The notes under the pieces are model-generated. The model was given only the letters and a program-made list of their open reading frames with translations. It was not told the DNA's origin and did not search any database. Below, piece by piece: positions 1 to 64,000 of a DNA stretch of 64,000 nucleotides (position 1 is its first letter; the number at the start of each line of letters is the position of its first letter). The DNA comes from Parafrankia elaeagni (lineage in GTDB: Bacteria > Actinomycetota > Actinomycetes > Frankiales > Frankiaceae). A program made the translations under genes and the position numbers. The DNA is taken from assembly GCF_000374165.1 (NCBI RefSeq), contig NZ_KB893722.1, positions 44,006 through 108,005 on the forward strand, given 5' to 3'.

Positions 1-8908: not shown

Positions 8909-11900
8909 AGGAACGGCGTTGGAAGCGGTGCGGGAACCCACCCGGGAGGCCGACGAGCGCAGCCCTGCGGACGAGCTCGGGCTCGTCGTCCCGGCGCCGT
9001 GGCGAAAGGTGCTGCATCCGCGCCGCGGCGGCACGCCCGTCCCGGTGGAGTTCGCCGCGGCGCAGGTCGCGGCCGCGGTCCAGGAGTGCCTCGCGGCCCA
9101 CGACTGGCCGCTCCGCGAGATCATCGGCAATCCGGTCAGCGAGCCGAGCCTGGCCGTGGCCGCACTGCCCTGGCTGGACAGCGCGCGGCGGCGGGACTGG
9201 ATCCGCCTCGGCGACGAGATCACCCCGGCCGGGGCCGCGGCGGTGGTCACGGCCGTGTGTCATCTGCTCGGCGACCGCCGGCGGCTGGACGCCCGGACGG
9301 TGGCGTTCGCCGACCTGTGGGTGGCGGTGCACGGCCTCGGGTTCGCCGCGTGCGCGGCCGCCGAGCTCTTCTCCATGGACGTCGGTTTCCGCGGTGACCA
9401 GCCGCACTGGTACCCGCTCGTCCGGCTGGGGCCCAACACGCAGGCGGCACCGCGGTTCCTGCCCTGGCTGCTGGTCGCCCGGCGGGTACGGGCCCACCTC
9501 GCGGCCGCGGGTGACGACGAGTACGCGCGCGTCACCACGCTGCTGGCCTCCTACCGGGAACATGGTCCGGGCCCGCGGGCGATGACGTCCTACCTGCTGC
9601 CCACCCAGGCCGACTGGGTGGCTGACGACTGCCACGCCGCCGCGGCGGCATCGGCCGAGACAACGGCCCTGCTGCTGCTGATGGCGGTCGGGTCGACAGC
9701 CCAGGTCGACCAGATCGGCCACCTGGTCCTGGCCCAGCGCGCGTTCGACCTCAGCGGCGTCATCGAGTCCCTGGTGGAGGGCGTCGGCCCAGGTGTGTCG
9801 ACGTTCCTCGACCGCTGGATCGACGGCCCGCTGGACACGGACCAGCGCCGGCGGCTGCTGTCCGTCCTCGCCACGCTGCCGACCGACGACGCGTTCACCG
9901 GGCTGCTCCGCCGCCTTGAAGACAAGCAGACCCAGCCCGCGGTGCTCGCCGCGATGAAACGCTTCCCGGTGCGTGCCCTGCGGCTGCTGCCGGCCGCCGC
10001 CGGCGGCAGCGGCCCGGCCGCCCGCCTCGCCGACGAGCTGCTGCGCACCCATCTCAGCGCGAACGCGGAGCTGGTCGCCGCCGCGCTGCCGCTGCTGCCA
10101 CCCGCCGCCGCCGCGCGCGTCGCCGCGAGGACCGCCGAACCGCCGGGCACCGCGGCGCCGGACGCCGCACCCGGGATGCTGCCGAAGGTCCTGGTCACCC
10201 CACCGTGGACGGGGCCGCGGCGCCGACCGAAGCAGGTACCGAAGCAGGTGGTGACCGACGGCCTGACGGTGCCGGCCGAGGTGGCCATCGTCTGGCGGCC
10301 CGGCGAGCGGGAGGCGTGGTTCGCCGCCACCGAGCGTTACACGATCGCCTGGGGGAACGCCGGCGACTGGTCCTGGCCCCGGCGGCTGCAGGCGCTGCGC
10401 GACGGCACACTGCACGGGTACCAGCAGCTGGCGGTCTTCACCGAGGGCCCCGAGGATCTCGTCCGGCCCGAGCTGCGCCGGTGGCGGCCGGCTGACAGGG
10501 GGGTCGAGGCTCGCCTCGCCTGGCTGATCGCCAGGTTCGGGCTGGACGCGCTGCCGCTGGCGCTGCACCTCGGCGCGCAGCGGCCGGCGGCGAACGCGGC
10601 CCGGCTGCTGCCCTACGCCGCCGCCGAGGTCGCCGCCATGATGGCGGACTGGCTGCTACGGCTGCGGTCGGTGCGCGCGGACGCCCTCGCCTGGTTCGCC
10701 CGTCACCCGGCCACGGCCGCGGCCGCGCTGGTCCCGGCCGCCCTCGGCCCGGCCGGCGCCCGGCGGCGGGCGGCGGAGAACGCCCTGCGCGCCATCGCCC
10801 GCGGCGGCCACGCCGCCGAGGTCGCCACCGCCGCCCGCCGCCACGGCGGCGAGGTGGCCGAGGCGATCGAGGCACTGCTGTCCGCGGACCCGCTCGACCT
10901 GCTGCCGAGCCGCATCCCGGTGGTACCGGACTGGGCGGACCCCGTGCTCCTCCCCCAGGTGATGCTGCGCGACCGCATCCACGCGCTGCCCGCGACCGCC
11001 GTCCGGCACCTGTGCACGATGCTCGCGCTGTCGAAGCCGGGCGAGCCGTACGCCGGGATCACGGCGGTGCGCGAGGCGGCCGACCCGGAGTCGCTGGCGG
11101 CGTTCGGCTGGGCGCTGTTCGAACGCTGGCGATCGGTCGGCGCACCGGCGAAGGACGCCTGGGCCCTCGACGCGCTCGGCTGTGTCGGCGACGACGGGAC
11201 CGTGCGCCGGCTGGCCCCGCTCGTCCGCGCCTGGCCGGGCGAGGGCGGGCACACCCGGGCCACGCGGGCGCTGGACGTCTTCACCGGCATCGGCACCGAG
11301 GTGGCGCTGACGCACCTGCACGGCATCTCGCAGCGGGCGGCGTTCCGGGCCCTGCGCGCACGCGCCGCCGAGAAGATCGCACAGCTCGCCGCCGATCTGG
11401 ACCTGAGCACGGAGCAGCTCGCCGACCGCCTCGTCCCCGACCTGGGGCTGGACGCGGCGGGCGGCATGACCTTCGACTACGGGCGGCGCCGGTTCACCGT
11501 CGGTTTCGACGAGCGCCTGCGCCCCCATGTCGACGACGACGACGGCGTGCGCCGCCGGGATCTCCCGAAACCCGGCCGGCGGGACGACGCGGAACAGGCC
11601 CTGGCCGCCTACAAGCGGTTCGCCACGCTGAAGAAGGACGCCCGGACGCTCGGTGCCGCCCAGCTCCGCCGCCTCGAGGACGCCCTCGTCGCCCAGCGCC
11701 GGTGGACGGTGGACGAGTTCAGAACCCTGTTCGTGGCGCACCCGCTGCTCGGGCACCTGGCCCGCCGCCTGGTCTGGCTCGTGGACACGCCGCACGACCC
11801 GGATGCCTCGGGTACCTCGGGTACCTCGGGTACCTCGGACGGCGGCCCGGGGCGGGCGTTCCGGATCGCCGGAGACGGCACCTGCACCGACGTCGAGGAC

Positions 11901-12461
11901 AACCCCTTCTCCCTGCCGGCCCCGCCCGGGACCCGCGCCGCCGGCGTCATCCGCCTCGCGCACCCGCTGCATCTCGGTGAGACGGTGGCCGCCTGGTCCG
12001 CCCTGTTCGCCGGTCTCCGGATCCTGCAGCCGTTCCCACAGCTGAGCCGCGAGGTCTTCACGCTCACCGACGCCGAGCGCGACGCGACCGCACTGCTGCG
12101 GCTCGACGGGCTGCCCGTCCCGACACTGGACCTGCTACGGCTGGAGCACCGCGGCTGGCGGCGGGGCGTGCCGATCGAGGGCGGCGTCCAGGGCTGGCTG
12201 GAGCGCGATCTGCCCGGGGGCCGCTCCGCCCTCCTCCACCTCGACCCGGGAATCGTCGTCGGCAACCTGCAGGAGTTTCCCCTCCAGCAGGTGGAGGAGA
12301 TCCGGCTGAGCAACGCGCCGACCGGTGGCTGGCCGACCAGCGCCGAGATCAGGTTCGGCGTGCTCGACCCGGTCGTCGCTTCGGAGATCCTGCGCGACCT
12401 GCACGACCTGCCCACCCTGGCGCCCCTACCGCCCCCGCCCCAGGAAGGACAGGGCCGGTGA
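8898..12461 (+). CDS. large DUF4132 domain protein
   Basis: This 1187-residue protein has a DUF4132-type C-terminal region (residues about 970-1150) containing the WTVDEFRTLFVAHPLLGHLA stretch, then a beta-rich section with HPLHLGETVAAW. The N-terminal 900 residues are helical and HEAT-like in composition. DUF4132 proteins often sit beside MoxR/AAA+ ATPases; their function is not settled. ATG 8898 is given as start, but TTG 8919 has the better site (AGGAGG seven bases upstream) and may be the true one. The gene overlaps the kinase gene downstream (GTGA) and lies 25 bp after the AAA+ gene, so the three probably form one transcript. Confidence 0.85.
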   Translation: MRPGGTALEAVREPTREADERSPADELGLVVPAPWRKVLHPRRGGTPVPVEFAAAQVAAAVQECLAAHDWPLREIIGNPVSEPSLAVAALPWLDSARRRDWIRLGDEITPAGAAAVVTAVCHLLGDRRRLDARTVAFADLWVAVHGLGFAACAAAELFSMDVGFRGDQPHWYPLVRLGPNTQAAPRFLPWLLVARRVRAHLAAAGDDEYARVTTLLASYREHGPGPRAMTSYLLPTQADWVADDCHAAAAASAETTALLLLMAVGSTAQVDQIGHLVLAQRAFDLSGVIESLVEGVGPGVSTFLDRWIDGPLDTDQRRRLLSVLATLPTDDAFTGLLRRLEDKQTQPAVLAAMKRFPVRALRLLPAAAGGSGPAARLADELLRTHLSANAELVAAALPLLPPAAAARVAARTAEPPGTAAPDAAPGMLPKVLVTPPWTGPRRRPKQVPKQVVTDGLTVPAEVAIVWRPGEREAWFAATERYTIAWGNAGDWSWPRRLQALRDGTLHGYQQLAVFTEGPEDLVRPELRRWRPADRGVEARLAWLIARFGLDALPLALHLGAQRPAANAARLLPYAAAEVAAMMADWLLRLRSVRADALAWFARHPATAAAALVPAALGPAGARRRAAENALRAIARGGHAAEVATAARRHGGEVAEAIEALLSADPLDLLPSRIPVVPDWADPVLLPQVMLRDRIHALPATAVRHLCTMLALSKPGEPYAGITAVREAADPESLAAFGWALFERWRSVGAPAKDAWALDALGCVGDDGTVRRLAPLVRAWPGEGGHTRATRALDVFTGIGTEVALTHLHGISQRAAFRALRARAAEKIAQLAADLDLSTEQLADRLVPDLGLDAAGGMTFDYGRRRFTVGFDERLRPHVDDDDGVRRRDLPKPGRRDDAEQALAAYKRFATLKKDARTLGAAQLRRLEDALVAQRRWTVDEFRTLFVAHPLLGHLARRLVWLVDTPHDPDASGTSGTSGTSDGGPGRAFRIAGDGTCTDVEDNPFSLPAPPGTRAAGVIRLAHPLHLGETVAAWSALFAGLRILQPFPQLSREVFTLTDAERDATALLRLDGLPVPTLDLLRLEHRGWRRGVPIEGGVQGWLERDLPGGRSALLHLDPGIVVGNLQEFPLQQVEEIRLSNAPTGGWPTSAEIRFGVLDPVVASEILRDLHDLPTLAPLPPPPQEGQGR

Positions 12462-13753
12462 GGGACGTCCGCGGGTCACGACACGCGGCGCTAGAGTCGG
12501 CAGCGCCGGCGACCCGGGGCCGTCCCGCCCGTCGGAGGGGAGGGCGCGTGCCGGAGCCAGCCGGTCCTCCGCCGGCCACCGCCCCTTCAGCCACAGATCC
12601 TTCCTGCGTGGATCCCTCTCCTTCCTGCGTGGGTCCCTCCTCCGCGGACCCTTCCGTCGCGGACCTGCCGGCCCAGGTGCTGGCGCTGGCGGCGGCGACG
12701 CCGCCGGGCACCAGATCCGGAGGCGACGCCCTGAGCCGGATCACGGCCCTGGTCGGACAGGCGTCACAGGCCCGCCAGGTGATCATCCGTCGGATCGGCA
12801 CGACGGACCCGGCGACGGGTCCGTCGGAGTACGTCTGGTCCGCGCCCGACGCCGGGGCTCCGCAGCCGGACGGCACCCCGGCCGCGAACCCGCCCGGGGA
12901 CGGGGCCGGGCCGGCGTCCGCGGTGCGCGTGAGCCGGGTCGTCCGCCACCGCGGTGCGCAGCTGGCCGAGCTGTCGGTCGAACTCCCCGCCGGTATGCCC
13001 GACCAGATTGCGCGCACGGCGGCGTCCGTCGAGGCGGTGGCGGCCGTGCTGGGCGGAGTGCTCGCGGCGGAGGCGCTGGCCACCGAACTCAGAGCCGCCC
13101 GGAACCGGAGTCGCGCGGCGTCCGAGCGGATCGCGGACGAGCGGCACCGGGCGGCGTCCCAGCTGGAGCAGCAGCGCCAGGATCTCGAACGCGACCTGCA
13201 CGACGGCGCGCAGCTGCACCTGGTCTCGCTGCAGATGGCCTGCGCCGTGCTCGACCACCAGGTGGCGACCGGCACGGCCGACCCGCGGTCCCGGGCAGAG
13301 GCCGTCGCCGACCTCGGCACCCGGCTGCGGCACACCCGGCGGCTCCTCGCCGAGACGGCGGCCGGCGTCGCGCCCGCGCCGCTACGCACGGCCGGCCTCG
13401 CCGCCGCCCTGGCCGCCGGGCTGCGCGGGACACGGGACGTCACCCTGGACGTCGCCGCGGCCGTACAGGCCCGCCGCTACCCGCACGAGGTCGAGAACGC
13501 CCTCTACCTCGCCTGCATGGAGGCGGTGAGCAACGCGCAGAAGCACGCGCCGGGGACACCGGTCCGGGTCGAGGTGCGGGACACCTACCACGGACTGTCG
13601 TTCATCGTGGCGGACGAGGGCCCCGGCGTGGGCGGCTCCGCCGGCGCCACGCTCGGCGCCCTGCGCTCCCGGCTGGCCTCGGTCGGGGGGACGCTGACGG
13701 TGCGGTCCGAGCCCGGCCGCGGCACCGCCGTCACCGGCACGGTGCCGATCTGA
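12458..13753 (+). CDS. NarL-type two-component sensor histidine kinase
   Basis: The GTG at 12458 overlaps the preceding TGA. The product is 431 residues with no clear transmembrane helix, so it is a cytoplasmic kinase. Residues 1-70 are Pro/Ser-rich and the middle is GAF-like in length. The HisKA_3 phospho-acceptor motif is LERDLHDGAQLH near residue 247, after a short coiled coil. The ATP-binding domain shows the N box (LACMEAVSNAQKHA near 350) and G1 box (VADEGPG). It likely phosphorylates a LuxR-type regulator; the obvious candidate is encoded on the opposite strand at 15089-15745. Its 3' 169 bp are overlapped by the convergent gene below. Confidence 0.88.
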   Translation: MRDVRGSRHAALESAAPATRGRPARRRGGRVPEPAGPPPATAPSATDPSCVDPSPSCVGPSSADPSVADLPAQVLALAAATPPGTRSGGDALSRITALVGQASQARQVIIRRIGTTDPATGPSEYVWSAPDAGAPQPDGTPAANPPGDGAGPASAVRVSRVVRHRGAQLAELSVELPAGMPDQIARTAASVEAVAAVLGGVLAAEALATELRAARNRSRAASERIADERHRAASQLEQQRQDLERDLHDGAQLHLVSLQMACAVLDHQVATGTADPRSRAEAVADLGTRLRHTRRLLAETAAGVAPAPLRTAGLAAALAAGLRGTRDVTLDVAAAVQARRYPHEVENALYLACMEAVSNAQKHAPGTPVRVEVRDTYHGLSFIVADEGPGVGGSAGATLGALRSRLASVGGTLTVRSEPGRGTAVTGTVPI

Positions 13754-15063
13754 TGCCCGGCCACGGCCGGGACGTCCAGCTCGGGGACGAGCTTCTCCGG
13801 CAGCCAGATCTCGACGACGCCGGCCCCGTCGGCGCCGGTCTCGTGGCGCAGCCCGCCGCCCAGCGCCACCAGCCGTCGCGCGTCCTCGGCCAGACCCACC
13901 CAGATCCGGTCCGGTGGGCCGGGGGTGGGATCCGTCAGCCGGACGACGAGCCGGCCCCCGGCCCGCGCGAACGACAGCACGAGATCGGCCGGCCCGTCCG
14001 ACGGGCTGTCGGGTGCCGCCAGCACGGTGAGCGCCGCCGCGGCCGCGTGGTAGATCCCGGCCTCGATCTCCCATCCGACGCGCCGGCCGAGGTCACCGAC
14101 GATCCGCACCCTCCTCGGCAGCTGGCCGGCGAGTTCGGCCAGCGCCGCCACCGGCCCCTGGGCGCGCAGGGTCCGCGGCGCCACCGCCCGCACGACCAGC
14201 CGGAAGTCGTCGACGAGCTGGTCGAGCGCGGACCTCATCCGGCGCAGCGCCGTGAGCGTGCCGGTAGGCGCTGCACCGACGGGCGATGCCCCGGCGGGCG
14301 CCGGGCCAGCGGGCACCGGGCTGGGCGAGACGTCCCGCGGCGGTGCCGGGACGAGGTCGTCCGCGCGGGTGGCCGCCACGAGCTCCTGCCAGCGCAGCCG
14401 CACCTCGGTGAGCTCGTCGGCCGGCCCGGCGAGGATCGCCGCCGCGAGCCGGCGGCGCTCCGCCTCCACCACCCGGGCGAGCTCACCGCCCAGGAACGCG
14501 AGCCTGGCCTCGAGCCGCTCGGCCCTGGCCAGCTCGGACCGCACCGCCTGCTCCAGCCGCAGCTCGCGCAGCACCAGGACGAGGCAGTCCCCGGTGGCGG
14601 ACAGCAGCGCGGGGCCGACGGCCCCAGGGCCACCGCCGCCGTGCGGGTCGCCGCCGTGCGGATCGCCGCCGTGCAGAGTGACGGCCGCGAGCGTCTCGGT
14701 GCCGTCCGTGAGCTGGAGGAGCAGCCGGCTGCCCGGTACCGCGGCGGGGTCGGGCGCCGCCGTCCCCTCCCACGGGCCGGTGGCGTTCCACCCGGTCGGC
14801 CCTCCCTGGCAGTGCAGGAGGCAGACCCAGCCGCCTCCATCGCCTCCGGCCTGTGTGGCGGCAGGCGGCGAGCAGGTGACGAGCGGCGAGCGGCCCGGCA
14901 CCCACAGCGCCAGCTCGCCGGTGCCCGCCGCACAGCCCAGGTTCGCGAGCAGGGGTCGCAGCCTCCGGGCCGGTGGGGTGCCGGGCGGCAGCGGCGAGAC
15001 CTCCGCGGCGAGCACGCGCCACGGTTCCCGGGTGCGCCGTATGCCGGGGTGGTGCCCGGTCAC
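13585..15063 (-). CDS. histidine-kinase-like protein lacking the acceptor histidine
   Basis: This 492-residue protein starts at GTG 15063, 25 bp after the response regulator gene. A coiled coil near residues 180-210 leads into VEAERRRLAAAILAGPADEL. This aligns with the NarL-kinase H box, but the usual LHDG is replaced by LAGP. The N-box region (YHAAAAALTVLAAP) also lacks the asparagine that binds ATP-magnesium. It is therefore probably a pseudokinase or phosphatase-like sensor partner rather than an active kinase. The last ~56 codons run antisense to the end of the upstream kinase gene, an unusually long convergent overlap. If that tail is an artefact, the protein proper ends near VVEIWLPEKL. 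Confidence 0.75.
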   Translation of the reverse strand: MTGHHPGIRRTREPWRVLAAEVSPLPPGTPPARRLRPLLANLGCAAGTGELALWVPGRSPLVTCSPPAATQAGGDGGGWVCLLHCQGGPTGWNATGPWEGTAAPDPAAVPGSRLLLQLTDGTETLAAVTLHGGDPHGGDPHGGGGPGAVGPALLSATGDCLVLVLRELRLEQAVRSELARAERLEARLAFLGGELARVVEAERRRLAAAILAGPADELTEVRLRWQELVAATRADDLVPAPPRDVSPSPVPAGPAPAGASPVGAAPTGTLTALRRMRSALDQLVDDFRLVVRAVAPRTLRAQGPVAALAELAGQLPRRVRIVGDLGRRVGWEIEAGIYHAAAAALTVLAAPDSPSDGPADLVLSFARAGGRLVVRLTDPTPGPPDRIWVGLAEDARRLVALGGGLRHETGADGAGVVEIWLPEKLVPELDVPAVAGHQIGTVPVTAVPRPGSDRTVSVPPTEASRERRAPSVAPAEPPTPGPSSATMNDSPW

Positions 15064-15088
15064 GGGGCACCACCCGTCCTGTCCGCGG

Positions 15089-15745
15089 TCACGGTGTGCC
15101 GACGCCGAGATAGGTCAGTACGGCGAGGACGCGTCGATGATGCGCGGTGGAATCCTGCGGAAGGCCGAGTTTCAGGAAGATGTTCGCGATGTGCTTTTCC
15201 ACTGCTTTACCGGACAGAACAAGCGCGGCGGCGATTCCGGTGTTGGAACGGCCTTCTGCCATGAGGCGGAGAACGTCCAGTTCCCGTTCGGTCAGAGCGG
15301 CGAGCGGGCGGGCGCGCGGGGTCTGCCGGTCGACCAGCTGCCGGGCCAGGACCGGCTCGAGCACCAGCTCACCAGCGGCGATTCTGGTGATCGTGTCGGT
15401 CAGCACCTGCACGCCGGCGATGCGGTCCTTCAGCCGGTACCCGACGCGCTCGGTGCCCACCGTCAGCAGGCGGGTCAGGTAGTGGCTCTCGGCGTAGTGG
15501 GAAAGCAGGAGCAGCCCGACCTCGGGGTACGACTGCCTGATCCGGCGGGCGGTGGTCAGCCCGCCCTCGCTTCCCGGCGGCATCCGGATGTCGAGGATCG
15601 CCACGTCGACCGTCTCCGCCGCGAGCAGCGCCAGCAGACCGTCGCCGTCCACGGCGCAGCCGACCACCTCGTGGCCGGCGGTGGTCAGCAGCAGCACGAG
15701 GCCCTCGCGGAAGAGGGCGGCGTCCTCCGCGACAGCTACCCGCAC
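15089..15745 (-). CDS. NarL/LuxR-family response regulator
   Basis: The product is 218 residues from GTG 15745. The receiver domain has the acidic pair ED at residues 7-8, the phospho-acceptor aspartate D52 (AILDIRMP), a serine switch residue in LLLLSHY and the conserved lysine in YRLKD. A GerE/LuxR helix-turn-helix follows (LTERELDVLRLMAEG and KAVEKHIANIF). Its start overlaps the upstream gene's end by 10 bp and the kinase-like gene follows 25 bp later, so the three are one operon. The likely kinase is the product of 12458-13753, facing it. Confidence 0.92.
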   Translation of the reverse strand: MRVAVAEDAALFREGLVLLLTTAGHEVVGCAVDGDGLLALLAAETVDVAILDIRMPPGSEGGLTTARRIRQSYPEVGLLLLSHYAESHYLTRLLTVGTERVGYRLKDRIAGVQVLTDTITRIAAGELVLEPVLARQLVDRQTPRARPLAALTERELDVLRLMAEGRSNTGIAAALVLSGKAVEKHIANIFLKLGLPQDSTAHHRRVLAVLTYLGVGTP

Positions 15746-16767
15746 GGACCGTGGGGGGCCGGGCTGACGAGACGCATCCGGCCGGAGGCCGTCACCGCGA
15801 GCGCCGTGCCCGGCGCGGCGGTACGACCGGCCGTGGCGTCCGCACCGCCGTTCGCGGCGTCACCGCCGTTCGCGTCCGCACCGCCGTTCGCGGCGTCGTC
15901 CACGCCGCGGGGGACGCCGCGGGAGACGTCCGGCACCGGGAGACGGATGTGCTGAGGTGCCGGCACCGCCCACCGGACGCGCTGTGCCTCGGCCGGCCCG
16001 GTGCCCGGCGGCAGGACCACCCGCAGCCGGCGGCGGGCCGGGCCGGGGAGCGCGTCGGCGAGACGGCCGAGGGCGGCGAGCACCCCGTCCGGCAACCCGC
16101 CGGGCGGGTGATCGACGGCGAGATCGAGGCGGGCGGGGTGGAAGGGCGCGGCGTCCAGCACGGTGTCCGGCGGCTCCCCTTCGCGGCGGAGCACGAACCC
16201 GGCGGGCACCAGGCGGACGAACCAGCCGTCCGCCACCCGGTAGTCGCCCGCGCCGAGCGCGGCGAAACCCGGTGCCGGCTCGGACCACCGGGTCACGGTG
16301 GGGCCGGTACCCGGCACATGCAGGCAGTGCCGGACGAGTGGGCGCCACGCCGGCTCGGCCGTCCCGTCGAACGCGACCACGTGAGCGGCACCGGACGCGT
16401 CACCGCCGGGGCCGGGCAGCAGCAGCCCGTGCTGGGCGAGCACCGGCCGGCCGATCAGGTCCGCCACCTGGCCGGGCAGGCCCGGCGTGCCGGCCGGCGC
16501 GTCCGTCGGCTCGCAGCCGTGGACCGCGACGACCACGTCATCCTGGTGGGCGACAGGCAGCGCGAGCAGCAGCGCGGCGACGGTGGAGGCGGACGGCAGC
16601 GCGCCGCCGGACGCGCCGGCGATCACTGTCACCGCGCCGTCCGGGTCCGGCAGCGCGGCGAAGGCCGGGTCCGCCGGGTCGGCGGGGCCGCTTCCCGCCG
16701 GTCTCATCCACCAGCCGGCCGGGACCGCCGTGATGTCGGGCTGCGCCGCGGCTGCGGGCCTGGTCAT
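15736..16767 (-). CDS. uncharacterised protein coupled to the response regulator
   Basis: A 343-residue frame starting at ATG 16767 (MTRPAAAAQPDITAV). A GTG or ATG further upstream would add about 24 residues with poor support. It contains an alpha/beta region near residues 45-100 with VIAGASGGALPSASTVAALL and later a beta-rich section. I see no catalytic motif, signal peptide or membrane segment. The tail has alanine/asparagine/glycine repeats (NGGADANGGDAANGG). It overlaps the response-regulator start by 10 bp, so its product may be an accessory sensor or output of that system. The function is unknown. Confidence 0.7.
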   Translation of the reverse strand: MTRPAAAAQPDITAVPAGWWMRPAGSGPADPADPAFAALPDPDGAVTVIAGASGGALPSASTVAALLLALPVAHQDDVVVAVHGCEPTDAPAGTPGLPGQVADLIGRPVLAQHGLLLPGPGGDASGAAHVVAFDGTAEPAWRPLVRHCLHVPGTGPTVTRWSEPAPGFAALGAGDYRVADGWFVRLVPAGFVLRREGEPPDTVLDAAPFHPARLDLAVDHPPGGLPDGVLAALGRLADALPGPARRRLRVVLPPGTGPAEAQRVRWAVPAPQHIRLPVPDVSRGVPRGVDDAANGGADANGGDAANGGADATAGRTAAPGTALAVTASGRMRLVSPAPHGPCG

Positions 16768-16848
16768 GGTCGGCTCGCCGTCAATGCGGCACCCGGTCGG
16801 CGAACCGGCGAGTACGGGACGTGTCTGGTGTGAGAACACGCGGATCTC

Positions 16849-16885
16849 GTTGCGTTTTCATCCGGCAACCGGACGAGAACGCAAC
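16849..16885. promoter_or_regulatory. 17-bp inverted repeat with 3-nt loop in a divergent promoter region
   Basis: GTTGCGTTTTCATCCGG pairs with CCGGACGAGAACGCAAC across a CAA loop, with one mismatch and one G-T pair. It lies between the start of the response-regulator operon (16767) and the lectin gene (17009). It may be an operator or an RNA hairpin in the leader of either transcript. There is no U-run beside it to suggest a terminator. Confidence 0.55.
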
Positions 16886-17008
16886 CGTCTTTGCACTCTG
16901 TTTGCCACACGTTAACCCGTCTCCAAAGAGCCGCCGAATAGCATCAGACCGTATCAATCGGAACAATATAAGATTCTCGGGACCGCCCGGCGACGGACGA
17001 GGAGACGC

Positions 17009-18034
17009 GTGATGCCCGCCCTGGGACACGGCAGAGGTCTTCGGGGCCGAGACCTTCGGGGGCAAGGCCGTCAGAGACAGGACCGTCAGAGACAGGGCCT
17101 TCGGCGCTGGCAGCTGGCGGCGTTGTTCGCGTGCGTGCTCGCCGGCACGTCGGTTCTGGTCGGCACGATCGCGGCCCACAGCGCGCAGTCCTACTACTCC
17201 TGGGACGGCCCGCCACGGCTCGTCTCCCAGACCTCACCGACCTCGCCGAACGGGCCCGGACGCGGCTCGACACCGCTGGACTCCTGGCCGGACGGCATCG
17301 TCATCGCGCCGCTCACTCCGGGGCCCGCCGGCTCCGCGGCCGAGGGGCAGCTCCCGCCGGCCCCGGGCGACCCGATCGCCGGCGGCACCTTCGGCACCGA
17401 GTCGACCGGGCGGACAGGAAACACCGCGGTGCCCGCCCCACCCGCTGCGCCCGGCGGGTCGGGCACGCTCCCCCGAGGCGCCACCGGTGCTCCGGCGGGC
17501 AGCGGGGCACGGCCGGCCAGCGCCGCGCCGCGCGCCGCGAACACACCCGCGCCCGCGCCGGCCACGACCTCCGCGCCCCGGGCCGCACCGGCACCCGCAC
17601 CGGCACCCGCACCCGCCCCGGCACCGGCTCCCGCGCAGACGCGGGCCCCGGCCGCCGCGCCCGCACCGAGCCGCTTCACCTTCGTCAACCAGTCCGACGG
17701 CCGGTGCCTGGACAGCGACGCACAGTACAACGCGTTCTCGCACAGCTGCAGCAACGGCCCCGACCAGCAGTGGACCCTGTACCTGGGCACCACCACCTGG
17801 GTGGTCAACAGGGCCACCGGGATGTGCCTGGACAGCAACAACGCCGGCCACGTGTACGTCCTGCCCTGTTCGAGCAGCCGGGCCTACCAGAACTGGCGCC
17901 TGGTCGATCTCGGCGGTGGCCTGTTCAGCTTCGTCAACCAGCCGACCGGCTGGTGCCTGGGGGCCGACGCGGGCTACCCCTACACCCGTGCCTGCGTGTC
18001 CGTCCCCCAGATGAAGTGGAAGCGGGTCGCCTGA
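17009..18034 (+). CDS. membrane-anchored ricin B-type lectin protein
   Basis: GTG 17009 or the adjacent ATG 17012 starts the gene after GGACGAGGAG. The basic N-terminus (RQRQDRQRQGLRRW) is followed by one hydrophobic helix at about residues 36-57 with no obvious signal-peptidase site, so the protein is probably anchored with its bulk outside. A long Pro/Ala/Gly linker (APAP repeats) leads to a ricin-type beta-trefoil at about residues 225-341. That domain has three cysteine-containing repeats (GRCLDS, GMCLDS, GWCLGA) and QQW/QNW motifs typical of carbohydrate binding. The linker length suits passage through a peptidoglycan layer. It converges with the hydrolase gene 5 bp downstream. Confidence 0.88.
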   Translation: MMPALGHGRGLRGRDLRGQGRQRQDRQRQGLRRWQLAALFACVLAGTSVLVGTIAAHSAQSYYSWDGPPRLVSQTSPTSPNGPGRGSTPLDSWPDGIVIAPLTPGPAGSAAEGQLPPAPGDPIAGGTFGTESTGRTGNTAVPAPPAAPGGSGTLPRGATGAPAGSGARPASAAPRAANTPAPAPATTSAPRAAPAPAPAPAPAPAPAPAQTRAPAAAPAPSRFTFVNQSDGRCLDSDAQYNAFSHSCSNGPDQQWTLYLGTTTWVVNRATGMCLDSNNAGHVYVLPCSSSRAYQNWRLVDLGGGLFSFVNQPTGWCLGADAGYPYTRACVSVPQMKWKRVA

Positions 18035-18039
18035 CGCCG

Positions 18040-18903
18040 TCAGGCGAGTGCCTCCCGGGACCACTTCAGCAGCACGGGGGCGAGCAGCGGCCACCGCGCG
18101 AACAGGCCCTCCTTCGCCGCCTCGGGGGTGTGCCGGTCCGCCCACTCCGTGTCCGGCCACGGTGGCTCGCGCAGCACCGCGTTCGGCAGCAGCGCGGCGA
18201 GCGTCTCGGACGTCTCGCGCCGGTGGTGGATGTCGCTCGCCCCGCTGCGCAGCACCAGCGCGGGCACCGCCAGCTCGCGGGCCACCGCGTCCGGCAGCCC
18301 CGGGACGAGCTCGCCCTCCCGCGGGCAGTACACGGCCATCCAGCGCTCCATGGTGGCCAGGAACCCGCCCCGGTCCTGGGCGAGGATGCGCCCGCGGTTG
18401 CCCGGGTTGCGCTCGATCGACTCCCGCCACTCGGGCAGCTCCGCCACCGCGGCCATGCCGTCCTTCCAGGCAGCCTGGAACGACCCGCTGGCATAGTGGA
18501 CGCCGATGCTCATCATCCCGTAGACCCCGCCGCTGACCCACCAGACGGCCAGGCCGGCCGCGACCCGCGGGTGCCGGGCGGCGGTGAGCAGCGAGACCCG
18601 GGAGCCGCCCGACCCGCCGGCGATGACCGCGGGGGCCATGCCCAGGTGTTCGAGCAGGCCGGCGAGGGCGTCGGCCTGCAGCTCCGACTCCGACACACCA
18701 TCGAAGGACACATCCGACGCGCCCGTGTTCGGCCGGTCCCAGATGAGTACCTGCTCACCTTCGCCCGCCAGCGCCACCGCGAGCTCACGTATGCCGGCGG
18801 CATCCTTGCCATACCTGCCACCTGGCGTGATCACCCAGGGCCGGCCCCGCGCGCCAATGATCTCATAGGAGATCGACAGCCCGTTCACCGTTGCAGTCGC
18901 CAT
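18040..18903 (-). CDS. alpha/beta hydrolase
   Basis: ATG 18903 gives a 287-residue protein beginning MATATVNGLSISYEI, the usual first strands of alpha/beta-hydrolase fold enzymes. The oxyanion region is TPGGRYGKDAAG, the nucleophile elbow is AGGSGGSR (Gly-X-Ser-X-Gly), and an aspartate sits in VLRSGASDIHH. The catalytic histidine is not certain. It is divergent from the mmsA-like gene, with a shared 99-bp promoter region that contains one of the palindromic boxes. The substrate is unknown; esters or C-C bonds of a ring-cleavage product would fit the neighbourhood. Confidence 0.85.
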   Translation of the reverse strand: MATATVNGLSISYEIIGARGRPWVITPGGRYGKDAAGIRELAVALAGEGEQVLIWDRPNTGASDVSFDGVSESELQADALAGLLEHLGMAPAVIAGGSGGSRVSLLTAARHPRVAAGLAVWWVSGGVYGMMSIGVHYASGSFQAAWKDGMAAVAELPEWRESIERNPGNRGRILAQDRGGFLATMERWMAVYCPREGELVPGLPDAVARELAVPALVLRSGASDIHHRRETSETLAALLPNAVLREPPWPDTEWADRHTPEAAKEGLFARWPLLAPVLLKWSREALA

Positions 18904-18935
18904 GTCATCGCACGCTAGCACCGCCACCAGGACAA

Positions 18936-18949
18936 AGTAGGTGCTCACT
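18936..18949. promoter_or_regulatory. TetR-type box 1 (AGTAGGTGCTCACT)
   Basis: A 14-bp imperfect palindrome between the divergent hydrolase (starts 18903) and methylmalonate-semialdehyde dehydrogenase (starts 19003) genes. It matches the consensus AGTGAACGCTCACT shared by twelve sites in this window. With flanking bases it extends to AAGT at one end and ACTT at the other. Confidence 0.65.
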
Positions 18950-19002
18950 TCTATACTGAGGCGCAACCTAGACCGAGAACCTCCAGGCGGGAGCAGGACG
19001 GC

Positions 19003-20493
19003 GTGAGGACGATCGGACACTGGATCGACGGCAGGGCCGTCAACGAGCCCGGCCGCACGGGGCCCGTCCATGACCCGGCGCGCGGCGAGCGGACCGCACA
19101 GGTCTCACTCGCCTCCGCGGCCGTGGTCGACAGCGCGGTCAAGGCAGCGGTGACGGCGGCCGGCACCTGGTCGCAGTCATCGCTGAGCCGGCGCGCCACA
19201 CTGCTGTTCGGGCTGCGCGAGCTGCTGCACACCCATCGCGACGACCTCGCCGCCGCTGTCAGCCGTGAACACGGCAAGGTCCACGAGGACGCCCTCGGCG
19301 AGGTCGCTCGGGGCCTGGAGTGCGTCGAGTTCGCCTGCGGCATCCCGCAGCTGCTGAAGGGGTCGCACAGCGCCGAGGTCTCCCGGGGGGTGGATGTCCA
19401 CACCGTGCTGCGCCCGGTGGGGGTCGTCGCCGGCATCACCCCGTTCAACTTCCCGGTGATGGTGCCGCTGTGGATGATGGCGAACGCCATCGCCTGCGGC
19501 AACACGTTCGTGCTCAAGCCGTCGGAGAAGGACCCGTCCGCCTCGCTGCTGCTGGCCGAGCTGGTGCACCGGGCCGGCTTCCCCGACGGCGTGGTCAACG
19601 TGGTCCAGGGCGACGCCGAGGCGGTCAACACCCTGCTGACGCACCCGGACATCGCCGCCGTCTCCTTCGTCGGCAGCACTCCGGTGGCCCGGCACGTGTA
19701 CGAGACCGGCACCGCCGCGGGCAAGCGTGTGCAGGCGCTCGGCGGCGCGAAGAACCACATGGTCGTCCTCCCCGACGCCGACGTCGAGGCGGCTGCCGAC
19801 GCCGCGATCTCGGCCGGGTACGGGTCGGCCGGCGAGCGCTGCATGGCGATCTCGGTCGTGGTGGCCGTCGGCCCGGTCGCGGATCCACTGGTCGACGCCA
19901 TCGCCGCCCGTATCCCGGGCATCGTCGTCGGCCCGGCCGCCGAGGCGTCCTCGATGATGGGTCCGCTGATCAGCAGCGCGCACCGCGACCGGGTCCGTTC
20001 CTATGTGGAGCGGGCCACCGACGACGGCGCCCGGGTCGTCGTCGACGGCTCCGCCGCACCCGCCGGCGTGGACCCCGCCGGGTTCTTCCTCGGCTGTTCG
20101 CTGGTCGACGGCGTCCGGCCGGGCATGGCAGTCTACGACGACGAGATCTTCGGGCCGGTACTGTCGGTGGTGCGGGTCGACACCTACGCCGAGGCGGTGG
20201 CGTTGATCAACGCCAATCCGTACGGCAACGGGGTCGCCCTGTTCACCCGGGACGGCGGCGCCGCCCGGCGGTTCGGCGGCGACGTCGAGGTCGGCATGGT
20301 CGGCATCAACGTGCCGATCCCGGTGCCCGTCGCCTGGCACTCCTTCGGCGGTTGGAAGGCCTCGCTGTTCGGGGATGCGCCGATCTACGGCCCGGAGGGG
20401 ATCCGCTTCTACACCCGGCCGCAGGTCGTCACGACCCGCTGGCCCGACGCGACGCCGAGCGCCATCAACCTCGGTTTCCCCACCAACGGCTGA
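19003..20493 (+). CDS. mmsA: methylmalonate-semialdehyde dehydrogenase (CoA-acylating)
   Basis: The product is 496 residues from GTG 19003. It converts (methyl)malonate semialdehyde to propionyl- or acetyl-CoA with NAD and CoA, releasing CO2. Family marks include GHWIDGRAV at the N-terminus, TPFNFPVMVPLWM, SFVGSTPVARHVYETG, ALGGAKNHMVVLPDAD and the catalytic cysteine C280 in GERCMAIS. The glutamate found in hydrolytic aldehyde dehydrogenases is replaced by the GGAKN motif, as expected for the CoA-acylating branch. The palindromic box 54 bp upstream ties it to the catabolic regulon, so it may handle the last steps of the pathway. Confidence 0.93.
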   Translation: MRTIGHWIDGRAVNEPGRTGPVHDPARGERTAQVSLASAAVVDSAVKAAVTAAGTWSQSSLSRRATLLFGLRELLHTHRDDLAAAVSREHGKVHEDALGEVARGLECVEFACGIPQLLKGSHSAEVSRGVDVHTVLRPVGVVAGITPFNFPVMVPLWMMANAIACGNTFVLKPSEKDPSASLLLAELVHRAGFPDGVVNVVQGDAEAVNTLLTHPDIAAVSFVGSTPVARHVYETGTAAGKRVQALGGAKNHMVVLPDADVEAAADAAISAGYGSAGERCMAISVVVAVGPVADPLVDAIAARIPGIVVGPAAEASSMMGPLISSAHRDRVRSYVERATDDGARVVVDGSAAPAGVDPAGFFLGCSLVDGVRPGMAVYDDEIFGPVLSVVRVDTYAEAVALINANPYGNGVALFTRDGGAARRFGGDVEVGMVGINVPIPVPVAWHSFGGWKASLFGDAPIYGPEGIRFYTRPQVVTTRWPDATPSAINLGFPTNG

Positions 20494-20503
20494 CCTCTCC
20501 GCT

Positions 20504-20533
20504 CCGCGCACCGCCTGCGCGGGCGGTGCGCGG
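20504..20533 (+). terminator. probable terminator of mmsA
   Basis: CCGCGCACCGCC pairs perfectly with GGCGGTGCGCGG across a 6-nt loop, starting 11 bp after the mmsA stop. There is no U-run, which is common for actinobacterial terminators. Confidence 0.7.
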
Positions 20534-20537
20534 GCGC

Positions 20538-20565
20538 GACGGACGACGGACGACGGACGACGGAC
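20538..20565 (+). repeat. heptanucleotide repeat (GACGGAC)x4
   Basis: Four exact tandem copies of GACGGAC in non-coding DNA just after the mmsA terminator. Confidence 0.9.
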
Positions 20566-20617
20566 GATCTGACACTGCTGACCGCCTTTCGACGCGAGCC
20601 CAGGCGTCGCGTTCGCG

Positions 20618-20722
20618 CGACTAAAGAGCTTCTTGTGTCCCTCTCCGGAAACCTCTTGCCGAAGCCATGAACGGTGCTTCGCAAGCCGTCTTCGACAGGA
20701 GACACAAGAAGCTCTTTAGTCG
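20618..20722. repeat. 105-bp element bounded by perfect 22-bp inverted repeats
   Basis: The left arm (20618-20639) begins CGACTAAAGAGCTTC and ends TTGTGTC; the right arm (20701-20722) is its exact reverse complement. The 61-bp interior folds again: CTTGCCGAAGC pairs with GCTTCGCAAG with one bulge. The arms are far more AT-rich than the flanks. It could be a MITE-like mobile element, a structured RNA, or a large bidirectional terminator. A short TCGC lies next to each end, too short to call a target duplication. Confidence 0.75.
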
Positions 20723-20933
20723 TCGCAGTCGACACTCACCGCCTCGGGCAGATTCGAGGAAATCGCTGGTCAGCGACCTTTCGACGTCCTGAGACCTGTC
20801 TGCGCGACGGTAAGCCTCGCGCGGCGAACCACCGCCCCGGCCGGCGGCCGGCGGGCGGACCGCCCGAACCCGAGGGCTTTCCGGGGCCGACGGCCGTGCC
20901 GGTCACTCATCCACCGACGCGCAGCAGGCGCCC

Positions 20934-20963
20934 TCGATCTGACAGGTCCGTCAGTCAGATCGA
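20934..20963. terminator. hairpin downstream of the thiolase gene
   Basis: TCGATCTGAC pairs with GTCAGATCGA across a 10-nt loop, about 175 bp beyond the thiolase stop. It could end transcription in either direction. Confidence 0.45.
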
Positions 20964-21137
20964 AGGACCCGAAGGTGCACCAGGGCACCAGGGCACCGGC
21001 GGACCGTCCGGTCCGCGGGCGCGTCACCGGCCGTTCGCGGATGGCCGTCGGAGGTCTGCCGGCCGGCCCGCGCCGTGCGGGCCGGCGACGTCGCGGTCGT
21101 CACGTGCCACGGTGATGCCGGAGCTACTCGGAGCAGC

Positions 21138-22292
21138 TCAGAGCAGCTCGATGATGGTCGTGTTGGCCTGGCCGCCGCCCTCGCACATGGTCTGCAGGCC
21201 GTACCGGATCCCGTTGTCACGCATGTGGTGCACCAGGGTGGTCATCAGCCGGGCGCCGGAGCCGCCGAGCGGGTGGCCGAGCGCGATCGCGCCACCGTTC
21301 GGATTCATCGCCTTCGGGTCGGCACCGATGTCTGCGAGCCAGGCCAGCGGCACCGAGGCGAACGCCTCGTTGACCTCGAACACACCGATGTCGTCGATCC
21401 GCAGGCCGGCCTTCGTCAGCGCCTTCTGCGTGGCCGGGATCGGCGCGGTCAACATGATCACCGGGTCGGTGCCGGCGAGCACCGCGGTGTGCACCCGCGC
21501 GATCGGGGTGAGGCCCAGCTCGGCGGCCTTCTCACTGGTCGTCATCAGCAGCGCGGCGGAGCCGTCGGAGATCTGCGAGGAGTTCGCCGCGGTGATCACA
21601 CCGCCCTCCTCGACCGGCTTGAACACCGTCTTGAGCCCACCGAGGCCCTCCACGGTGCCACCGCGGCGCACGCCCTCGTCCCGGACGACCGCCGTGCCGT
21701 CGGGCAGGGTGACCGGCTCGATCTGCGCGTCGAAGCGGCCCTCGTCCTGCGCGACGGCGGCCTTCTCGTGCGAGGTCAGAGCGAACTCGTCGAGCTGCGC
21801 GCGGGACAGGCCCCACCGCTGCGCGATCATCTCCGCGCCGACGCCCTGGTTCGGGAACACGCCGTTGTAGCGGGCGAGGTAACGCTCCCCGAACGGGACC
21901 TTGTCCAGCAGGGAGGAGCCCATCGGCACCCGGGACATCGACTCGACGCCACCGGCGATCACGACGTCGTAATGCCCGGCGATCAGCCCGGCGGCGGCGA
22001 AGTGCACCGCCTGCTGGGAGGACCCGCACTGCCGGTCGACGGTCACGCCGGCGACGGTCTCCGGGAAGCCGGCGCCGAGCGCGGCGTTGCGCGCGATGTC
22101 GAACGTCTGCTCACCGACCTGCCCGACGCACCCCCACACCACGTCGTCGACCAGGGCCGGATCAACCCCGGCGCGCTGGACGACGGTGCTCAGCACATGG
22201 GCCGACAGGTCCGTCGGATGCACTCCCGACAGGCCGCCGTTACGCTTGCCGACCGGTGTCCGGACGGCCTCCACGATCACTGCATCACGCAT
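21138..22292 (-). CDS. thiolase family protein (acetyl-CoA C-acyltransferase)
   Basis: ATG 22292 (MRDAVIVEAVRTPVG) gives 384 residues and fits the family start better than the longer frame. It cleaves 3-ketoacyl-CoA with CoA. The nucleophilic cysteine is C89 (VDRQCGSSQQA), the histidine is in GHPLGGSG, and the second cysteine is in MCEGGGQANTT; NEAF is also present. The length and the QCGSSQQA motif are close to actinobacterial steroid and side-chain thiolases of the FadA5/FadA6 kind, but the substrate is not fixed by the sequence. Upstream lie three palindromic 16-bp repeats and one TetR-type box. Confidence 0.93.
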   Translation of the reverse strand: MRDAVIVEAVRTPVGKRNGGLSGVHPTDLSAHVLSTVVQRAGVDPALVDDVVWGCVGQVGEQTFDIARNAALGAGFPETVAGVTVDRQCGSSQQAVHFAAAGLIAGHYDVVIAGGVESMSRVPMGSSLLDKVPFGERYLARYNGVFPNQGVGAEMIAQRWGLSRAQLDEFALTSHEKAAVAQDEGRFDAQIEPVTLPDGTAVVRDEGVRRGGTVEGLGGLKTVFKPVEEGGVITAANSSQISDGSAALLMTTSEKAAELGLTPIARVHTAVLAGTDPVIMLTAPIPATQKALTKAGLRIDDIGVFEVNEAFASVPLAWLADIGADPKAMNPNGGAIALGHPLGGSGARLMTTLVHHMRDNGIRYGLQTMCEGGGQANTTIIELL

Positions 22293-22361
22293 GCCAGGTA
22301 CTCCTCCGCCGCTACGGGCCTCGCTCCTTCGCGGCGGCGGCACGCCCTGGCCGCCGTCACG

Positions 22362-22409
22362 TCACCACACGGTGTGGTCATCACGCAGTGTGGTCACCAC
22401 GCGCTGTGG
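22362..22409. promoter_or_regulatory. three tandem 16-bp palindromic repeats upstream of the thiolase
   Basis: TCACCACACGGTGTGG, TCATCACGCAGTGTGG and TCACCACGCGCTGTGG follow one another with an exact 16-bp period. The first contains a perfect ACCACAC-G-GTGTGGT palindrome. They lie 70-117 bp before the thiolase start. The regular array suggests cooperative binding by a regulator different from the one that uses the AGTGA boxes. Confidence 0.6.
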
Positions 22410-22439
22410 GGGACAGAGCATCCGGCCGCATCCATACAA

Positions 22440-22453
22440 AGTAAACGTACACT
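22440..22453. promoter_or_regulatory. TetR-type box 2 (AGTAAACGTACACT)
   Basis: A palindrome extended to AAAGT and ACTTT arms, 147 bp upstream of the thiolase start and 41 bp beyond the end of the EthD gene. It probably serves the thiolase promoter. Confidence 0.65.
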
Positions 22454-22494
22454 TTCTTGCGGTGCGGGGCCACCCGTCCGCCGATACCGCGCGG

Positions 22495-23241
22495 CTATCC
22501 GGGCGGCTGTCCGGGCGGCGCGGCGAGCAGGAGCTCCTCCCGGACGGCGAGGAACTCCGACGGGCCGAACAGGTCCCCGCCGGCGTCCGGCGGGTTCTCC
22601 CGGAACCAGGCGACCCGCTCGGCGAGGCCGTCCTGGTCGGTGAAGTAGACCTCGTTGACGGCGTCGTACGGCCACTCCTCGCCCGCCGGGCGTGGGCAGG
22701 GGTGGTTCTGCACGTAGGCACTGCCACGCACCCGCTCCGGGATGACGGCCGGCGCCGTCGCCGCGGCCACGGGCAGCTGGCCGGCATGCGCCGCCCACAG
22801 GTCGGAGAACGCGGCGGGAGTGAGCCCCGCGGCCCGCCGGGCGAGCGCCAAATGCTTGAACCTGATGCCGCCGCCGCGCCAGCGCGCGGCGAGCCAGTCC
22901 GCACCGCGCGGGACCCGCTCCCGGGCGACCACGATCAGGGTTGCCCCGGGGGCGGTCGCCTCGTCGACCAGGGACCTCGCCGCCAGGCCCGCGGGACTGT
23001 CCAGCCAGACCTGATGGGCCGCGAACCTGGCGGCATCCGGGAACCACTCGATACCGACGAGGTCGTGCCGCGGGGACCCGAACCGGGGATCGTCCAGTGC
23101 GGTGCACACCACGGCCCGCAGCGGGCGCGCCGCGGCCGGCGCCTCTGCGACGGCGTCAGCGGCCTGCCGCCAGGCGCTCGCCACCGCTTCGGCGGGCACG
23201 GTGGCCTCGCGGCGGGTGGCGAACAGGATCCTCTTGATCAC
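22495..23241 (-). CDS. EthD-domain (dimeric alpha/beta barrel) protein
   Basis: GTG 23241 overlaps the stop of the upstream gene (GTGA) and yields 248 residues beginning VIKRILFATRREA. Two EthD-like halves are visible. The second has AARRAAGLTPAAFSDLWAAH, a proline-flanked YVQNHPCPRP, and YDAVNEVYFTD. EthD-type proteins are small ferredoxin-like-fold proteins linked to P450 or ring-degradation pathways, with unclear chemistry. It is the last gene of the seven-gene operon that starts at 32484. Confidence 0.8.
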   Translation of the reverse strand: MIKRILFATRREATVPAEAVASAWRQAADAVAEAPAAARPLRAVVCTALDDPRFGSPRHDLVGIEWFPDAARFAAHQVWLDSPAGLAARSLVDEATAPGATLIVVARERVPRGADWLAARWRGGGIRFKHLALARRAAGLTPAAFSDLWAAHAGQLPVAAATAPAVIPERVRGSAYVQNHPCPRPAGEEWPYDAVNEVYFTDQDGLAERVAWFRENPPDAGGDLFGPSEFLAVREELLLAAPPGQPPG

Positions 23242-26200
23242 TGCCGCCGGTCCCCCGCCGCCCCGGCCGTCCCTGCTGCTCCGGCCGTCCCTGCTGCTCC
23301 GGCCGCCACCGCCTCGGACCACGCGGGCCGGGTGAGGTCGGCGATCTGCTCCCGCCAGCGGGCCACGGCGGCCTCCTTGATCGGCCCGTAGCCCTTGATG
23401 GACGTCGCCGACGCCGCAAGGCGCACCAGGTCCTCATAAGGCCGGCCGGCCCAGCCGTCGGTGACGCCGTCAGCACCGCCGTCGCCGCGGGAGACAGCCC
23501 CGGTGACCAGGCGTTCGTACTCCGTGATGACGGCGCGTTCGGTACGCCGGTCCGGGTCCTGGCCGAACAGGTCGAACGGGGTTCCCCGCAGGCCCCGCAT
23601 CGCCCGCAGCACGTGGAACGCCGCTGCGTACGGCCGGCCCATCGGCAGCTTCTTCGACAGGCCGAGACGCCGCAGGGCAGGCGGGTGCAGGTGGTAGGTC
23701 AGGGTGTACGGACCGTCGATGCCCAGGCCGCGCGCGATCTGGTCGTTGTCGGCCAGCAGATGCAGTCGGGCGACCTCGTACTCGTCCTTGTAGGTGAGGA
23801 GCCGGAACCAGGACTCGGCGACCGCCCGGGTGAAGGCCCACCCGCGCGCCGCCTCGTGGTGGCCCGCTGCCGCGTCGTGGCCCGCTGCCGCGTCGTGGCC
23901 CGCTGCCGCGTCGTGGCCCGCTGCCGCGTCGTGGCCCGCTGCCGCGTCGTGGCCCGCTGCCGCGTCGTGTTCGGCGGCCGTCGCCACCAGGCCCAGGTAG
24001 CGCTCGGCGCGCGCGGCGTTCTGGTAGTCGACCGCCTGGGCGGCGCGGCGCACGATCAGGGCACGGAGCTCATCCGGCAGTCCGGCGGGCAGGACGCGGG
24101 CGGCGACGAGGCGGGTGGCCAGGGCGAACGCCGTCGGCGACGGATCGGTGAGGCCGGTCGAGGCGCCGGCCGCGCTGCCTGCTGCCGCACCGCCGGTGCC
24201 AGCCGCACTGGTCGCACCGGGCTGGTCAGCGGCGGCCAGCGCGGCCTCGACCGCGGCCGGGTCGTGGGCGGCCCAGCGGCCCCAGTCGAACGCCGCCCGG
24301 TTGTCGGCGGCGGCCCGGCCCTGGCGGCGCATGGCCACCTCGACATCGGTGAGGGAGACCGGGAGTCCGCCCAGCTGGAAGGCCGCGCCGAGCAGGACGA
24401 TGTTGGCGAGCAGGTGGTTGGCGAAGACGACCTCGGCGATCCGCTTCGTGTCGAGGAAGGCGGCCCGGTCCTCGCCGACCCGCTCGGCGATCGCCTGCCG
24501 CAGCAGCGCCGGGTCGGGTGCGGTGAGGTCGCTCTGCAGCATCGCCGCGGTCGGGGTGACGTCGACGTCCACCACGGCGAGGGTGCGCCCGGGGCTCGTC
24601 CGGTCGAGATGCCTGGGTGCCGCGGCCTGCAGGATGTCACCGGAGAGGTACAGGTCGGCGCCGCCGGAGCCGACTGTCGACGAGCCCAGCGCGGTACGGT
24701 CCGCCGCGAGCTGGAGGTGGGAGACGACCGCGCCCGCCTTCTGGGAGAGGCCGGTCTGGTCCACCCCACTGACGACGAAGCCGGCCGACTCGGCCGCGGC
24801 GGCGATGATCCGGTTCGCCGTGATCACACCGGTGCCGCCGACGCCGGTGAAGTAGATGCCGAACCGGCCCTCGACCGTCACCGCGGGCGGCGCGGGCAGG
24901 GTTCCCGCCGGGATGACCGGCCGGCCCGCAGGGGCTCCGCCGGCCTTCGCCCGGGCCCCGTCCTTCCCGTCCGCCCCGTGCTTCCCGTCCGCCCCGTGCT
25001 TCGCCCGGGCGCCGTCCTTCGCCCGGGCCGCGGCGCGTCGCCGTGCCCGGCGGTTCGGCGTGCGCGGGGTGACGGTCACGAACGACGGGCAGTCGCCCTC
25101 CAGGCAGGTGTAGTCCCGGTTGCAGGAGAGGTCGTCGATCTGGCGCTTCTCGCCGAACTCGGTCTGCCGCGGCAGCACGGACAGGCAGTTGCTCTTGGTG
25201 CCGCAGTCACCGCACCCCTCGCAGACCGCCTCGTTGATGACCACCCGCCGCGGCGGTTCCGGGAGCAGGCCCTTGCGCCGCAGGCGGCGCGCCTCGGCGG
25301 CACACCGCTGGTCGTAGATGACCACGGTCACGCCGGGCACCGCCCGCAGCTCCTCCTGCACCCGCGGCAGCTCGTCGCGCCCGAGGACCCGGGTGCCCGG
25401 CGCCCAGCGCGCCCGGCGGCCGTAGTGCTTCGGGTCCTCGGCGCAGACCACGACCCGTCGGACGCCCTCGGCCTCCAGCGCCCTGGTCATCGCCGGGACG
25501 TCCATCAGGCCGACGACGTCCTGGCCGCCCGTCATGGCGACCGCGGCGTTGTAGAGGATCTTGAAGGTGACGTTGACGCCGGCGGCGACGCTGGCCCGGA
25601 TCGCGAGGATGCCCGAGTGGCTCAGGGTCCCGTCACCCAGGTTCTGGATGAGGTGCGGCTCGTCGACGAACGGTGACAGCCCGATCCACGGCACGCCCTC
25701 GGCGCCCATCGGGGTCGGGGGCATGGTCTTCAGGTCCGCGTGGCGGGCCTCGAAGTACATGATCCCGTGGCAGCCGACGCCGCCGCCGACCAGTGCTCCG
25801 TCCGGGGCGACGGTAGAGCGGTTGTGCGGGCAGCCGCTGCAGAAGCCCGGCGGCCGGGCCGGGATGTCCAGCAGCGGCAGCAGCCGCAGCGCCGGCCGCG
25901 CCACGGGGCCGGTCGTTGCCACCGGGCCGCCGGCCGGCCCCGCCCGGTCGGCGAGGTCGGGCAGCACCCGGGTGAGGATCGCGGCCACGGCGGCCGCGTC
26001 CAGCTCGCCGGAGGAGGACGACAGCCTGCGCCCGTCCCGGTCCCGCTTGCCGGCGACGCGGACGTCCACCCCTGCCTCGTGCAGGATGGCGCGCAGCTGC
26101 GTCTCGACGAACGGCCGCTTCTCCTCGACCACCACGATCGTGTCGACGGACCGGGCGAACTCGAGGGCCGTCTCAGCCACCAGCGGGTAGGTCATCCCGA

Positions 26201-27110
26201 GCCGGAGCACCCGCACACCGGCGTGGGCGAGCCCGTCCACCGTGAGGCCGAGGTCGGTGAAGGCCTGGACGACGTCGAAGTACGTCTTGCCGGCGCACAC
26301 GACGCCGAGGCGCGCGCCGGGGCCGGCGCCGACGACACGGTCGAGCCCGTTGTGGCGGGCGTACGCCTGCGCGGCGAGCAGGCGGTGGTCGGCGACGAGC
26401 TCCTCCTGGCCGGGGACGGCATGCGCACCGACCCGCGCGATCGGAACATGCCGCCAGGGCACCCCGGCGACGATCGCGTCGGCGGCGGCGGGGTCGCTCG
26501 GGGTGTGCCGGTCGACCTCCGCGTCGACGGTGCCGATGCCGTCGGCGACGGCGGTGACGATCTTCAGCCCGACCCAGGAGCCGCTGTACCGCGACATCCG
26601 GAAGGCATGCACCCCCAGGTCGAGGATGTCCTGCTGGTCACCGGGGTACAGCACGGGCACACAGGCGTCCTCGAATGTGTACTGGCTGTCGCAGGCGAGC
26701 GTCGACGACTTGGCGGACGGATCGTCACCGCAGAACAGGACGGCCCCGCCGTGCGGGCCGGTGCCCATCGCGTTCGCGTGCCGCAGGACGTCGCCGCAGC
26801 GGTCCAGGCCCGGTGTCTTGCCGTACCAGGCGCCGACGACGCCGTCGACCTCGGCGAGGCTCTCGGCGGAGCCCATCTGGCTGCCCCAGACGGTGGCCGC
26901 GGCGAGCTCCTCGTTGAGGCCGGGGCGGTGCAGGACCCGGTGGCTGGTGAGCAGGTCGGCGAACCGCTCCAGGGTCAGGTCGAAGGTGCCCAGGGGCGAA
27001 CCCGGGTAGCCGGAGACCATGGTCGCCGTGGTCAGGCCCTCCCGGGCGTCGAGCTGTGCCCGCACGACGAGCAGGCGGGCCAGCGCCTCGACCCCGGACA
27101 GCAGGATCAC
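23238..27110 (-). CDS. indolepyruvate:ferredoxin oxidoreductase family protein, fused subunits
   Basis: GTG 27110 overlaps the preceding stop (GTGA); the product is 1290 residues. The order is that of fused 2-oxoacid:ferredoxin oxidoreductases. An alpha domain starts VILLSGVEALARLL with MVSGYPGSPLGTFD. The TPP domain (near 490) has GDGTLSHSG and ILYNAAVAMTGGQD. An iron-sulfur region near 630 has CEGCGDCGTKSNC. The gamma domain near 755 has GVGGTGVITANRI, and the C-terminal DUF6537-type region begins near 1000. It would decarboxylate an aryl or branched 2-oxoacid to acyl-CoA using ferredoxin. Residues about 1048-1083 are six HDAAAG repeats within the C-terminal region. Confidence 0.9.
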   Translation of the reverse strand: MILLSGVEALARLLVVRAQLDAREGLTTATMVSGYPGSPLGTFDLTLERFADLLTSHRVLHRPGLNEELAAATVWGSQMGSAESLAEVDGVVGAWYGKTPGLDRCGDVLRHANAMGTGPHGGAVLFCGDDPSAKSSTLACDSQYTFEDACVPVLYPGDQQDILDLGVHAFRMSRYSGSWVGLKIVTAVADGIGTVDAEVDRHTPSDPAAADAIVAGVPWRHVPIARVGAHAVPGQEELVADHRLLAAQAYARHNGLDRVVGAGPGARLGVVCAGKTYFDVVQAFTDLGLTVDGLAHAGVRVLRLGMTYPLVAETALEFARSVDTIVVVEEKRPFVETQLRAILHEAGVDVRVAGKRDRDGRRLSSSSGELDAAAVAAILTRVLPDLADRAGPAGGPVATTGPVARPALRLLPLLDIPARPPGFCSGCPHNRSTVAPDGALVGGGVGCHGIMYFEARHADLKTMPPTPMGAEGVPWIGLSPFVDEPHLIQNLGDGTLSHSGILAIRASVAAGVNVTFKILYNAAVAMTGGQDVVGLMDVPAMTRALEAEGVRRVVVCAEDPKHYGRRARWAPGTRVLGRDELPRVQEELRAVPGVTVVIYDQRCAAEARRLRRKGLLPEPPRRVVINEAVCEGCGDCGTKSNCLSVLPRQTEFGEKRQIDDLSCNRDYTCLEGDCPSFVTVTPRTPNRRARRRAAARAKDGARAKHGADGKHGADGKDGARAKAGGAPAGRPVIPAGTLPAPPAVTVEGRFGIYFTGVGGTGVITANRIIAAAAESAGFVVSGVDQTGLSQKAGAVVSHLQLAADRTALGSSTVGSGGADLYLSGDILQAAAPRHLDRTSPGRTLAVVDVDVTPTAAMLQSDLTAPDPALLRQAIAERVGEDRAAFLDTKRIAEVVFANHLLANIVLLGAAFQLGGLPVSLTDVEVAMRRQGRAAADNRAAFDWGRWAAHDPAAVEAALAAADQPGATSAAGTGGAAAGSAAGASTGLTDPSPTAFALATRLVAARVLPAGLPDELRALIVRRAAQAVDYQNAARAERYLGLVATAAEHDAAAGHDAAAGHDAAAGHDAAAGHDAAAGHDAAAGHHEAARGWAFTRAVAESWFRLLTYKDEYEVARLHLLADNDQIARGLGIDGPYTLTYHLHPPALRRLGLSKKLPMGRPYAAAFHVLRAMRGLRGTPFDLFGQDPDRRTERAVITEYERLVTGAVSRGDGGADGVTDGWAGRPYEDLVRLAASATSIKGYGPIKEAAVARWREQIADLTRPAWSEAVAAGAAGTAGAAGTAGAAGDRRQ
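23861..23968 (-). repeat. 18-bp in-frame tandem repeat, 6 identical units
   Basis: Six identical units of GGCCCGCTGCCGCGTCGT (plus strand) encode HDAAAG in the oxidoreductase. Exact identity suggests recent expansion and a high chance of length variation between strains. Confidence 0.93.
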
Positions 27111-28357
27111 GGGTACACCTCGGCGTTGACGTAGGCGAACGCCCCGTCCTTGAGGACCGCGCGGCGGCGGGCCGGATCCTGGAGCACCGTGATGTCCTCG
27201 GTCGGGTCGCCGTCGACGACCAGCAGGTCGGCGAGGTAGCCGGCCCGGATCTGGCCGACGTCCAGGCCGACGAGCGGGCCCATCGACCGGCTCGCGGCGA
27301 GGATCGCCTCGGTCGGCGTCATGCCCACCAGCTCGACGTAGCGCGCGAGCTCGGCGGCGTAGGTGCCGTGGCGGGTCCACTGGTGGCCGAAGTCGCCGCC
27401 GGCGACGATGCGGATCCCGGCCTCGCGGAGCCGCCGCAGGCCCTCGACCTGCGAGGCGAACTCCTGCCGGTACCCGGAGGCGTCGATCTTCTCGGGGGTC
27501 ACGCCCCACGGCTCGGCGTGGCCGCTGACCATCGCGTACAGGTAGTGCAGGCCCGGGCACACCCACACGTCGTCGCGGCGTGCCTCCAGCGCGCGGACCG
27601 CCTCCTCGTCGAGGAAGCAGGCGTGGTGGATGAGCCGGACCCCGGTGCGGGCCGCCATCGCCACGGCCGCCGACCCGCGGGCGTGCACCGTGATGAACGC
27701 GCCGTGGCGGTCCGCCTCGTCGACGGCGGCGGTGAGCATCTCGTCGTTCATGTACACGTCGTCGGACGGGAACTCGGGCACGATGCCGTCGCCGGAGATG
27801 AACAGCTTCAGCGCGCGCACCCCGGAGTCGCACTGCCGCGCGACGATCTCACGTAACTCGCGGGCGTCGGCGGCGACGTCCGACATCCCGCTGCCGTCGC
27901 TGATCGCGCCCGGTGAGGTGACCAGCAGGCCGCTGGCCACGATCCGCGGGCCGGGGATCAGGCCGGCGTCGATCGCGTCGCGGGCCAGCACGTCGTCGAG
28001 GGGCTGCAGGACGCCGGCCCCGACGACGAGGGTGTAGCCGCTCTCGACGAAGGTCCGGGCGACCGCGGCGACGTCCAGCGCGTGCCTGGCGGGTGCCTCG
28101 GCGGCCACACCGGAGTGGTCGAACACGAAGTCCAGCGGCCAGCTGATGTGCGTGTGCGCGTCACCGAGCCCCGGCAGGACGGTGGCACCGTGGACGTCGA
28201 CGACCCGGGTCGAGGACGTGTCGAGGTCGAGCCGCCCCCGGCTGACCTGGGCGATCCGGTTCCCGTCGACGAAGATGTCGCCGTCGGCGGGCCGCTCGCC
28301 GGGATCACCGTCGCAGGCGAGCACACGCGCGTTTCTGATCAGTGTGCGCTGGGACAT
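27107..28357 (-). CDS. metal-dependent amidohydrolase (imidazolonepropionase-like)
   Basis: ATG 28357 starts a 416-residue protein preceded by a purine-rich GAGGAG. The N-terminal beta-sandwich (IRNARVLACDG) leads to the metal site DAHTHISW, with further histidines in TVHARGS and IHHACFL and an aspartate in GGDFGHQW. It ends AGYLADLLVVDGDPTED, typical of imidazolonepropionase/prolidase-like amidohydrolases. A hydrolytic role on a cyclic amide, lactam or ester is expected, with the substrate unknown. It lies 53 bp after the alcohol dehydrogenase gene and overlaps the oxidoreductase gene by 4 bp. Confidence 0.88.
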   Translation of the reverse strand: MSQRTLIRNARVLACDGDPGERPADGDIFVDGNRIAQVSRGRLDLDTSSTRVVDVHGATVLPGLGDAHTHISWPLDFVFDHSGVAAEAPARHALDVAAVARTFVESGYTLVVGAGVLQPLDDVLARDAIDAGLIPGPRIVASGLLVTSPGAISDGSGMSDVAADARELREIVARQCDSGVRALKLFISGDGIVPEFPSDDVYMNDEMLTAAVDEADRHGAFITVHARGSAAVAMAARTGVRLIHHACFLDEEAVRALEARRDDVWVCPGLHYLYAMVSGHAEPWGVTPEKIDASGYRQEFASQVEGLRRLREAGIRIVAGGDFGHQWTRHGTYAAELARYVELVGMTPTEAILAASRSMGPLVGLDVGQIRAGYLADLLVVDGDPTEDITVLQDPARRRAVLKDGAFAYVNAEVYP

Positions 28358-28410
28358 CTCTTCGCACTCCTCCCCGAGGGAACCGGTCGCCCGCCAGAGC
28401 CGCGACGGCG

Positions 28411-29487
28411 CTAGACGATCACGGTGCGGATGCCGTCGGCGCTGCCGAGCAGCGAGATGCCCTCGTTGACCTCGTCGAGGCTGATCCGCCGGGACACCAT
28501 CGAGCTCAGGTCCAGCTGACCGGTCTCGGCCAGCCGGATGAAACGGGGGAAGTCGCGCAGCACCTGGGCACCGCCGACCGGCGAGCCGACCAGCTTCCGG
28601 CCGGAGAACACGGCCGCGATCGCGGGCAGGGTCACGGTGGCGCCGGTCGCCGGCATGCCGACCAGTGTCACCGTCCCCTCCGCCCGGGTCATGTCGAACG
28701 CCTGGCGCATCAGCGCGGGCTGGCCGACGACCTCGAAGGCGAAGTCGGCGCCGCGGCCCGCGGTGAGGGCCCGGACCTGTTCCACCGGGTCACCCTCGGC
28801 CGGGTCGACGGTGTGCGTCGCGCCGATCTTCAGCGTCGACCCGCGCCGGGCCTCGGACAGGTCGATGGCGATGATCGTGGCGGCGCCGGCGATCCGCGCC
28901 CCCTGGACGGCGGCCTGGCCGACGCCCCCGCAGCCGATCACCACGACGGAGGACCCGGGGGTCACGCCCGCCGTGTTCAGCGCGGCCCCGACCCCGGTGG
29001 TCACCCCGCAGCCGATCAGGGCCAGCTGCTCGTCGGGCAGGTCGGTCTCCACCGCCACCACGGTGGACTCGTCCACGACCATGGCCTCGGCGAACGACCC
29101 GCAGCCGCAGACGGCCCGCGCGGTCCGGCCGTCCGCGAGGTGGTAGCGCACCGCCGCCTGCACCGCGGGCCCGCGCTCGCAGTGGTTGGACATCCCGTTC
29201 AGGCACCACCAGCAGCCGCCGCACGCGGGCGACACGGACGCGAGCACCCGCTGGCCGACCCGCACCCGCCGGACCTCGGCGCCGACCTCCTCGACCACGC
29301 CGCACGCCTCGTGGCCCGGCACGATCGGCAGCGTCAGCGCGGACAGCCCGTTGATGACGTTGAGGTCGGAGTGGCAGATCCCGCTGGCCGCGACCCGCAC
29401 CAGGACGTCCCGCGGCCCCACCGCCGGAACGGGCAGGTCCTCCAGGACCAGCGGCTCGGTGGCCTCGTACGCCACGGCGACCTTCAT
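28411..29487 (-). CDS. zinc-dependent alcohol dehydrogenase (MDR family)
   Basis: The product is 358 residues from ATG 29487, which overlaps the preceding stop (ATGA). Catalytic-zinc ligands C38 (GICHSD) and H59-E60 (PGHEACG) are present. Structural-zinc cysteines C89, C92, C95 and C103 (CGGCWWC plus NHC) and the NAD-binding VVIGCGGVGQAA motif are also present. It resembles class III/mycothiol-related aryl-alcohol dehydrogenases of actinomycetes. It would oxidise a pathway alcohol to an aldehyde, feeding aldehyde dehydrogenases of the island. Confidence 0.92.
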   Translation of the reverse strand: MKVAVAYEATEPLVLEDLPVPAVGPRDVLVRVAASGICHSDLNVINGLSALTLPIVPGHEACGVVEEVGAEVRRVRVGQRVLASVSPACGGCWWCLNGMSNHCERGPAVQAAVRYHLADGRTARAVCGCGSFAEAMVVDESTVVAVETDLPDEQLALIGCGVTTGVGAALNTAGVTPGSSVVVIGCGGVGQAAVQGARIAGAATIIAIDLSEARRGSTLKIGATHTVDPAEGDPVEQVRALTAGRGADFAFEVVGQPALMRQAFDMTRAEGTVTLVGMPATGATVTLPAIAAVFSGRKLVGSPVGGAQVLRDFPRFIRLAETGQLDLSSMVSRRISLDEVNEGISLLGSADGIRTVIV

Positions 29488-29981
29488 CGGTGCTCTCCCC
29501 CGCCTGTCGTGCCCTGGCCTGTCGCGCCCTGGCCTGTCATGCCCTGACCTGCCGTGCTCTGGCCTGGTGTGCCCCGGCCCCCGGCCGCCGCGTCCGCGAG
29601 GGTCGCGAGCAGCAGCCGGGTGTCCTGCTGGAACACCCTGATCTCGACGATCGCGCCGTCGGCGACGGCGAACAGCTCGACCACGTCGACGGTGGCCGAG
29701 CGGCCGGTCGCCTTCGCGGTCCAGGTCTGGGTCGTGACCTGCACGGCGTTCCCGCCGTCGCCGAAGACGCGCGGGTCGGTGATCGTGCGGTCCCAGTGAC
29801 GCGCGAAGGCGACGCCCATCGCCGCCAGGCCGTCATGGCCCTCGTACCAGCCGCCGTGCGGCAGCGAGGCCGGCTGCTGGACCCGGATCGCCGGGTGCAT
29901 CAGAGCGCGTGCCCCGTCCGCGTCGCCCGCCTGGAAGCGGCGGGCCATCTCCTCGACCAGCCGCGGCGCCTCCGCGGTCAC
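29484..29981 (-). CDS. SnoaL-like / nuclear-transport-factor-2 fold protein
   Basis: GTG 29981 overlaps the preceding stop (GTGA) and gives 165 residues. The NTF2-like fold is suggested by PRLVEEMARRFQAGDADGAR, HPAIRVQQPASLPHGGWYEG, an internal VTTQTWTAK strand and VVELFAVADGAIVEIRVFQQ. Family members act as small isomerases, dehydratases or ring-hydroxylation partners. It sits between the Rieske oxygenase and alcohol dehydrogenase genes, so it may act on the oxygenated product. The C-terminus is a five-unit TGQG-type repeat that is not part of the fold. Confidence 0.85.
   Translation of the reverse strand: MTAEAPRLVEEMARRFQAGDADGARALMHPAIRVQQPASLPHGGWYEGHDGLAAMGVAFARHWDRTITDPRVFGDGGNAVQVTTQTWTAKATGRSATVDVVELFAVADGAIVEIRVFQQDTRLLLATLADAAAGGRGTPGQSTAGQGMTGQGATGQGTTGGGEHR
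29503..29577 (-). repeat. 15-bp in-frame tandem repeat, 5 units
   Basis: Five 15-bp units close to CCTGTCGTGCCCTGG encode a TGQGx-type pentapeptide tail of the SnoaL-like protein. Units have diverged by 1-4 bases. Confidence 0.85.
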
Positions 29982-31255
29982 CGTGCGCCCTGAGCGGCCT
30001 GCCCGGCCTGCGAGCCCTGGCCGGCCTGCGAGCCCTGGCCGGCCTGCGAGCCCTGGCCGGCCTGCGAGCCCTGGTCGGCCTGCGAGCCCTCGGCGGCCCG
30101 GGCCGCGCGGGCGGCCTCGAGAACCTCGTTGAAACCCTGGTGCAGGTGCTGGGGTGCCGGTTCGTTGCGGCCGAAGATGACCGTGTCGAGCATTCCCAGC
30201 CGAACCCCGGGCTCGGAACGGGCGGCGACCCAGAAGTCCTCCCCGTCGACGACCGTCTCGCAGATCCACGGTGCCATGTCGACGGCCTTGGACCGCTCCT
30301 CGTCGCTCAGCCCCGGCCGCAGATAGGCCGTGTGCACGACCTCCGAGGTCGCCGCGTCGATCGGCACGATCTGCCACAGCTCGATGTGCCGGGTGTCGAA
30401 GGTGAGGCTGGTGTTGGGGAACAGCGCGTACTGGTAGCTGAAGTGCTGCGCGACGTCAGCCCACTCGGATTCCGGGCGGTCCTTCAGTTCCACGATGGAG
30501 CGCAGGGCCGAGGCGTTGCGCAGGTGCCGGCCGAAGGCGTCGAAGGTGAGAACCCCACCGACGGCGTAGGTCGACAGCGTCTTCTTGTGCAGGTAGTTGA
30601 AATGGTAGTTCTCGCGGAAGGTGTCGAGCGTGACCTTCCAGTTCGCGGCGACCCGGTGAACGTGCGGCTCGCCGTACGGTAACCAGCCGGCGAAGTCCAG
30701 CAGGGAGAGCTCGCCGGCCAGCTCCGGGCCGAGATACTCGTCGATGTCGATCGGCGGCCCCGGCCGCAGCCGGCCGACCACCAGCCCGTAGCCCTCGGTG
30801 ACCTCGAGCTGGATCAGGCCCTTGTCGTTCTTGTCCATTCCCTCGAAGCCCGCGGGGAACGGGTAGCGCACCAGGCCACCGCACAGGTCGTAGGTCCAGG
30901 CGTGGAACGGGCAGGTGAAGCGGATGGCCTCACCGGCGCCGTCCGCGAGCCGGACACCGCGGTGCCGGCAGGCGTTGACCATCGCATGCACCCGGCCGTC
31001 GTCGTCCCGGGTCAGCAGCAGCGGCGTGCCGCAGATCTCGACGGTGCGGTAGGTGCCCGGCTCGGGCAGGGCACCGGAAAGACAGAGCACCATCGGCTGG
31101 TCGTGGAAGAGCGCCTGCATCTCCTCGTCGTGGTGCGCCGCGGAGTAGATGTCGGTCGGCAGTTCGAGAACGCCGTCCGCCAGGTCCGTCGTGCGGTGCT
31201 CGATGTGGTCGAGCAGCCGGCGCGCCAGGCTGTGTTCCAACGCTTCCCGGTCCAT
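29978..31255 (-). CDS. Rieske aromatic-ring-hydroxylating oxygenase, large subunit
   Basis: ATG 31255 follows GGAGGGAGG and gives 425 residues. The Rieske [2Fe-2S] ligands are C96, H98, C115 and H118 (NACRHRG and TCPFHAW). The mononuclear iron site includes H218 and H223 (ENYHFNYLH). No small subunit, ferredoxin or reductase gene is nearby, so electrons must come from elsewhere, as for some alpha-only Rieske oxygenases. It would hydroxylate or demethylate a ring substrate early in the pathway. The C-terminus is a GSQAGQ repeat of about 30 residues. Confidence 0.93.
   Translation of the reverse strand: MDREALEHSLARRLLDHIEHRTTDLADGVLELPTDIYSAAHHDEEMQALFHDQPMVLCLSGALPEPGTYRTVEICGTPLLLTRDDDGRVHAMVNACRHRGVRLADGAGEAIRFTCPFHAWTYDLCGGLVRYPFPAGFEGMDKNDKGLIQLEVTEGYGLVVGRLRPGPPIDIDEYLGPELAGELSLLDFAGWLPYGEPHVHRVAANWKVTLDTFRENYHFNYLHKKTLSTYAVGGVLTFDAFGRHLRNASALRSIVELKDRPESEWADVAQHFSYQYALFPNTSLTFDTRHIELWQIVPIDAATSEVVHTAYLRPGLSDEERSKAVDMAPWICETVVDGEDFWVAARSEPGVRLGMLDTVIFGRNEPAPQHLHQGFNEVLEAARAARAAEGSQADQGSQAGQGSQAGQGSQAGQGSQAGQAAQGAR
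30012..30101 (-). repeat. 18-bp in-frame tandem repeat, four units plus a partial one
   Basis: Units of GAGCCCTGGCCGGCCTGC (plus strand) encode GSQAGQ at the end of the Rieske oxygenase. Three are identical and the fourth has one change. Confidence 0.88.
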
Positions 31256-31275
31256 ACGTCGCTTTCCTCCCTCCG

Positions 31276-32484
31276 TCAGGAGGAGCTGATGGTGGCCGGG
31301 TCCGCGGGCGTGAAGTTGTAGACGCGTGCCGCGTTGCCGACCGTGATCTTGTGCTGGACGTCCTCCGGCAGATGCCCCAGCCACTTGTTGGCCATCCGGA
31401 CGGTGTCCGGCCAGGTCGAGTCCGAGTGCGGGTAGTCGCACTCGAGCATCACGTTGTCCTCACCGATGATGTCCAGGAGCCGGACACCGGCCTGGTCCTC
31501 GATGAAGGTGCCGTAGACATGGTCACGGAACAGCGCCCGGATGTCGGTGTCGAGGTCGAAGGACGCCGCGCCCTTCTCCTCGCCGCGATCGTGGGCGGCG
31601 TTCATGTCGATGTCAAACCGTGATGCCCAGAACCGCTGCTTGTCGACCACCTGCTCGGCGCGCTCCAGGAAGTACGGGATCCAGCCGATCGAGCCCTCGG
31701 ACAGGGCGATCCTCAGGTTCGGGTACTTCGGGAAGATGCCGCTGAACAGCCAGTCCAGCAGGGTGCCGGCCTGGTTCGCCGCGGCCGAGTACGCCATGAA
31801 CGCGAGCGTCGGCATGTCCGGCGAGGTCCGGATGAGGTTGGACGACGACCCCACGTGCATCGAGATCACGTAGCCGGTGTCGTTGCAGGCCTGGAACACC
31901 GGGTCCCAGTAGCCGTTGTGGATCGAGGGCAGCCCCAGCTTCGTCGGGTTCTCCGAGAAGGCGATCGACTTCCCGCCGAGGCCCGCCGTCCGCTCGATCT
32001 CGGCGGCCGCGGCCACCGGGTCCCACAGCGGAATGATCATCATCGGGATGAAGCGGCCCGGGTAGGCCGCGCCGAACTCCTCCAGGATGAAGTCGTTCCA
32101 GGCCTGCACGCAGAGCAGGGCGAGTTCCTTGTCCCGGGCCTCGTGGAAGACCTGCCCGCAGTACCGCGGGAACGACGGGAACAGGATCGAGGACAGCACG
32201 TTGCCCTGGTTCATGTCCGCCACCCGGGCCGCCGGGTCGTAACAGCCGAGCCGCATCTCCTCATAGGTGATCGGCTCCGGCGAGAACTCCTCGCGGGTCT
32301 TGCCGGCCACGGCGTTCAGGCCGGTGGTGACGATCTGCCTGTCCTCGTAGACCCAGAACTCCGAGCTCCCGTCGCGGACAATGCGCGGACCGGTGTCCCG
32401 CCACTGCGCGGGCAACCGCTCCCACCACAGCCGAGCCGGCTCGATGAGATGGTCGTCGACCGACACGAACCAGTTGAACGACAC
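31276..32484 (-). CDS. amidohydrolase 2 family protein (ACMSD-like TIM barrel)
   Basis: GTG 32484 is chosen because GGAGGT lies just before it and the product then starts VSFNWFVSVDDHLIEP, the typical beginning of this family; a longer frame to 32559 would run into the operator. The product is 402 residues. Metal-site features are VDDH, an internal SMHVGSSSN and ECDYPHSDSTWP near the end. Relatives include decarboxylases of aromatic acids and hydrolases of ring-cleavage products. It is the first gene of the operon and ends 20 bp before the Rieske oxygenase. Confidence 0.9.
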   Translation of the reverse strand: MSFNWFVSVDDHLIEPARLWWERLPAQWRDTGPRIVRDGSSEFWVYEDRQIVTTGLNAVAGKTREEFSPEPITYEEMRLGCYDPAARVADMNQGNVLSSILFPSFPRYCGQVFHEARDKELALLCVQAWNDFILEEFGAAYPGRFIPMMIIPLWDPVAAAAEIERTAGLGGKSIAFSENPTKLGLPSIHNGYWDPVFQACNDTGYVISMHVGSSSNLIRTSPDMPTLAFMAYSAAANQAGTLLDWLFSGIFPKYPNLRIALSEGSIGWIPYFLERAEQVVDKQRFWASRFDIDMNAAHDRGEEKGAASFDLDTDIRALFRDHVYGTFIEDQAGVRLLDIIGEDNVMLECDYPHSDSTWPDTVRMANKWLGHLPEDVQHKITVGNAARVYNFTPADPATISSS

Positions 32485-32546
32485 ACCGACCTCCAACAGT
32501 GCGTGGGCTTCGGACGGCGCCTCGCGCGTCCTGATCCACACAATAA

Positions 32547-32560
32547 AGCGAACGCTCACA
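32547..32560. promoter_or_regulatory. TetR-type box 3 (AGCGAACGCTCACA)
   Basis: An imperfect palindrome 62 bp before the GTG of the first gene of the seven-gene operon. The surrounding bases (AATAAAG and CATATTAAC) are AT-rich, as expected of a promoter. Confidence 0.65.
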
Positions 32561-32683
32561 TATTAACGGGCATATCCGTTGATCGCCAGTGCCGCCGAAG
32601 CGCCGCCGGCCGCCGGCCGCCATCCGGCCACCGGCGCACCCGCGCACCCGCGCACCGGCGCACCGGCGCACCGGCGCCTGGCA

Positions 32684-34387
32684 TCACCCGGTCACCACGC
32701 ACCCGGCCCGCTCGTCGGTCAGCTGGTCGTGGTCGATGAGCACCGCGCCGTTGACGAGGGTGTAGTCGTAGCCGCGCGCCCGCTGGACGTACCGGTTCGC
32801 ACCCAGCGGGAAGTCGGACAGCATCTCCGGGGTGTCCAGGTCGAGACGCTCGAGATCGATGATGTTGACGTCGGCGAACATGCCGGGTGCGAGCACGCCG
32901 CGGTCGGCGATGCCGAACAGCTCGGCACCCTCCAGGGTCAGCTTGCGCACCGCCAGGCCGATGTCGAGCAGGCCCCGCTCCCGGACCCAGTGCCGCAGCA
33001 GGTAGGTGGGCTGGCCGGCGTCCATCGTGAGGGCGACGTGCGCTCCGGCGTCGCCGACCCCGACGACCACGTCCGCGTTGGTCAGCATGGCGGCGACCGC
33101 GTCTAGATCCTGGTTGAGCACCGGGTAGTAGAGGAGCCCCTGGCCCGCGGTCTCGACCGTGTAGTCGAGGAAGGCGGCGGCCGGGCTGACACCGCGGCGG
33201 GCGGCCTCGGCCGCGAGGCTGTTGTCCGCCCCCACCTCGTAGCCGGCCGAGCCGGGCGGCAGCAGGTACAGCTTGGCCGGGTCCTTCGGCGCGAGCGGGC
33301 CGGAGAGGTTGGTGGGCGCGGCGGCCTCCTCCACCAGCCGGTCGCGCAGCGCCGGGTCGGCCAGCGCCGCCAGGCGGTCCGGCCACGGCCTCGCCATCAG
33401 CTCGGCCCAGGACGGCACGCTGTCGTACGGGGTCCGGCCCATCAGCCCGTAGAGGATGCCGCTGCCGCGGGCAGCTGTCTGCGGGCGCAGGTCGGCGCCG
33501 CGGGCGCGGGCCCCGGCCACCTGCTCCATGACCCAGGCCCACAGGCCCGGGCGGCGGTCGCTCTGCATGATCGCGAAGGTGAGCGGCCGGCCCGAGGCCC
33601 GGCTGACCTCCTCCATCCAGGCGAGCTCGGCGACCGAGTTCGCCCGGGTGGGACCGTCACGCTCCCCGATCCGGGCCACGACCTCGATCGTGCCCCGGCC
33701 GCGGTCGGCGAGGGCACCGGCGATCGCGGCGAGCTCGGGTGTGCCGGCGAACGTGCCCGGCACCGGCCGGCCGTCCGGGACGGTGTGCATGAGGCTGCGG
33801 GACGTGGAGAAGCCGAGCGCGCCCGCGTCGATCGCCTCGCCCACGACCTGGGCCATCCGGGCGATGTCGTCGTCGGTCGCGGGGGACTCGTCCAGGCTGC
33901 GCTCCCCCATGACGTAGTACCGCAGGGCGCAGTGCCCGATCATGCCGCCGACGTTCACCCCGAGCCGCAGGCCCCTCAGCGCACGCAGGTAGTCGCCGTA
34001 GGACTCCCAGCCCCAGCCGAGCCCGTCCATGATGGTCGCGGTCGGGATGTCCTCGACCGACTCCATCATCTCGGCGAGATAGAGGTGCGCGTCCGGGCGG
34101 ACCGGCGCGAAGGTCACTCCGCAGTTGCCGAGCACCACCGTCGTCACACCGTGCCAGCAGGACGGGCTCGCCACCGGGTCCCAGAACAGCTGGGCGTCGA
34201 GGTGGGTGTGGATGTCGACGAAGCCGGGAGTGACGAGCCTCCCGGTGGCGTCGAGCTCGCGGCGCCCCCGCTCCGGAACAGCTCCGACGGCGGTGACGCG
34301 GTCGCCGTCGATGGCGACGTCCGCGCGGCGCGGCGGTGCGCCGGTCCCGTCGGCGACCTCTCCGCCGCGGATCACGATGTCATGCAT
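32684..34387 (-). CDS. N-acyl-D-amino-acid deacylase family amidohydrolase
   Basis: The product is 567 residues from ATG 34387. The amidohydrolase 3 (D-aminoacylase) pattern is clear: VTPGFVDIHTHLDAQLFWDP, CWHGVTTVVLGNCGV, GALGFSTSRSLMH, and VGVGDAGAHVALTMDAG near the end. The second part of the barrel carries YDYTLVNGAV. Such enzymes remove acyl groups from amines or open cyclic amides using one or two zinc ions. It stands alone with its own palindromic box about 230 bp upstream. A similar gene lies at 45201-46841. Confidence 0.9.
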   Translation of the reverse strand: MHDIVIRGGEVADGTGAPPRRADVAIDGDRVTAVGAVPERGRRELDATGRLVTPGFVDIHTHLDAQLFWDPVASPSCWHGVTTVVLGNCGVTFAPVRPDAHLYLAEMMESVEDIPTATIMDGLGWGWESYGDYLRALRGLRLGVNVGGMIGHCALRYYVMGERSLDESPATDDDIARMAQVVGEAIDAGALGFSTSRSLMHTVPDGRPVPGTFAGTPELAAIAGALADRGRGTIEVVARIGERDGPTRANSVAELAWMEEVSRASGRPLTFAIMQSDRRPGLWAWVMEQVAGARARGADLRPQTAARGSGILYGLMGRTPYDSVPSWAELMARPWPDRLAALADPALRDRLVEEAAAPTNLSGPLAPKDPAKLYLLPPGSAGYEVGADNSLAAEAARRGVSPAAAFLDYTVETAGQGLLYYPVLNQDLDAVAAMLTNADVVVGVGDAGAHVALTMDAGQPTYLLRHWVRERGLLDIGLAVRKLTLEGAELFGIADRGVLAPGMFADVNIIDLERLDLDTPEMLSDFPLGANRYVQRARGYDYTLVNGAVLIDHDQLTDERAGCVVTG

Positions 34388-34616
34388 GGGGTACCCGCAC
34401 CTCCGACCGGGAGGCCGCCCACGGCCCGGACGTCGTCAGATCGGCAACTCGCTCCTCGGCGGAGGCGCCGGCCGACGGTGCCGGGCGGGCCCGTCCTCGG
34501 GACGGGGCGCACACGTCGGCAGCGAGTTCACCCAGGATCGGGTCCCGCGAGGACCAGCAGATACGAGGAACTCTGCTGGCAGATGAAGCACTGCTGGCAG
34601 CTGGAGCATGCCAGTA

Positions 34617-34630
34617 AATGAGCACTCATT
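34617..34630. promoter_or_regulatory. TetR-type box 4 (AATGAGCACTCATT)
   Basis: A near-perfect palindrome (AAATGAG, two bases, CTCATTT) about 230 bp upstream of the deacylase start. A TTTTCAGAAAATCCTAGGAT stretch next to it is AT-rich and promoter-like. Confidence 0.65.
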
Positions 34631-34847
34631 TTCAGAAAATCCTAGGATGACAGCTCGAACCCTGTCAAGGTCACGCGCCACGGCCCTCGGACTCCGGGCA
34701 CGGCGCCGCGCCGCGCCGCGTTCTGCGCCGCCCTGCAGCGTCCTGTCGCCCAGGCGGACCGGGGCCGGCTCCGACAACGCGCCGGCGGACCGGTACGAAG
34801 GCGCACATCACAGCGCGGGAGGACCCTCAAGATCTGGAACGTAAGAT

Positions 34848-34861
34848 AGCGTACGTTCATT
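34848..34861. promoter_or_regulatory. TetR-type box 5 (AGCGTACGTTCATT), upstream of tetR
   Basis: It lies 37 bp before the TetR start and overlaps a larger inverted repeat, GAACGTA and TACGTTC, with an 8-bp spacer (34837-34858). This is the expected place for autoregulation. Confidence 0.65.
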
Positions 34862-34897
34862 CACCGAGGGGCGGGCTCGGAGACGCAGGGAGGACCG

Positions 34898-35572
34898 ATG
34901 GCAGAGAAAACCACCGAATCGTCGGGTACGGACGGTCCCCCGCGGCCACGGCGCCTCACCGCCGAAGCCCGCAAGAGCTCCATCCTCAAGGCAGCTCGCG
35001 CCGCTTTCGTCGAGACCGGTGACATGAATGGCACCACAATCAAGCTGATTGCCGAGCGCGGCGGGATCAGCGAAGGCGTGATCTACCGCCACTTCGAGGG
35101 CAAGGACCAGCTCTTCTACGAGGCCGTCTTCGAGCCGCTGCGAGAGGCGATCGACGAGCTGGTCGCCGCCTCCCAGGTCGTCGACCTGGAGGAGCCCCTC
35201 ACCCCCGAGCGCCAGCTGCAGACGATGAACGGCCTCTACCGCCAGCTCATCTCGACTCTGGGGGAGATTCTCCCGCTGCTGGGGCTCGTGCTCTTCGGCG
35301 ACCCGAAAGTCGCGCGGAAGTTCTACCGAAAGCACTTCACGGTCGCCATGGACCGGCTCGCCGAGGCCTGGCGGGAGGTCGAGGACCGCTACGGATTCGA
35401 GTTCGAGTCGCCTGACGTCTCGGCCCGCGCCGTCATGGGAACGGCGCTGATCATGGCCCTCGAAAGCCAGCACAACGACCTTTTCAACCGGGACCGTGCC
35501 GTCACTCTGGTGAGCGAGGGCACCATCAAGGGTTTCTTTCCCACCTTGGAACCGACCCGCCGCCGCCGCTGA
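34898..35572 (+). CDS. TetR/AcrR-family transcriptional regulator
   Basis: The product is 224 residues from ATG 34898. The N-terminal helix-turn-helix (residues about 22-68) reads ARKSSILKAARAAFVETG, then ISEGVIYRHFEGKDQLFYEA. The C-terminal ligand domain is helical. It is the only regulator of this class in the window and lies near the middle of the set of AGTGA-type boxes, one of which is in its own promoter. It is the best candidate for the regulator of the whole catabolic island, probably released by an acyl-CoA or pathway intermediate. Regulation is inferred from position and site shape only. Confidence 0.93.
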   Translation: MAEKTTESSGTDGPPRPRRLTAEARKSSILKAARAAFVETGDMNGTTIKLIAERGGISEGVIYRHFEGKDQLFYEAVFEPLREAIDELVAASQVVDLEEPLTPERQLQTMNGLYRQLISTLGEILPLLGLVLFGDPKVARKFYRKHFTVAMDRLAEAWREVEDRYGFEFESPDVSARAVMGTALIMALESQHNDLFNRDRAVTLVSEGTIKGFFPTLEPTRRRR

Positions 35573-35626
35573 CACCGCCAGTGCCGCCGGTGCCTTGTGC
35601 CGGCGCCGGCCCGCACGCGGTGGCCG

Positions 35627-36514
35627 TCACTCCGGGATGGCGCGGATGTGCCTGGCCATCGCCAGCGGGGTCACGGAGAGGACACCGGAGTCGACCGGGA
35701 GGGTGACGCCGGTGATCCACCGGGCGTCGTCGCTGGCGAGGAAGGCGACCGCCGCGCCGACGTCCCAGCCGGTTCCCGGGGTCCCCAGCAGGCCGGCCTC
35801 CTCCCGCAGCCTGTTGACGTAGTCGGTGGTCTGCCCGGGGATCGACATGACCATCGGGGTCGTGATGTGGCCCGGGGCGATGGCGTTGACCCGGATGCCC
35901 TGCCGGCCGTGGGCGTAGGCCATCTCGACGGTCATCGCGAGCATCCCGCCCTTGGCGGCCGAGTAGGCGATGGTGCCGTCGCCCCGCAGCGCCGAGATCG
36001 ACGCGATGTTGACGATCGAGCCGGCTCCCCGGGCCGCCATCACCGGCACGGTGTACTTGCAGGCCAGGAAGACCGTCCGCAGGTTGATGTCGAGCGCTTT
36101 GTCCCACGCCTCCTCGGAGAGGTCGACGACGGTGCCCACCGAGGCCAGCCCGATGTTGTTGACCAGGACGTCGACGGTTCCGAAGGTGTCGACCGCGGCC
36201 TTCACCATCGCCTCGCAGCCGGCCGCCTTCGTGCAGTCGGCGGCGAACACCTCCGCCGTCCCGCCCTCGACCTCGATCATCTTCCGGGTCTCCTCGGCGC
36301 GCTCGGCGTGGAGATCCACCAGCAGCACGCTGGCCCCCTCCCGCGCCAGCACCGCCGCGCTGGCCTTTCCCGTCCCGACCCCCGGGCCGGGGGTCGAGCC
36401 GGCGCCCGTGACGATCGCGACCTTCCCGTCGAGGCGCCCGCCCCGCCCGCCGCCACCACCGGCGCCACCGCCAGCACTGCTACCGCTACCGTTGTCGCCT
36501 GCGCTCCCGGTCAT
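35627..36514 (-). CDS. short-chain dehydrogenase/reductase
   Basis: ATG 36514 follows GAGGGAG and gives 295 residues. A Gly/Ser-rich lead of about 27 residues precedes GKVAIVTGAGSTPGPGVGTG, in which the cofactor loop is longer than the usual TGxxxGxG. NNIG, the serine in NIASISA and YSAAK supply the catalytic set. The C-terminus ITGVTLPVDSG is typical. It likely oxidises a 3-hydroxyacyl-CoA or alcohol. It lies 92 bp after the thiolase-like gene and may share its transcript. Confidence 0.9.
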   Translation of the reverse strand: MTGSAGDNGSGSSAGGGAGGGGGRGGRLDGKVAIVTGAGSTPGPGVGTGKASAAVLAREGASVLLVDLHAERAEETRKMIEVEGGTAEVFAADCTKAAGCEAMVKAAVDTFGTVDVLVNNIGLASVGTVVDLSEEAWDKALDINLRTVFLACKYTVPVMAARGAGSIVNIASISALRGDGTIAYSAAKGGMLAMTVEMAYAHGRQGIRVNAIAPGHITTPMVMSIPGQTTDYVNRLREEAGLLGTPGTGWDVGAAVAFLASDDARWITGVTLPVDSGVLSVTPLAMARHIRAIPE

Positions 36515-36606
36515 GGTGGCACTCCCTCTGGCATCGTTTCGTGATCCCTGTTCCTGCCCCGGTCCCGGCCATGCCCCGGCCGGCCGCCCTCCGCCGGCCG
36601 GCGCCG

Positions 36607-37797
36607 TCATCCGGGCCAGGTGGTCAGCAGCGCCGCGCCGGCCTCGTAGCCGCCGACGTTCGTGACGGCCGCGACCCGCGCGCCCGGCACCTGCCGGGCC
36701 CCGGCCTCCCCGCGCACCTGCCGGACCGCCTCGGCCACGTGCCCGAACGCCGCGTGCAGCCGCCCGCCGGAGAGCTGACCGCCCCAGGTGTTGAGGGGCA
36801 GCTCCCCGCCGAGGGCGATCCGGCTGCCGCCCTCGACGAACGCACCCGCCTCGCCGGGCTTGCAGAACCCCATCGCCTCCAGCCACCAGACGCACTCGAT
36901 GGTGAAGCCGTCGTAGAGCTGGGCGACGTCGACGTCCGCCGGCCGCAGGTCGGTGCGCTCCCACAGCGCCGCCGCGGTCGCGTGGCCGACCCGGCCCATG
37001 TCCTCCCACTGCTCCCACGACGGCCGGCCGTCGACCACACCGGCCATCGCCTCGATCGCCACCGGCGCGCGCAGGTCGGGGGCGGTCTGGGCGGCCGACA
37101 CCACGATCGCGGTGGCCCCGTCGGCCGGCACGTCGCAGTCGTACAGGCAGATCGGGGTCGAGATCATCCGGGCGCTCAGGTAGTCGTCGACGGACAGCGG
37201 GGTCCGGTACACCGCGTCCGGGTTCAGGGCGGCGTGGGCCCGCTGGGTGACCGGGATCCAGGCGAGCTGCTCCCGGGTGACCCCGTACTCGTGCATGTAC
37301 CGGGCGGCGTACGGGGCGACCTGGCACACCGGCGAGAGTGCCCCGACCGGCAGCAGCCAGGCGAGCGGCCCCTCCGCCACCGGGTTCGTCGATCCGTAGG
37401 CCGGGCGGCCACCGGCGTTGCGGGCGGCGCTGCCCTCCTTGACGGTCCGCCAGATGACGGCGTGGCGGGCCTGGCCGGTCGCCACCGCCATCGCCGGCCC
37501 GTAAAACGGCAGGCACATCCCCTCGACGATGCCCTGGCGCCACCGGGTCGTGATCCGCAGCGCGTCCTGGACCTCGTACAGGTTGCCGTTCGCGTACCCG
37601 GGAAGGTTGGCCTTCCCGCCGCCGGGAAACATCGCCAGGCCGTCGATGTCGTCGACGGTCAGGCCGGCGTCGGCGATGGCCGCGAGCACGGCGTCCAGCG
37701 TGAGCTGGAAGCCGGACCGGTCGACCTGGCGGCCGATCGCGGACTGGCCGACGCCGGAGATCACCGCCCGCCGCTCGAACAGATCGGCGCTCATCAT
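36607..37797 (-). CDS. thiolase-like protein (SCP-x / lipid-transfer type)
   Basis: ATG 37797 overlaps the stop of the DUF35 gene (ATGA); the product is 396 residues. It has the SCP-x thiolase-like pattern: RRAVISGVGQSAIGRQ at the start, GPAMAVATGQARHAVI, YDCDVPADGATAIVV, and QLYDGFTIECVWWLEAMGFC with GGELPLNTWGGQLSGGRLH. Family members need a DUF35/OB-fold partner and perform thiolysis or retro-aldol cleavage of side-chain CoA esters in actinobacterial steroid catabolism. The adjacent, coupled DUF35 gene supports a two-subunit enzyme. Confidence 0.9.
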   Translation of the reverse strand: MMSADLFERRAVISGVGQSAIGRQVDRSGFQLTLDAVLAAIADAGLTVDDIDGLAMFPGGGKANLPGYANGNLYEVQDALRITTRWRQGIVEGMCLPFYGPAMAVATGQARHAVIWRTVKEGSAARNAGGRPAYGSTNPVAEGPLAWLLPVGALSPVCQVAPYAARYMHEYGVTREQLAWIPVTQRAHAALNPDAVYRTPLSVDDYLSARMISTPICLYDCDVPADGATAIVVSAAQTAPDLRAPVAIEAMAGVVDGRPSWEQWEDMGRVGHATAAALWERTDLRPADVDVAQLYDGFTIECVWWLEAMGFCKPGEAGAFVEGGSRIALGGELPLNTWGGQLSGGRLHAAFGHVAEAVRQVRGEAGARQVPGARVAAVTNVGGYEAGAALLTTWPG

Positions 37798-38273
37798 GCC
37801 GCTCCGGGCCCGGCCGTGGCCGTGGCCACGGCCGGGCCGACGCCCGGGGAACGGCCGGGGCTGGCGGCGACCGCCACGAAACTCGGAATCGCGCAGCCTC
37901 CCGGGCCGGGTTCGAAACCGACGTCCACCGCCATGCCGATGGCGGCCTCCTCGGGCTCGCAGCCCCGCAGCCGGCCGAAGACCCGCACGCCCGGATGGTC
38001 CGGGAACTCGACGAGGACGAGCGCGTACGGCACCTCGAGGCCGGGCATCCAGCGCTGGTGGTTGACCGTGAGGCTGTAGACGACACCCCGGCCGGTCACC
38101 TCGACGGGCGCGGTGGCCCTGCCCCGGCAGGAGCGGCAGATCCCGTAGGGGGGAAACGACTCGGCCCCGCAGGCTCCGCAGTGTTCGACCAGCAGGCGGC
38201 CCTCGGCCGCAGCGGCCCAGTACGCCGCGGACTCGTCGGTCACGGCAGGCGGTATGCCCACGTTTGCGGCCAT
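37794..38273 (-). CDS. Zn-ribbon/OB-fold DUF35 protein
   Basis: The product is 159 residues from ATG 38273. Two CxxC pairs (HCGACG and CRSCRG) make the zinc ribbon, followed by an OB-fold (GRGVVYSLTVNH, PYALVLVEFPD, VRVFGRLRG). These proteins pair with thiolase-like or aldolase subunits, here the product of the overlapping downstream gene. The last 20 residues are alanine/glycine-rich and probably disordered. Confidence 0.92.
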   Translation of the reverse strand: MAANVGIPPAVTDESAAYWAAAAEGRLLVEHCGACGAESFPPYGICRSCRGRATAPVEVTGRGVVYSLTVNHQRWMPGLEVPYALVLVEFPDHPGVRVFGRLRGCEPEEAAIGMAVDVGFEPGPGGCAIPSFVAVAASPGRSPGVGPAVATATAGPGAA

Positions 38274-38310
38274 GTGTCCCCTTCACGCCGGTAGCCAGGA
38301 TGACTCACGG

Positions 38311-38324
38311 AGTGTACGTTCACT
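38311..38324. promoter_or_regulatory. TetR-type box 6 (AGTGTACGTTCACT)
   Basis: A strong palindrome with one mismatched pair, between the divergent DUF35-thiolase-SDR set and the LLM-CoA transferase pair. It lies 38 bp from the DUF35 start. Confidence 0.7.
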
Positions 38325-38338
38325 TATCAGGTCGGCGC

Positions 38339-38414
38339 CAGACAGACAGCAGGTCAGACAGACAGCAGGTCAGACGCTGGACGTCAGACGACTGCACGTC
38401 AGACGACTGCACGT
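38339..38414 (+). repeat. five imperfect direct repeats beginning CAGAC
   Basis: Two exact 16-bp units (CAGACAGACAGCAGGT) are followed by a 14-bp unit and two exact 15-bp units (CAGACGACTGCACGT). They lie in the leader of the LLM oxidoreductase gene, just after palindromic box 6. Confidence 0.85.
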
Positions 38415-38527
38415 CGCGCCGGCCGGGCCGGCCGCGCAGCGCTGGCCCGGGCCGCGGCGGATCCGGCGGCCCGGCACGTCGCTGTCCGCGGGTTGTACGC
38501 GTCACCCGTTCACGAAGGAGCCACCGG

Positions 38528-39558
<1,031 letters not shown>

Positions 39559-39562
<4 letters not shown>

Positions 39563-41958
39563 GCGCCCGCTCAGGTCTCGGTCCCTGCGCGGGGCTGCGG
39601 GTCGTCGAGGTCGTGGTCGGGACGAGTGAGCTCGGCCTCGACCTCGCCGGCGCGGCCCCCGGCATGATCTTCGCCGATCTGGGCGCCGAGGTGGTCCGGG
39701 TGGTCGGCACATCCCCCGCCGCGATCGACGCGGACGTGACCTGGGGCCGCGCCTGGCACCGGGACAAGCGGACCGTCGCGACCGACGACGCGGGCGAGGT
39801 GCGCGCCCTGCTCGCAGACGCCGACGCGGTGCTCGTCTACGGCCCGGAGGAGCTGGTCGAACAGCGGGGGCTCGGCTTCCACGATCTCAGTCGGCGCAAC
39901 CCCCGGCTGGTGTACGCGCGCTGCCGGCCAAGCCGGACGTCGGCCGGTGACACGGCCGACTTCGGCCTGCTGGTGGAGGCCCGTGCCGGGTTCTGCAGCC
40001 AGCTCGCCGGCCACCGGCCGGGCCCGATCTTCGTCGACGCGCGGGCCTCCGGCAGCGGCGCGTCCTTCCTGCTGACCACCTCCGTTCTCGCGCTGCTGCG
40101 CCGCCGCGCCATGACCGGGACCGGAGGCTGGGCTGAGACGTCGCTCTACGACGGCCTGCTCGCCACGCTCGGCTGCATGATCGGCCGGTCGGAGCACGCG
40201 GCACCGGAGATCGAGGGCTACTGGCGGTCGGGGTCGACGTTCCCGAACTTCCTCTACCGCTGTGCCGACGACCAGCTGATCCAGGTCTGGTTCGGCGGCA
40301 AGGGGATGTACGCGAAGCTCATCGACGTGCTCGGCGACGAGCCGAGCACCGAGGGCTACTACCACGACCAGATGACCGGTCAGCTCAACGCTCGTGCCCT
40401 CCGGTGGCGCGCGCCGTTCGCGCTGCAGCCCCGGGACATGTGGATCCAGCGGCTCCGCGCGGCCGGCGTGGCCTGCGAACCGGTGCTCAGCCCCGGGGAG
40501 GCTCTCTCCGACCCACACCTGGCCGAGACCGGCCTGGCGCTCACCCGAGTGGAGAGCGGCCACCGCGACGTCCTGCTCGCCACCCCGATCGCGGTCGAGC
40601 CGCTCCCGGCACCGGCCGGCGCGAGCCCTTCGGCAGCGGGCATCAGCCCTTCGCCGGACGGCCCGGCGACCGGCGGGCCATCAGGCGGGCCGGTCGACGG
40701 GCCCTCGGGCGGACCAGTCTCCGGGTCGTCGGGCGGGCTGCTCGCCGGTGTCCGGGTGGTCGACTTCTCCGCGTTCGTGGCCGGGCCCCTGGCCGCCCAG
40801 GTCCTCGCCGACCTCGGCGCCGACGTGATCAAGGTCGAGCCGCCGGAGGGTGAGGCCATGCGTGCCGCCGCCTACGCGGTGGCGGCCTGCCAGCGCGGCA
40901 AGCGCAGCATCGCGATCGACATCGGTGCGCCCGAGGCCCGCCCGGTCGTCGAGGCGCTCCTCGGCTGGGCGGACGTCGTCGTCCACAACTTCCGGGTCGG
41001 CGTGGCCGAGCGGCTCCGGATCGACGCGGCGACCGTCGCGCACCTGAACCCGGACGTCGTCCACTGCCACGCCAGCGCCTTCGGCCCGACCGGCCCCCGG
41101 GCGAAGCAACCCGGCAACGACGCGCTGATGCAGGCCCTCACCGGGCTGGAACGGGCCGTCGGCGGCGAGGGCAACAACCCGGTCGCGCTGACCTGGATCC
41201 CGCTCGACATGTCCGGCGGCTGGGTCGCCGCCATCGGGATCCTGGCCGGTCTGTACGCCCGCGCGACCACGGGCCGGGGCCAGCGGGTGGACACCAGCCT
41301 GCTCGGCGCGGGGCTGCTCCTGCAGAGCGGGGCGTTCCTCCGCGACGGCGCCCTGGTCCGCGGGCCGGCGCTGGACGGCCGCCAGACCGGGTACGGTCCC
41401 GGCTACCGCCTCTACGAGGCCGCCGACGGCGCCTGGTTCGCTCTCGTCATCCCCGACGAAGCCGGCTGGTCACGGCTGCGCGCCCTGCCCCGGACGGGCG
41501 ACCTGCCCGGGACGGGCGACCTGCCCGCGGCCTACGTGCCCCTGCGGGGTGGAGCCGACGGCCGTGACGCCCTGGCCCGGCAGGCGGAGGCCGTCCTCGA
41601 ACAGGCCTTCGCGACCGCGCCGGGCGCCGAGTGGGTCAGCCGGCTGCGGGCAGCCGGTCTGCTGGCCGAGCCGGTCGAGCCGATGGACCGCGACGTCTTC
41701 CGCCGCCGGATCCTCGACGACCCGGTCAACCGCCAGCTCGGCCGGGTGGCGTCCTACCAGGTCACGGACTGGGGCCACTTCGAGCAGATCGGCCCGCTCC
41801 CCCGCTGCGGTCCCGCCGGCGCCGGCAGCGCCGGCAGCGGTCCGGCACTGATGCTGCCCGGCATCGGCGAGCACAGCGTCGGCGTCCTCACCGAGCTGGG
41901 GATGAGCCCGCCCGAGATCGACGCTCTGCTGGCAGGCAAGGTCGTCCGCCAGCTCTAG
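39559..41958 (+). CDS. double-length CoA transferase (CaiB/BaiF, family III) with one degenerate half
   Basis: ATG 39559 overlaps the LLM stop; the product is 799 residues, twice the family length. Both halves show the CaiB start (LRVVEVVVG and VRVVDFSAFVAGPLAAQVLAD). A Pro/Gly/Ser linker near residue 370 separates them. Family III enzymes use an aspartate five residues before an alanine in a D-x4-A motif. The C-terminal half keeps it (GNDALMQALTGL), while the N-terminal half reads DFGLLVEARAG, with glycine at that place. The enzyme may work as an intramolecular heterodimer with one active site, moving CoA onto a pathway acid. Confidence 0.88.
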
Positions 41959-42012
41959 TCGAGGACATGTGTGTCGAGCGGCGGCGTCGCCCCGGTCCGG
42001 CGAGGTGTCCAC

Positions 42013-43491
42013 TCATGTTGTGGAGGTTCTCGGCAGGTATTCGGCGCCGGTGTCGTCGGGAGCTGTGTCCTCGCGGAGATGGGGGCTGGCATCGAACCTC
42101 ATCGCTTTTCTGGCGTCGTCGTAGGTGGGCCAGCCGGGATCTCCGTGGGTTGCGAAGTCGAGCCAGGTTCTGTGCATCGCGCGGGTGAGGGCGTCGGGTG
42201 CGGCGTCGCCGATGAGGCCGCGGCAGGCCTGTGTGGTGTCGAAGACGAAGGGGACGTCGAGGCCGTGTGCGGCGCCGTGCAGTGGTGATCGCCATGCGAA
42301 CTCGTAGACGTAGGCGGGGCCTGGGTGGCGGAGCGCGGTGCGGCGGCTCGGTGATCGGAACATCAGGTCCGTGTAGGCGGCTGTGAGTGCCTGCGCGGGG
42401 GTGACGGCCGGGTCGTGGAGCCCGTGTCGTTCGAGGAGCGCCTCGGCATCGGGGTAGGTGGCGGCCAGCTCGGCTACGGCGTCCTGCGCGTCGAAGGCGG
42501 CGAACGCCTCGGCGCCCAGGCCGAGGTTGGCTTCCTCGAGTGTTGTGCCGATCAGCAGTTCGACCCCGCGCGAGCGTGTGCTCGGGATTCCGACCGGGTC
42601 GGGGAGGACCTCGTCACCCGTGGTGGGGAGGAAGAGCGCACGACGGTGGCCCGGGTCGACACCGTCGTCGTCGCGCAGGTCCGGGCGGGGTCCGTTTCTG
42701 AGCAGAGCTGCCTGCGCGCGCAGCAGGTCGGGGGCGGAGAACGCGCGGAACGCCTCTGTTGTCGGGGAGGTTCCGAGCCGGGTGGCGAGTGCCTTCGTGA
42801 GTTCTTCGGTGAGCTCGAGCCGGCGGGCCATCTCGTCGTGTCCGCTCTGGACGATCGCCCGCTGGAACAGTCCGGCGGCCAGCGGGGAGTGCAGCAGGAA
42901 CGCGACCGAGGTACCGCCGGCCGATTCACCGAAGACGGTGATGTTGTCCGGGTTCCCGCCGAACCCGACGATGTTGTCGCGAACCCAGTGCAGCGCCGCG
43001 ATCTGATCGCGCAGTCCGAGGTTCGTGACCTCACCGGGCAGCGCGAGGAAGCCCTCCGCCCCGAGTCGGTAGTTGACGGTGACCAGGACGACGCCGTCGC
43101 GTGCGAACGAGGTGCCGTCGAAGGCGGGGGCGGCGCCCGAGCCGATCACGAACCCGCCGCCGTGGAGGTAGACCATCACCGGAAGCCCGCTCGCGCCCGG
43201 GTCGGGTGTCCAGACGTTGAGATTGAGATAGTCGCCGTCTCCGGTGACCCATCCGGGCCCGACCAGGGGGCCCAGATACGCGTGAGCGGGGTGCAGTGCC
43301 GGCTGGGGTGCGGTGGCGCCGTAACCGGTGGCGTTCCTGCTCCCTGCCCATCGTTCGGCAGGGCCTGGGGGCGCGAACCGGCGTTCGCCCGCCGGAGCTG
43401 CCGCGAAGGGGATTCCCAGGAACCGCGCTACCCCGCCCGCGTGGTCACCGGAAAGGCGCCCTGCCTCTGTGTGCACGGTACGGACGGTCAT
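42013..43491 (-). CDS. carboxylesterase type B (para-nitrobenzyl esterase-like)
   Basis: The product is 492 residues from ATG 43491. The type-B pattern is complete: FLGIPFAAAPAGERRF, LNLNVWTPD, oxyanion hole YLHGGGFVIGS, nucleophile in FGESAGGTS, and HGLDVPFVFDTT carrying the histidine. It hydrolyses esters, carbamates or amides. Its codon choice looks less GC-biased in third positions than the neighbours, hinting at separate acquisition. It converges with the CoA transferase 54 bp away, and no AGTGA-type box lies before it. Confidence 0.92.
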   Translation of the reverse strand: MTVRTVHTEAGRLSGDHAGGVARFLGIPFAAAPAGERRFAPPGPAERWAGSRNATGYGATAPQPALHPAHAYLGPLVGPGWVTGDGDYLNLNVWTPDPGASGLPVMVYLHGGGFVIGSGAAPAFDGTSFARDGVVLVTVNYRLGAEGFLALPGEVTNLGLRDQIAALHWVRDNIVGFGGNPDNITVFGESAGGTSVAFLLHSPLAAGLFQRAIVQSGHDEMARRLELTEELTKALATRLGTSPTTEAFRAFSAPDLLRAQAALLRNGPRPDLRDDDGVDPGHRRALFLPTTGDEVLPDPVGIPSTRSRGVELLIGTTLEEANLGLGAEAFAAFDAQDAVAELAATYPDAEALLERHGLHDPAVTPAQALTAAYTDLMFRSPSRRTALRHPGPAYVYEFAWRSPLHGAAHGLDVPFVFDTTQACRGLIGDAAPDALTRAMHRTWLDFATHGDPGWPTYDDARKAMRFDASPHLREDTAPDDTGAEYLPRTSTT

Positions 43492-43566
43492 CGACGACCT
43501 CCCCCTTCGTACGTGCGCATCACGCTGGATGGCCGGACTGAGGGTGGTCGTCTGACTCGGTGCCCC

Positions 43567-43593
43567 GCCCCGTGGCCAAGCATGCCACGGGGC
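43567..43593 (-). terminator. terminator-like hairpin after the amidohydrolase gene
   Basis: GCCCCGTGGC pairs perfectly with GCCACGGGGC across a 7-nt loop, 10 bp beyond the stop of the minus-strand amidohydrolase gene. There is no U-run. Confidence 0.65.
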
Positions 43594-43603
43594 TTCGACT
43601 CGT

Positions 43604-44806
43604 CTACGCGGGCCGGACCGCGGGCCGCCGGTCGGGGATGCCGAGGAGCTCGGCGATGTTTCCCCGCAGCACCCGGCGGGTGGTCACCTCGTCGCAGCCC
43701 TCGAGCAGGCCGACGAAGTCAGCAGGCTGGCGAAGGCCCTCGGGGTGCGGATAGTCCGAGCCGAACAGCACCCGCTCCGGGCCGAGAACCGTGATGAGGT
43801 CGCGGACGTCGTCCTCCGGGAACGGGCACACCCACAGGTGTTCGGCGAGCACCTCGCTGGGCCGGGCCGGCAGACTGCCGCCGAGCACGGGACCACGGCG
43901 GCCGAGCGCGGCGGCCTTGTCCACGTTCTTCAGCAGAGGCCTGACCCAGTTGCTCCCGTTCTCGATGGAGACGACCCTGACGTTCGGGTGCCGGCCGAAA
44001 AGGTTGTGCAGGGTGAGCGCGGTCAGCGTGTCCACGATCGGCCGCTCGGTGTTGCACAGCGCCCACTGCAGCGGCGACTGCAGGTGGGACGGATTGGCCG
44101 GATCCTCCGACCACAGCGCCCCGTAGGCCAGGTTGTAGCCGCTGTTCGACACGTGGAACACGACCGGCACGCCGGCCTCGGCCACCGTGGCCCAGAACGG
44201 ATCCAGGTCTGGGTGCGCCGGTGAGCGGCCGCCCACGGGACCGGGCCGCAGGTGGACGAGCCGGGCACCGGCGTCGAGCACCCGGCGCAGCTCGGCCATG
44301 GCCTGGTCGAGGTCGAGCAGGGACAACATGGGCACGGCGAAGATGCGGTTCTGGGCCGAGTAGCCCCAGTCCTCCTCCAGCCAGCGGTTGAACGCGCGCA
44401 GGCTGGCGTAGGTCAGCTCGACGTCACCGACCATGTCCTGCTCCACCGCCACCGCCAGCGTCGGCAGCATGAGGGTCGCCTCGACACCCTGGGTGTCCAT
44501 CAGCGCCAGCCGGGCGGCACGGTGCGTGAACTCCGGGTGGTCCTTGGCGTTGATCACCTCCCGGTGGGTGAAGCCGTCCGCGACCTCGCCCATGAACAGC
44601 CCCTGCAGGGCGCCGGGAGCCGACGCGTAGTCACCGGGCATGACGCTCATGAAGGTGCGCCGGCCGCCGAGGAACACCCGCCCCAGGCCGTCCGCCCCCC
44701 GCCGCACCTGCACCGTCGCGTCCCGATACCGGGCCTCGATGTGGCGCGAGAAGCAGTCGTCCGGCTCGTAGTAGTGCCCGTCGGCGTCGATCAGGCTGTA
44801 GTCCAC
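43604..44806 (-). CDS. amidohydrolase 2 family protein
   Basis: GTG 44806 follows GGAGGTGG and gives 400 residues starting VDYSLIDADGHYYEP, the family's usual DxH start. VPVVFHVSN and VLFGSDYPHPEG near the end supply metal ligands. The family includes decarboxylases and hydrolases of aromatic and ring-cleavage products. A palindromic box 28 bp upstream and another about 230 bp upstream place it in the regulon. It is related to, but clearly different from, the product of 31276-32484. Confidence 0.9.
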   Translation of the reverse strand: MDYSLIDADGHYYEPDDCFSRHIEARYRDATVQVRRGADGLGRVFLGGRRTFMSVMPGDYASAPGALQGLFMGEVADGFTHREVINAKDHPEFTHRAARLALMDTQGVEATLMLPTLAVAVEQDMVGDVELTYASLRAFNRWLEEDWGYSAQNRIFAVPMLSLLDLDQAMAELRRVLDAGARLVHLRPGPVGGRSPAHPDLDPFWATVAEAGVPVVFHVSNSGYNLAYGALWSEDPANPSHLQSPLQWALCNTERPIVDTLTALTLHNLFGRHPNVRVVSIENGSNWVRPLLKNVDKAAALGRRGPVLGGSLPARPSEVLAEHLWVCPFPEDDVRDLITVLGPERVLFGSDYPHPEGLRQPADFVGLLEGCDEVTTRRVLRGNIAELLGIPDRRPAVRPA

Positions 44807-44834
44807 CGCGCGCCACCTCCGATCAGCCCTGAAT

Positions 44835-44848
44835 AGTGAACACCTATT
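44835..44848. promoter_or_regulatory. TetR-type box 7 (AGTGAACACCTATT)
   Basis: One half-site (AGTGAAC) is good and the other is degenerate. It lies 28 bp before the amidohydrolase start, the weakest of the twelve sites. Confidence 0.5.
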
Positions 44849-45035
44849 TATCGAGGACGGCGCTCTCAGCGGCCCCGTAGACGCACCGCCCAGCGACACG
44901 ACTCACCCGACCGACGACGCGACGTGAAGCAGTCCCGACAGCAGTGCGACCGTGATCCACATGCTTTCGCCCATGGACCGACGGGGCGAGCGAGCCGCCA
45001 CGGGCCAGCATCGGCACAACCTCCACCCGATTGTA

Positions 45036-45049
45036 AGTGAGCATACACT
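45036..45049. promoter_or_regulatory. TetR-type box 8 (AGTGAGCATACACT)
   Basis: Arms extend to AAGTG and CACTT around a 6-bp centre. It is 229 bp upstream of the amidohydrolase start and beyond the terminator of the next gene, so it probably serves a longer leader of that amidohydrolase. Confidence 0.6.
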
Positions 45050-45121
45050 TTTCAAGCCCAGTCCAGGAAGACCCGGCCGGCAGGATCACTTTCGGTCGGC
45101 CCTCGCCGGACCCCACCGCGG

Positions 45122-45153
45122 AAAGGGCCCTCGGTGGTTACCGAGGGCCCTTT
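45122..45153. terminator. strong bidirectional terminator hairpin
   Basis: AAAGGGCCCTCGGT pairs perfectly with ACCGAGGGCCCTTT across a GGTT loop. T-rich bases follow on the plus side and three Ts on the minus side. It lies just after the stop of the deacylase gene at 45201. Confidence 0.85.
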
Positions 45154-45200
45154 TCCTTCCTTCTGTTCTGCTGGCCTCGCGCTGTTCTGCTGGCCTCGCG

Positions 45201-46841
45201 TCAGGCGCGCAGGAGCCGGCCCGGGGCGACGCCCGCGACCTCCGCACCGGCACGGCGGGTCGCCACGCCGTTCACCCACACGTGCTCGACCCCGATGCTG
45301 CGCACCACGAGCCGGTCCGCGCCGCCCGGCTGGTCGTGTACCCGCTCGACCGGGGCGGCACCGACCGTCTCCGGGTCGAAGGCAACCAGGTCTGCGTGGA
45401 ACCCGGGCCGCACGAGCCCGCGGTCGGCGACCCGGAACGCCTGGTGCGGGTGCCCGGTCAGCCGCCAGACGGCGTCCTCCAGCGTCAGCGCCTTACGCTC
45501 GCGCACCCAGTGGCCGAGCAGGTGGGTCGAATAGCAGGCGTCGCAGAGCTGACTGGCGTGCGCGCCCGCGTCCGAGAGCCCCAGCAGCGTGCGCCGGTCG
45601 GCGAGCAGCTCACCGATCTCCGCGTCGCCGTCGTTCTCCAGCACCACCCGGAAGCGGGTCGTGGCGGTGTCGGAGAGCGCCAGGTCGAGCATCAGGTCGA
45701 ACGGGGTGGTCCCCCGCCGGCGGGCCAGCTCGTCGAGCGGAACACCGACGGCGTCCTGGTGGGCGCCCGTCTCCTCGACATCGATCTTGTGCCACCGGTG
45801 CTCCCAGGCCGTGAGGGTGGCCGGCCGGGCCCGGTCGCGCCAGGACGCGTCCTGGTAGAGGGCCGGGCGCTCCTCCCGCGGGATCGCGAGCGCTTCCTTC
45901 CACTCGTCGATCTGGGCGAGCGGGACGGGGTCGGCCATGGTGATCTGCATGACGATCGGCCGGCACGCGATCTGCGGGTACACCTCGCCCGGCAGCGCCG
46001 CCCCGCGCGCGACAGTCCGCAGCGCGGCGCCCGGCTTCTCCGACCGGGTGACCAGCGCCGTCCACGTCACCGGTATGCCGTGGCGCACCGCCAGGTCGGA
46101 GAACTGGTCGACGAACAGCCCGGGCCCGATCGAGACCTGCAGGACCCCGCGGCCGGCCTCGCCGAGGACCGAGGCGAGCGAGTCGATCTCGTCGATCTCG
46201 GCGAACCGGCTCGGCACGGGACGCCCGTAGGCCCCCTGGTGGGCGGGCTGCCGCGAGGTCGAGAAGCCGATCGCACCCGCGTCCAGCGCCTCGCGCAGCA
46301 GCCCGCGCATCGTGTCGAGCTCGTCCGCCGTCGCCGGGCGCTCCTCGCCGCCGACCGCGAACAGCCGCAGCGGGGAGTGGCCGATGAAGGCGCCGACATT
46401 GAGCCGCTTGGGGCGTGCGTCCAGGGCCGCGAGGTACTCGGGGAACGAATGGAAGCACCAGTCGATGCCGGCGTCGAGCGCATCCCTGGACATCCCCTCG
46501 ACGTTCTCGAGGAGGCGCACGATGAGGTCGCGGTGCTCCGGCCGGGTCGGGGCGACACCGAAGCCGCAGTTGCCCATGATCACGCTGGTCACGCCATGCC
46601 AGCTGGACGGGGTGAGGTCGCCGTCCCAGAGAATCTGGGCGTCGTAGTGCGTGTGGACGTCGATGAAACCCGGGGCGAGCACCAGGCCGTCGAGGTCGAC
46701 GACCTCGGTGCCCGCCGCCGGGACGAGCTCACCCGGCTCGGCGACGGCGGCCACCCGGCCCTCGGCCACGGCGACCTCCGCCGGCCGGGCGGGCGCGCCG
46801 GTCCCGTCGATCAGCGTGGCGTGACGCAACAGCAGATCCAT
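45201..46841 (-). CDS. N-acyl-D-amino-acid deacylase family amidohydrolase
   Basis: ATG 46841 (MDLLLRHATLIDGTGAPARP) gives 546 residues; an upstream in-frame ATG at 46877 lacks support. It has VLAPGFIDVHTHYDAQILWD, SWHGVTSVIMGNCGFG, IGFSTSRQPAHQ and LLGLSDAGAHASQLCDA, the marks of the D-aminoacylase branch. It is similar in layout to 32684-34387 but differs enough to suggest another substrate. A palindromic box lies 43 bp upstream and a terminator follows, so it is a single-gene unit. Confidence 0.9.
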   Translation of the reverse strand: MDLLLRHATLIDGTGAPARPAEVAVAEGRVAAVAEPGELVPAAGTEVVDLDGLVLAPGFIDVHTHYDAQILWDGDLTPSSWHGVTSVIMGNCGFGVAPTRPEHRDLIVRLLENVEGMSRDALDAGIDWCFHSFPEYLAALDARPKRLNVGAFIGHSPLRLFAVGGEERPATADELDTMRGLLREALDAGAIGFSTSRQPAHQGAYGRPVPSRFAEIDEIDSLASVLGEAGRGVLQVSIGPGLFVDQFSDLAVRHGIPVTWTALVTRSEKPGAALRTVARGAALPGEVYPQIACRPIVMQITMADPVPLAQIDEWKEALAIPREERPALYQDASWRDRARPATLTAWEHRWHKIDVEETGAHQDAVGVPLDELARRRGTTPFDLMLDLALSDTATTRFRVVLENDGDAEIGELLADRRTLLGLSDAGAHASQLCDACYSTHLLGHWVRERKALTLEDAVWRLTGHPHQAFRVADRGLVRPGFHADLVAFDPETVGAAPVERVHDQPGGADRLVVRSIGVEHVWVNGVATRRAGAEVAGVAPGRLLRA

Positions 46842-46883
46842 CAGGACTCCGATCAGTGACCCACACCGTAGGGGCACAATTTT

Positions 46884-46897
46884 AGCAAGCGCTCACT
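46884..46897. promoter_or_regulatory. TetR-type box 9 (AGCAAGCGCTCACT)
   Basis: A palindrome with an exact AAGCGCT-type centre, 43 bp before the deacylase start; CACTTATC follows it. Confidence 0.65.
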
Positions 46898-47191
46898 CAC
46901 TTATCTCGGGATCCGCCCGTCCACCAGCTCTGGCCGACTCGCCGGCGGAGACCCCTGCCCAGCCCTGCCTCGTGGCTTACGGCGACGGCGACCCTCCGCC
47001 TGCGGCCACCTCCGCCGGCGGCGGACCGTCGGCCTGACAGGCGCGCGAACTCCGCCCAGCAGCGACGGTAGCTCAGCGACTGCTCACCTCACAAGATTCG
47101 GCGCCTGGCGCGGGCGCGCGAGAAGATGGCGCTCCCACAGGCGCTCTGTGGTCGCCCGGTGGACGTCCTGCGAGCAGCCCGAACAGCACAG

Positions 47192-47205
47192 AGTGTTTGC
47201 TCACT
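47192..47205. promoter_or_regulatory. TetR-type box 10 (AGTGTTTGCTCACT)
   Basis: The box sits inside a larger inverted repeat, ACAGAGTG and CACTCTGT, separated by 6 bp (47188-47209), 66 bp before the SDR start. It has the longest exact arms of the set. Confidence 0.7.
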
Positions 47206-47270
47206 CTGTTAGCATGACCAGCGCCCGTCTCGGCCACGCCGGCTCGGAGCGTTCAAGCCTCGGAGGACTC

Positions 47271-48086
47271 GTGGGATCACTGGATGGCCGCGTAGCAATC
47301 ATCACCGGTGCGAGCCGGGGGATCGGAGCGAACATCGCGCGCAGGCTCGCGGCCGAGGGCGCGGCGGTCGCCCTGGTCGCCAGAACCCTGGAGCCGGACA
47401 CCTCCCCGCTGCCCGGCTCGATCTCCGAGATGGTGCGGCGCATCCAGGCGGACGGCGGCCGGGCGGCAGCCGTCCAGGCGGACATCACCGTGCCCCAGGA
47501 TGTCGAGACCATCGTCGAACGCGCCGAGGCGTTGTTCGGGCCGGTCGACACCCTGGTCAACAACGCGGGCGTCAACTTCTACGGGCCGGCACTGGAGATC
47601 ACCCCGAAACGCTACGGGCTGATGTTCCAGATGATGGTCCACGCCCCGTTCCGACTGTGCCAGCTGGCCGTTCCGGGGATGGTCGAGCACGGCCGCGGCT
47701 GGATCGTGAACATCACGTCCAAACAGGCCCGTCACCCCATCGGCCCGCCGTACCCGGACTGGGCCAGCGACGGCTGCACCCCGTACGGCATGTGCAAGAG
47801 CGCCCTGGACCGCCTCACCACCGGCCTCGCGGCCGAGCTCGAGGGCACCGGCGTCGGCGTCAACTCCCTCGGCACCTCCGGCCTGGTGATGACCCCGGGC
47901 GTCGCCGTGGTCTCCCCGCACACCCCGGACAACGCACCGGTCGAGCCGGACAGCGCCATGGCCGACGCCACGCTGGCGCTCTGCGCCACCCCCCCGGGAT
48001 CCGTCACCGGCCGCATCACCTACAGCATGGATCTGCTCGGCCAGCCGTTCCCCGACGGCCCCTGGGCACTCTCCGCCACCTTCTGA
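47271..48086 (+). CDS. short-chain dehydrogenase/reductase
   Basis: GTG 47271 follows CGGAGG and gives 271 residues. LDGRVAIITGASRGIG is the cofactor site, VNNAGVN the NNAG motif, and YGMCKSALDRL carries the catalytic Tyr and Lys. The serine is probably in NITSKQARHP. A segment with PPYPDWASDG between the serine and the tyrosine is longer than usual. It differs from the SDR at 35627-36514. It is transcribed alone, with box 10 in its promoter. Confidence 0.9.
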   Translation: MGSLDGRVAIITGASRGIGANIARRLAAEGAAVALVARTLEPDTSPLPGSISEMVRRIQADGGRAAAVQADITVPQDVETIVERAEALFGPVDTLVNNAGVNFYGPALEITPKRYGLMFQMMVHAPFRLCQLAVPGMVEHGRGWIVNITSKQARHPIGPPYPDWASDGCTPYGMCKSALDRLTTGLAAELEGTGVGVNSLGTSGLVMTPGVAVVSPHTPDNAPVEPDSAMADATLALCATPPGSVTGRITYSMDLLGQPFPDGPWALSATF

Positions 48087-48190
48087 CCTGACCTGAACCT
48101 GACCCCGGCCCGACCGGCCCGACCGGCCCGGCCTCCGGTCTCCCGGTCGACAGCCACCCGCGCCCATGATTACGTTAATTTCGATAGAGA

Positions 48191-48204
48191 AGTAAGTACT
48201 CACC
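48191..48204. promoter_or_regulatory. TetR-type box 11 (AGTAAGTACTCACC)
   Basis: A palindrome around GTAC in an AT-rich stretch (TTAATTTCGATAGAGA precedes it), 111 bp before the aldehyde dehydrogenase start. Confidence 0.6.
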
Positions 48205-48257
48205 TATTCTTGATCACCCCGGACCAACACCCGGAGCTGGGAAGATCTTGCTCTGCT

Positions 48258-48271
48258 AGCGAGCGCTCGCT
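48258..48271. promoter_or_regulatory. TetR-type box 12 (AGCGAGCGCTCGCT), perfect palindrome
   Basis: All seven base pairs are symmetric. It lies 44 bp before the start of the ALDH-EthD-ALDH-P450 operon. Boxes 11 and 12 are 67 bp apart centre to centre. Confidence 0.7.
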
Positions 48272-48314
48272 CCCGATGCTAAAGTCCGCCGGAGAACGAC
48301 CCAGGGAGACGACG

Positions 48315-49793
48315 ATGAGCGATCAGCTGATGTACCGGCGGACGTTCTACATCGACGGCACGTGGGCCAAACCGAGCGCCAGCGAGCCCTCCACGGTCAT
48401 CTCGCCCTCGACGGAGGAACCCGTCGGCGAGGTCCCGTTCGCCACCGCCGAGGACATGGACCGCGCGGTGGCCGCGGCCCGCGCCGCTTTCGACCACGGC
48501 CCGTGGCCGCGGCTGAGCCCCGCCGAACGTGCCGACGCGCTCGACCGGCTCGCCGTCGCGCTGCGCAAGCACGAGGACGACATCGCCCGGGTCACGGTCG
48601 ACGAGATGGGCTGCGCCGTCAGCCAGTCGAAGCAGGCCCAGACAGGTCTCGTCGCCCCCGTCTTCGAGTACTACGCCGAGCTGATCCGCACCTACGAGTT
48701 CGAGCGGCTCGTCCGGGCCGGCGCCCGCGGCGGTCTGGTGACCTCCGAGCCGGTCGGGGTCGTGGCCGCGATCGTGCCGTGGAACGCCCCGGTGACCCTG
48801 TCCGCGTGGAAGGTCGCACCGGCGCTGGCCGCCGGGTGCACCGTCGTGGTCAAGCCGCCGGTCGAGGCCCCGCTGAGCAACTACCTCCTCGCCGAGGCGG
48901 CCATCGAGGCCGGCATCCCGGCGGGCGTGGTGAACGTCCTGCCCGGCGGCCGCGAGGCCGGGGAGCATCTCGTGACGCATCCGGGCGTCGACAAGATCGC
49001 CTTCACCGGCTCGACCGCCGCCGGAAAGCGGATCATGTCCCTGTGCGGGGAGCAGGTGAAGCGCGTCTCCCTCGAGCTCGGCGGGAAGTCGGCCGCGGTC
49101 ATCCTCGACGACGCCGACCTGGCGGTCGCCGTCGCGGCGGTGGTGAAGGGCGGCATGCACCTGTCCGGCCAGGTCTGCGGCGCGCACACCCGGGTGCTGG
49201 TGGCGCGCTCGCGCTACCGGGAGGCGCTGGAGATCGCCGGCCCGACGGCGGACGCGGTGCCGGTCGGTGACCCGCACGACCCGTCGATCGTGGTGGGGCC
49301 GCTGGTCGCCGAGCGGCAGCGAACCCGGGTCGAGGGCTACATCCAGGGCGCCGTCTCGGACGGCGCGCGGGTTGTCGCCGGCGGCGGGCGGCCGGCCCAC
49401 CTGCCGAAGGGCTGGTACGTGGCACCGACCGTCCTCGCCGACGTCGACAACGGCATGCGGGTCGCGCAGGAGGAGATCTTCGGCCCGGTCCTGAGCTTCA
49501 TCCCCTACGACGACACCGAGGACGCCGAGGACGCCGTCCGGATCGCCAACGACTCCCAGTACGGCCTGTCCGGCGGCGTGTGGACCACGGACCCGTCCCG
49601 CGGGCTCGCCGTCGCGAAACGGCTCCGCACCGGGTCCGTCGCGATCAACGGCGCCTACCCGCCCTTCCCCCTGGTGCCGTTCGGCGGGTTCAGGCAGTCC
49701 GGGCTCGGCCGGGAGCTCGGTCCCGAAGGGCTGCGGAGCTTCCTGGAGACCCGCAGCATCGGGCTGCCCCCCGCCCTGCTGCCCGACGCCTGA
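48315..49793 (+). CDS. aldehyde dehydrogenase
   Basis: ATG 48315 after CAGGGAG gives 492 residues. It has the NAD-dependent ALDH set: IVPWNAPVTLSAWKVAPALA, the FTGSTAAGKRI loop, the general-base glutamate in LELGGKSAAV, catalytic cysteine C288 (SGQVCGAHTR) and EEIFGPVLSFIPYD. It oxidises a pathway aldehyde to the acid. First gene of a four-gene plus-strand operon ending with a P450. Confidence 0.92.
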   Translation: MSDQLMYRRTFYIDGTWAKPSASEPSTVISPSTEEPVGEVPFATAEDMDRAVAAARAAFDHGPWPRLSPAERADALDRLAVALRKHEDDIARVTVDEMGCAVSQSKQAQTGLVAPVFEYYAELIRTYEFERLVRAGARGGLVTSEPVGVVAAIVPWNAPVTLSAWKVAPALAAGCTVVVKPPVEAPLSNYLLAEAAIEAGIPAGVVNVLPGGREAGEHLVTHPGVDKIAFTGSTAAGKRIMSLCGEQVKRVSLELGGKSAAVILDDADLAVAVAAVVKGGMHLSGQVCGAHTRVLVARSRYREALEIAGPTADAVPVGDPHDPSIVVGPLVAERQRTRVEGYIQGAVSDGARVVAGGGRPAHLPKGWYVAPTVLADVDNGMRVAQEEIFGPVLSFIPYDDTEDAEDAVRIANDSQYGLSGGVWTTDPSRGLAVAKRLRTGSVAINGAYPPFPLVPFGGFRQSGLGRELGPEGLRSFLETRSIGLPPALLPDA

Positions 49794-49964
49794 CCAGGAC
49801 TGCCAGGACTGCCAGGACGACCGAGACCGACCGAGACCGACCGAGACCGCCCGCGCTTCCGCGCCGACGACCCCCCGCAGCCACGTCGATCGGGATTCCC
49901 CACGGGCCAGGCCCGCACAGGACGGGGCCTCCCGGCCCGCCACACCGCCCATCCGGAGGTGGCC

Positions 49965-50297
49965 ATGCCCCGCGGTGTCCTCATCGCACAGTCGAGCCCC
50001 GTCAGCGCGGAGCTCGAGGAGGAGTACAACCGGTGGTACGACGAGGACCACATCCCGGGCATTCTCCAGGTGCCAGGGTTCCTCGCCGCCCGTCGCTATC
50101 ACGTCCGCGAGGCGGGCCACCTTCAGGTGCCCCCGGGGTCGTTCCGGTATCTCACCGTCTACGAGATCGAGACCGACGACGTGGACGCGATGCTCCGCGA
50201 GCTGAGGGCGCGTTCCGCCGACGGCCGGGTCCCACGCAGCAGGACGGTGGCGATGCAGCCACCGCCGACTCTCACCTTCTACGAGCTGCGCGGGTAG
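49965..50297 (+). CDS. small EthD/DUF4286-like ferredoxin-fold protein
   Basis: ATG 49965 is five bases after GGAGG, better than the GTG at 49959 that overlaps the ribosome site. The product is 110 residues. EEEYNRWYDEDHIPGILQVPGF and YLTVYEIE are typical of small dimeric alpha/beta-barrel proteins related to EthD. Such proteins accompany P450s and ring-degrading enzymes. It lies between the two aldehyde dehydrogenase genes, 21 bp before the second. Confidence 0.85.
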   Translation: MPRGVLIAQSSPVSAELEEEYNRWYDEDHIPGILQVPGFLAARRYHVREAGHLQVPPGSFRYLTVYEIETDDVDAMLRELRARSADGRVPRSRTVAMQPPPTLTFYELRG

Positions 50298-50317
50298 CCG
50301 CGCGGGCAGGAGTTCCG

Positions 50318-51829
50318 ATGACGACAGGCGCCGTCCTGCCTGAATCGCCGGTGCTTCCCTTTCTGGAGGCGGGCCCGAAGAAGCTGCTGATCGGCGGCGC
50401 CTGGGTCGACGCGGTCAGCGGGAGGACGTTCCCCAGCATCAACCCGTCCACCGGCCGGGTGATCGCCGAGCTGGCCGAGGGCGGAGCCGAGGACGCCGAC
50501 CTCGCGGTGGCCGCCGCCCGCGCCGCGTTCGAGACCGGCCCGTGGCGGGCGATGAAGCCGGGGCAGCGCCAGGACCTGCTGTGGGCGTGCGCCGAGAAGC
50601 TCCAGGAGCACTACGAGGAGCTCCGCCTCCTCGAGGCGCTGGACATGGGCCTGCCGATCGGCAGGCAGCGGCCGGGTCACACGCGCGTGTCGTGGGAGGC
50701 CAGCGTGCTGCGCTACTTCGCCGGCTGGGCCACGAAGATCCACGGCGAGACCATCCCGAACTCGCTCCCCGGCTCCTTCTTCACCTACACGCTGCGGGAA
50801 CCGGTCGGCGTGGTGGCGGCGATCGTGCCGTGGAACCGGCCGGTCAGCAACGCCGTCTGGAAGATCGCACCGGTGCTGGCCACCGGCTGCACCATGGTGC
50901 TCAAGCCCGCCGAGGAGGCCGGCCTCGCCGCCGTCCGGATCGGTGAGCTGCTGCTGGAGGCCGGGGTGCCGGCCGGCGTCGTGAACATCGTGACCGGGTT
51001 CGGCGAGACCGTGGGCGCGGCGCTCACCGAGCACGCGGGCGTCGACAAGGTCGCCTTCACCGGTTCGACCGCCGTCGGCCAGCACATCGTCCGGGCGTCC
51101 GCCGGCAACCTCAAGCGGCTCACGCTGGAACTCGGCGGCAAGTCACCGGACGTCGTCTTCGCCGACGCCGACCTCGCGAAGGCGATCCCCGGCGCGGCGA
51201 TGGCCGTGTTCTCGAACTCGGGCCAGATCTGCTGCGCCGGCACCCGCATCTACGTGGAGCGCCCGATCTACGACGAGTTCGCCGACGGAGTCGCGGCCTT
51301 CGCGCGGAACCTGCGGGTCGGGCGGAGCCTGGAACCGGGGACGAAGATCGGCCCGGTAGTGTCGGCCGAGCAGCTCGACCGCGTCACGGGCTACCTCGAC
51401 CTGGGCCGCGACGAGGGCGCCCGGGTCATCGCCGGCGGCAGCCGGCTGACGGACGACGGCCTCGCCGACGGCTACTTCGTCGCGCCCACCGTCTTCACCG
51501 ACGTCGAGGACGGGATGCGGATCGCCCGCGAGGAGATCTTCGGCCCGGTGGCATGCCTGCTGCCGTTCGACTCCGACGACGAGGTGGCCGCCCGGGCGAA
51601 CGACACCCCGTTCGGCCTCTCCGGCGGAATGTGGACCCGCGACGTCGGCCGGGCGCACCGGCTGGCCGCCGAGATGCGGGTCGGCACCGTGTGGGTGAAC
51701 ACCTTCCTGCAGCTGGACCCGGCGGTGCCGTTCGGCGGCCACAAGGCGAGCGGCTGGGGCAGCGAGATGGGCCAGCAGTCACTCCAGGGCTATCTCAACG
51801 TCAAGTCCGTCTGGATCAACACGGACTGA
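50318..51829 (+). CDS. aldehyde dehydrogenase
   Basis: ATG 50318 after GCAGGAG gives 503 residues. IVPWNRPVSNAVWKIAPVLA, FTGSTAVGQHI, LELGGKSPDVVF, catalytic cysteine C305 (GQICCAGTR) and EEIFGPVACLLPFD are present. KASGWGSEMGQQSLQGYL at the end is close to betaine/phenylacetaldehyde-type ALDHs. It differs from its neighbour at 48315, so the two probably act on different aldehydes. Confidence 0.92.
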   Translation: MTTGAVLPESPVLPFLEAGPKKLLIGGAWVDAVSGRTFPSINPSTGRVIAELAEGGAEDADLAVAAARAAFETGPWRAMKPGQRQDLLWACAEKLQEHYEELRLLEALDMGLPIGRQRPGHTRVSWEASVLRYFAGWATKIHGETIPNSLPGSFFTYTLREPVGVVAAIVPWNRPVSNAVWKIAPVLATGCTMVLKPAEEAGLAAVRIGELLLEAGVPAGVVNIVTGFGETVGAALTEHAGVDKVAFTGSTAVGQHIVRASAGNLKRLTLELGGKSPDVVFADADLAKAIPGAAMAVFSNSGQICCAGTRIYVERPIYDEFADGVAAFARNLRVGRSLEPGTKIGPVVSAEQLDRVTGYLDLGRDEGARVIAGGSRLTDDGLADGYFVAPTVFTDVEDGMRIAREEIFGPVACLLPFDSDDEVAARANDTPFGLSGGMWTRDVGRAHRLAAEMRVGTVWVNTFLQLDPAVPFGGHKASGWGSEMGQQSLQGYLNVKSVWINTD

Positions 51830-51899
51830 GCGACTGACCGACCGCCGTCTCTCCCCTCCCCGGCCGAATCGGGCGCTGCCCTCCCTTTCAGGAGCGACC

Positions 51900-53222
51900 A
51901 TGGACACGAACTTATCCACCTCGAACGGGTCACCCACGTCACCCACGTCACCCACGTCGAACGGGTCAACGACGTCGAGCGCGTCGAGCGCGTCGCCAGC
52001 CGCGATGCCCGACGCCTGGCTTCTCCGCGAGTTCGACCACGTCTCGCCGCAGCTGGCTCCCGTGCTGCACGAATCCCTGGCCCGGATGCGGTCGCTGTGC
52101 CCGGTGGCCCACAGCGACCTGCACGGCGGATTCTGGGTCATCACGAAATACGAGGACGTGTTGAAGGTCGCCCAGGACTGGGCGACCTTCACCTCGACCG
52201 ACGGTCTGAACATCCCGCCGAGCCGGACGCATGTCCGCAACATTCCGGTCGAGGTCGACCCGCCCGAGCAGCGCGCCTACAAGAAACTGATCAACGCCCA
52301 CTTCACACCGCAGATGATCGCCCCGTGGGAGGATGCCACCCGGGCGCTGGTCTCCCGCCTCATCGATGATTTCATCGAGAGCGGGCGCTGCGAGTTCATG
52401 GACGACTTCGCCCGGCCGCTGCCGAGCCTGACGTTCTTCGAGTTCGGGCTCGGGGCCCCTCCGGAGGACCTCGACGAGGTGTCCCGGCTGGCCTCGACAT
52501 CGTCGATTCCCAACGACCCCGACGCCGCGGCGTCCTGGGCGGGCCTCGCCGCGTGGATCACCGCCCTCGTCGAGCGCCGGCGCGGCGAGCCACCGCGCGG
52601 CGACGTCGTCGACGCCGTCCTGACGGCCGAGTTCGACGGCCGGCCGCTGGCCCAGCAGGAGATCATCGGCATCGTCCAGCTCCTCGTTCTCGGTGGCCTG
52701 GAGACCACCGCGGGGGCGCTGGGCCTGATGATGCACCGGTTCTGCCTCTCCCCCGAGATCCCGGCGCGGCTGCGCGCCCAGCCGGACCTGATCCCGAAGG
52801 CGGTCGAGGAACTGCTGCGGCTCGACGGGCCGTTCGTCGCCATCGCCCGCACGGCCACCCGGGACGTCGAGCTCGGCGGCCAGCAGATCAGGAAGGGCGA
52901 CAAGGTTCTCCTCTACTGGGCCTCAGCCGGCTACGACGAGGACGAGTTCCCCTCCCCCGAGGCCTTCGACCTCGACCGGGCCACGAACCGTCATCTGGCC
53001 TTCGGCGCCGGCCCACACCGCTGCATCGGCTCCAACCTCGCCCGGCAGAACCTCCGGATCGCCCTGGAGGAACTGCTCCGCCGACTCCACGACCTCCGCG
53101 TCGCGGACGGCGCCGAGATCCACTTCCACAACACCCTCACCCGCGCCCCGAACTCCCTGCCCATCGCCTTCACCCCCGGCCGCCGCGAGGCGGGCGCCAG
53201 CCCGCTGGCAGTCCAGCCGTAG
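51900..53222 (+). CDS. cytochrome P450
   Basis: The product is 440 residues from ATG 51900. The first ~30 residues are a Ser/Thr-rich lead encoded by ACGTCACCC-type repeats. The oxygen-binding helix is LGGLETTAG, the ExxR motif is in KAVEELLRLDGP, and the heme ligand is C375 in FGAGPHRCIGSNLAR. It is a soluble bacterial class I P450 needing a ferredoxin that is not encoded nearby. Last gene of the ALDH-EthD-ALDH-P450 operon; it probably hydroxylates the pathway substrate or a side chain. Confidence 0.94.
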   Translation: MDTNLSTSNGSPTSPTSPTSNGSTTSSASSASPAAMPDAWLLREFDHVSPQLAPVLHESLARMRSLCPVAHSDLHGGFWVITKYEDVLKVAQDWATFTSTDGLNIPPSRTHVRNIPVEVDPPEQRAYKKLINAHFTPQMIAPWEDATRALVSRLIDDFIESGRCEFMDDFARPLPSLTFFEFGLGAPPEDLDEVSRLASTSSIPNDPDAAASWAGLAAWITALVERRRGEPPRGDVVDAVLTAEFDGRPLAQQEIIGIVQLLVLGGLETTAGALGLMMHRFCLSPEIPARLRAQPDLIPKAVEELLRLDGPFVAIARTATRDVELGGQQIRKGDKVLLYWASAGYDEDEFPSPEAFDLDRATNRHLAFGAGPHRCIGSNLARQNLRIALEELLRRLHDLRVADGAEIHFHNTLTRAPNSLPIAFTPGRREAGASPLAVQP

Positions 53223-53256
53223 GCGCGGCGCTCCAGGAGTCGGAACGCCTGACGCC

Positions 53257-53535
53257 TACCCGGAGCCTGGCTCCCGCGGGTCGGGCACGCCGATCGGATT
53301 CGGCCACCGCAGGAGAGCCGCGGCGCCCCTGGCGACAGGGGCCAGCAGCGCGACGCACCGTTCGACCTCGTCGGGGCCGAGCGGCTCCCAGACCGAGGCG
53401 GCGGTGCGGTCCGTCGTCCCCTCGATCGCGTGCAGGGCGGACCAGGACGCCTCCGTCGGCCGGCCGGTGTCGTCGAGCCAGCTGCGGGCTCGCAGCCGGC
53501 CGGTTGCGTCGGCCCACGCGGCGTCGGACCCGGGT
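53257..53535 (-). pseudogene. C-terminal remnant of an SCO6745-family protein
   Basis: The minus strand is open for about 92 codons ending at TAG 53257, with an in-frame stop just upstream at 53536-53538 and no start. It reads AWADATGRLRARSWLDDTGR, then an SALHAIEGTTDRTAASVWEP segment and ends WPNPIGVPDPREPGSG. This matches the C-terminus of the actinobacterial SCO6745 (MarR-like helix-turn-helix) family, usually about 270 residues. The 5' two thirds are missing or too decayed to see. It follows the P450 gene on the opposite strand. Confidence 0.6.
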
Positions 53536-53957
53536 CAACCAGCCGCCTGCGCGCCGCCACCACCCACCGCTGGACGTCCGCTACGTCGAGATCCCCTCAT
53601 GCGGACCGGGCTGGAACAGGTCACTGCCCACCTCTTCCCACTCCTCTGGCCGTCTCCAGCGACCTGTCAGGAGTTGCGCGCGCCGGCCGCCGACATTCTT
53701 CCCGGCTGCGAAAAACGTACGACAGGAAGGCCACGGCAGTTTCCGGCCGCTACGACGGTCGAGTAGCCCGGATTGGAGCCAACCACGAAAAGGGAGGGAT
53801 GGTTTTCGTTTTCCCGCCCGGCTCCCTCACCTGGCCCAACTCCACCTTCGGGCCGAAAGACCGATCCAGAAACACGCCCTGCGTTGACTCCAGGCGCTCA
53901 TCAACCTAGCTTCGACCGCAAATTCGGCGACACTCGCCGATGCATCGGAGGAAATAC
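53536..53957. other. intergenic stretch without a recognisable gene
   Basis: GC is lower than in the neighbours. I see no homologous fragment on either strand. The last part holds the promoter and the GGAGGAA ribosome site of the secreted hydrolase. Confidence 0.55.
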
Positions 53958-54809
53958 ATGAGACCTTTTGTTCGGCGCACCTGCGTTGTGGTGACCAGCC
54001 TGGCACTCGCGCTCGCGGGAGTGTTCGTCGCCGTTCCCGCGGTGAACGCCCAGGTGTCGGCCGGGAGTGGGACCGGGCCGTATCCCGCGATGTACGAGAC
54101 CGACCTCCGGTTATCCAACCACACCGTCTACCGACCGCGCACCCTGCCCACCAACACGACCCTGCCGATCGTCGTCTGGGGCAACGGCGCCTGCCGGGCG
54201 GACGGGACCTGGTTCGATGACTTCCTGCTGGAAATCGCGTCACATGGATTCCTGGTCATCGCCAACGGCCGCCCTGGCGGCACCGGCCAGACCCAGGCAT
54301 CCTGGCTGACCGACAGCATCGACTGGGCCATCCGGGAGAACAGCCGGCTCTTCAGCAAATACCGCGGGAAACTCAACACCACGAAGATCGCGGCGATGGG
54401 GCAGTCCTGCGGCGGGCTCGAGGCCATCGAGGTCAGCGCCGATCCGCGGATCACCACCAGCGTGATCTGGAACAGCGGCCTGTTCGGGACGGGTCCCAAG
54501 CCCGGGCTGCGTGAGCTGCACGCACCCGTCGCCTACATCACCGGCGGGGAGAGCGACATCGCCCACGCCAACGCGCTCGACGACTGGAGCAAGCTGCCGT
54601 CGACCCTGCCCGCCTTCCTGGGCAGCCTCGACGTCGGCCACTTCGGCACCTACGGCCAGACCAACGGCGGCGAGTTCGCCCAGGTCGGCAAGGACTGGCT
54701 GAAGTGGCAGCTCAGGGGCGACCAGACGGCGGGGCAGCGCTTCACCGGCCCGTCCTGCGGCCTGTGCACCGATCCCGACTGGGAGGTCCAGCAGCGCAAC
54801 CTCGGCTGA
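53958..54809 (+). CDS. secreted alpha/beta hydrolase
   Basis: ATG 53958 is five bases after GGAGGAA and gives 283 residues. A signal peptide is clear: basic MRPFVRRT, a hydrophobic run of about 18 residues, and a likely cut after VNAQ or AVNA near residue 35. The mature part has LPIVVWGNGACRADGTWFDD and a nucleophile elbow MGQSCGGLEA (Gly-X-Ser-X-Gly), with a histidine in DVGHFGTYG. It is an exported esterase or polymer hydrolase, perhaps cutinase-like in use, with four cysteines that could form disulfides. Confidence 0.87.
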   Translation: MRPFVRRTCVVVTSLALALAGVFVAVPAVNAQVSAGSGTGPYPAMYETDLRLSNHTVYRPRTLPTNTTLPIVVWGNGACRADGTWFDDFLLEIASHGFLVIANGRPGGTGQTQASWLTDSIDWAIRENSRLFSKYRGKLNTTKIAAMGQSCGGLEAIEVSADPRITTSVIWNSGLFGTGPKPGLRELHAPVAYITGGESDIAHANALDDWSKLPSTLPAFLGSLDVGHFGTYGQTNGGEFAQVGKDWLKWQLRGDQTAGQRFTGPSCGLCTDPDWEVQQRNLG

Positions 54810-55118
54810 CCTGACCGGTAGGCCCCGGCCGCCGCGAAACAGCGGCCCCGAGGGTCCGGACTCGGGCTCGGACTCGGGTGCGGGCAGCGGGAGGCTGCCC
54901 GCACCCGACAGTCGGCGCGCACGGTCACCGTGGCATGGCCGGTGGCTACGGACCCGCAGGTCAGGTAAGCCTTCGCCTGAGATCGCGTGATCAGTCAACT
55001 GCGAGGCACCTGTTTGCTCCGAAGACATCCGGCGGTGGTGGAGGCGCAAGGCCGAGGCCATGCGGGGCCCGCATGCTCGGTAGCCGTCCGAAGTTCTACA
55101 GCCGAATAGAGGTTCTCC
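54810..55118. other. 309-bp intergenic region with terminator hairpins
   Basis: It contains a weaker GGCCGC and GCGGCC hairpin just after the hydrolase stop and a strong hairpin at 54875-54907. The rest is the leader of the metallophosphatase gene. No gene is seen. Confidence 0.7.
54875..54907 (+). terminator. terminator of the secreted hydrolase gene
   Basis: CGGGTGCGGGCAGC pairs perfectly with GCTGCCCGCACCCG across a 5-nt loop. Confidence 0.75.
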
Positions 55119-57122
55119 GTGTCTGCGTCTCCTCCAGCTGTCCCGCCCCGGCCCAGGCCGAGATGGTCCTGGCGGCGCCGGGCAGCGTCGTCCGTCGTGG
55201 TGGCCGGAGCACTCTGCGGGGTACTGGGCGCGGCGGTGCTGCCCACGTCCGCGACACCCCCGCGGGTCTCACCCCCAGCTGAGGGTGCCTTCTCCACCGA
55301 TCCGGTCGGGTCGTTGCCGCTGTTGACAGACCCGTTCCTGCAGGCGCCCTCGGAGCGCGGCGTGCACGTCGTGTGGTTCACCGAGTTCGCCGGCAGCAGG
55401 CACGTCGCGCTGGTCGGCAGGGGCGTCGACCAGCTCGACACCGAGATGCTCGGCGCGGTCGCCACGGGCCGGACCCGTATCCCGGGCATCACCCAGGTGA
55501 CCGCGTCCACGACGAAACTGTCGAGATCCGCCGAGGACTCCGCCTCGAACGTGCCGGCGGACCGCAGGCCCGCAGCCGGTGCCGGCATCGTCGCGCGTGA
55601 CGTGTGGCGGCACGAGGCGTCCGTCAACGGGCTGCGGGCCGGGGAACGCGTGCCCTACCGCGTCGTGAGCCTGGACGGCTCCCGTCCGGACAGCGCCCGC
55701 CCGAACAGCCCCCGCCCGGGCAGTTCCCGCCTGGCCGGTTCGGGTACCTTCCAGCTACAGCCCCTTCCGCGCGCCGGCCAGCCGACGAAGATCCTGCTGA
55801 CCAGTGACCACCAGGCGATGGTGAACACACCGGCGAACCTGCAGAAGGCGCTGGAGACCCTCGGCCGGATGGACGCGGTGTTCGTCGCCGGTGACCTGGT
55901 CAACGTCCCGGACCGGGCCTCGGAGTGGTTCGACGACACCCGCGGCAGCGCGTTCTTCCCCGTCCTGCAGGGCAACGGCGGCCGCAACGGCACCAACGGC
56001 GTTCCCTACGTCGGCGGGGAGATCATCCAGAACACGCCGCTCTTCCCGGCGATCGGCAACCACGAGGTCCAGGGCCGGCGGGCCGGTGCCACCACCCTGG
56101 GCGGATCGTTCAACGCGCCGGTCCCCCGCGAGGTCGCCGAGAGGGCGTACGAGGCCGTGGCCGCGCAGGTCAACCCGACCCGCAACCGGGCGGTCCGCGA
56201 GCAGTGGATCCGCGACAACTCCTTCTCGACCACCACCTACGAGGAGATCTTCACGCTACCGAAAAGCTCCCCGGGCGGCGAGACCTACTACGCGACCACC
56301 ATCGGCGACGTCCGGATGATCTCGCTGTACTCGACCCGGATCTGGCGGGGCACCACCGCCAACGCGGACCCGGCGGCGCGCACGTCGACCAGCCGCTACC
56401 AGGAGGCCGGCGCCAACCTCGGCAACCCGCTCGCGCAGGGCTACGGCGAGCACATCTTCGAGGCCGTCGACGCCTCCAGCGAGCAGTTCCGGTGGCTGAA
56501 GAAGGAGCTGGCCAGCCGCGAGTTCACCAGGGCGAAGTACCGGGTGGTCATCCTGCACGAAGGCCCGCAGGGTCTCGGCGACAACATCATGCCGGTGTTC
56601 GCCGACCCGGAGCGGATCGAGGAGCGCAACGACGCCGGTGAACTCGTCGGGGTCCGGTACGAGTACCCACTGGCCGACAACCGCCTGCTCTACGACCTGC
56701 AGCCGCTGCTGGAGAACGCCGGGGTCGACCTGGTGCAGAACGGCCACAGCCACCTGTGGAACCGGTTCGTCAGCAGGAACGGGCGGACGAACTTCCTGGA
56801 GACCTCCAACACCGGCAACACCTACGGAGCCTTCCACCCCCTCAGCGGCCGGACCCGCCCGGTTCCGCCGGCACCGTGGGACCCGCGGAACTACTGGGCC
56901 ATCGGCAACCCGGGCGGGCTCGCGCCGATCGTCCCGACGGTCAATCCGCACCGGGCAGCGGACGGCACACCACTGCCTTTCGTCCAGAGCAACGACCATG
57001 CCGTGTTCTCGGTGTTCGACACCGCGACGGCGCAGGTCGTCAGCTACTCCTTCGACCTGAGGACGCCGGACGTCGCCCCGGTTGTCCTCGACCGCTTCCG
57101 CCTCGGCCGCTCCCACCGCTGA
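55119..57122 (+). CDS. secreted metallophosphoesterase
   Basis: GTG 55119 starts a 667-residue protein. The N-terminus has an RRR-containing basic region and one hydrophobic segment near residues 22-45, a signal peptide or anchor. A fibronectin-like beta domain precedes the calcineurin-type metal motifs in order: SDHQ near 228, GDLVN near 257, GNHE near 312, HEGPQG near 480 and NGHSH near 541. The first motif is DHQ instead of the usual DxH, as in purple-acid-phosphatase-like exported enzymes. It probably recovers phosphate outside the cell. A terminator follows. Confidence 0.87.
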   Translation: MSASPPAVPPRPRPRWSWRRRAASSVVVAGALCGVLGAAVLPTSATPPRVSPPAEGAFSTDPVGSLPLLTDPFLQAPSERGVHVVWFTEFAGSRHVALVGRGVDQLDTEMLGAVATGRTRIPGITQVTASTTKLSRSAEDSASNVPADRRPAAGAGIVARDVWRHEASVNGLRAGERVPYRVVSLDGSRPDSARPNSPRPGSSRLAGSGTFQLQPLPRAGQPTKILLTSDHQAMVNTPANLQKALETLGRMDAVFVAGDLVNVPDRASEWFDDTRGSAFFPVLQGNGGRNGTNGVPYVGGEIIQNTPLFPAIGNHEVQGRRAGATTLGGSFNAPVPREVAERAYEAVAAQVNPTRNRAVREQWIRDNSFSTTTYEEIFTLPKSSPGGETYYATTIGDVRMISLYSTRIWRGTTANADPAARTSTSRYQEAGANLGNPLAQGYGEHIFEAVDASSEQFRWLKKELASREFTRAKYRVVILHEGPQGLGDNIMPVFADPERIEERNDAGELVGVRYEYPLADNRLLYDLQPLLENAGVDLVQNGHSHLWNRFVSRNGRTNFLETSNTGNTYGAFHPLSGRTRPVPPAPWDPRNYWAIGNPGGLAPIVPTVNPHRAADGTPLPFVQSNDHAVFSVFDTATAQVVSYSFDLRTPDVAPVVLDRFRLGRSHR

Positions 57123-57135
57123 TCTGGCATGCCGA

Positions 57136-57168
57136 CGGCCCGGGTCCTCACCTACGGGACCCGGGCCG
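57136..57168. terminator. terminator between convergent genes
   Basis: CGGCCCGGGTCC pairs perfectly with GGACCCGGGCCG across a 9-nt loop, 13 bp after the metallophosphatase stop. It also faces the end of the crotonase gene. Confidence 0.8.
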
Positions 57169-57292
57169 AACCGCCTCCACGTCCGTGACGAGCTGGGCGC
57201 GTCGATTCCGCGCGACAGCCAGGGGTCAGTGGCCGGACCGCTGCTGTTCGACGGTGCGGGCGAGGATGCCGAGGGTCGCCCGCAGGCCGGCC

Positions 57293-58108
57293 TCAGGGAT
57301 GGAGGGCCTGCGCCTTCCCGCGGGCGGTGACGGCGGCCCGGCGGGCGGCGACGTCGGCGGTGCCGCGCCGCCACGTCTCCGCCAGGACGCCCTCGACGAG
57401 ATGCGCCTCGTCGAGGGTGGCGGTGTTCGCCAGCTGCCGGTAGTGCCGCAGCAGCCGGCGGACACTGCGCTGGTCGTTGCTGACGATGTCGGCGGCGAGC
57501 CCGCGGGCGGTGGGCAGCAGCTCGGCGTGCGGGACGACCCGGTTGACGAGGCCCAGGCGCAGTGCTTCGTCCGCGGTCAGGAAGTTTCCCGTCAGGGACA
57601 TCTCGACGGCCGCCCGCCACCCGATGGACTGCGCGAGCAGAACGGTGACCCCACCACCCGGCATGACCCCGAGCCGGGCGTGGGTGTCGGCGAACCGCGC
57701 CCGTTCCGACGCCACCAGGAACGTGCACTGCAACGCCACCTCCAGGCCGCCGGTCACCGCGACACCGTTGATCGCGCCGATGACGGGTTTGGCGATGACG
57801 GGCAGGAACCGGTACAGGCCGTTGGTGTCACGTTCGGGGCCGGCGCCGGGCGGTCTCTCGACGTCGGTCGGTGGCACCTCGCCCGACACCTCCCGCAGAT
57901 CGACCCCCGCGCAGAACGCCGGGTCGGCGCCGGTGAGGACGACGGCGTCGACGTCGGGATTGTCACCGGCAGCGGACATCTCGTCCCACAACGCATGAGT
58001 GAGCTGCCGGCTCAGCGCGTTGCGCGCCGCGGGCCGGTTGAGGGTGATGACGGCGACGCGGTCGCGAACGTCGGTCAGGATGACAGGTGCGGACTCGGAT
58101 TCGGTCAT
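57293..58108 (-). CDS. enoyl-CoA hydratase/isomerase (crotonase) family protein
   Basis: ATG 58108 (MTESESAPVILTDVRDR) gives 271 residues. VAVITLNRPAARNALSRQL, DPAFCAGVDLREVSG and INGVAVTGGLEVAL give the oxyanion-hole framework. The usual catalytic PE motif is replaced by FADTHARLGVMPGGG. So it may be an isomerase or another crotonase activity rather than a hydratase. It is divergent from the LLM gene with a 61-bp gap. Confidence 0.88.
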   Translation of the reverse strand: MTESESAPVILTDVRDRVAVITLNRPAARNALSRQLTHALWDEMSAAGDNPDVDAVVLTGADPAFCAGVDLREVSGEVPPTDVERPPGAGPERDTNGLYRFLPVIAKPVIGAINGVAVTGGLEVALQCTFLVASERARFADTHARLGVMPGGGVTVLLAQSIGWRAAVEMSLTGNFLTADEALRLGLVNRVVPHAELLPTARGLAADIVSNDQRSVRRLLRHYRQLANTATLDEAHLVEGVLAETWRRGTADVAARRAAVTARGKAQALHP

Positions 58109-58169
58109 CTGCGCGCCTCGGATGGTGAGAAGGGTGTCACGGACGGCGTGAGGAAGTATTCTTTGCGGG

Positions 58170-59177
58170 GTGAAAGTCGACGGTACGCTCAGTGGACTGT
58201 CCGGTGCAGCGGACCGCGCCCGCGCGTTGGAATCCCGCGGGTATGACGCGGTGTGGGCGGGGGAAGTCAACCAGGATCCGTTCCTGCCACTGGCCATCGC
58301 CGCCGAGGTGACCGAACACCTCACCGTGGGCACCTCCATCGCGGTGGCGTTCGCCCGCTCGCCGATGAGCCTGGCCTACACCGCCGACGACCTGCAGCGC
58401 CACTCCCGCGGCCGGTTCCTGCTCGGCCTCGGCTCCCAGGTGAAGCCGCACGTCACCCGCCGTTTCGGCATGCCGTGGGGGCGGCCCGCCGCACAGCTGC
58501 GCGAGTTCGTGGGCGCGCTGCGGGCGATCTGGTCGTCCTGGCATGACGGCAGCCCTCTGGATTTTCAGGGCACCTACTACCAGCACACACTCATGCCTCG
58601 GGATTTCGTGCCGCCCCGCCACGAATTCGGCCCACCCCGGGTACTTCTCGCCGGGGTCGGCGAGACGATGACCCGCCTCGCCGGCGAGGTGGCCGACGGT
58701 TTCATCTGCCACGGCTACACCACCGACCGGTGGATTCGTGAGCGTACCCTGCCCGCCCTGCGCGCCGGCCGCGAGAAAACGGGTGCGACAATGGACGGTT
58801 TCGAGGTCGCCAACACCCCGTTCATTGTGACCGGAACCGACGAGGAGATCGAGCGGAAGCTCCCGCAGGTCCGCGGCCAGATCGCCTTCTACGCCTCCAC
58901 CCCTGCCTATCACGGTGTCTTCGACCTGCACGGCTGGGGGGCCGCGAACGAGGAGCTGACCGCCCTGTCGAAAGCCGGGCGCTGGTCCGACATGGCCCGA
59001 CTGATCACCGACGAGATGGTCGAGGCGTTCGCGATCGTCGCCGCCCCCGGGGAGCTGCCCGGCCGTATCGCCGCGCGCTACTCCGGGCTGCTGACCCGCC
59101 TCTCGTTCACCCCGCCTGCCAGCCTCGACTCCGACGCCGTCGCCGACCTCGTGGTTCGGCTGCGGGCCTGCTGCTGA
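58170..59177 (+). CDS. LLM-class F420-dependent oxidoreductase
   Basis: GTG 58170 gives 335 residues. The barrel starts VKVDGTLSGL and has GYDAVWAGEVNQDPFLPLAI, LTVGTSIAVAFARSPMSLAY and GRFLLGLGSQVKPHVTRRFG, characteristic of an actinobacterial subfamily of luciferase-like F420 enzymes. It is not close to the LLM protein at 38528. Its divergent partner is a crotonase, suggesting a role in acyl-CoA metabolism. Confidence 0.9.
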   Translation: MKVDGTLSGLSGAADRARALESRGYDAVWAGEVNQDPFLPLAIAAEVTEHLTVGTSIAVAFARSPMSLAYTADDLQRHSRGRFLLGLGSQVKPHVTRRFGMPWGRPAAQLREFVGALRAIWSSWHDGSPLDFQGTYYQHTLMPRDFVPPRHEFGPPRVLLAGVGETMTRLAGEVADGFICHGYTTDRWIRERTLPALRAGREKTGATMDGFEVANTPFIVTGTDEEIERKLPQVRGQIAFYASTPAYHGVFDLHGWGAANEELTALSKAGRWSDMARLITDEMVEAFAIVAAPGELPGRIAARYSGLLTRLSFTPPASLDSDAVADLVVRLRACC

Positions 59178-59854
59178 GAGATCAGGACCCGGCCTGCGCA
59201 GCCTCTCGGTGCGTGGGGCTCGATGCCGGATCCACCACGACGCGACGGGGCACCCGGGCTTGCTCCTCCGCAGGCGTACGCGCGTGGATCTGGCGGAGCA
59301 GGGCCTCTGGCGGACATCGTCCGGCCACCGTCAACTCGGCCCTGGCCCAGGCCACCGCCGCCCGTCGCGGACGGCGATGACGGGCGTCCGGGACAGGATC
59401 GGGGGCTGCCGCCCGCCGGTCAGCCGGGACTCGGGTGAGAGAGGCGTTGCCAGCGGAGTGCTCGCCGCCACGACGTGTGACATCGGTAGCAGTGCCTGGC
59501 TGTTCGGTGGTGGCTTCTGACGGGATTTCTGGTGTGTGGGGTAGTTGTAGTTACCGAAAGGGGCGTCATCGACGGATCCTCCAGGTACTCGACGTACCTG
59601 GACCAGGGACCCGGATGCCCGGGGTCTGGCGGGCTGTCCGGGACGCGCATCCGGACGTGCGGAGCGGCTGGGATGCCGGACCCAGCCGTGGGAAAAGGAT
59701 CGGCGTTTCTCCCGGGCCCGTCCACAGTGGAACTACGTAGACGGCCTACGGGGATGTCTGACAGTTCTCCGATCGCTCCCACCGCGTCGCCGGGCGCCAG
59801 ACAGCCCGCGGGTCGCGACTTGACGTGTTGTCTCGCACTCGGAAAAAATTGACC
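59178..59854. other. 677-bp stretch without a supported gene
   Basis: Codon patterns are poor in every frame and I recognise no fragment. The only structure I see is a 9-5-9 palindrome at 59580-59602. The last bases form the leader of the broken ATPase gene. Confidence 0.55.
59580..59602. promoter_or_regulatory. palindrome TCCAGGTAC-N5-GTACCTGGA
   Basis: Perfect 9-bp arms with a 5-bp centre, about 250 bp before the broken ATPase-regulator gene. It has the shape of an operator. Confidence 0.5.
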
Positions 59855-60190
59855 ATGACCGCGTCCACGTCGCCGCGGCTCCCCGGAACGGGCCTGCCCA
59901 CAGAGGTGACCAGCTTTGTCGGCCGGCGGCAGGAGCGTGCCGACCTCAGGCAGCTACTCGGGCGGTTTCGGCAGGTCACCCTCGTGGGCGCGGGCGGTGT
60001 GGGCAAGACCCGGCTGGCCTTGCGCACCGCCGCGGATGTCCGCGGCGAGTTTCCCGACGGGGTGTGGTTCGTCGAACTTGCGCAGTTGCGTGACCCAGAC
60101 CTGCTGACACATCAGCTCGCGGCCACGCTCGGCTACTCGCCGCCAGCGGAACAGACGATTCTGACCATGCTGTTGGGGCACCTGCGCGTT
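59855..60190 (+). pseudogene. N-terminal fragment of a LuxR/AfsR-type ATPase regulator
   Basis: ATG 59855 (MTASTSPRLPGTGLP) begins a typical signal-transduction ATPase: VTSFVGRRQERADLRQLLG, Walker A VGAGGVGKTRLAL, and WFVELAQLRDPDLLTHQLAATLG. After LLGHLR (about residue 112) the expected LLVLDNCEHL Walker B region is absent. The frame instead runs antisense through an acyl-CoA ligase gene to 61036. The gene has lost at least four fifths of its length. Confidence 0.8.
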
Positions 60191-60943
60191 CGAGACCGAG
60201 AACTTCCGGTAGACAGCCGCCCGCCCGCCGTACACCAGTGTTCCGACCACGGCCGTGACCAGAGCGTTGTAGTGGAACATCGGCAGCGGTGTCCACACCA
60301 CGTCATCCGCGGTCCGGCCCCAGCTGTACCCGATCTGCCTGGACAGGGCCTCGTGGTAGTTGTGGCTGAGCATGCAGCCCTTGGACAGCCCGGTCGTCCC
60401 ACCCGTGTAGATGAAGGTCGCCAGATCCGAGGGCCGACGTGCCACCGGCTCCGCCAACGGCGCACTGGCCAGCAGCTCCTCGAAGGAATGCCCGGTCGCA
60501 CCGGGGAACGCCGGTACCTCCGGCCCCGTCACCAGGACGTGGGCCAGGGCGGGCAGGGCCGCGGTGACGGCGGCGGCACGGTCGGCGAGGTCGCCGGCGA
60601 CCATCAGCACGGTCGACCCCGAGTCGCGCAGCTGATGGCGCAGGTACTCGCCCTTGTAGGCGGTGTTGATGGGCACCGCGACGGCACCTGCCCACTGCGC
60701 CGCCCACCAGGCGATCAGCATTTCCGGCGAGTTCTCCAGCAACATCGCCACCCGGTCACCGGGCCCGACCCCGAGTGCCTGCAGCCCGGTGGCAAGGCGC
60801 GCGGCGGCGTCCCCGACCTGAGCCGCCGTCAGCGTGCGGCCACCGATGTCCAGGTATTCGGTGTCAGGCTCCTTCTCGATCCGCCGCACCAGCAGCTCCG
60901 TGGTGGTGTGCTGCTGCGCACTGCCCCACACGCCGTCACTCAC
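60190..60943 (-). pseudogene. N-terminal half of an AMP-dependent acyl-CoA synthetase
   Basis: GTG 60943 overlaps the preceding stop by 8 bp. The protein has VGPGDRVAMLLENSPEMLIA, NTAYKGEYLRHQL, the AMP-binding P-loop FIYTGGTTGLSKGC, and TPLPMFHYNA, then GGRAAVYRKFSVSN. There the homology ends near 60190, where the sequence becomes the antisense of the truncated ATPase regulator. The adenylate motif and the C-terminal lid are missing. It was probably a fatty- or aryl-acyl-CoA ligase coupled to the gene upstream. Confidence 0.82.
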
Positions 60944-62105
60944 CTGACAGTTCCTCCCCGCCTTCTTCGTCGTGGACCCGCTCTCGTGCCCCGTCCAACA
61001 GGTCGAGAAATCCGCCGGGCCGGTACGGCCCGATGACCGCCTGTTCCAGCACACCGAGCCCTGTCCGTTGCCCCCAGGTCGCCCGCATCACCTGCTGTAC
61101 GTGCACCGTGTCGAACGCCAGGACGTCCAGGTCGGCGGTCCTGTGTGCCTCGCCGCCGACCGCCAGCTCGCCGTGCCATCTGCCATGTGACCAGGTGGGA
61201 TGCAGGTAGCCGACGCCCTTCATACGAAACGCCCGCAACGGCTCCAGCTCGACCGCCTCGCCGCCGGGAACAACGATGGAGGCGCGCTCGGAGCGCCGCA
61301 GCCCCGGCGCCCAGCGGATGTCGTGCCGCGCTCCATGGAGCTCACGGAACCCGAGATCCGGTCCTGCCACGGGCGCGCCCTCGCCCAGCACGGGCATGAC
61401 CACGGCCGTCTCCGCCCACGGCCGCCCGAACTCGTTCTCGAACACCAGGTAGTGCACGCACTCGTCGGCGAAGTTCAGCGGAGCCCACAGGAAGAACAGC
61501 TGGGGACTCGAGGTACGCGGCGCCGCCGGCGCCGGATCGCCAACTCCTCGGACTCCCCAGGAGCGGTCCTTCGTACCGAAGGTCCCGGGGGCGATCCGGA
61601 TCTCCTGGCCGCCGGTCGAGAACGCCCCGGACCAGCTCACCATCTGCGTCGCGCGGGTGACGTCCATGGCCAGCCGGGTGCCCTCGTGGCGGGTCTGACG
61701 CGGCTCCTCGTAGGCCGCGGTGCGCGCCGTCGCGACGAGGTCGGCGGTCAGCCCGTGCTCCGGGGAATCGACCAGGACTCGGCTGACCCGCATCGGCTCG
61801 ACGATCTCGATCGAGATCGGGCCGATGGTCGTACTGGTCCGATCAAGCGGAATCCGCCCGGAGGCGAACACCGACCGCTGCACCCCGTCGTGGACCACGC
61901 TGAAGGCGGCATCGATCACGCCGCGGTTCGGATACAGCCCGAGCGCGACCGCGAAGTACATCTCCTCGTCGTAGCCGTTGAACCAGAACCGGTCATAGAA
62001 GTCAGCGTGTCCGTCACCCGCGTGCGCGACGGGCAGCGCCGTCTGGTGCAACGGATAGTCGTCAAAGGGGATGAGCAACGTCGGCTCCCTCTCCGAGCGG
62101 ACCAT
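60936..62105 (-). CDS. uncharacterised actinobacterial protein, 389 residues
   Basis: ATG 62105 (MVRSEREPTLLIPFDDYP) is preferred over the long upstream frame, which crosses AT-rich promoter DNA. The protein has YDRFWFNGYDEEMYFAVALG, several all-beta segments, and an EFGRPWAETA stretch, without a catalytic motif I know. It resembles a beta-rich family found beside acyl-CoA ligases and lipid genes in mycobacteria and relatives (DUF7064/7065-like; this naming is tentative). Its stop overlaps the start of the decayed acyl-CoA ligase, so it once worked with that enzyme. Confidence 0.75.
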   Translation of the reverse strand: MVRSEREPTLLIPFDDYPLHQTALPVAHAGDGHADFYDRFWFNGYDEEMYFAVALGLYPNRGVIDAAFSVVHDGVQRSVFASGRIPLDRTSTTIGPISIEIVEPMRVSRVLVDSPEHGLTADLVATARTAAYEEPRQTRHEGTRLAMDVTRATQMVSWSGAFSTGGQEIRIAPGTFGTKDRSWGVRGVGDPAPAAPRTSSPQLFFLWAPLNFADECVHYLVFENEFGRPWAETAVVMPVLGEGAPVAGPDLGFRELHGARHDIRWAPGLRRSERASIVVPGGEAVELEPLRAFRMKGVGYLHPTWSHGRWHGELAVGGEAHRTADLDVLAFDTVHVQQVMRATWGQRTGLGVLEQAVIGPYRPGGFLDLLDGARERVHDEEGGEELSGE

Positions 62106-62486
62106 GTTCTCGTGCCTCAGACCGACCACCGCTGCGACGCAGCGGCCAGCCAGCGACGTAACGCTGTGGCTCCTCCTGGACCGGGCTGCGCCTCTGCCCT
62201 CGCCACATCGAATACTAGCCGATATATCTAGATTTTTCCACGGACCGGCGACCGCGCCCGCCGGTGGGACCATCCCTGCACACGGTCGACCTGCACACAG
62301 TCGCCTCTTGGTCGCGACGTCGGGAGGGTGCCTCCACCCACCGGAAGCGTTAAATAGATATAGATATCTTTGCTGGCCGTCATGCCGACGCACCTCCACG
62401 AGTCCCTGTGACAGCGAAGGAGTGGCCTTACCCGCGGCGCTCGACGTCATCTCCGACGTGGCGCCGGAGCCGAGATCCTGGCGTAG
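62106..62486. other. 381-bp AT-rich-containing promoter region
   Basis: No gene is supported. Two AT-rich islands in otherwise GC-rich DNA stand out: GATATATCTAGATTTTTCC starting at 62221, and AAATAGATATAGATATC near 62352. They probably carry the promoter and operators of the minus-strand gene at 60936-62105. Confidence 0.55.
62356..62369. promoter_or_regulatory. AT-rich palindrome AGATATAGATATCT
   Basis: Perfect 6-bp arms around AG, in a short AT island about 250 bp before the 389-residue protein gene. A related GATATATCTAGA sits at 62221. Confidence 0.5.
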
Positions 62487-62799
62487 GCGACCGCGCGCCG
62501 CTCCCACCACTGGATGCTGACCTTCGAGGACGTCACCGAGCTGCACGCCCTTGCCGACCGCTGCCAGCGGCGGCTGCGCCTACCCGCCCTCGACCCGGTA
62601 CCACCTGACGGGCTGCACCTGACGCTCCAACGTCTCGCCTTCACCGACCAGATCAGCCAGGCTGACGTTCGCAGGGCCATCGAGCAGGCGCGCGACCGGC
62701 TGGCTGGCCGGCACCGAGCCGTTCTCGTTGGCCGTGGGGCCGCCGGCGGGGCCCTCCGGTGCCGTCCGCTTCAGCATCCTGCCCTGGGCACCGGTGGTC
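62487..62799 (+). pseudogene. decayed 2'-5' RNA ligase family gene
   Basis: The frame enters after an in-frame TAG (62484) as SHHWMLTFEDVTELHALADR, then continues DGLHLTLQRLAFTDQI, a 2'-5' RNA ligase HxT region. Near 62700 a CTGGCTGG duplication shifts the frame. In the next frame the homology continues as AGTEPFSLAVGPPAGPSGAV and VRFSILPWAPV. After about 62800 it is lost. So the gene has lost both ends and carries a frameshift. Live family members are phosphodiesterases or ligases on RNA 2'-5' bonds. Confidence 0.65.
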
Positions 62800-62963
62800 C
62801 CATCCGGGACGGGATCATCGAGGCGAGCGGGGCAGGCGGAGCATCACCCGGCAGGTGCCCCAGCTGGCAAAAGAGAGATGGCATCGTAGAACCGCTTCAC
62901 CATCTGCCGCAGATCACCACCGAAGTCACCCCGGTGGTATTCGTTGCTGAGGCCCCAGTTGGT

Positions 62964-63311
62964 TCAGGTGACTTCGTCTACAGCGGCGAGAACCCGGCGT
63001 AGGTCGGCGGCGAACTGCGGCAGTTGCTCCCTGGCCGCGGTGTGCAGTATCTCGAGGTCGACGGACCAGTAGCCGTGGACGATCCGGTTGCGTAGCCGGA
63101 CAGGCTGCTTCCAGGCGATGTCGGGGAAACGCCTGGTGATCTCGCCGGAGAGCTGACTGGCGGCCTCGCCAAGCACGGTGAAGTTCCACAGGAGTGCGTC
63201 GCGGCGCTGGCGGTCCGCCTCCAGACCGCTGATGGTGATCCCGTCGGTGAGTTTCTGCGCCTGATCGACTGCTTCGATCATCTCGCCGAGGAGGAGGATG
63301 TCACGCCGCAT
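62964..63311 (-). CDS. hepT: HEPN-domain (HepT/DUF86) ribonuclease toxin
   Basis: ATG 63311 lies 11 bp inside the end of the antitoxin gene; the product is 115 residues. It has MRRDILLLGEMIEAVDQAQK and the diagnostic RX4HXY motif in RNRIVHGYW, where the Arg and His form the RNase site and the Tyr is the target of nucleotidylation by the partner enzyme. Together with the gene at 63301-63603 it forms a HEPN/MNT toxin-antitoxin pair, usually a plasmid- or phage-defence or stabilisation module. Confidence 0.9.
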   Translation of the reverse strand: MRRDILLLGEMIEAVDQAQKLTDGITISGLEADRQRRDALLWNFTVLGEAASQLSGEITRRFPDIAWKQPVRLRNRIVHGYWSVDLEILHTAAREQLPQFAADLRRVLAAVDEVT

Positions 63312-63603
63312 AAACGGGCCGCGCCTCAGCCAGGACGGACGAGCGGAGCAACGGGTGGAGCCCGCGGACGGAGACCAGGTCGACGGGCCGCCCGAACAGA
63401 TCGGCGAGGTCATCGGCGAACTGCTCGATGTCCCAGCCCAGACGCCGGCCCGGCGCAAGAGTGTACAGGATGTCGATGTCACTGTCAGCGGTTGCGGTGC
63501 CACGCGCCTGCGAGCCGAACAACTGGAGCTCGGCAATCCCGTAACGACTGCAGATCGCCGCCAAGCGTGCACGGTCGATCTCTACTCCCGCGATGGACCT
63601 CAC
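63301..63603 (-). CDS. mntA: MNT-domain nucleotidyltransferase antitoxin
   Basis: GTG 63603 (VRSIAGVEIDRARLA) is the likely start; a longer frame to 63645 has a less typical N-terminus. The product is about 100 residues. The GSX10DXD motif is complete in GSQARGTATADSDID, so the enzyme should be active. MntA-type antitoxins inactivate HepT by adding AMP units to its tyrosine. The order antitoxin then toxin and the 11-bp overlap are standard. Confidence 0.9.
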   Translation of the reverse strand: MRSIAGVEIDRARLAAICSRYGIAELQLFGSQARGTATADSDIDILYTLAPGRRLGWDIEQFADDLADLFGRPVDLVSVRGLHPLLRSSVLAEARPVYAA

Positions 63604-64000
63604 CGGGCAAGGGTAGCTGCAGGCGTCACGCGACGGCGGCACCACGACCCTCGGGCGGCCAGGACACGCCCACCGAGGCCGGGTTCACCCGGCTGGACGA
63701 ATCCTAGAGGGAAAATGAGGTGACTGGTGGTCGTGACGGGCCCACGGCGCTGGTGACCACGCTGGAACGGGCAAGGCCAGGTGGTGACCGCGCTGGGACA
63801 GGGCGCGTCGGTGCCGGGGCCACGCCGAGTCACCCACTGCCTGGGGCGCGGGGCGTTGGCGGGCGGGCTGACGCCCGCCGTGGGCTGGGCCCGGGCATGG
63901 GTGACGCTGTGTTCAGTTCCTTGTCAGGCAGCTCTCGCGGGGCCGGTGGGCGGTGCCGGCCGTTTGGTGAGGACTACGTCGTAGCCGAGCGAGTTCATCT
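63604..64000. other. window-edge stretch, no supported gene
   Basis: No frame has convincing coding character. At the right edge the minus strand reads MNSLGYDVVLTKRPAPPTGP to a stop at 63924. It could be the tail of a gene that enters from the right or a chance frame; 25 codons are too few to decide. Confidence 0.5.

Follow-up and report, generated by a model that had tools for sequence, protein, structure and literature searches.

A putative TetR-controlled catabolic regulon with a conserved palindromic box in Parafrankia elaeagni

The kind of system described here is already known. The closest described systems are Bacillus FadR and other acyl-CoA-sensing TetR repressors, among them KstR/KstR2 and FasR. 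A likeness also exists to SlmA of E. coli, whose 14-bp consensus operator is identical to the box considered below, AGTGAGCGCTCACT. The SlmA site SBScons contains this word (PMC4423959), and its similar outer half-steps, AGTA/TACT, agree with the extended logo of the box. SlmA differs, however, in that its family model is failed by the TetR protein of the present locus, whose sites cluster in promoters of catabolic genes. In the open-licence PMC literature the exact motif words occur in five papers, all on SlmA; searches there turned up neither this regulon nor a TetR regulon for catabolism that belongs to Frankia or has this combination of genes.

The window, a 64-kb stretch of contig NZ_KB893722.1 (positions 44,006 to 108,005), very probably contains a local catabolic regulon under one self-controlled TetR repressor with operators at the promoters; its binding, repression, ligand and substrate are features that we infer. 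What is documented here is that the boxes exist, that they are placed at promoters, that they are conserved and that they go with this tetR family.

The boxes and their gene units

Twelve copies of the box had been listed in a preliminary description of this DNA, and each is present where it was placed. The box at 48258 is indeed a perfect palindrome (14 of 14 positions symmetric), and that at 47192 can be extended to 8-bp arms as described. The consensus given at that time had to be replaced: it is not self-palindromic, and each of the 12 sites has 2 to 5 bases that deviate from it. The improved consensus is AGTGAGCGCTCACT, with AGYRWRYRYWYRCT as its degenerate form. A search of the window with the earlier consensus at up to three mismatches was dropped as too loose, since its eight places comprise only 7 of the 12 sites and one extra place, 58737; over both strands it gave 12 matches against 3.26 +/- 1.87 in shuffles (maximum 10).

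With a symmetric weight matrix the 12 sites are the top 12 positions of the 64 kb, and when one site is left out of the matrix it ranks between 2 and 13 in the window. Besides the window, the scan took in about 84 kb of targeted stretches and 0.8 Mb of random background. From 12 bits upwards, 13 matches fall in the region (the extra one overlaps 34617, shifted by 4 bp), none in the 34.7 kb of window outside it and five in 800 kb of background from the same genome. At 15 bits the respective numbers are 12, 0 and 1, so the box density in unrelated DNA does not equal that in the region. The exact degenerate word occurs eight times in the 7.59-Mb genome, five of them in the region (boxes 2, 6, 8, 9 and 12 below). 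Allowing one mismatch gives no genome-wide excess (112 against 111 in the reversed control), and weaker sites elsewhere are thus not callable from the pattern alone.

Eleven of the 12 boxes lie outside gene calls; the exception, at 18936, extends over the first codons of one gene as called. The distances from box to gene start described earlier are roughly right, but several starts are uncertain. Box 1 (18936..18949; 17.8 bits) lies between a hydrolase-like gene on the minus strand (18040..18948; no Pfam match), the start of which is uncertain with an ATG near 18903 likely, and mmsA on the plus strand (19003..20493), which encodes a methylmalonate-semialdehyde dehydrogenase (TIGR01722, 652 bits, cut-off 448.5). 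Box 2 (22440..22453; 21.6 bits) is upstream of a thiolase assigned by Pfam (21138..22280, minus), and box 3 (32547..32560; 15.7 bits) is upstream of a seven-gene operon on the minus strand (22495..32541; gene calls, Pfam and NCBIfam). The operon encodes the PF04909 protein ARO-a (31276-32541; Pfam), a 425-aa Rieske oxygenase alpha (29978-31255; Pfam), a SnoaL-like protein (29484-29981), a zinc ADH (28411-29487), amidohydrolase 1 (27107-28324), a single-chain protein of indolepyruvate-ferredoxin-oxidoreductase type (23238-27110; NCBIfam PRK13030) and an EthD-like protein (22495-23241).

Box 4 (34617..34630; 20.7 bits) precedes a D-aminoacylase-like Amidohydro_3 protein (32684..34387, minus; Pfam). 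Box 5 (34848..34861; 18.0 bits) is directly behind the -10-like word TAAGAT and 36 bp upstream of 34898, a possible start of tetR (34898..35572, plus; 224 aa). Box 6 (38311..38324; 22.0 bits) occupies a divergent promoter. The DUF35/LTP/SDR1 unit (35627..38273, minus) consists of a DUF35/OB_ChsH2 protein (37794-38273), a lipid-transfer-type thiolase, LTP (36607-37797), and SDR1 (35627-36514), and the plus-strand unit at 38597..41958 of an LLM oxidoreductase (38597-39562; start uncertain) and a 799-aa type III CoA-transferase (39559-41958). Box 7 (44835..44848; 17.7 bits) is close to the start of ARO-b (43604..44806, minus), a PF04909 protein by Pfam, a PtmU3 match and its ligand set, and box 8 (45036..45049; 21.4 bits) lies 230 bp upstream of ARO-b, adjoining TACAAT. 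Boxes 9 to 12 are at 46884..46897 (18.6 bits), 47192..47205 (18.6 bits), 48191..48204 (16.9 bits) and 48258..48271 (15.9 bits). The genes of this part are a second Amidohydro_3 protein, AmHyd3b (45201..46841, minus; Pfam), SDR2 (47271..48086, plus) and a plus-strand ALDH/P450 unit (48315..53222) with ALDH1 (48315-49793), g32 (49959-50297), ALDH2 (50351-51829) and a cytochrome P450 (52005-53222). The name deacylases used in the preliminary description fits the Amidohydro_3 proteins, which are D-aminoacylase relatives, but the PF04909 'amidohydrolases' resemble dinuclear oxygenases more.

Conservation and association with tetR

The connection between the boxes and this TetR protein, at first a guess from position, is now backed by the ortholog promoters, by a blind motif search, by co-occurrence in 36 genomes and by an almost unchanged HTH. 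Blind motif discovery in the tetR upstream regions of 22 other loci gave a motif whose ten best matches in the window are all among the 12 sites; with this motif box 1 ranks 3 and box 3 is the weakest at rank 18. The window and 23 other loci contain 148 non-overlapping sites, of which 146 precede a gene start at a distance of -40 to 450 bp and one is intragenic, the intragenic share of the DNA scanned being 82%. Column-permuted matrices gave a mean of 4.06 matches (largest 21) against 149 for the real matrix. Locus L012 (tetR 99%) was excluded as too close from the site count, the blind motif and the ortholog counts per gene.

Orthologous genes in other genera keep the box despite a changed gene order. 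It is found upstream of tetR in 22 of 23 cases, ARO-a, the first gene of the seven-gene operon, in 14 of 15, the Amidohydro_3 gene at 32684..34387 in 18 of 18, SDR2 in 14 of 14, ALDH1 in 7 of 7, the hydrolase-like gene in 5 of 5, ARO-b in 4 of 4, the Rieske gene in 7 of 8 and ADH in 5 of 6. The remaining genes of the same loci have it in 34 of 205 cases, a few of which resemble further members. An own box is present at 5 of 15 P450 orthologs and at none of six AmHyd3b orthologs. Orthologs of mmsA, DUF35, LTP and SDR1 were not found in the 23 loci examined, and the membership of these four genes therefore comes from the window alone. The conserved core is found again in Frankia relatives, Thermomonospora/Actinomadura, Nocardia and Amycolatopsis. 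Since the word, the gene set and the switch protein are also found jointly in other actinobacteria, the switch is most likely real, and the box set most likely serves the breakdown of some oily or terpene-like compound. Co-regulation also supports the proposal that all the units form one pathway, which remains putative.

Among 36 genomes of the family, tetR is present in 16. These 16 genomes have 221 boxes against 89 reversed controls, and the other 20 have 65 against 49; the box excess differs with the presence of tetR at a Mann-Whitney p of 5.8e-6, a value drawn from genomes of one family that are not independent. Fifteen of the 16 carry an ARO-a ortholog (at least 84%) and none of the 20 does; the next matches fall to 54%. 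In the closed genomes the boxes gather around tetR: 7 of 16 fall within about 100 kb of it in G029, and 7 of 21 within about 124 kb in G031. Genome G032 has lost the enzyme cluster, and its boxes are gone too. Of 396 genomes drawn evenly across the phylum, the own one alone yielded the TetR, with 7 first-look candidates scored per genome.

The TetR protein and its proposed mode of action

As described previously, tetR is single in the window, into which one of the genome's 94 TetR_N matches falls. The protein has an N-terminal TetR HTH (PF00440, 45.5 bits, cut-off 24) and the all-helical TetR fold. Its orthologs are 71-89% identical (alignment A1) and the HTH is nearly invariant across 24 of them. 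The box 36 bp upstream of tetR and at 22 of 23 orthologs points to putative autoregulation. Structure comparison of a model of middling confidence placed FadR first, tied with EthR and others, and gave no single best relative. The TetR profile has no close relative among solved structures (best 3bhq, 2e-13), and SlmA is absent from the best 60 of its 208 matches there.

It is proposed that a TetR dimer, perhaps two side by side, would occupy the 14-bp palindrome in its own promoter as well as in those of about ten adjacent transcription units and prevent their transcription. A pathway intermediate, most likely a CoA thioester, would release TetR from the DNA once the substrate is available, and the set would be expressed. 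The enzymes would then act in aerobic, CoA-thioester catabolism, oxidising and shortening a compound that is hydrophobic and perhaps terpenoid-like. Those assigned to this task are the P450, the Rieske oxygenase, the two predicted dinuclear PF04909 oxygenases, the type III CoA-transferase, the LLM oxidoreductase, thiolases, a retro-aldolase-type LTP/DUF35 pair, SDRs, ALDHs and mmsA.

At 10 of 51 one-sided promoters TANNNT begins 9 bp ahead of the box (mean 0.5 per offset), a count that takes in orthologous, and so related, promoters and sets aside 188 of 239 rows with genes on both sides. This offset would place the box at the start site. The offsets over all 239 oriented rows have several peaks, which were unused because two-sided rows are counted twice. 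There are promoters with two boxes, and boxes that lie upstream of a likely -10.

Both arrangements, together with the presence of FasR among the near folds of the model, would fit a TetR that is an activator or, like FasR, dual-acting and not a simple repressor. This is unlikely, as at the tetR and ARO-a promoters the box is directly behind a -10-like word, where a bound protein would obstruct. That the box is owned by a different regulator and tetR is a mere target is more doubtful still: the genome has many regulators, with 93 TetR_N matches besides the window TetR, and a GntR gene adjoins a box on contig C59, but the box tracks this tetR across genera, with no excess where tetR is missing, and only one of seven other TetR loci inspected in the genome has a box, which is weak (14.1 bits). 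SlmA-type nucleoid occlusion, in which the protein might serve FtsZ control by marking the chromosome, has the shared operator word and outer steps in its favour but is hardly credible, given that the TetR scores 26.9 bits against a SlmA family cut-off of 120, that the sites are not spread over the chromosome (five of eight exact matches in 30 kb, and clustering in G029 and G031), that 146 of 148 sites precede gene starts, that boxes disappear with the enzyme cluster in G032 and that, according to an abstract (PMC7118173), Actinobacteria do without the canonical regulators that E. coli has for its Z-ring.

The PF04909 proteins and the possible substrate

Within the proposed TetR regulon, ARO-a and ARO-b belong to PF04909 (110.9 and 100.7 bits, cut-off 26.4). 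According to passages of PMC7782822, AROs bind metal through six ligands (D-x-H, H, E, D-xx-H), and binuclear members are marked by an acidic residue two after the last His. All seven positions are kept in both proteins, and in 16 of 16 close homologs of ARO-a and 5 of 5 of ARO-b. Judged by sequence, both are likened to the amidohydrolase-related dinuclear oxygenases PtmU3, AibH2 and SfbO. ARO-a matches DitZ (PDB 8uyr) at 2.4e-66 and PtmU3 at 1e-30; ARO-b matches PtmU3 at 2.8e-26, and its closest structure, 4dzi, is uncharacterised. The neighbour of ARO-a is the 425-aa Rieske oxygenase alpha and not a small Rieske ferredoxin, a predictor of ARO proteins that is not strictly defining. ARO-a and ARO-b are probably O2-activating dinuclear enzymes. 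A PF04909 protein on contig C59 (L036:10021-11148) was rejected as an ARO, its gene call being without D-x-H and without the acidic +2 residue.

The dit diterpenoid (resin acid) cluster of Pseudomonas and Burkholderia, its contents taken from passages of PMC13063091, has in common with the present locus a DitZ-like protein, a P450, a Rieske oxygenase, a sterol-carrier-like thiolase and dehydrogenases. Unlike that cluster, compared by description of its contents, the scanned window proteins include no ring-cleavage dioxygenase. A search for the names DitZ and PtmU3 in the open-licence PMC literature returned no DitZ paper, 'Ditz' being mostly a surname. The AibH2/PtmU3-type metal-ligand set hints at a terpenoid-like substrate. 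A tentative reading is that the pathway is aerobic and acts on a polycyclic terpenoid-like acid, attacked as its CoA thioester by at least two amidohydrolase-fold dinuclear (diiron or Mn/Fe) oxygenases beside the P450 and the Rieske oxygenase. Satellite operons elsewhere in the genome would provide a branched-chain-type ABC importer, and TetR, possibly as a dimer of dimers, would sense a CoA-thioester intermediate and use the SlmA operator convergently.

The proposed regulon makes of a poorly annotated gene list a single unit that can be tested, with operator and regulator defined and a core that is conserved. It points out probable O2-activating dinuclear 'amidohydrolases' in a family with few characterised members. 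One operator word shared by two TetR proteins that differ in family and role is useful for specificity work, and TetR with its putative operator would be a ready sensor for finding the substrate.

The palindromic box and its specificity

A catabolic regulon under the only tetR gene of the window (34898..35572, plus strand, 224 aa) had been proposed in the preliminary description from twelve copies of a 14-bp palindromic box between 18936 and 48271, and all twelve are present in the sequence. The consensus word proposed with them describes them less well, as the sites deviate from it by 2 to 5 bases. The symmetric motif AGTGAGCGCTCACT is a better description; purines and pyrimidines mostly alternate in it (AGYRWRYRYWYRCT). 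With a symmetric weight matrix built from the twelve sites, the same sites are the twelve best positions in the window, and in a leave-one-out analysis each omitted site ranks between 2 and 13. A blind search by expectation maximisation with random seeds, in which the window was withheld, used 22 other loci (L013-L034), each represented by 330 bases about the tetR start. Its top motif, AGTGTGTACACACT, was scanned over the window and the ten top matches are ten of the twelve sites, while the remaining two rank 13 and 18. Since ten sites are recovered on top without use of the window, the motif is not circular.

The genome is a 7.59-Mb draft in 135 contigs, and the window (C53:44006-108005) ends where contig C53 ends. 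At 15 bits the weight matrix has 12 matches in the 29.3-kb region that holds the sites, 0 in the other 34.7 kb of the window and 1 in 800 kb of background (40 stretches of 20 kb at regular places on other contigs), so the similar density in unrelated DNA that was to count against the regulon was not found. The draft genome has 8 copies of the degenerate word, 5 of them inside the region, and 2 of its reversed control. With one mismatch allowed there is no genome-wide excess (112 versus 111 for the reversed control).

Conservation with the proposed regulator

A related-locus search retrieved 24 tetR relatives with 70-99% identity from Parafrankia, Frankia, Pseudofrankia, Thermomonospora, Actinomadura, Actinocorallia, Nocardia, Amycolatopsis and four metagenome bins assigned to Actinomycetota or Streptosporangiales-type bacteria; the 99% match is from Parafrankia colletiae, to which the source of the window must be closely related. 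At 14 bits the window matrix has 149 matches over the 24 loci, versus a mean of 4.06 and a maximum of 21 for 50 column-permuted matrices. The window and L013-L035 together contain 148 non-overlapping sites. Of these, 146 are placed -40 to 450 bp before a predicted start and 1 is intragenic, although 82% of this DNA is intragenic. Gene order is not the same in Frankia-type and Nocardia-type loci, yet the box still accompanies the genes. It is found at 22/23 tetR orthologs (the exception, L035, has a match limited to residues 64-224), and at orthologs of the PF04909 proteins ARO-a (31276-32541; 14/15) and ARO-b (43604-44806; 4/4), Amidohydro_3 (32684..34387, minus strand; 18/18), SDR2 (14/14), ALDH1 (7/7), Rieske (7/8), ADH (5/6), the hydrolase (5/5), amidohydrolase 1 (2/2), thiolase (1/1) and the LLM oxidoreductase (1/1), compared with 34/205 other genes of the same loci. 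ALDH2 (5/11) and P450 (5/15) are lower. No box was found upstream of orthologs of SnoaL (0/10), the second Amidohydro_3 protein (45201..46841, minus strand; 0/6), the indolepyruvate-ferredoxin-oxidoreductase type (0/2), g32 (49959-50297; 0/2) or CoA-transferase (0/1). Most of the genes in these low or box-less classes can be inner operon genes.

Among 36 Frankiaceae genomes, 16 have this tetR. These 16 contain 221 boxes in total versus 89 reversed controls, and the remaining 20 contain 65 versus 49 (Mann-Whitney p 5.8e-6, the 36 related genomes not being independent events). An ARO-a ortholog (84-100% identity) is present in 15/16 tetR genomes and 0/20 others, the next matches being at 54%. 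In the remaining tetR genome, G032 (locus L087), tetR and both of its boxes are retained, as is a short Amidohydro_3 match. The ARO-a ortholog is gone there and the box is not in excess (5 versus 6 control); the pathway has apparently been lost naturally. Of the 16 exact boxes in the closed genome G029, 7 lie inside ~100 kb around tetR, and in G031 7/21 lie inside ~124 kb. Many genomes of the Frankia family, both those that have tetR and those that lack it, contain AGCGTGCGCATGCT / AGCATGCGCACGCT, which is probably an unrelated conserved element that raises the pattern background. The large genomes of the family show a strong expansion of ARO-a relatives within PF04909, the highest number being 25 matches in G033 (E 1e-60 or lower).

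Boxes and genes outside the regulon region

The three exact genome matches outside the window, on contigs C59 and C44, adjoin genes similar to those of the window. On C59 (stretch L036) one box (11263) is flanked by a GntR gene and a PF04909 gene, another (12203) precedes a P450 that is 59% identical to the window P450, and an SDR is preceded by a weaker box that scores 12.3 bits with the extended matrix. The GntR-family regulator gene (L036:11342-12058) is directly under a box, and therefore a regulatory cascade is possible. On C44 (stretch L037) a box at 9927 precedes an ABC importer of the branched-chain type, which comprises a binding protein, a fused permease and an ATPase. A further box, at 11661, is followed after 39 bp by a PF04909 gene whose product has the complete set of ligands. 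Boxes in other loci also precede more thiolases, acyl-CoA dehydrogenases, ABC importer parts and one small ferredoxin.

Within the window, an unusual pair of large proteins lies outside the regulon: a right-handed beta-helix protein with two AAA modules that have a CbxX-type lid (5330-8872, plus strand, 1180 aa), followed by a DUF4132 protein (8928-12461, plus strand, 1177 aa). An OrfB_IS605 (TnpB-type transposase) match is found at 4171-5001 (minus strand, 276 aa, 63 bits).

Predicted oxygenases and the proposed pathway

The closest solved structures are DitZ (8uyr, 2.4e-66) and then PtmU3 (1e-30) for ARO-a, and 4dzi (2e-85) and PtmU3 (2.8e-26) for ARO-b. PF04909 members include the dinuclear monooxygenases PtmU3, AibH2 and SfbO (PMC10811679). 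All the AibH2 metal ligands listed in PMC7782822 are kept in ARO-a, ARO-b and their close homologs, and so is an acidic residue characteristic of binuclear members. The same paper gives CoA-ligated diterpenoids as the substrates of PtmU3; this and the resemblance of ARO-a to DitZ suggest a terpenoid-like substrate. The likeness to the dit cluster is drawn from descriptions in PMC6891630 and PMC13063091. The window P450 is nearest to ancestral CYP125, P450cam and P450cin. The 799-aa CoA-transferase III protein (39559-41958, plus strand) has a strong match in its C-terminal half and appears to consist of two such domains fused together. The aerobic catabolic operon includes a single-chain indolepyruvate-ferredoxin-oxidoreductase-type enzyme (23238-27110, minus strand; PRK13030, DUF6537).

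The regulon is well supported by site specificity, the blind motif, conservation and co-occurrence, and it reaches beyond the window. No published description of it was found in the open-licence literature. A catabolic regulon under TetR control is of a kind already known; the interest of this one is raised by the breadth of its conservation, by oxygenases that are likely mis-annotated and by an operator common to the E. coli TetR-family protein SlmA.
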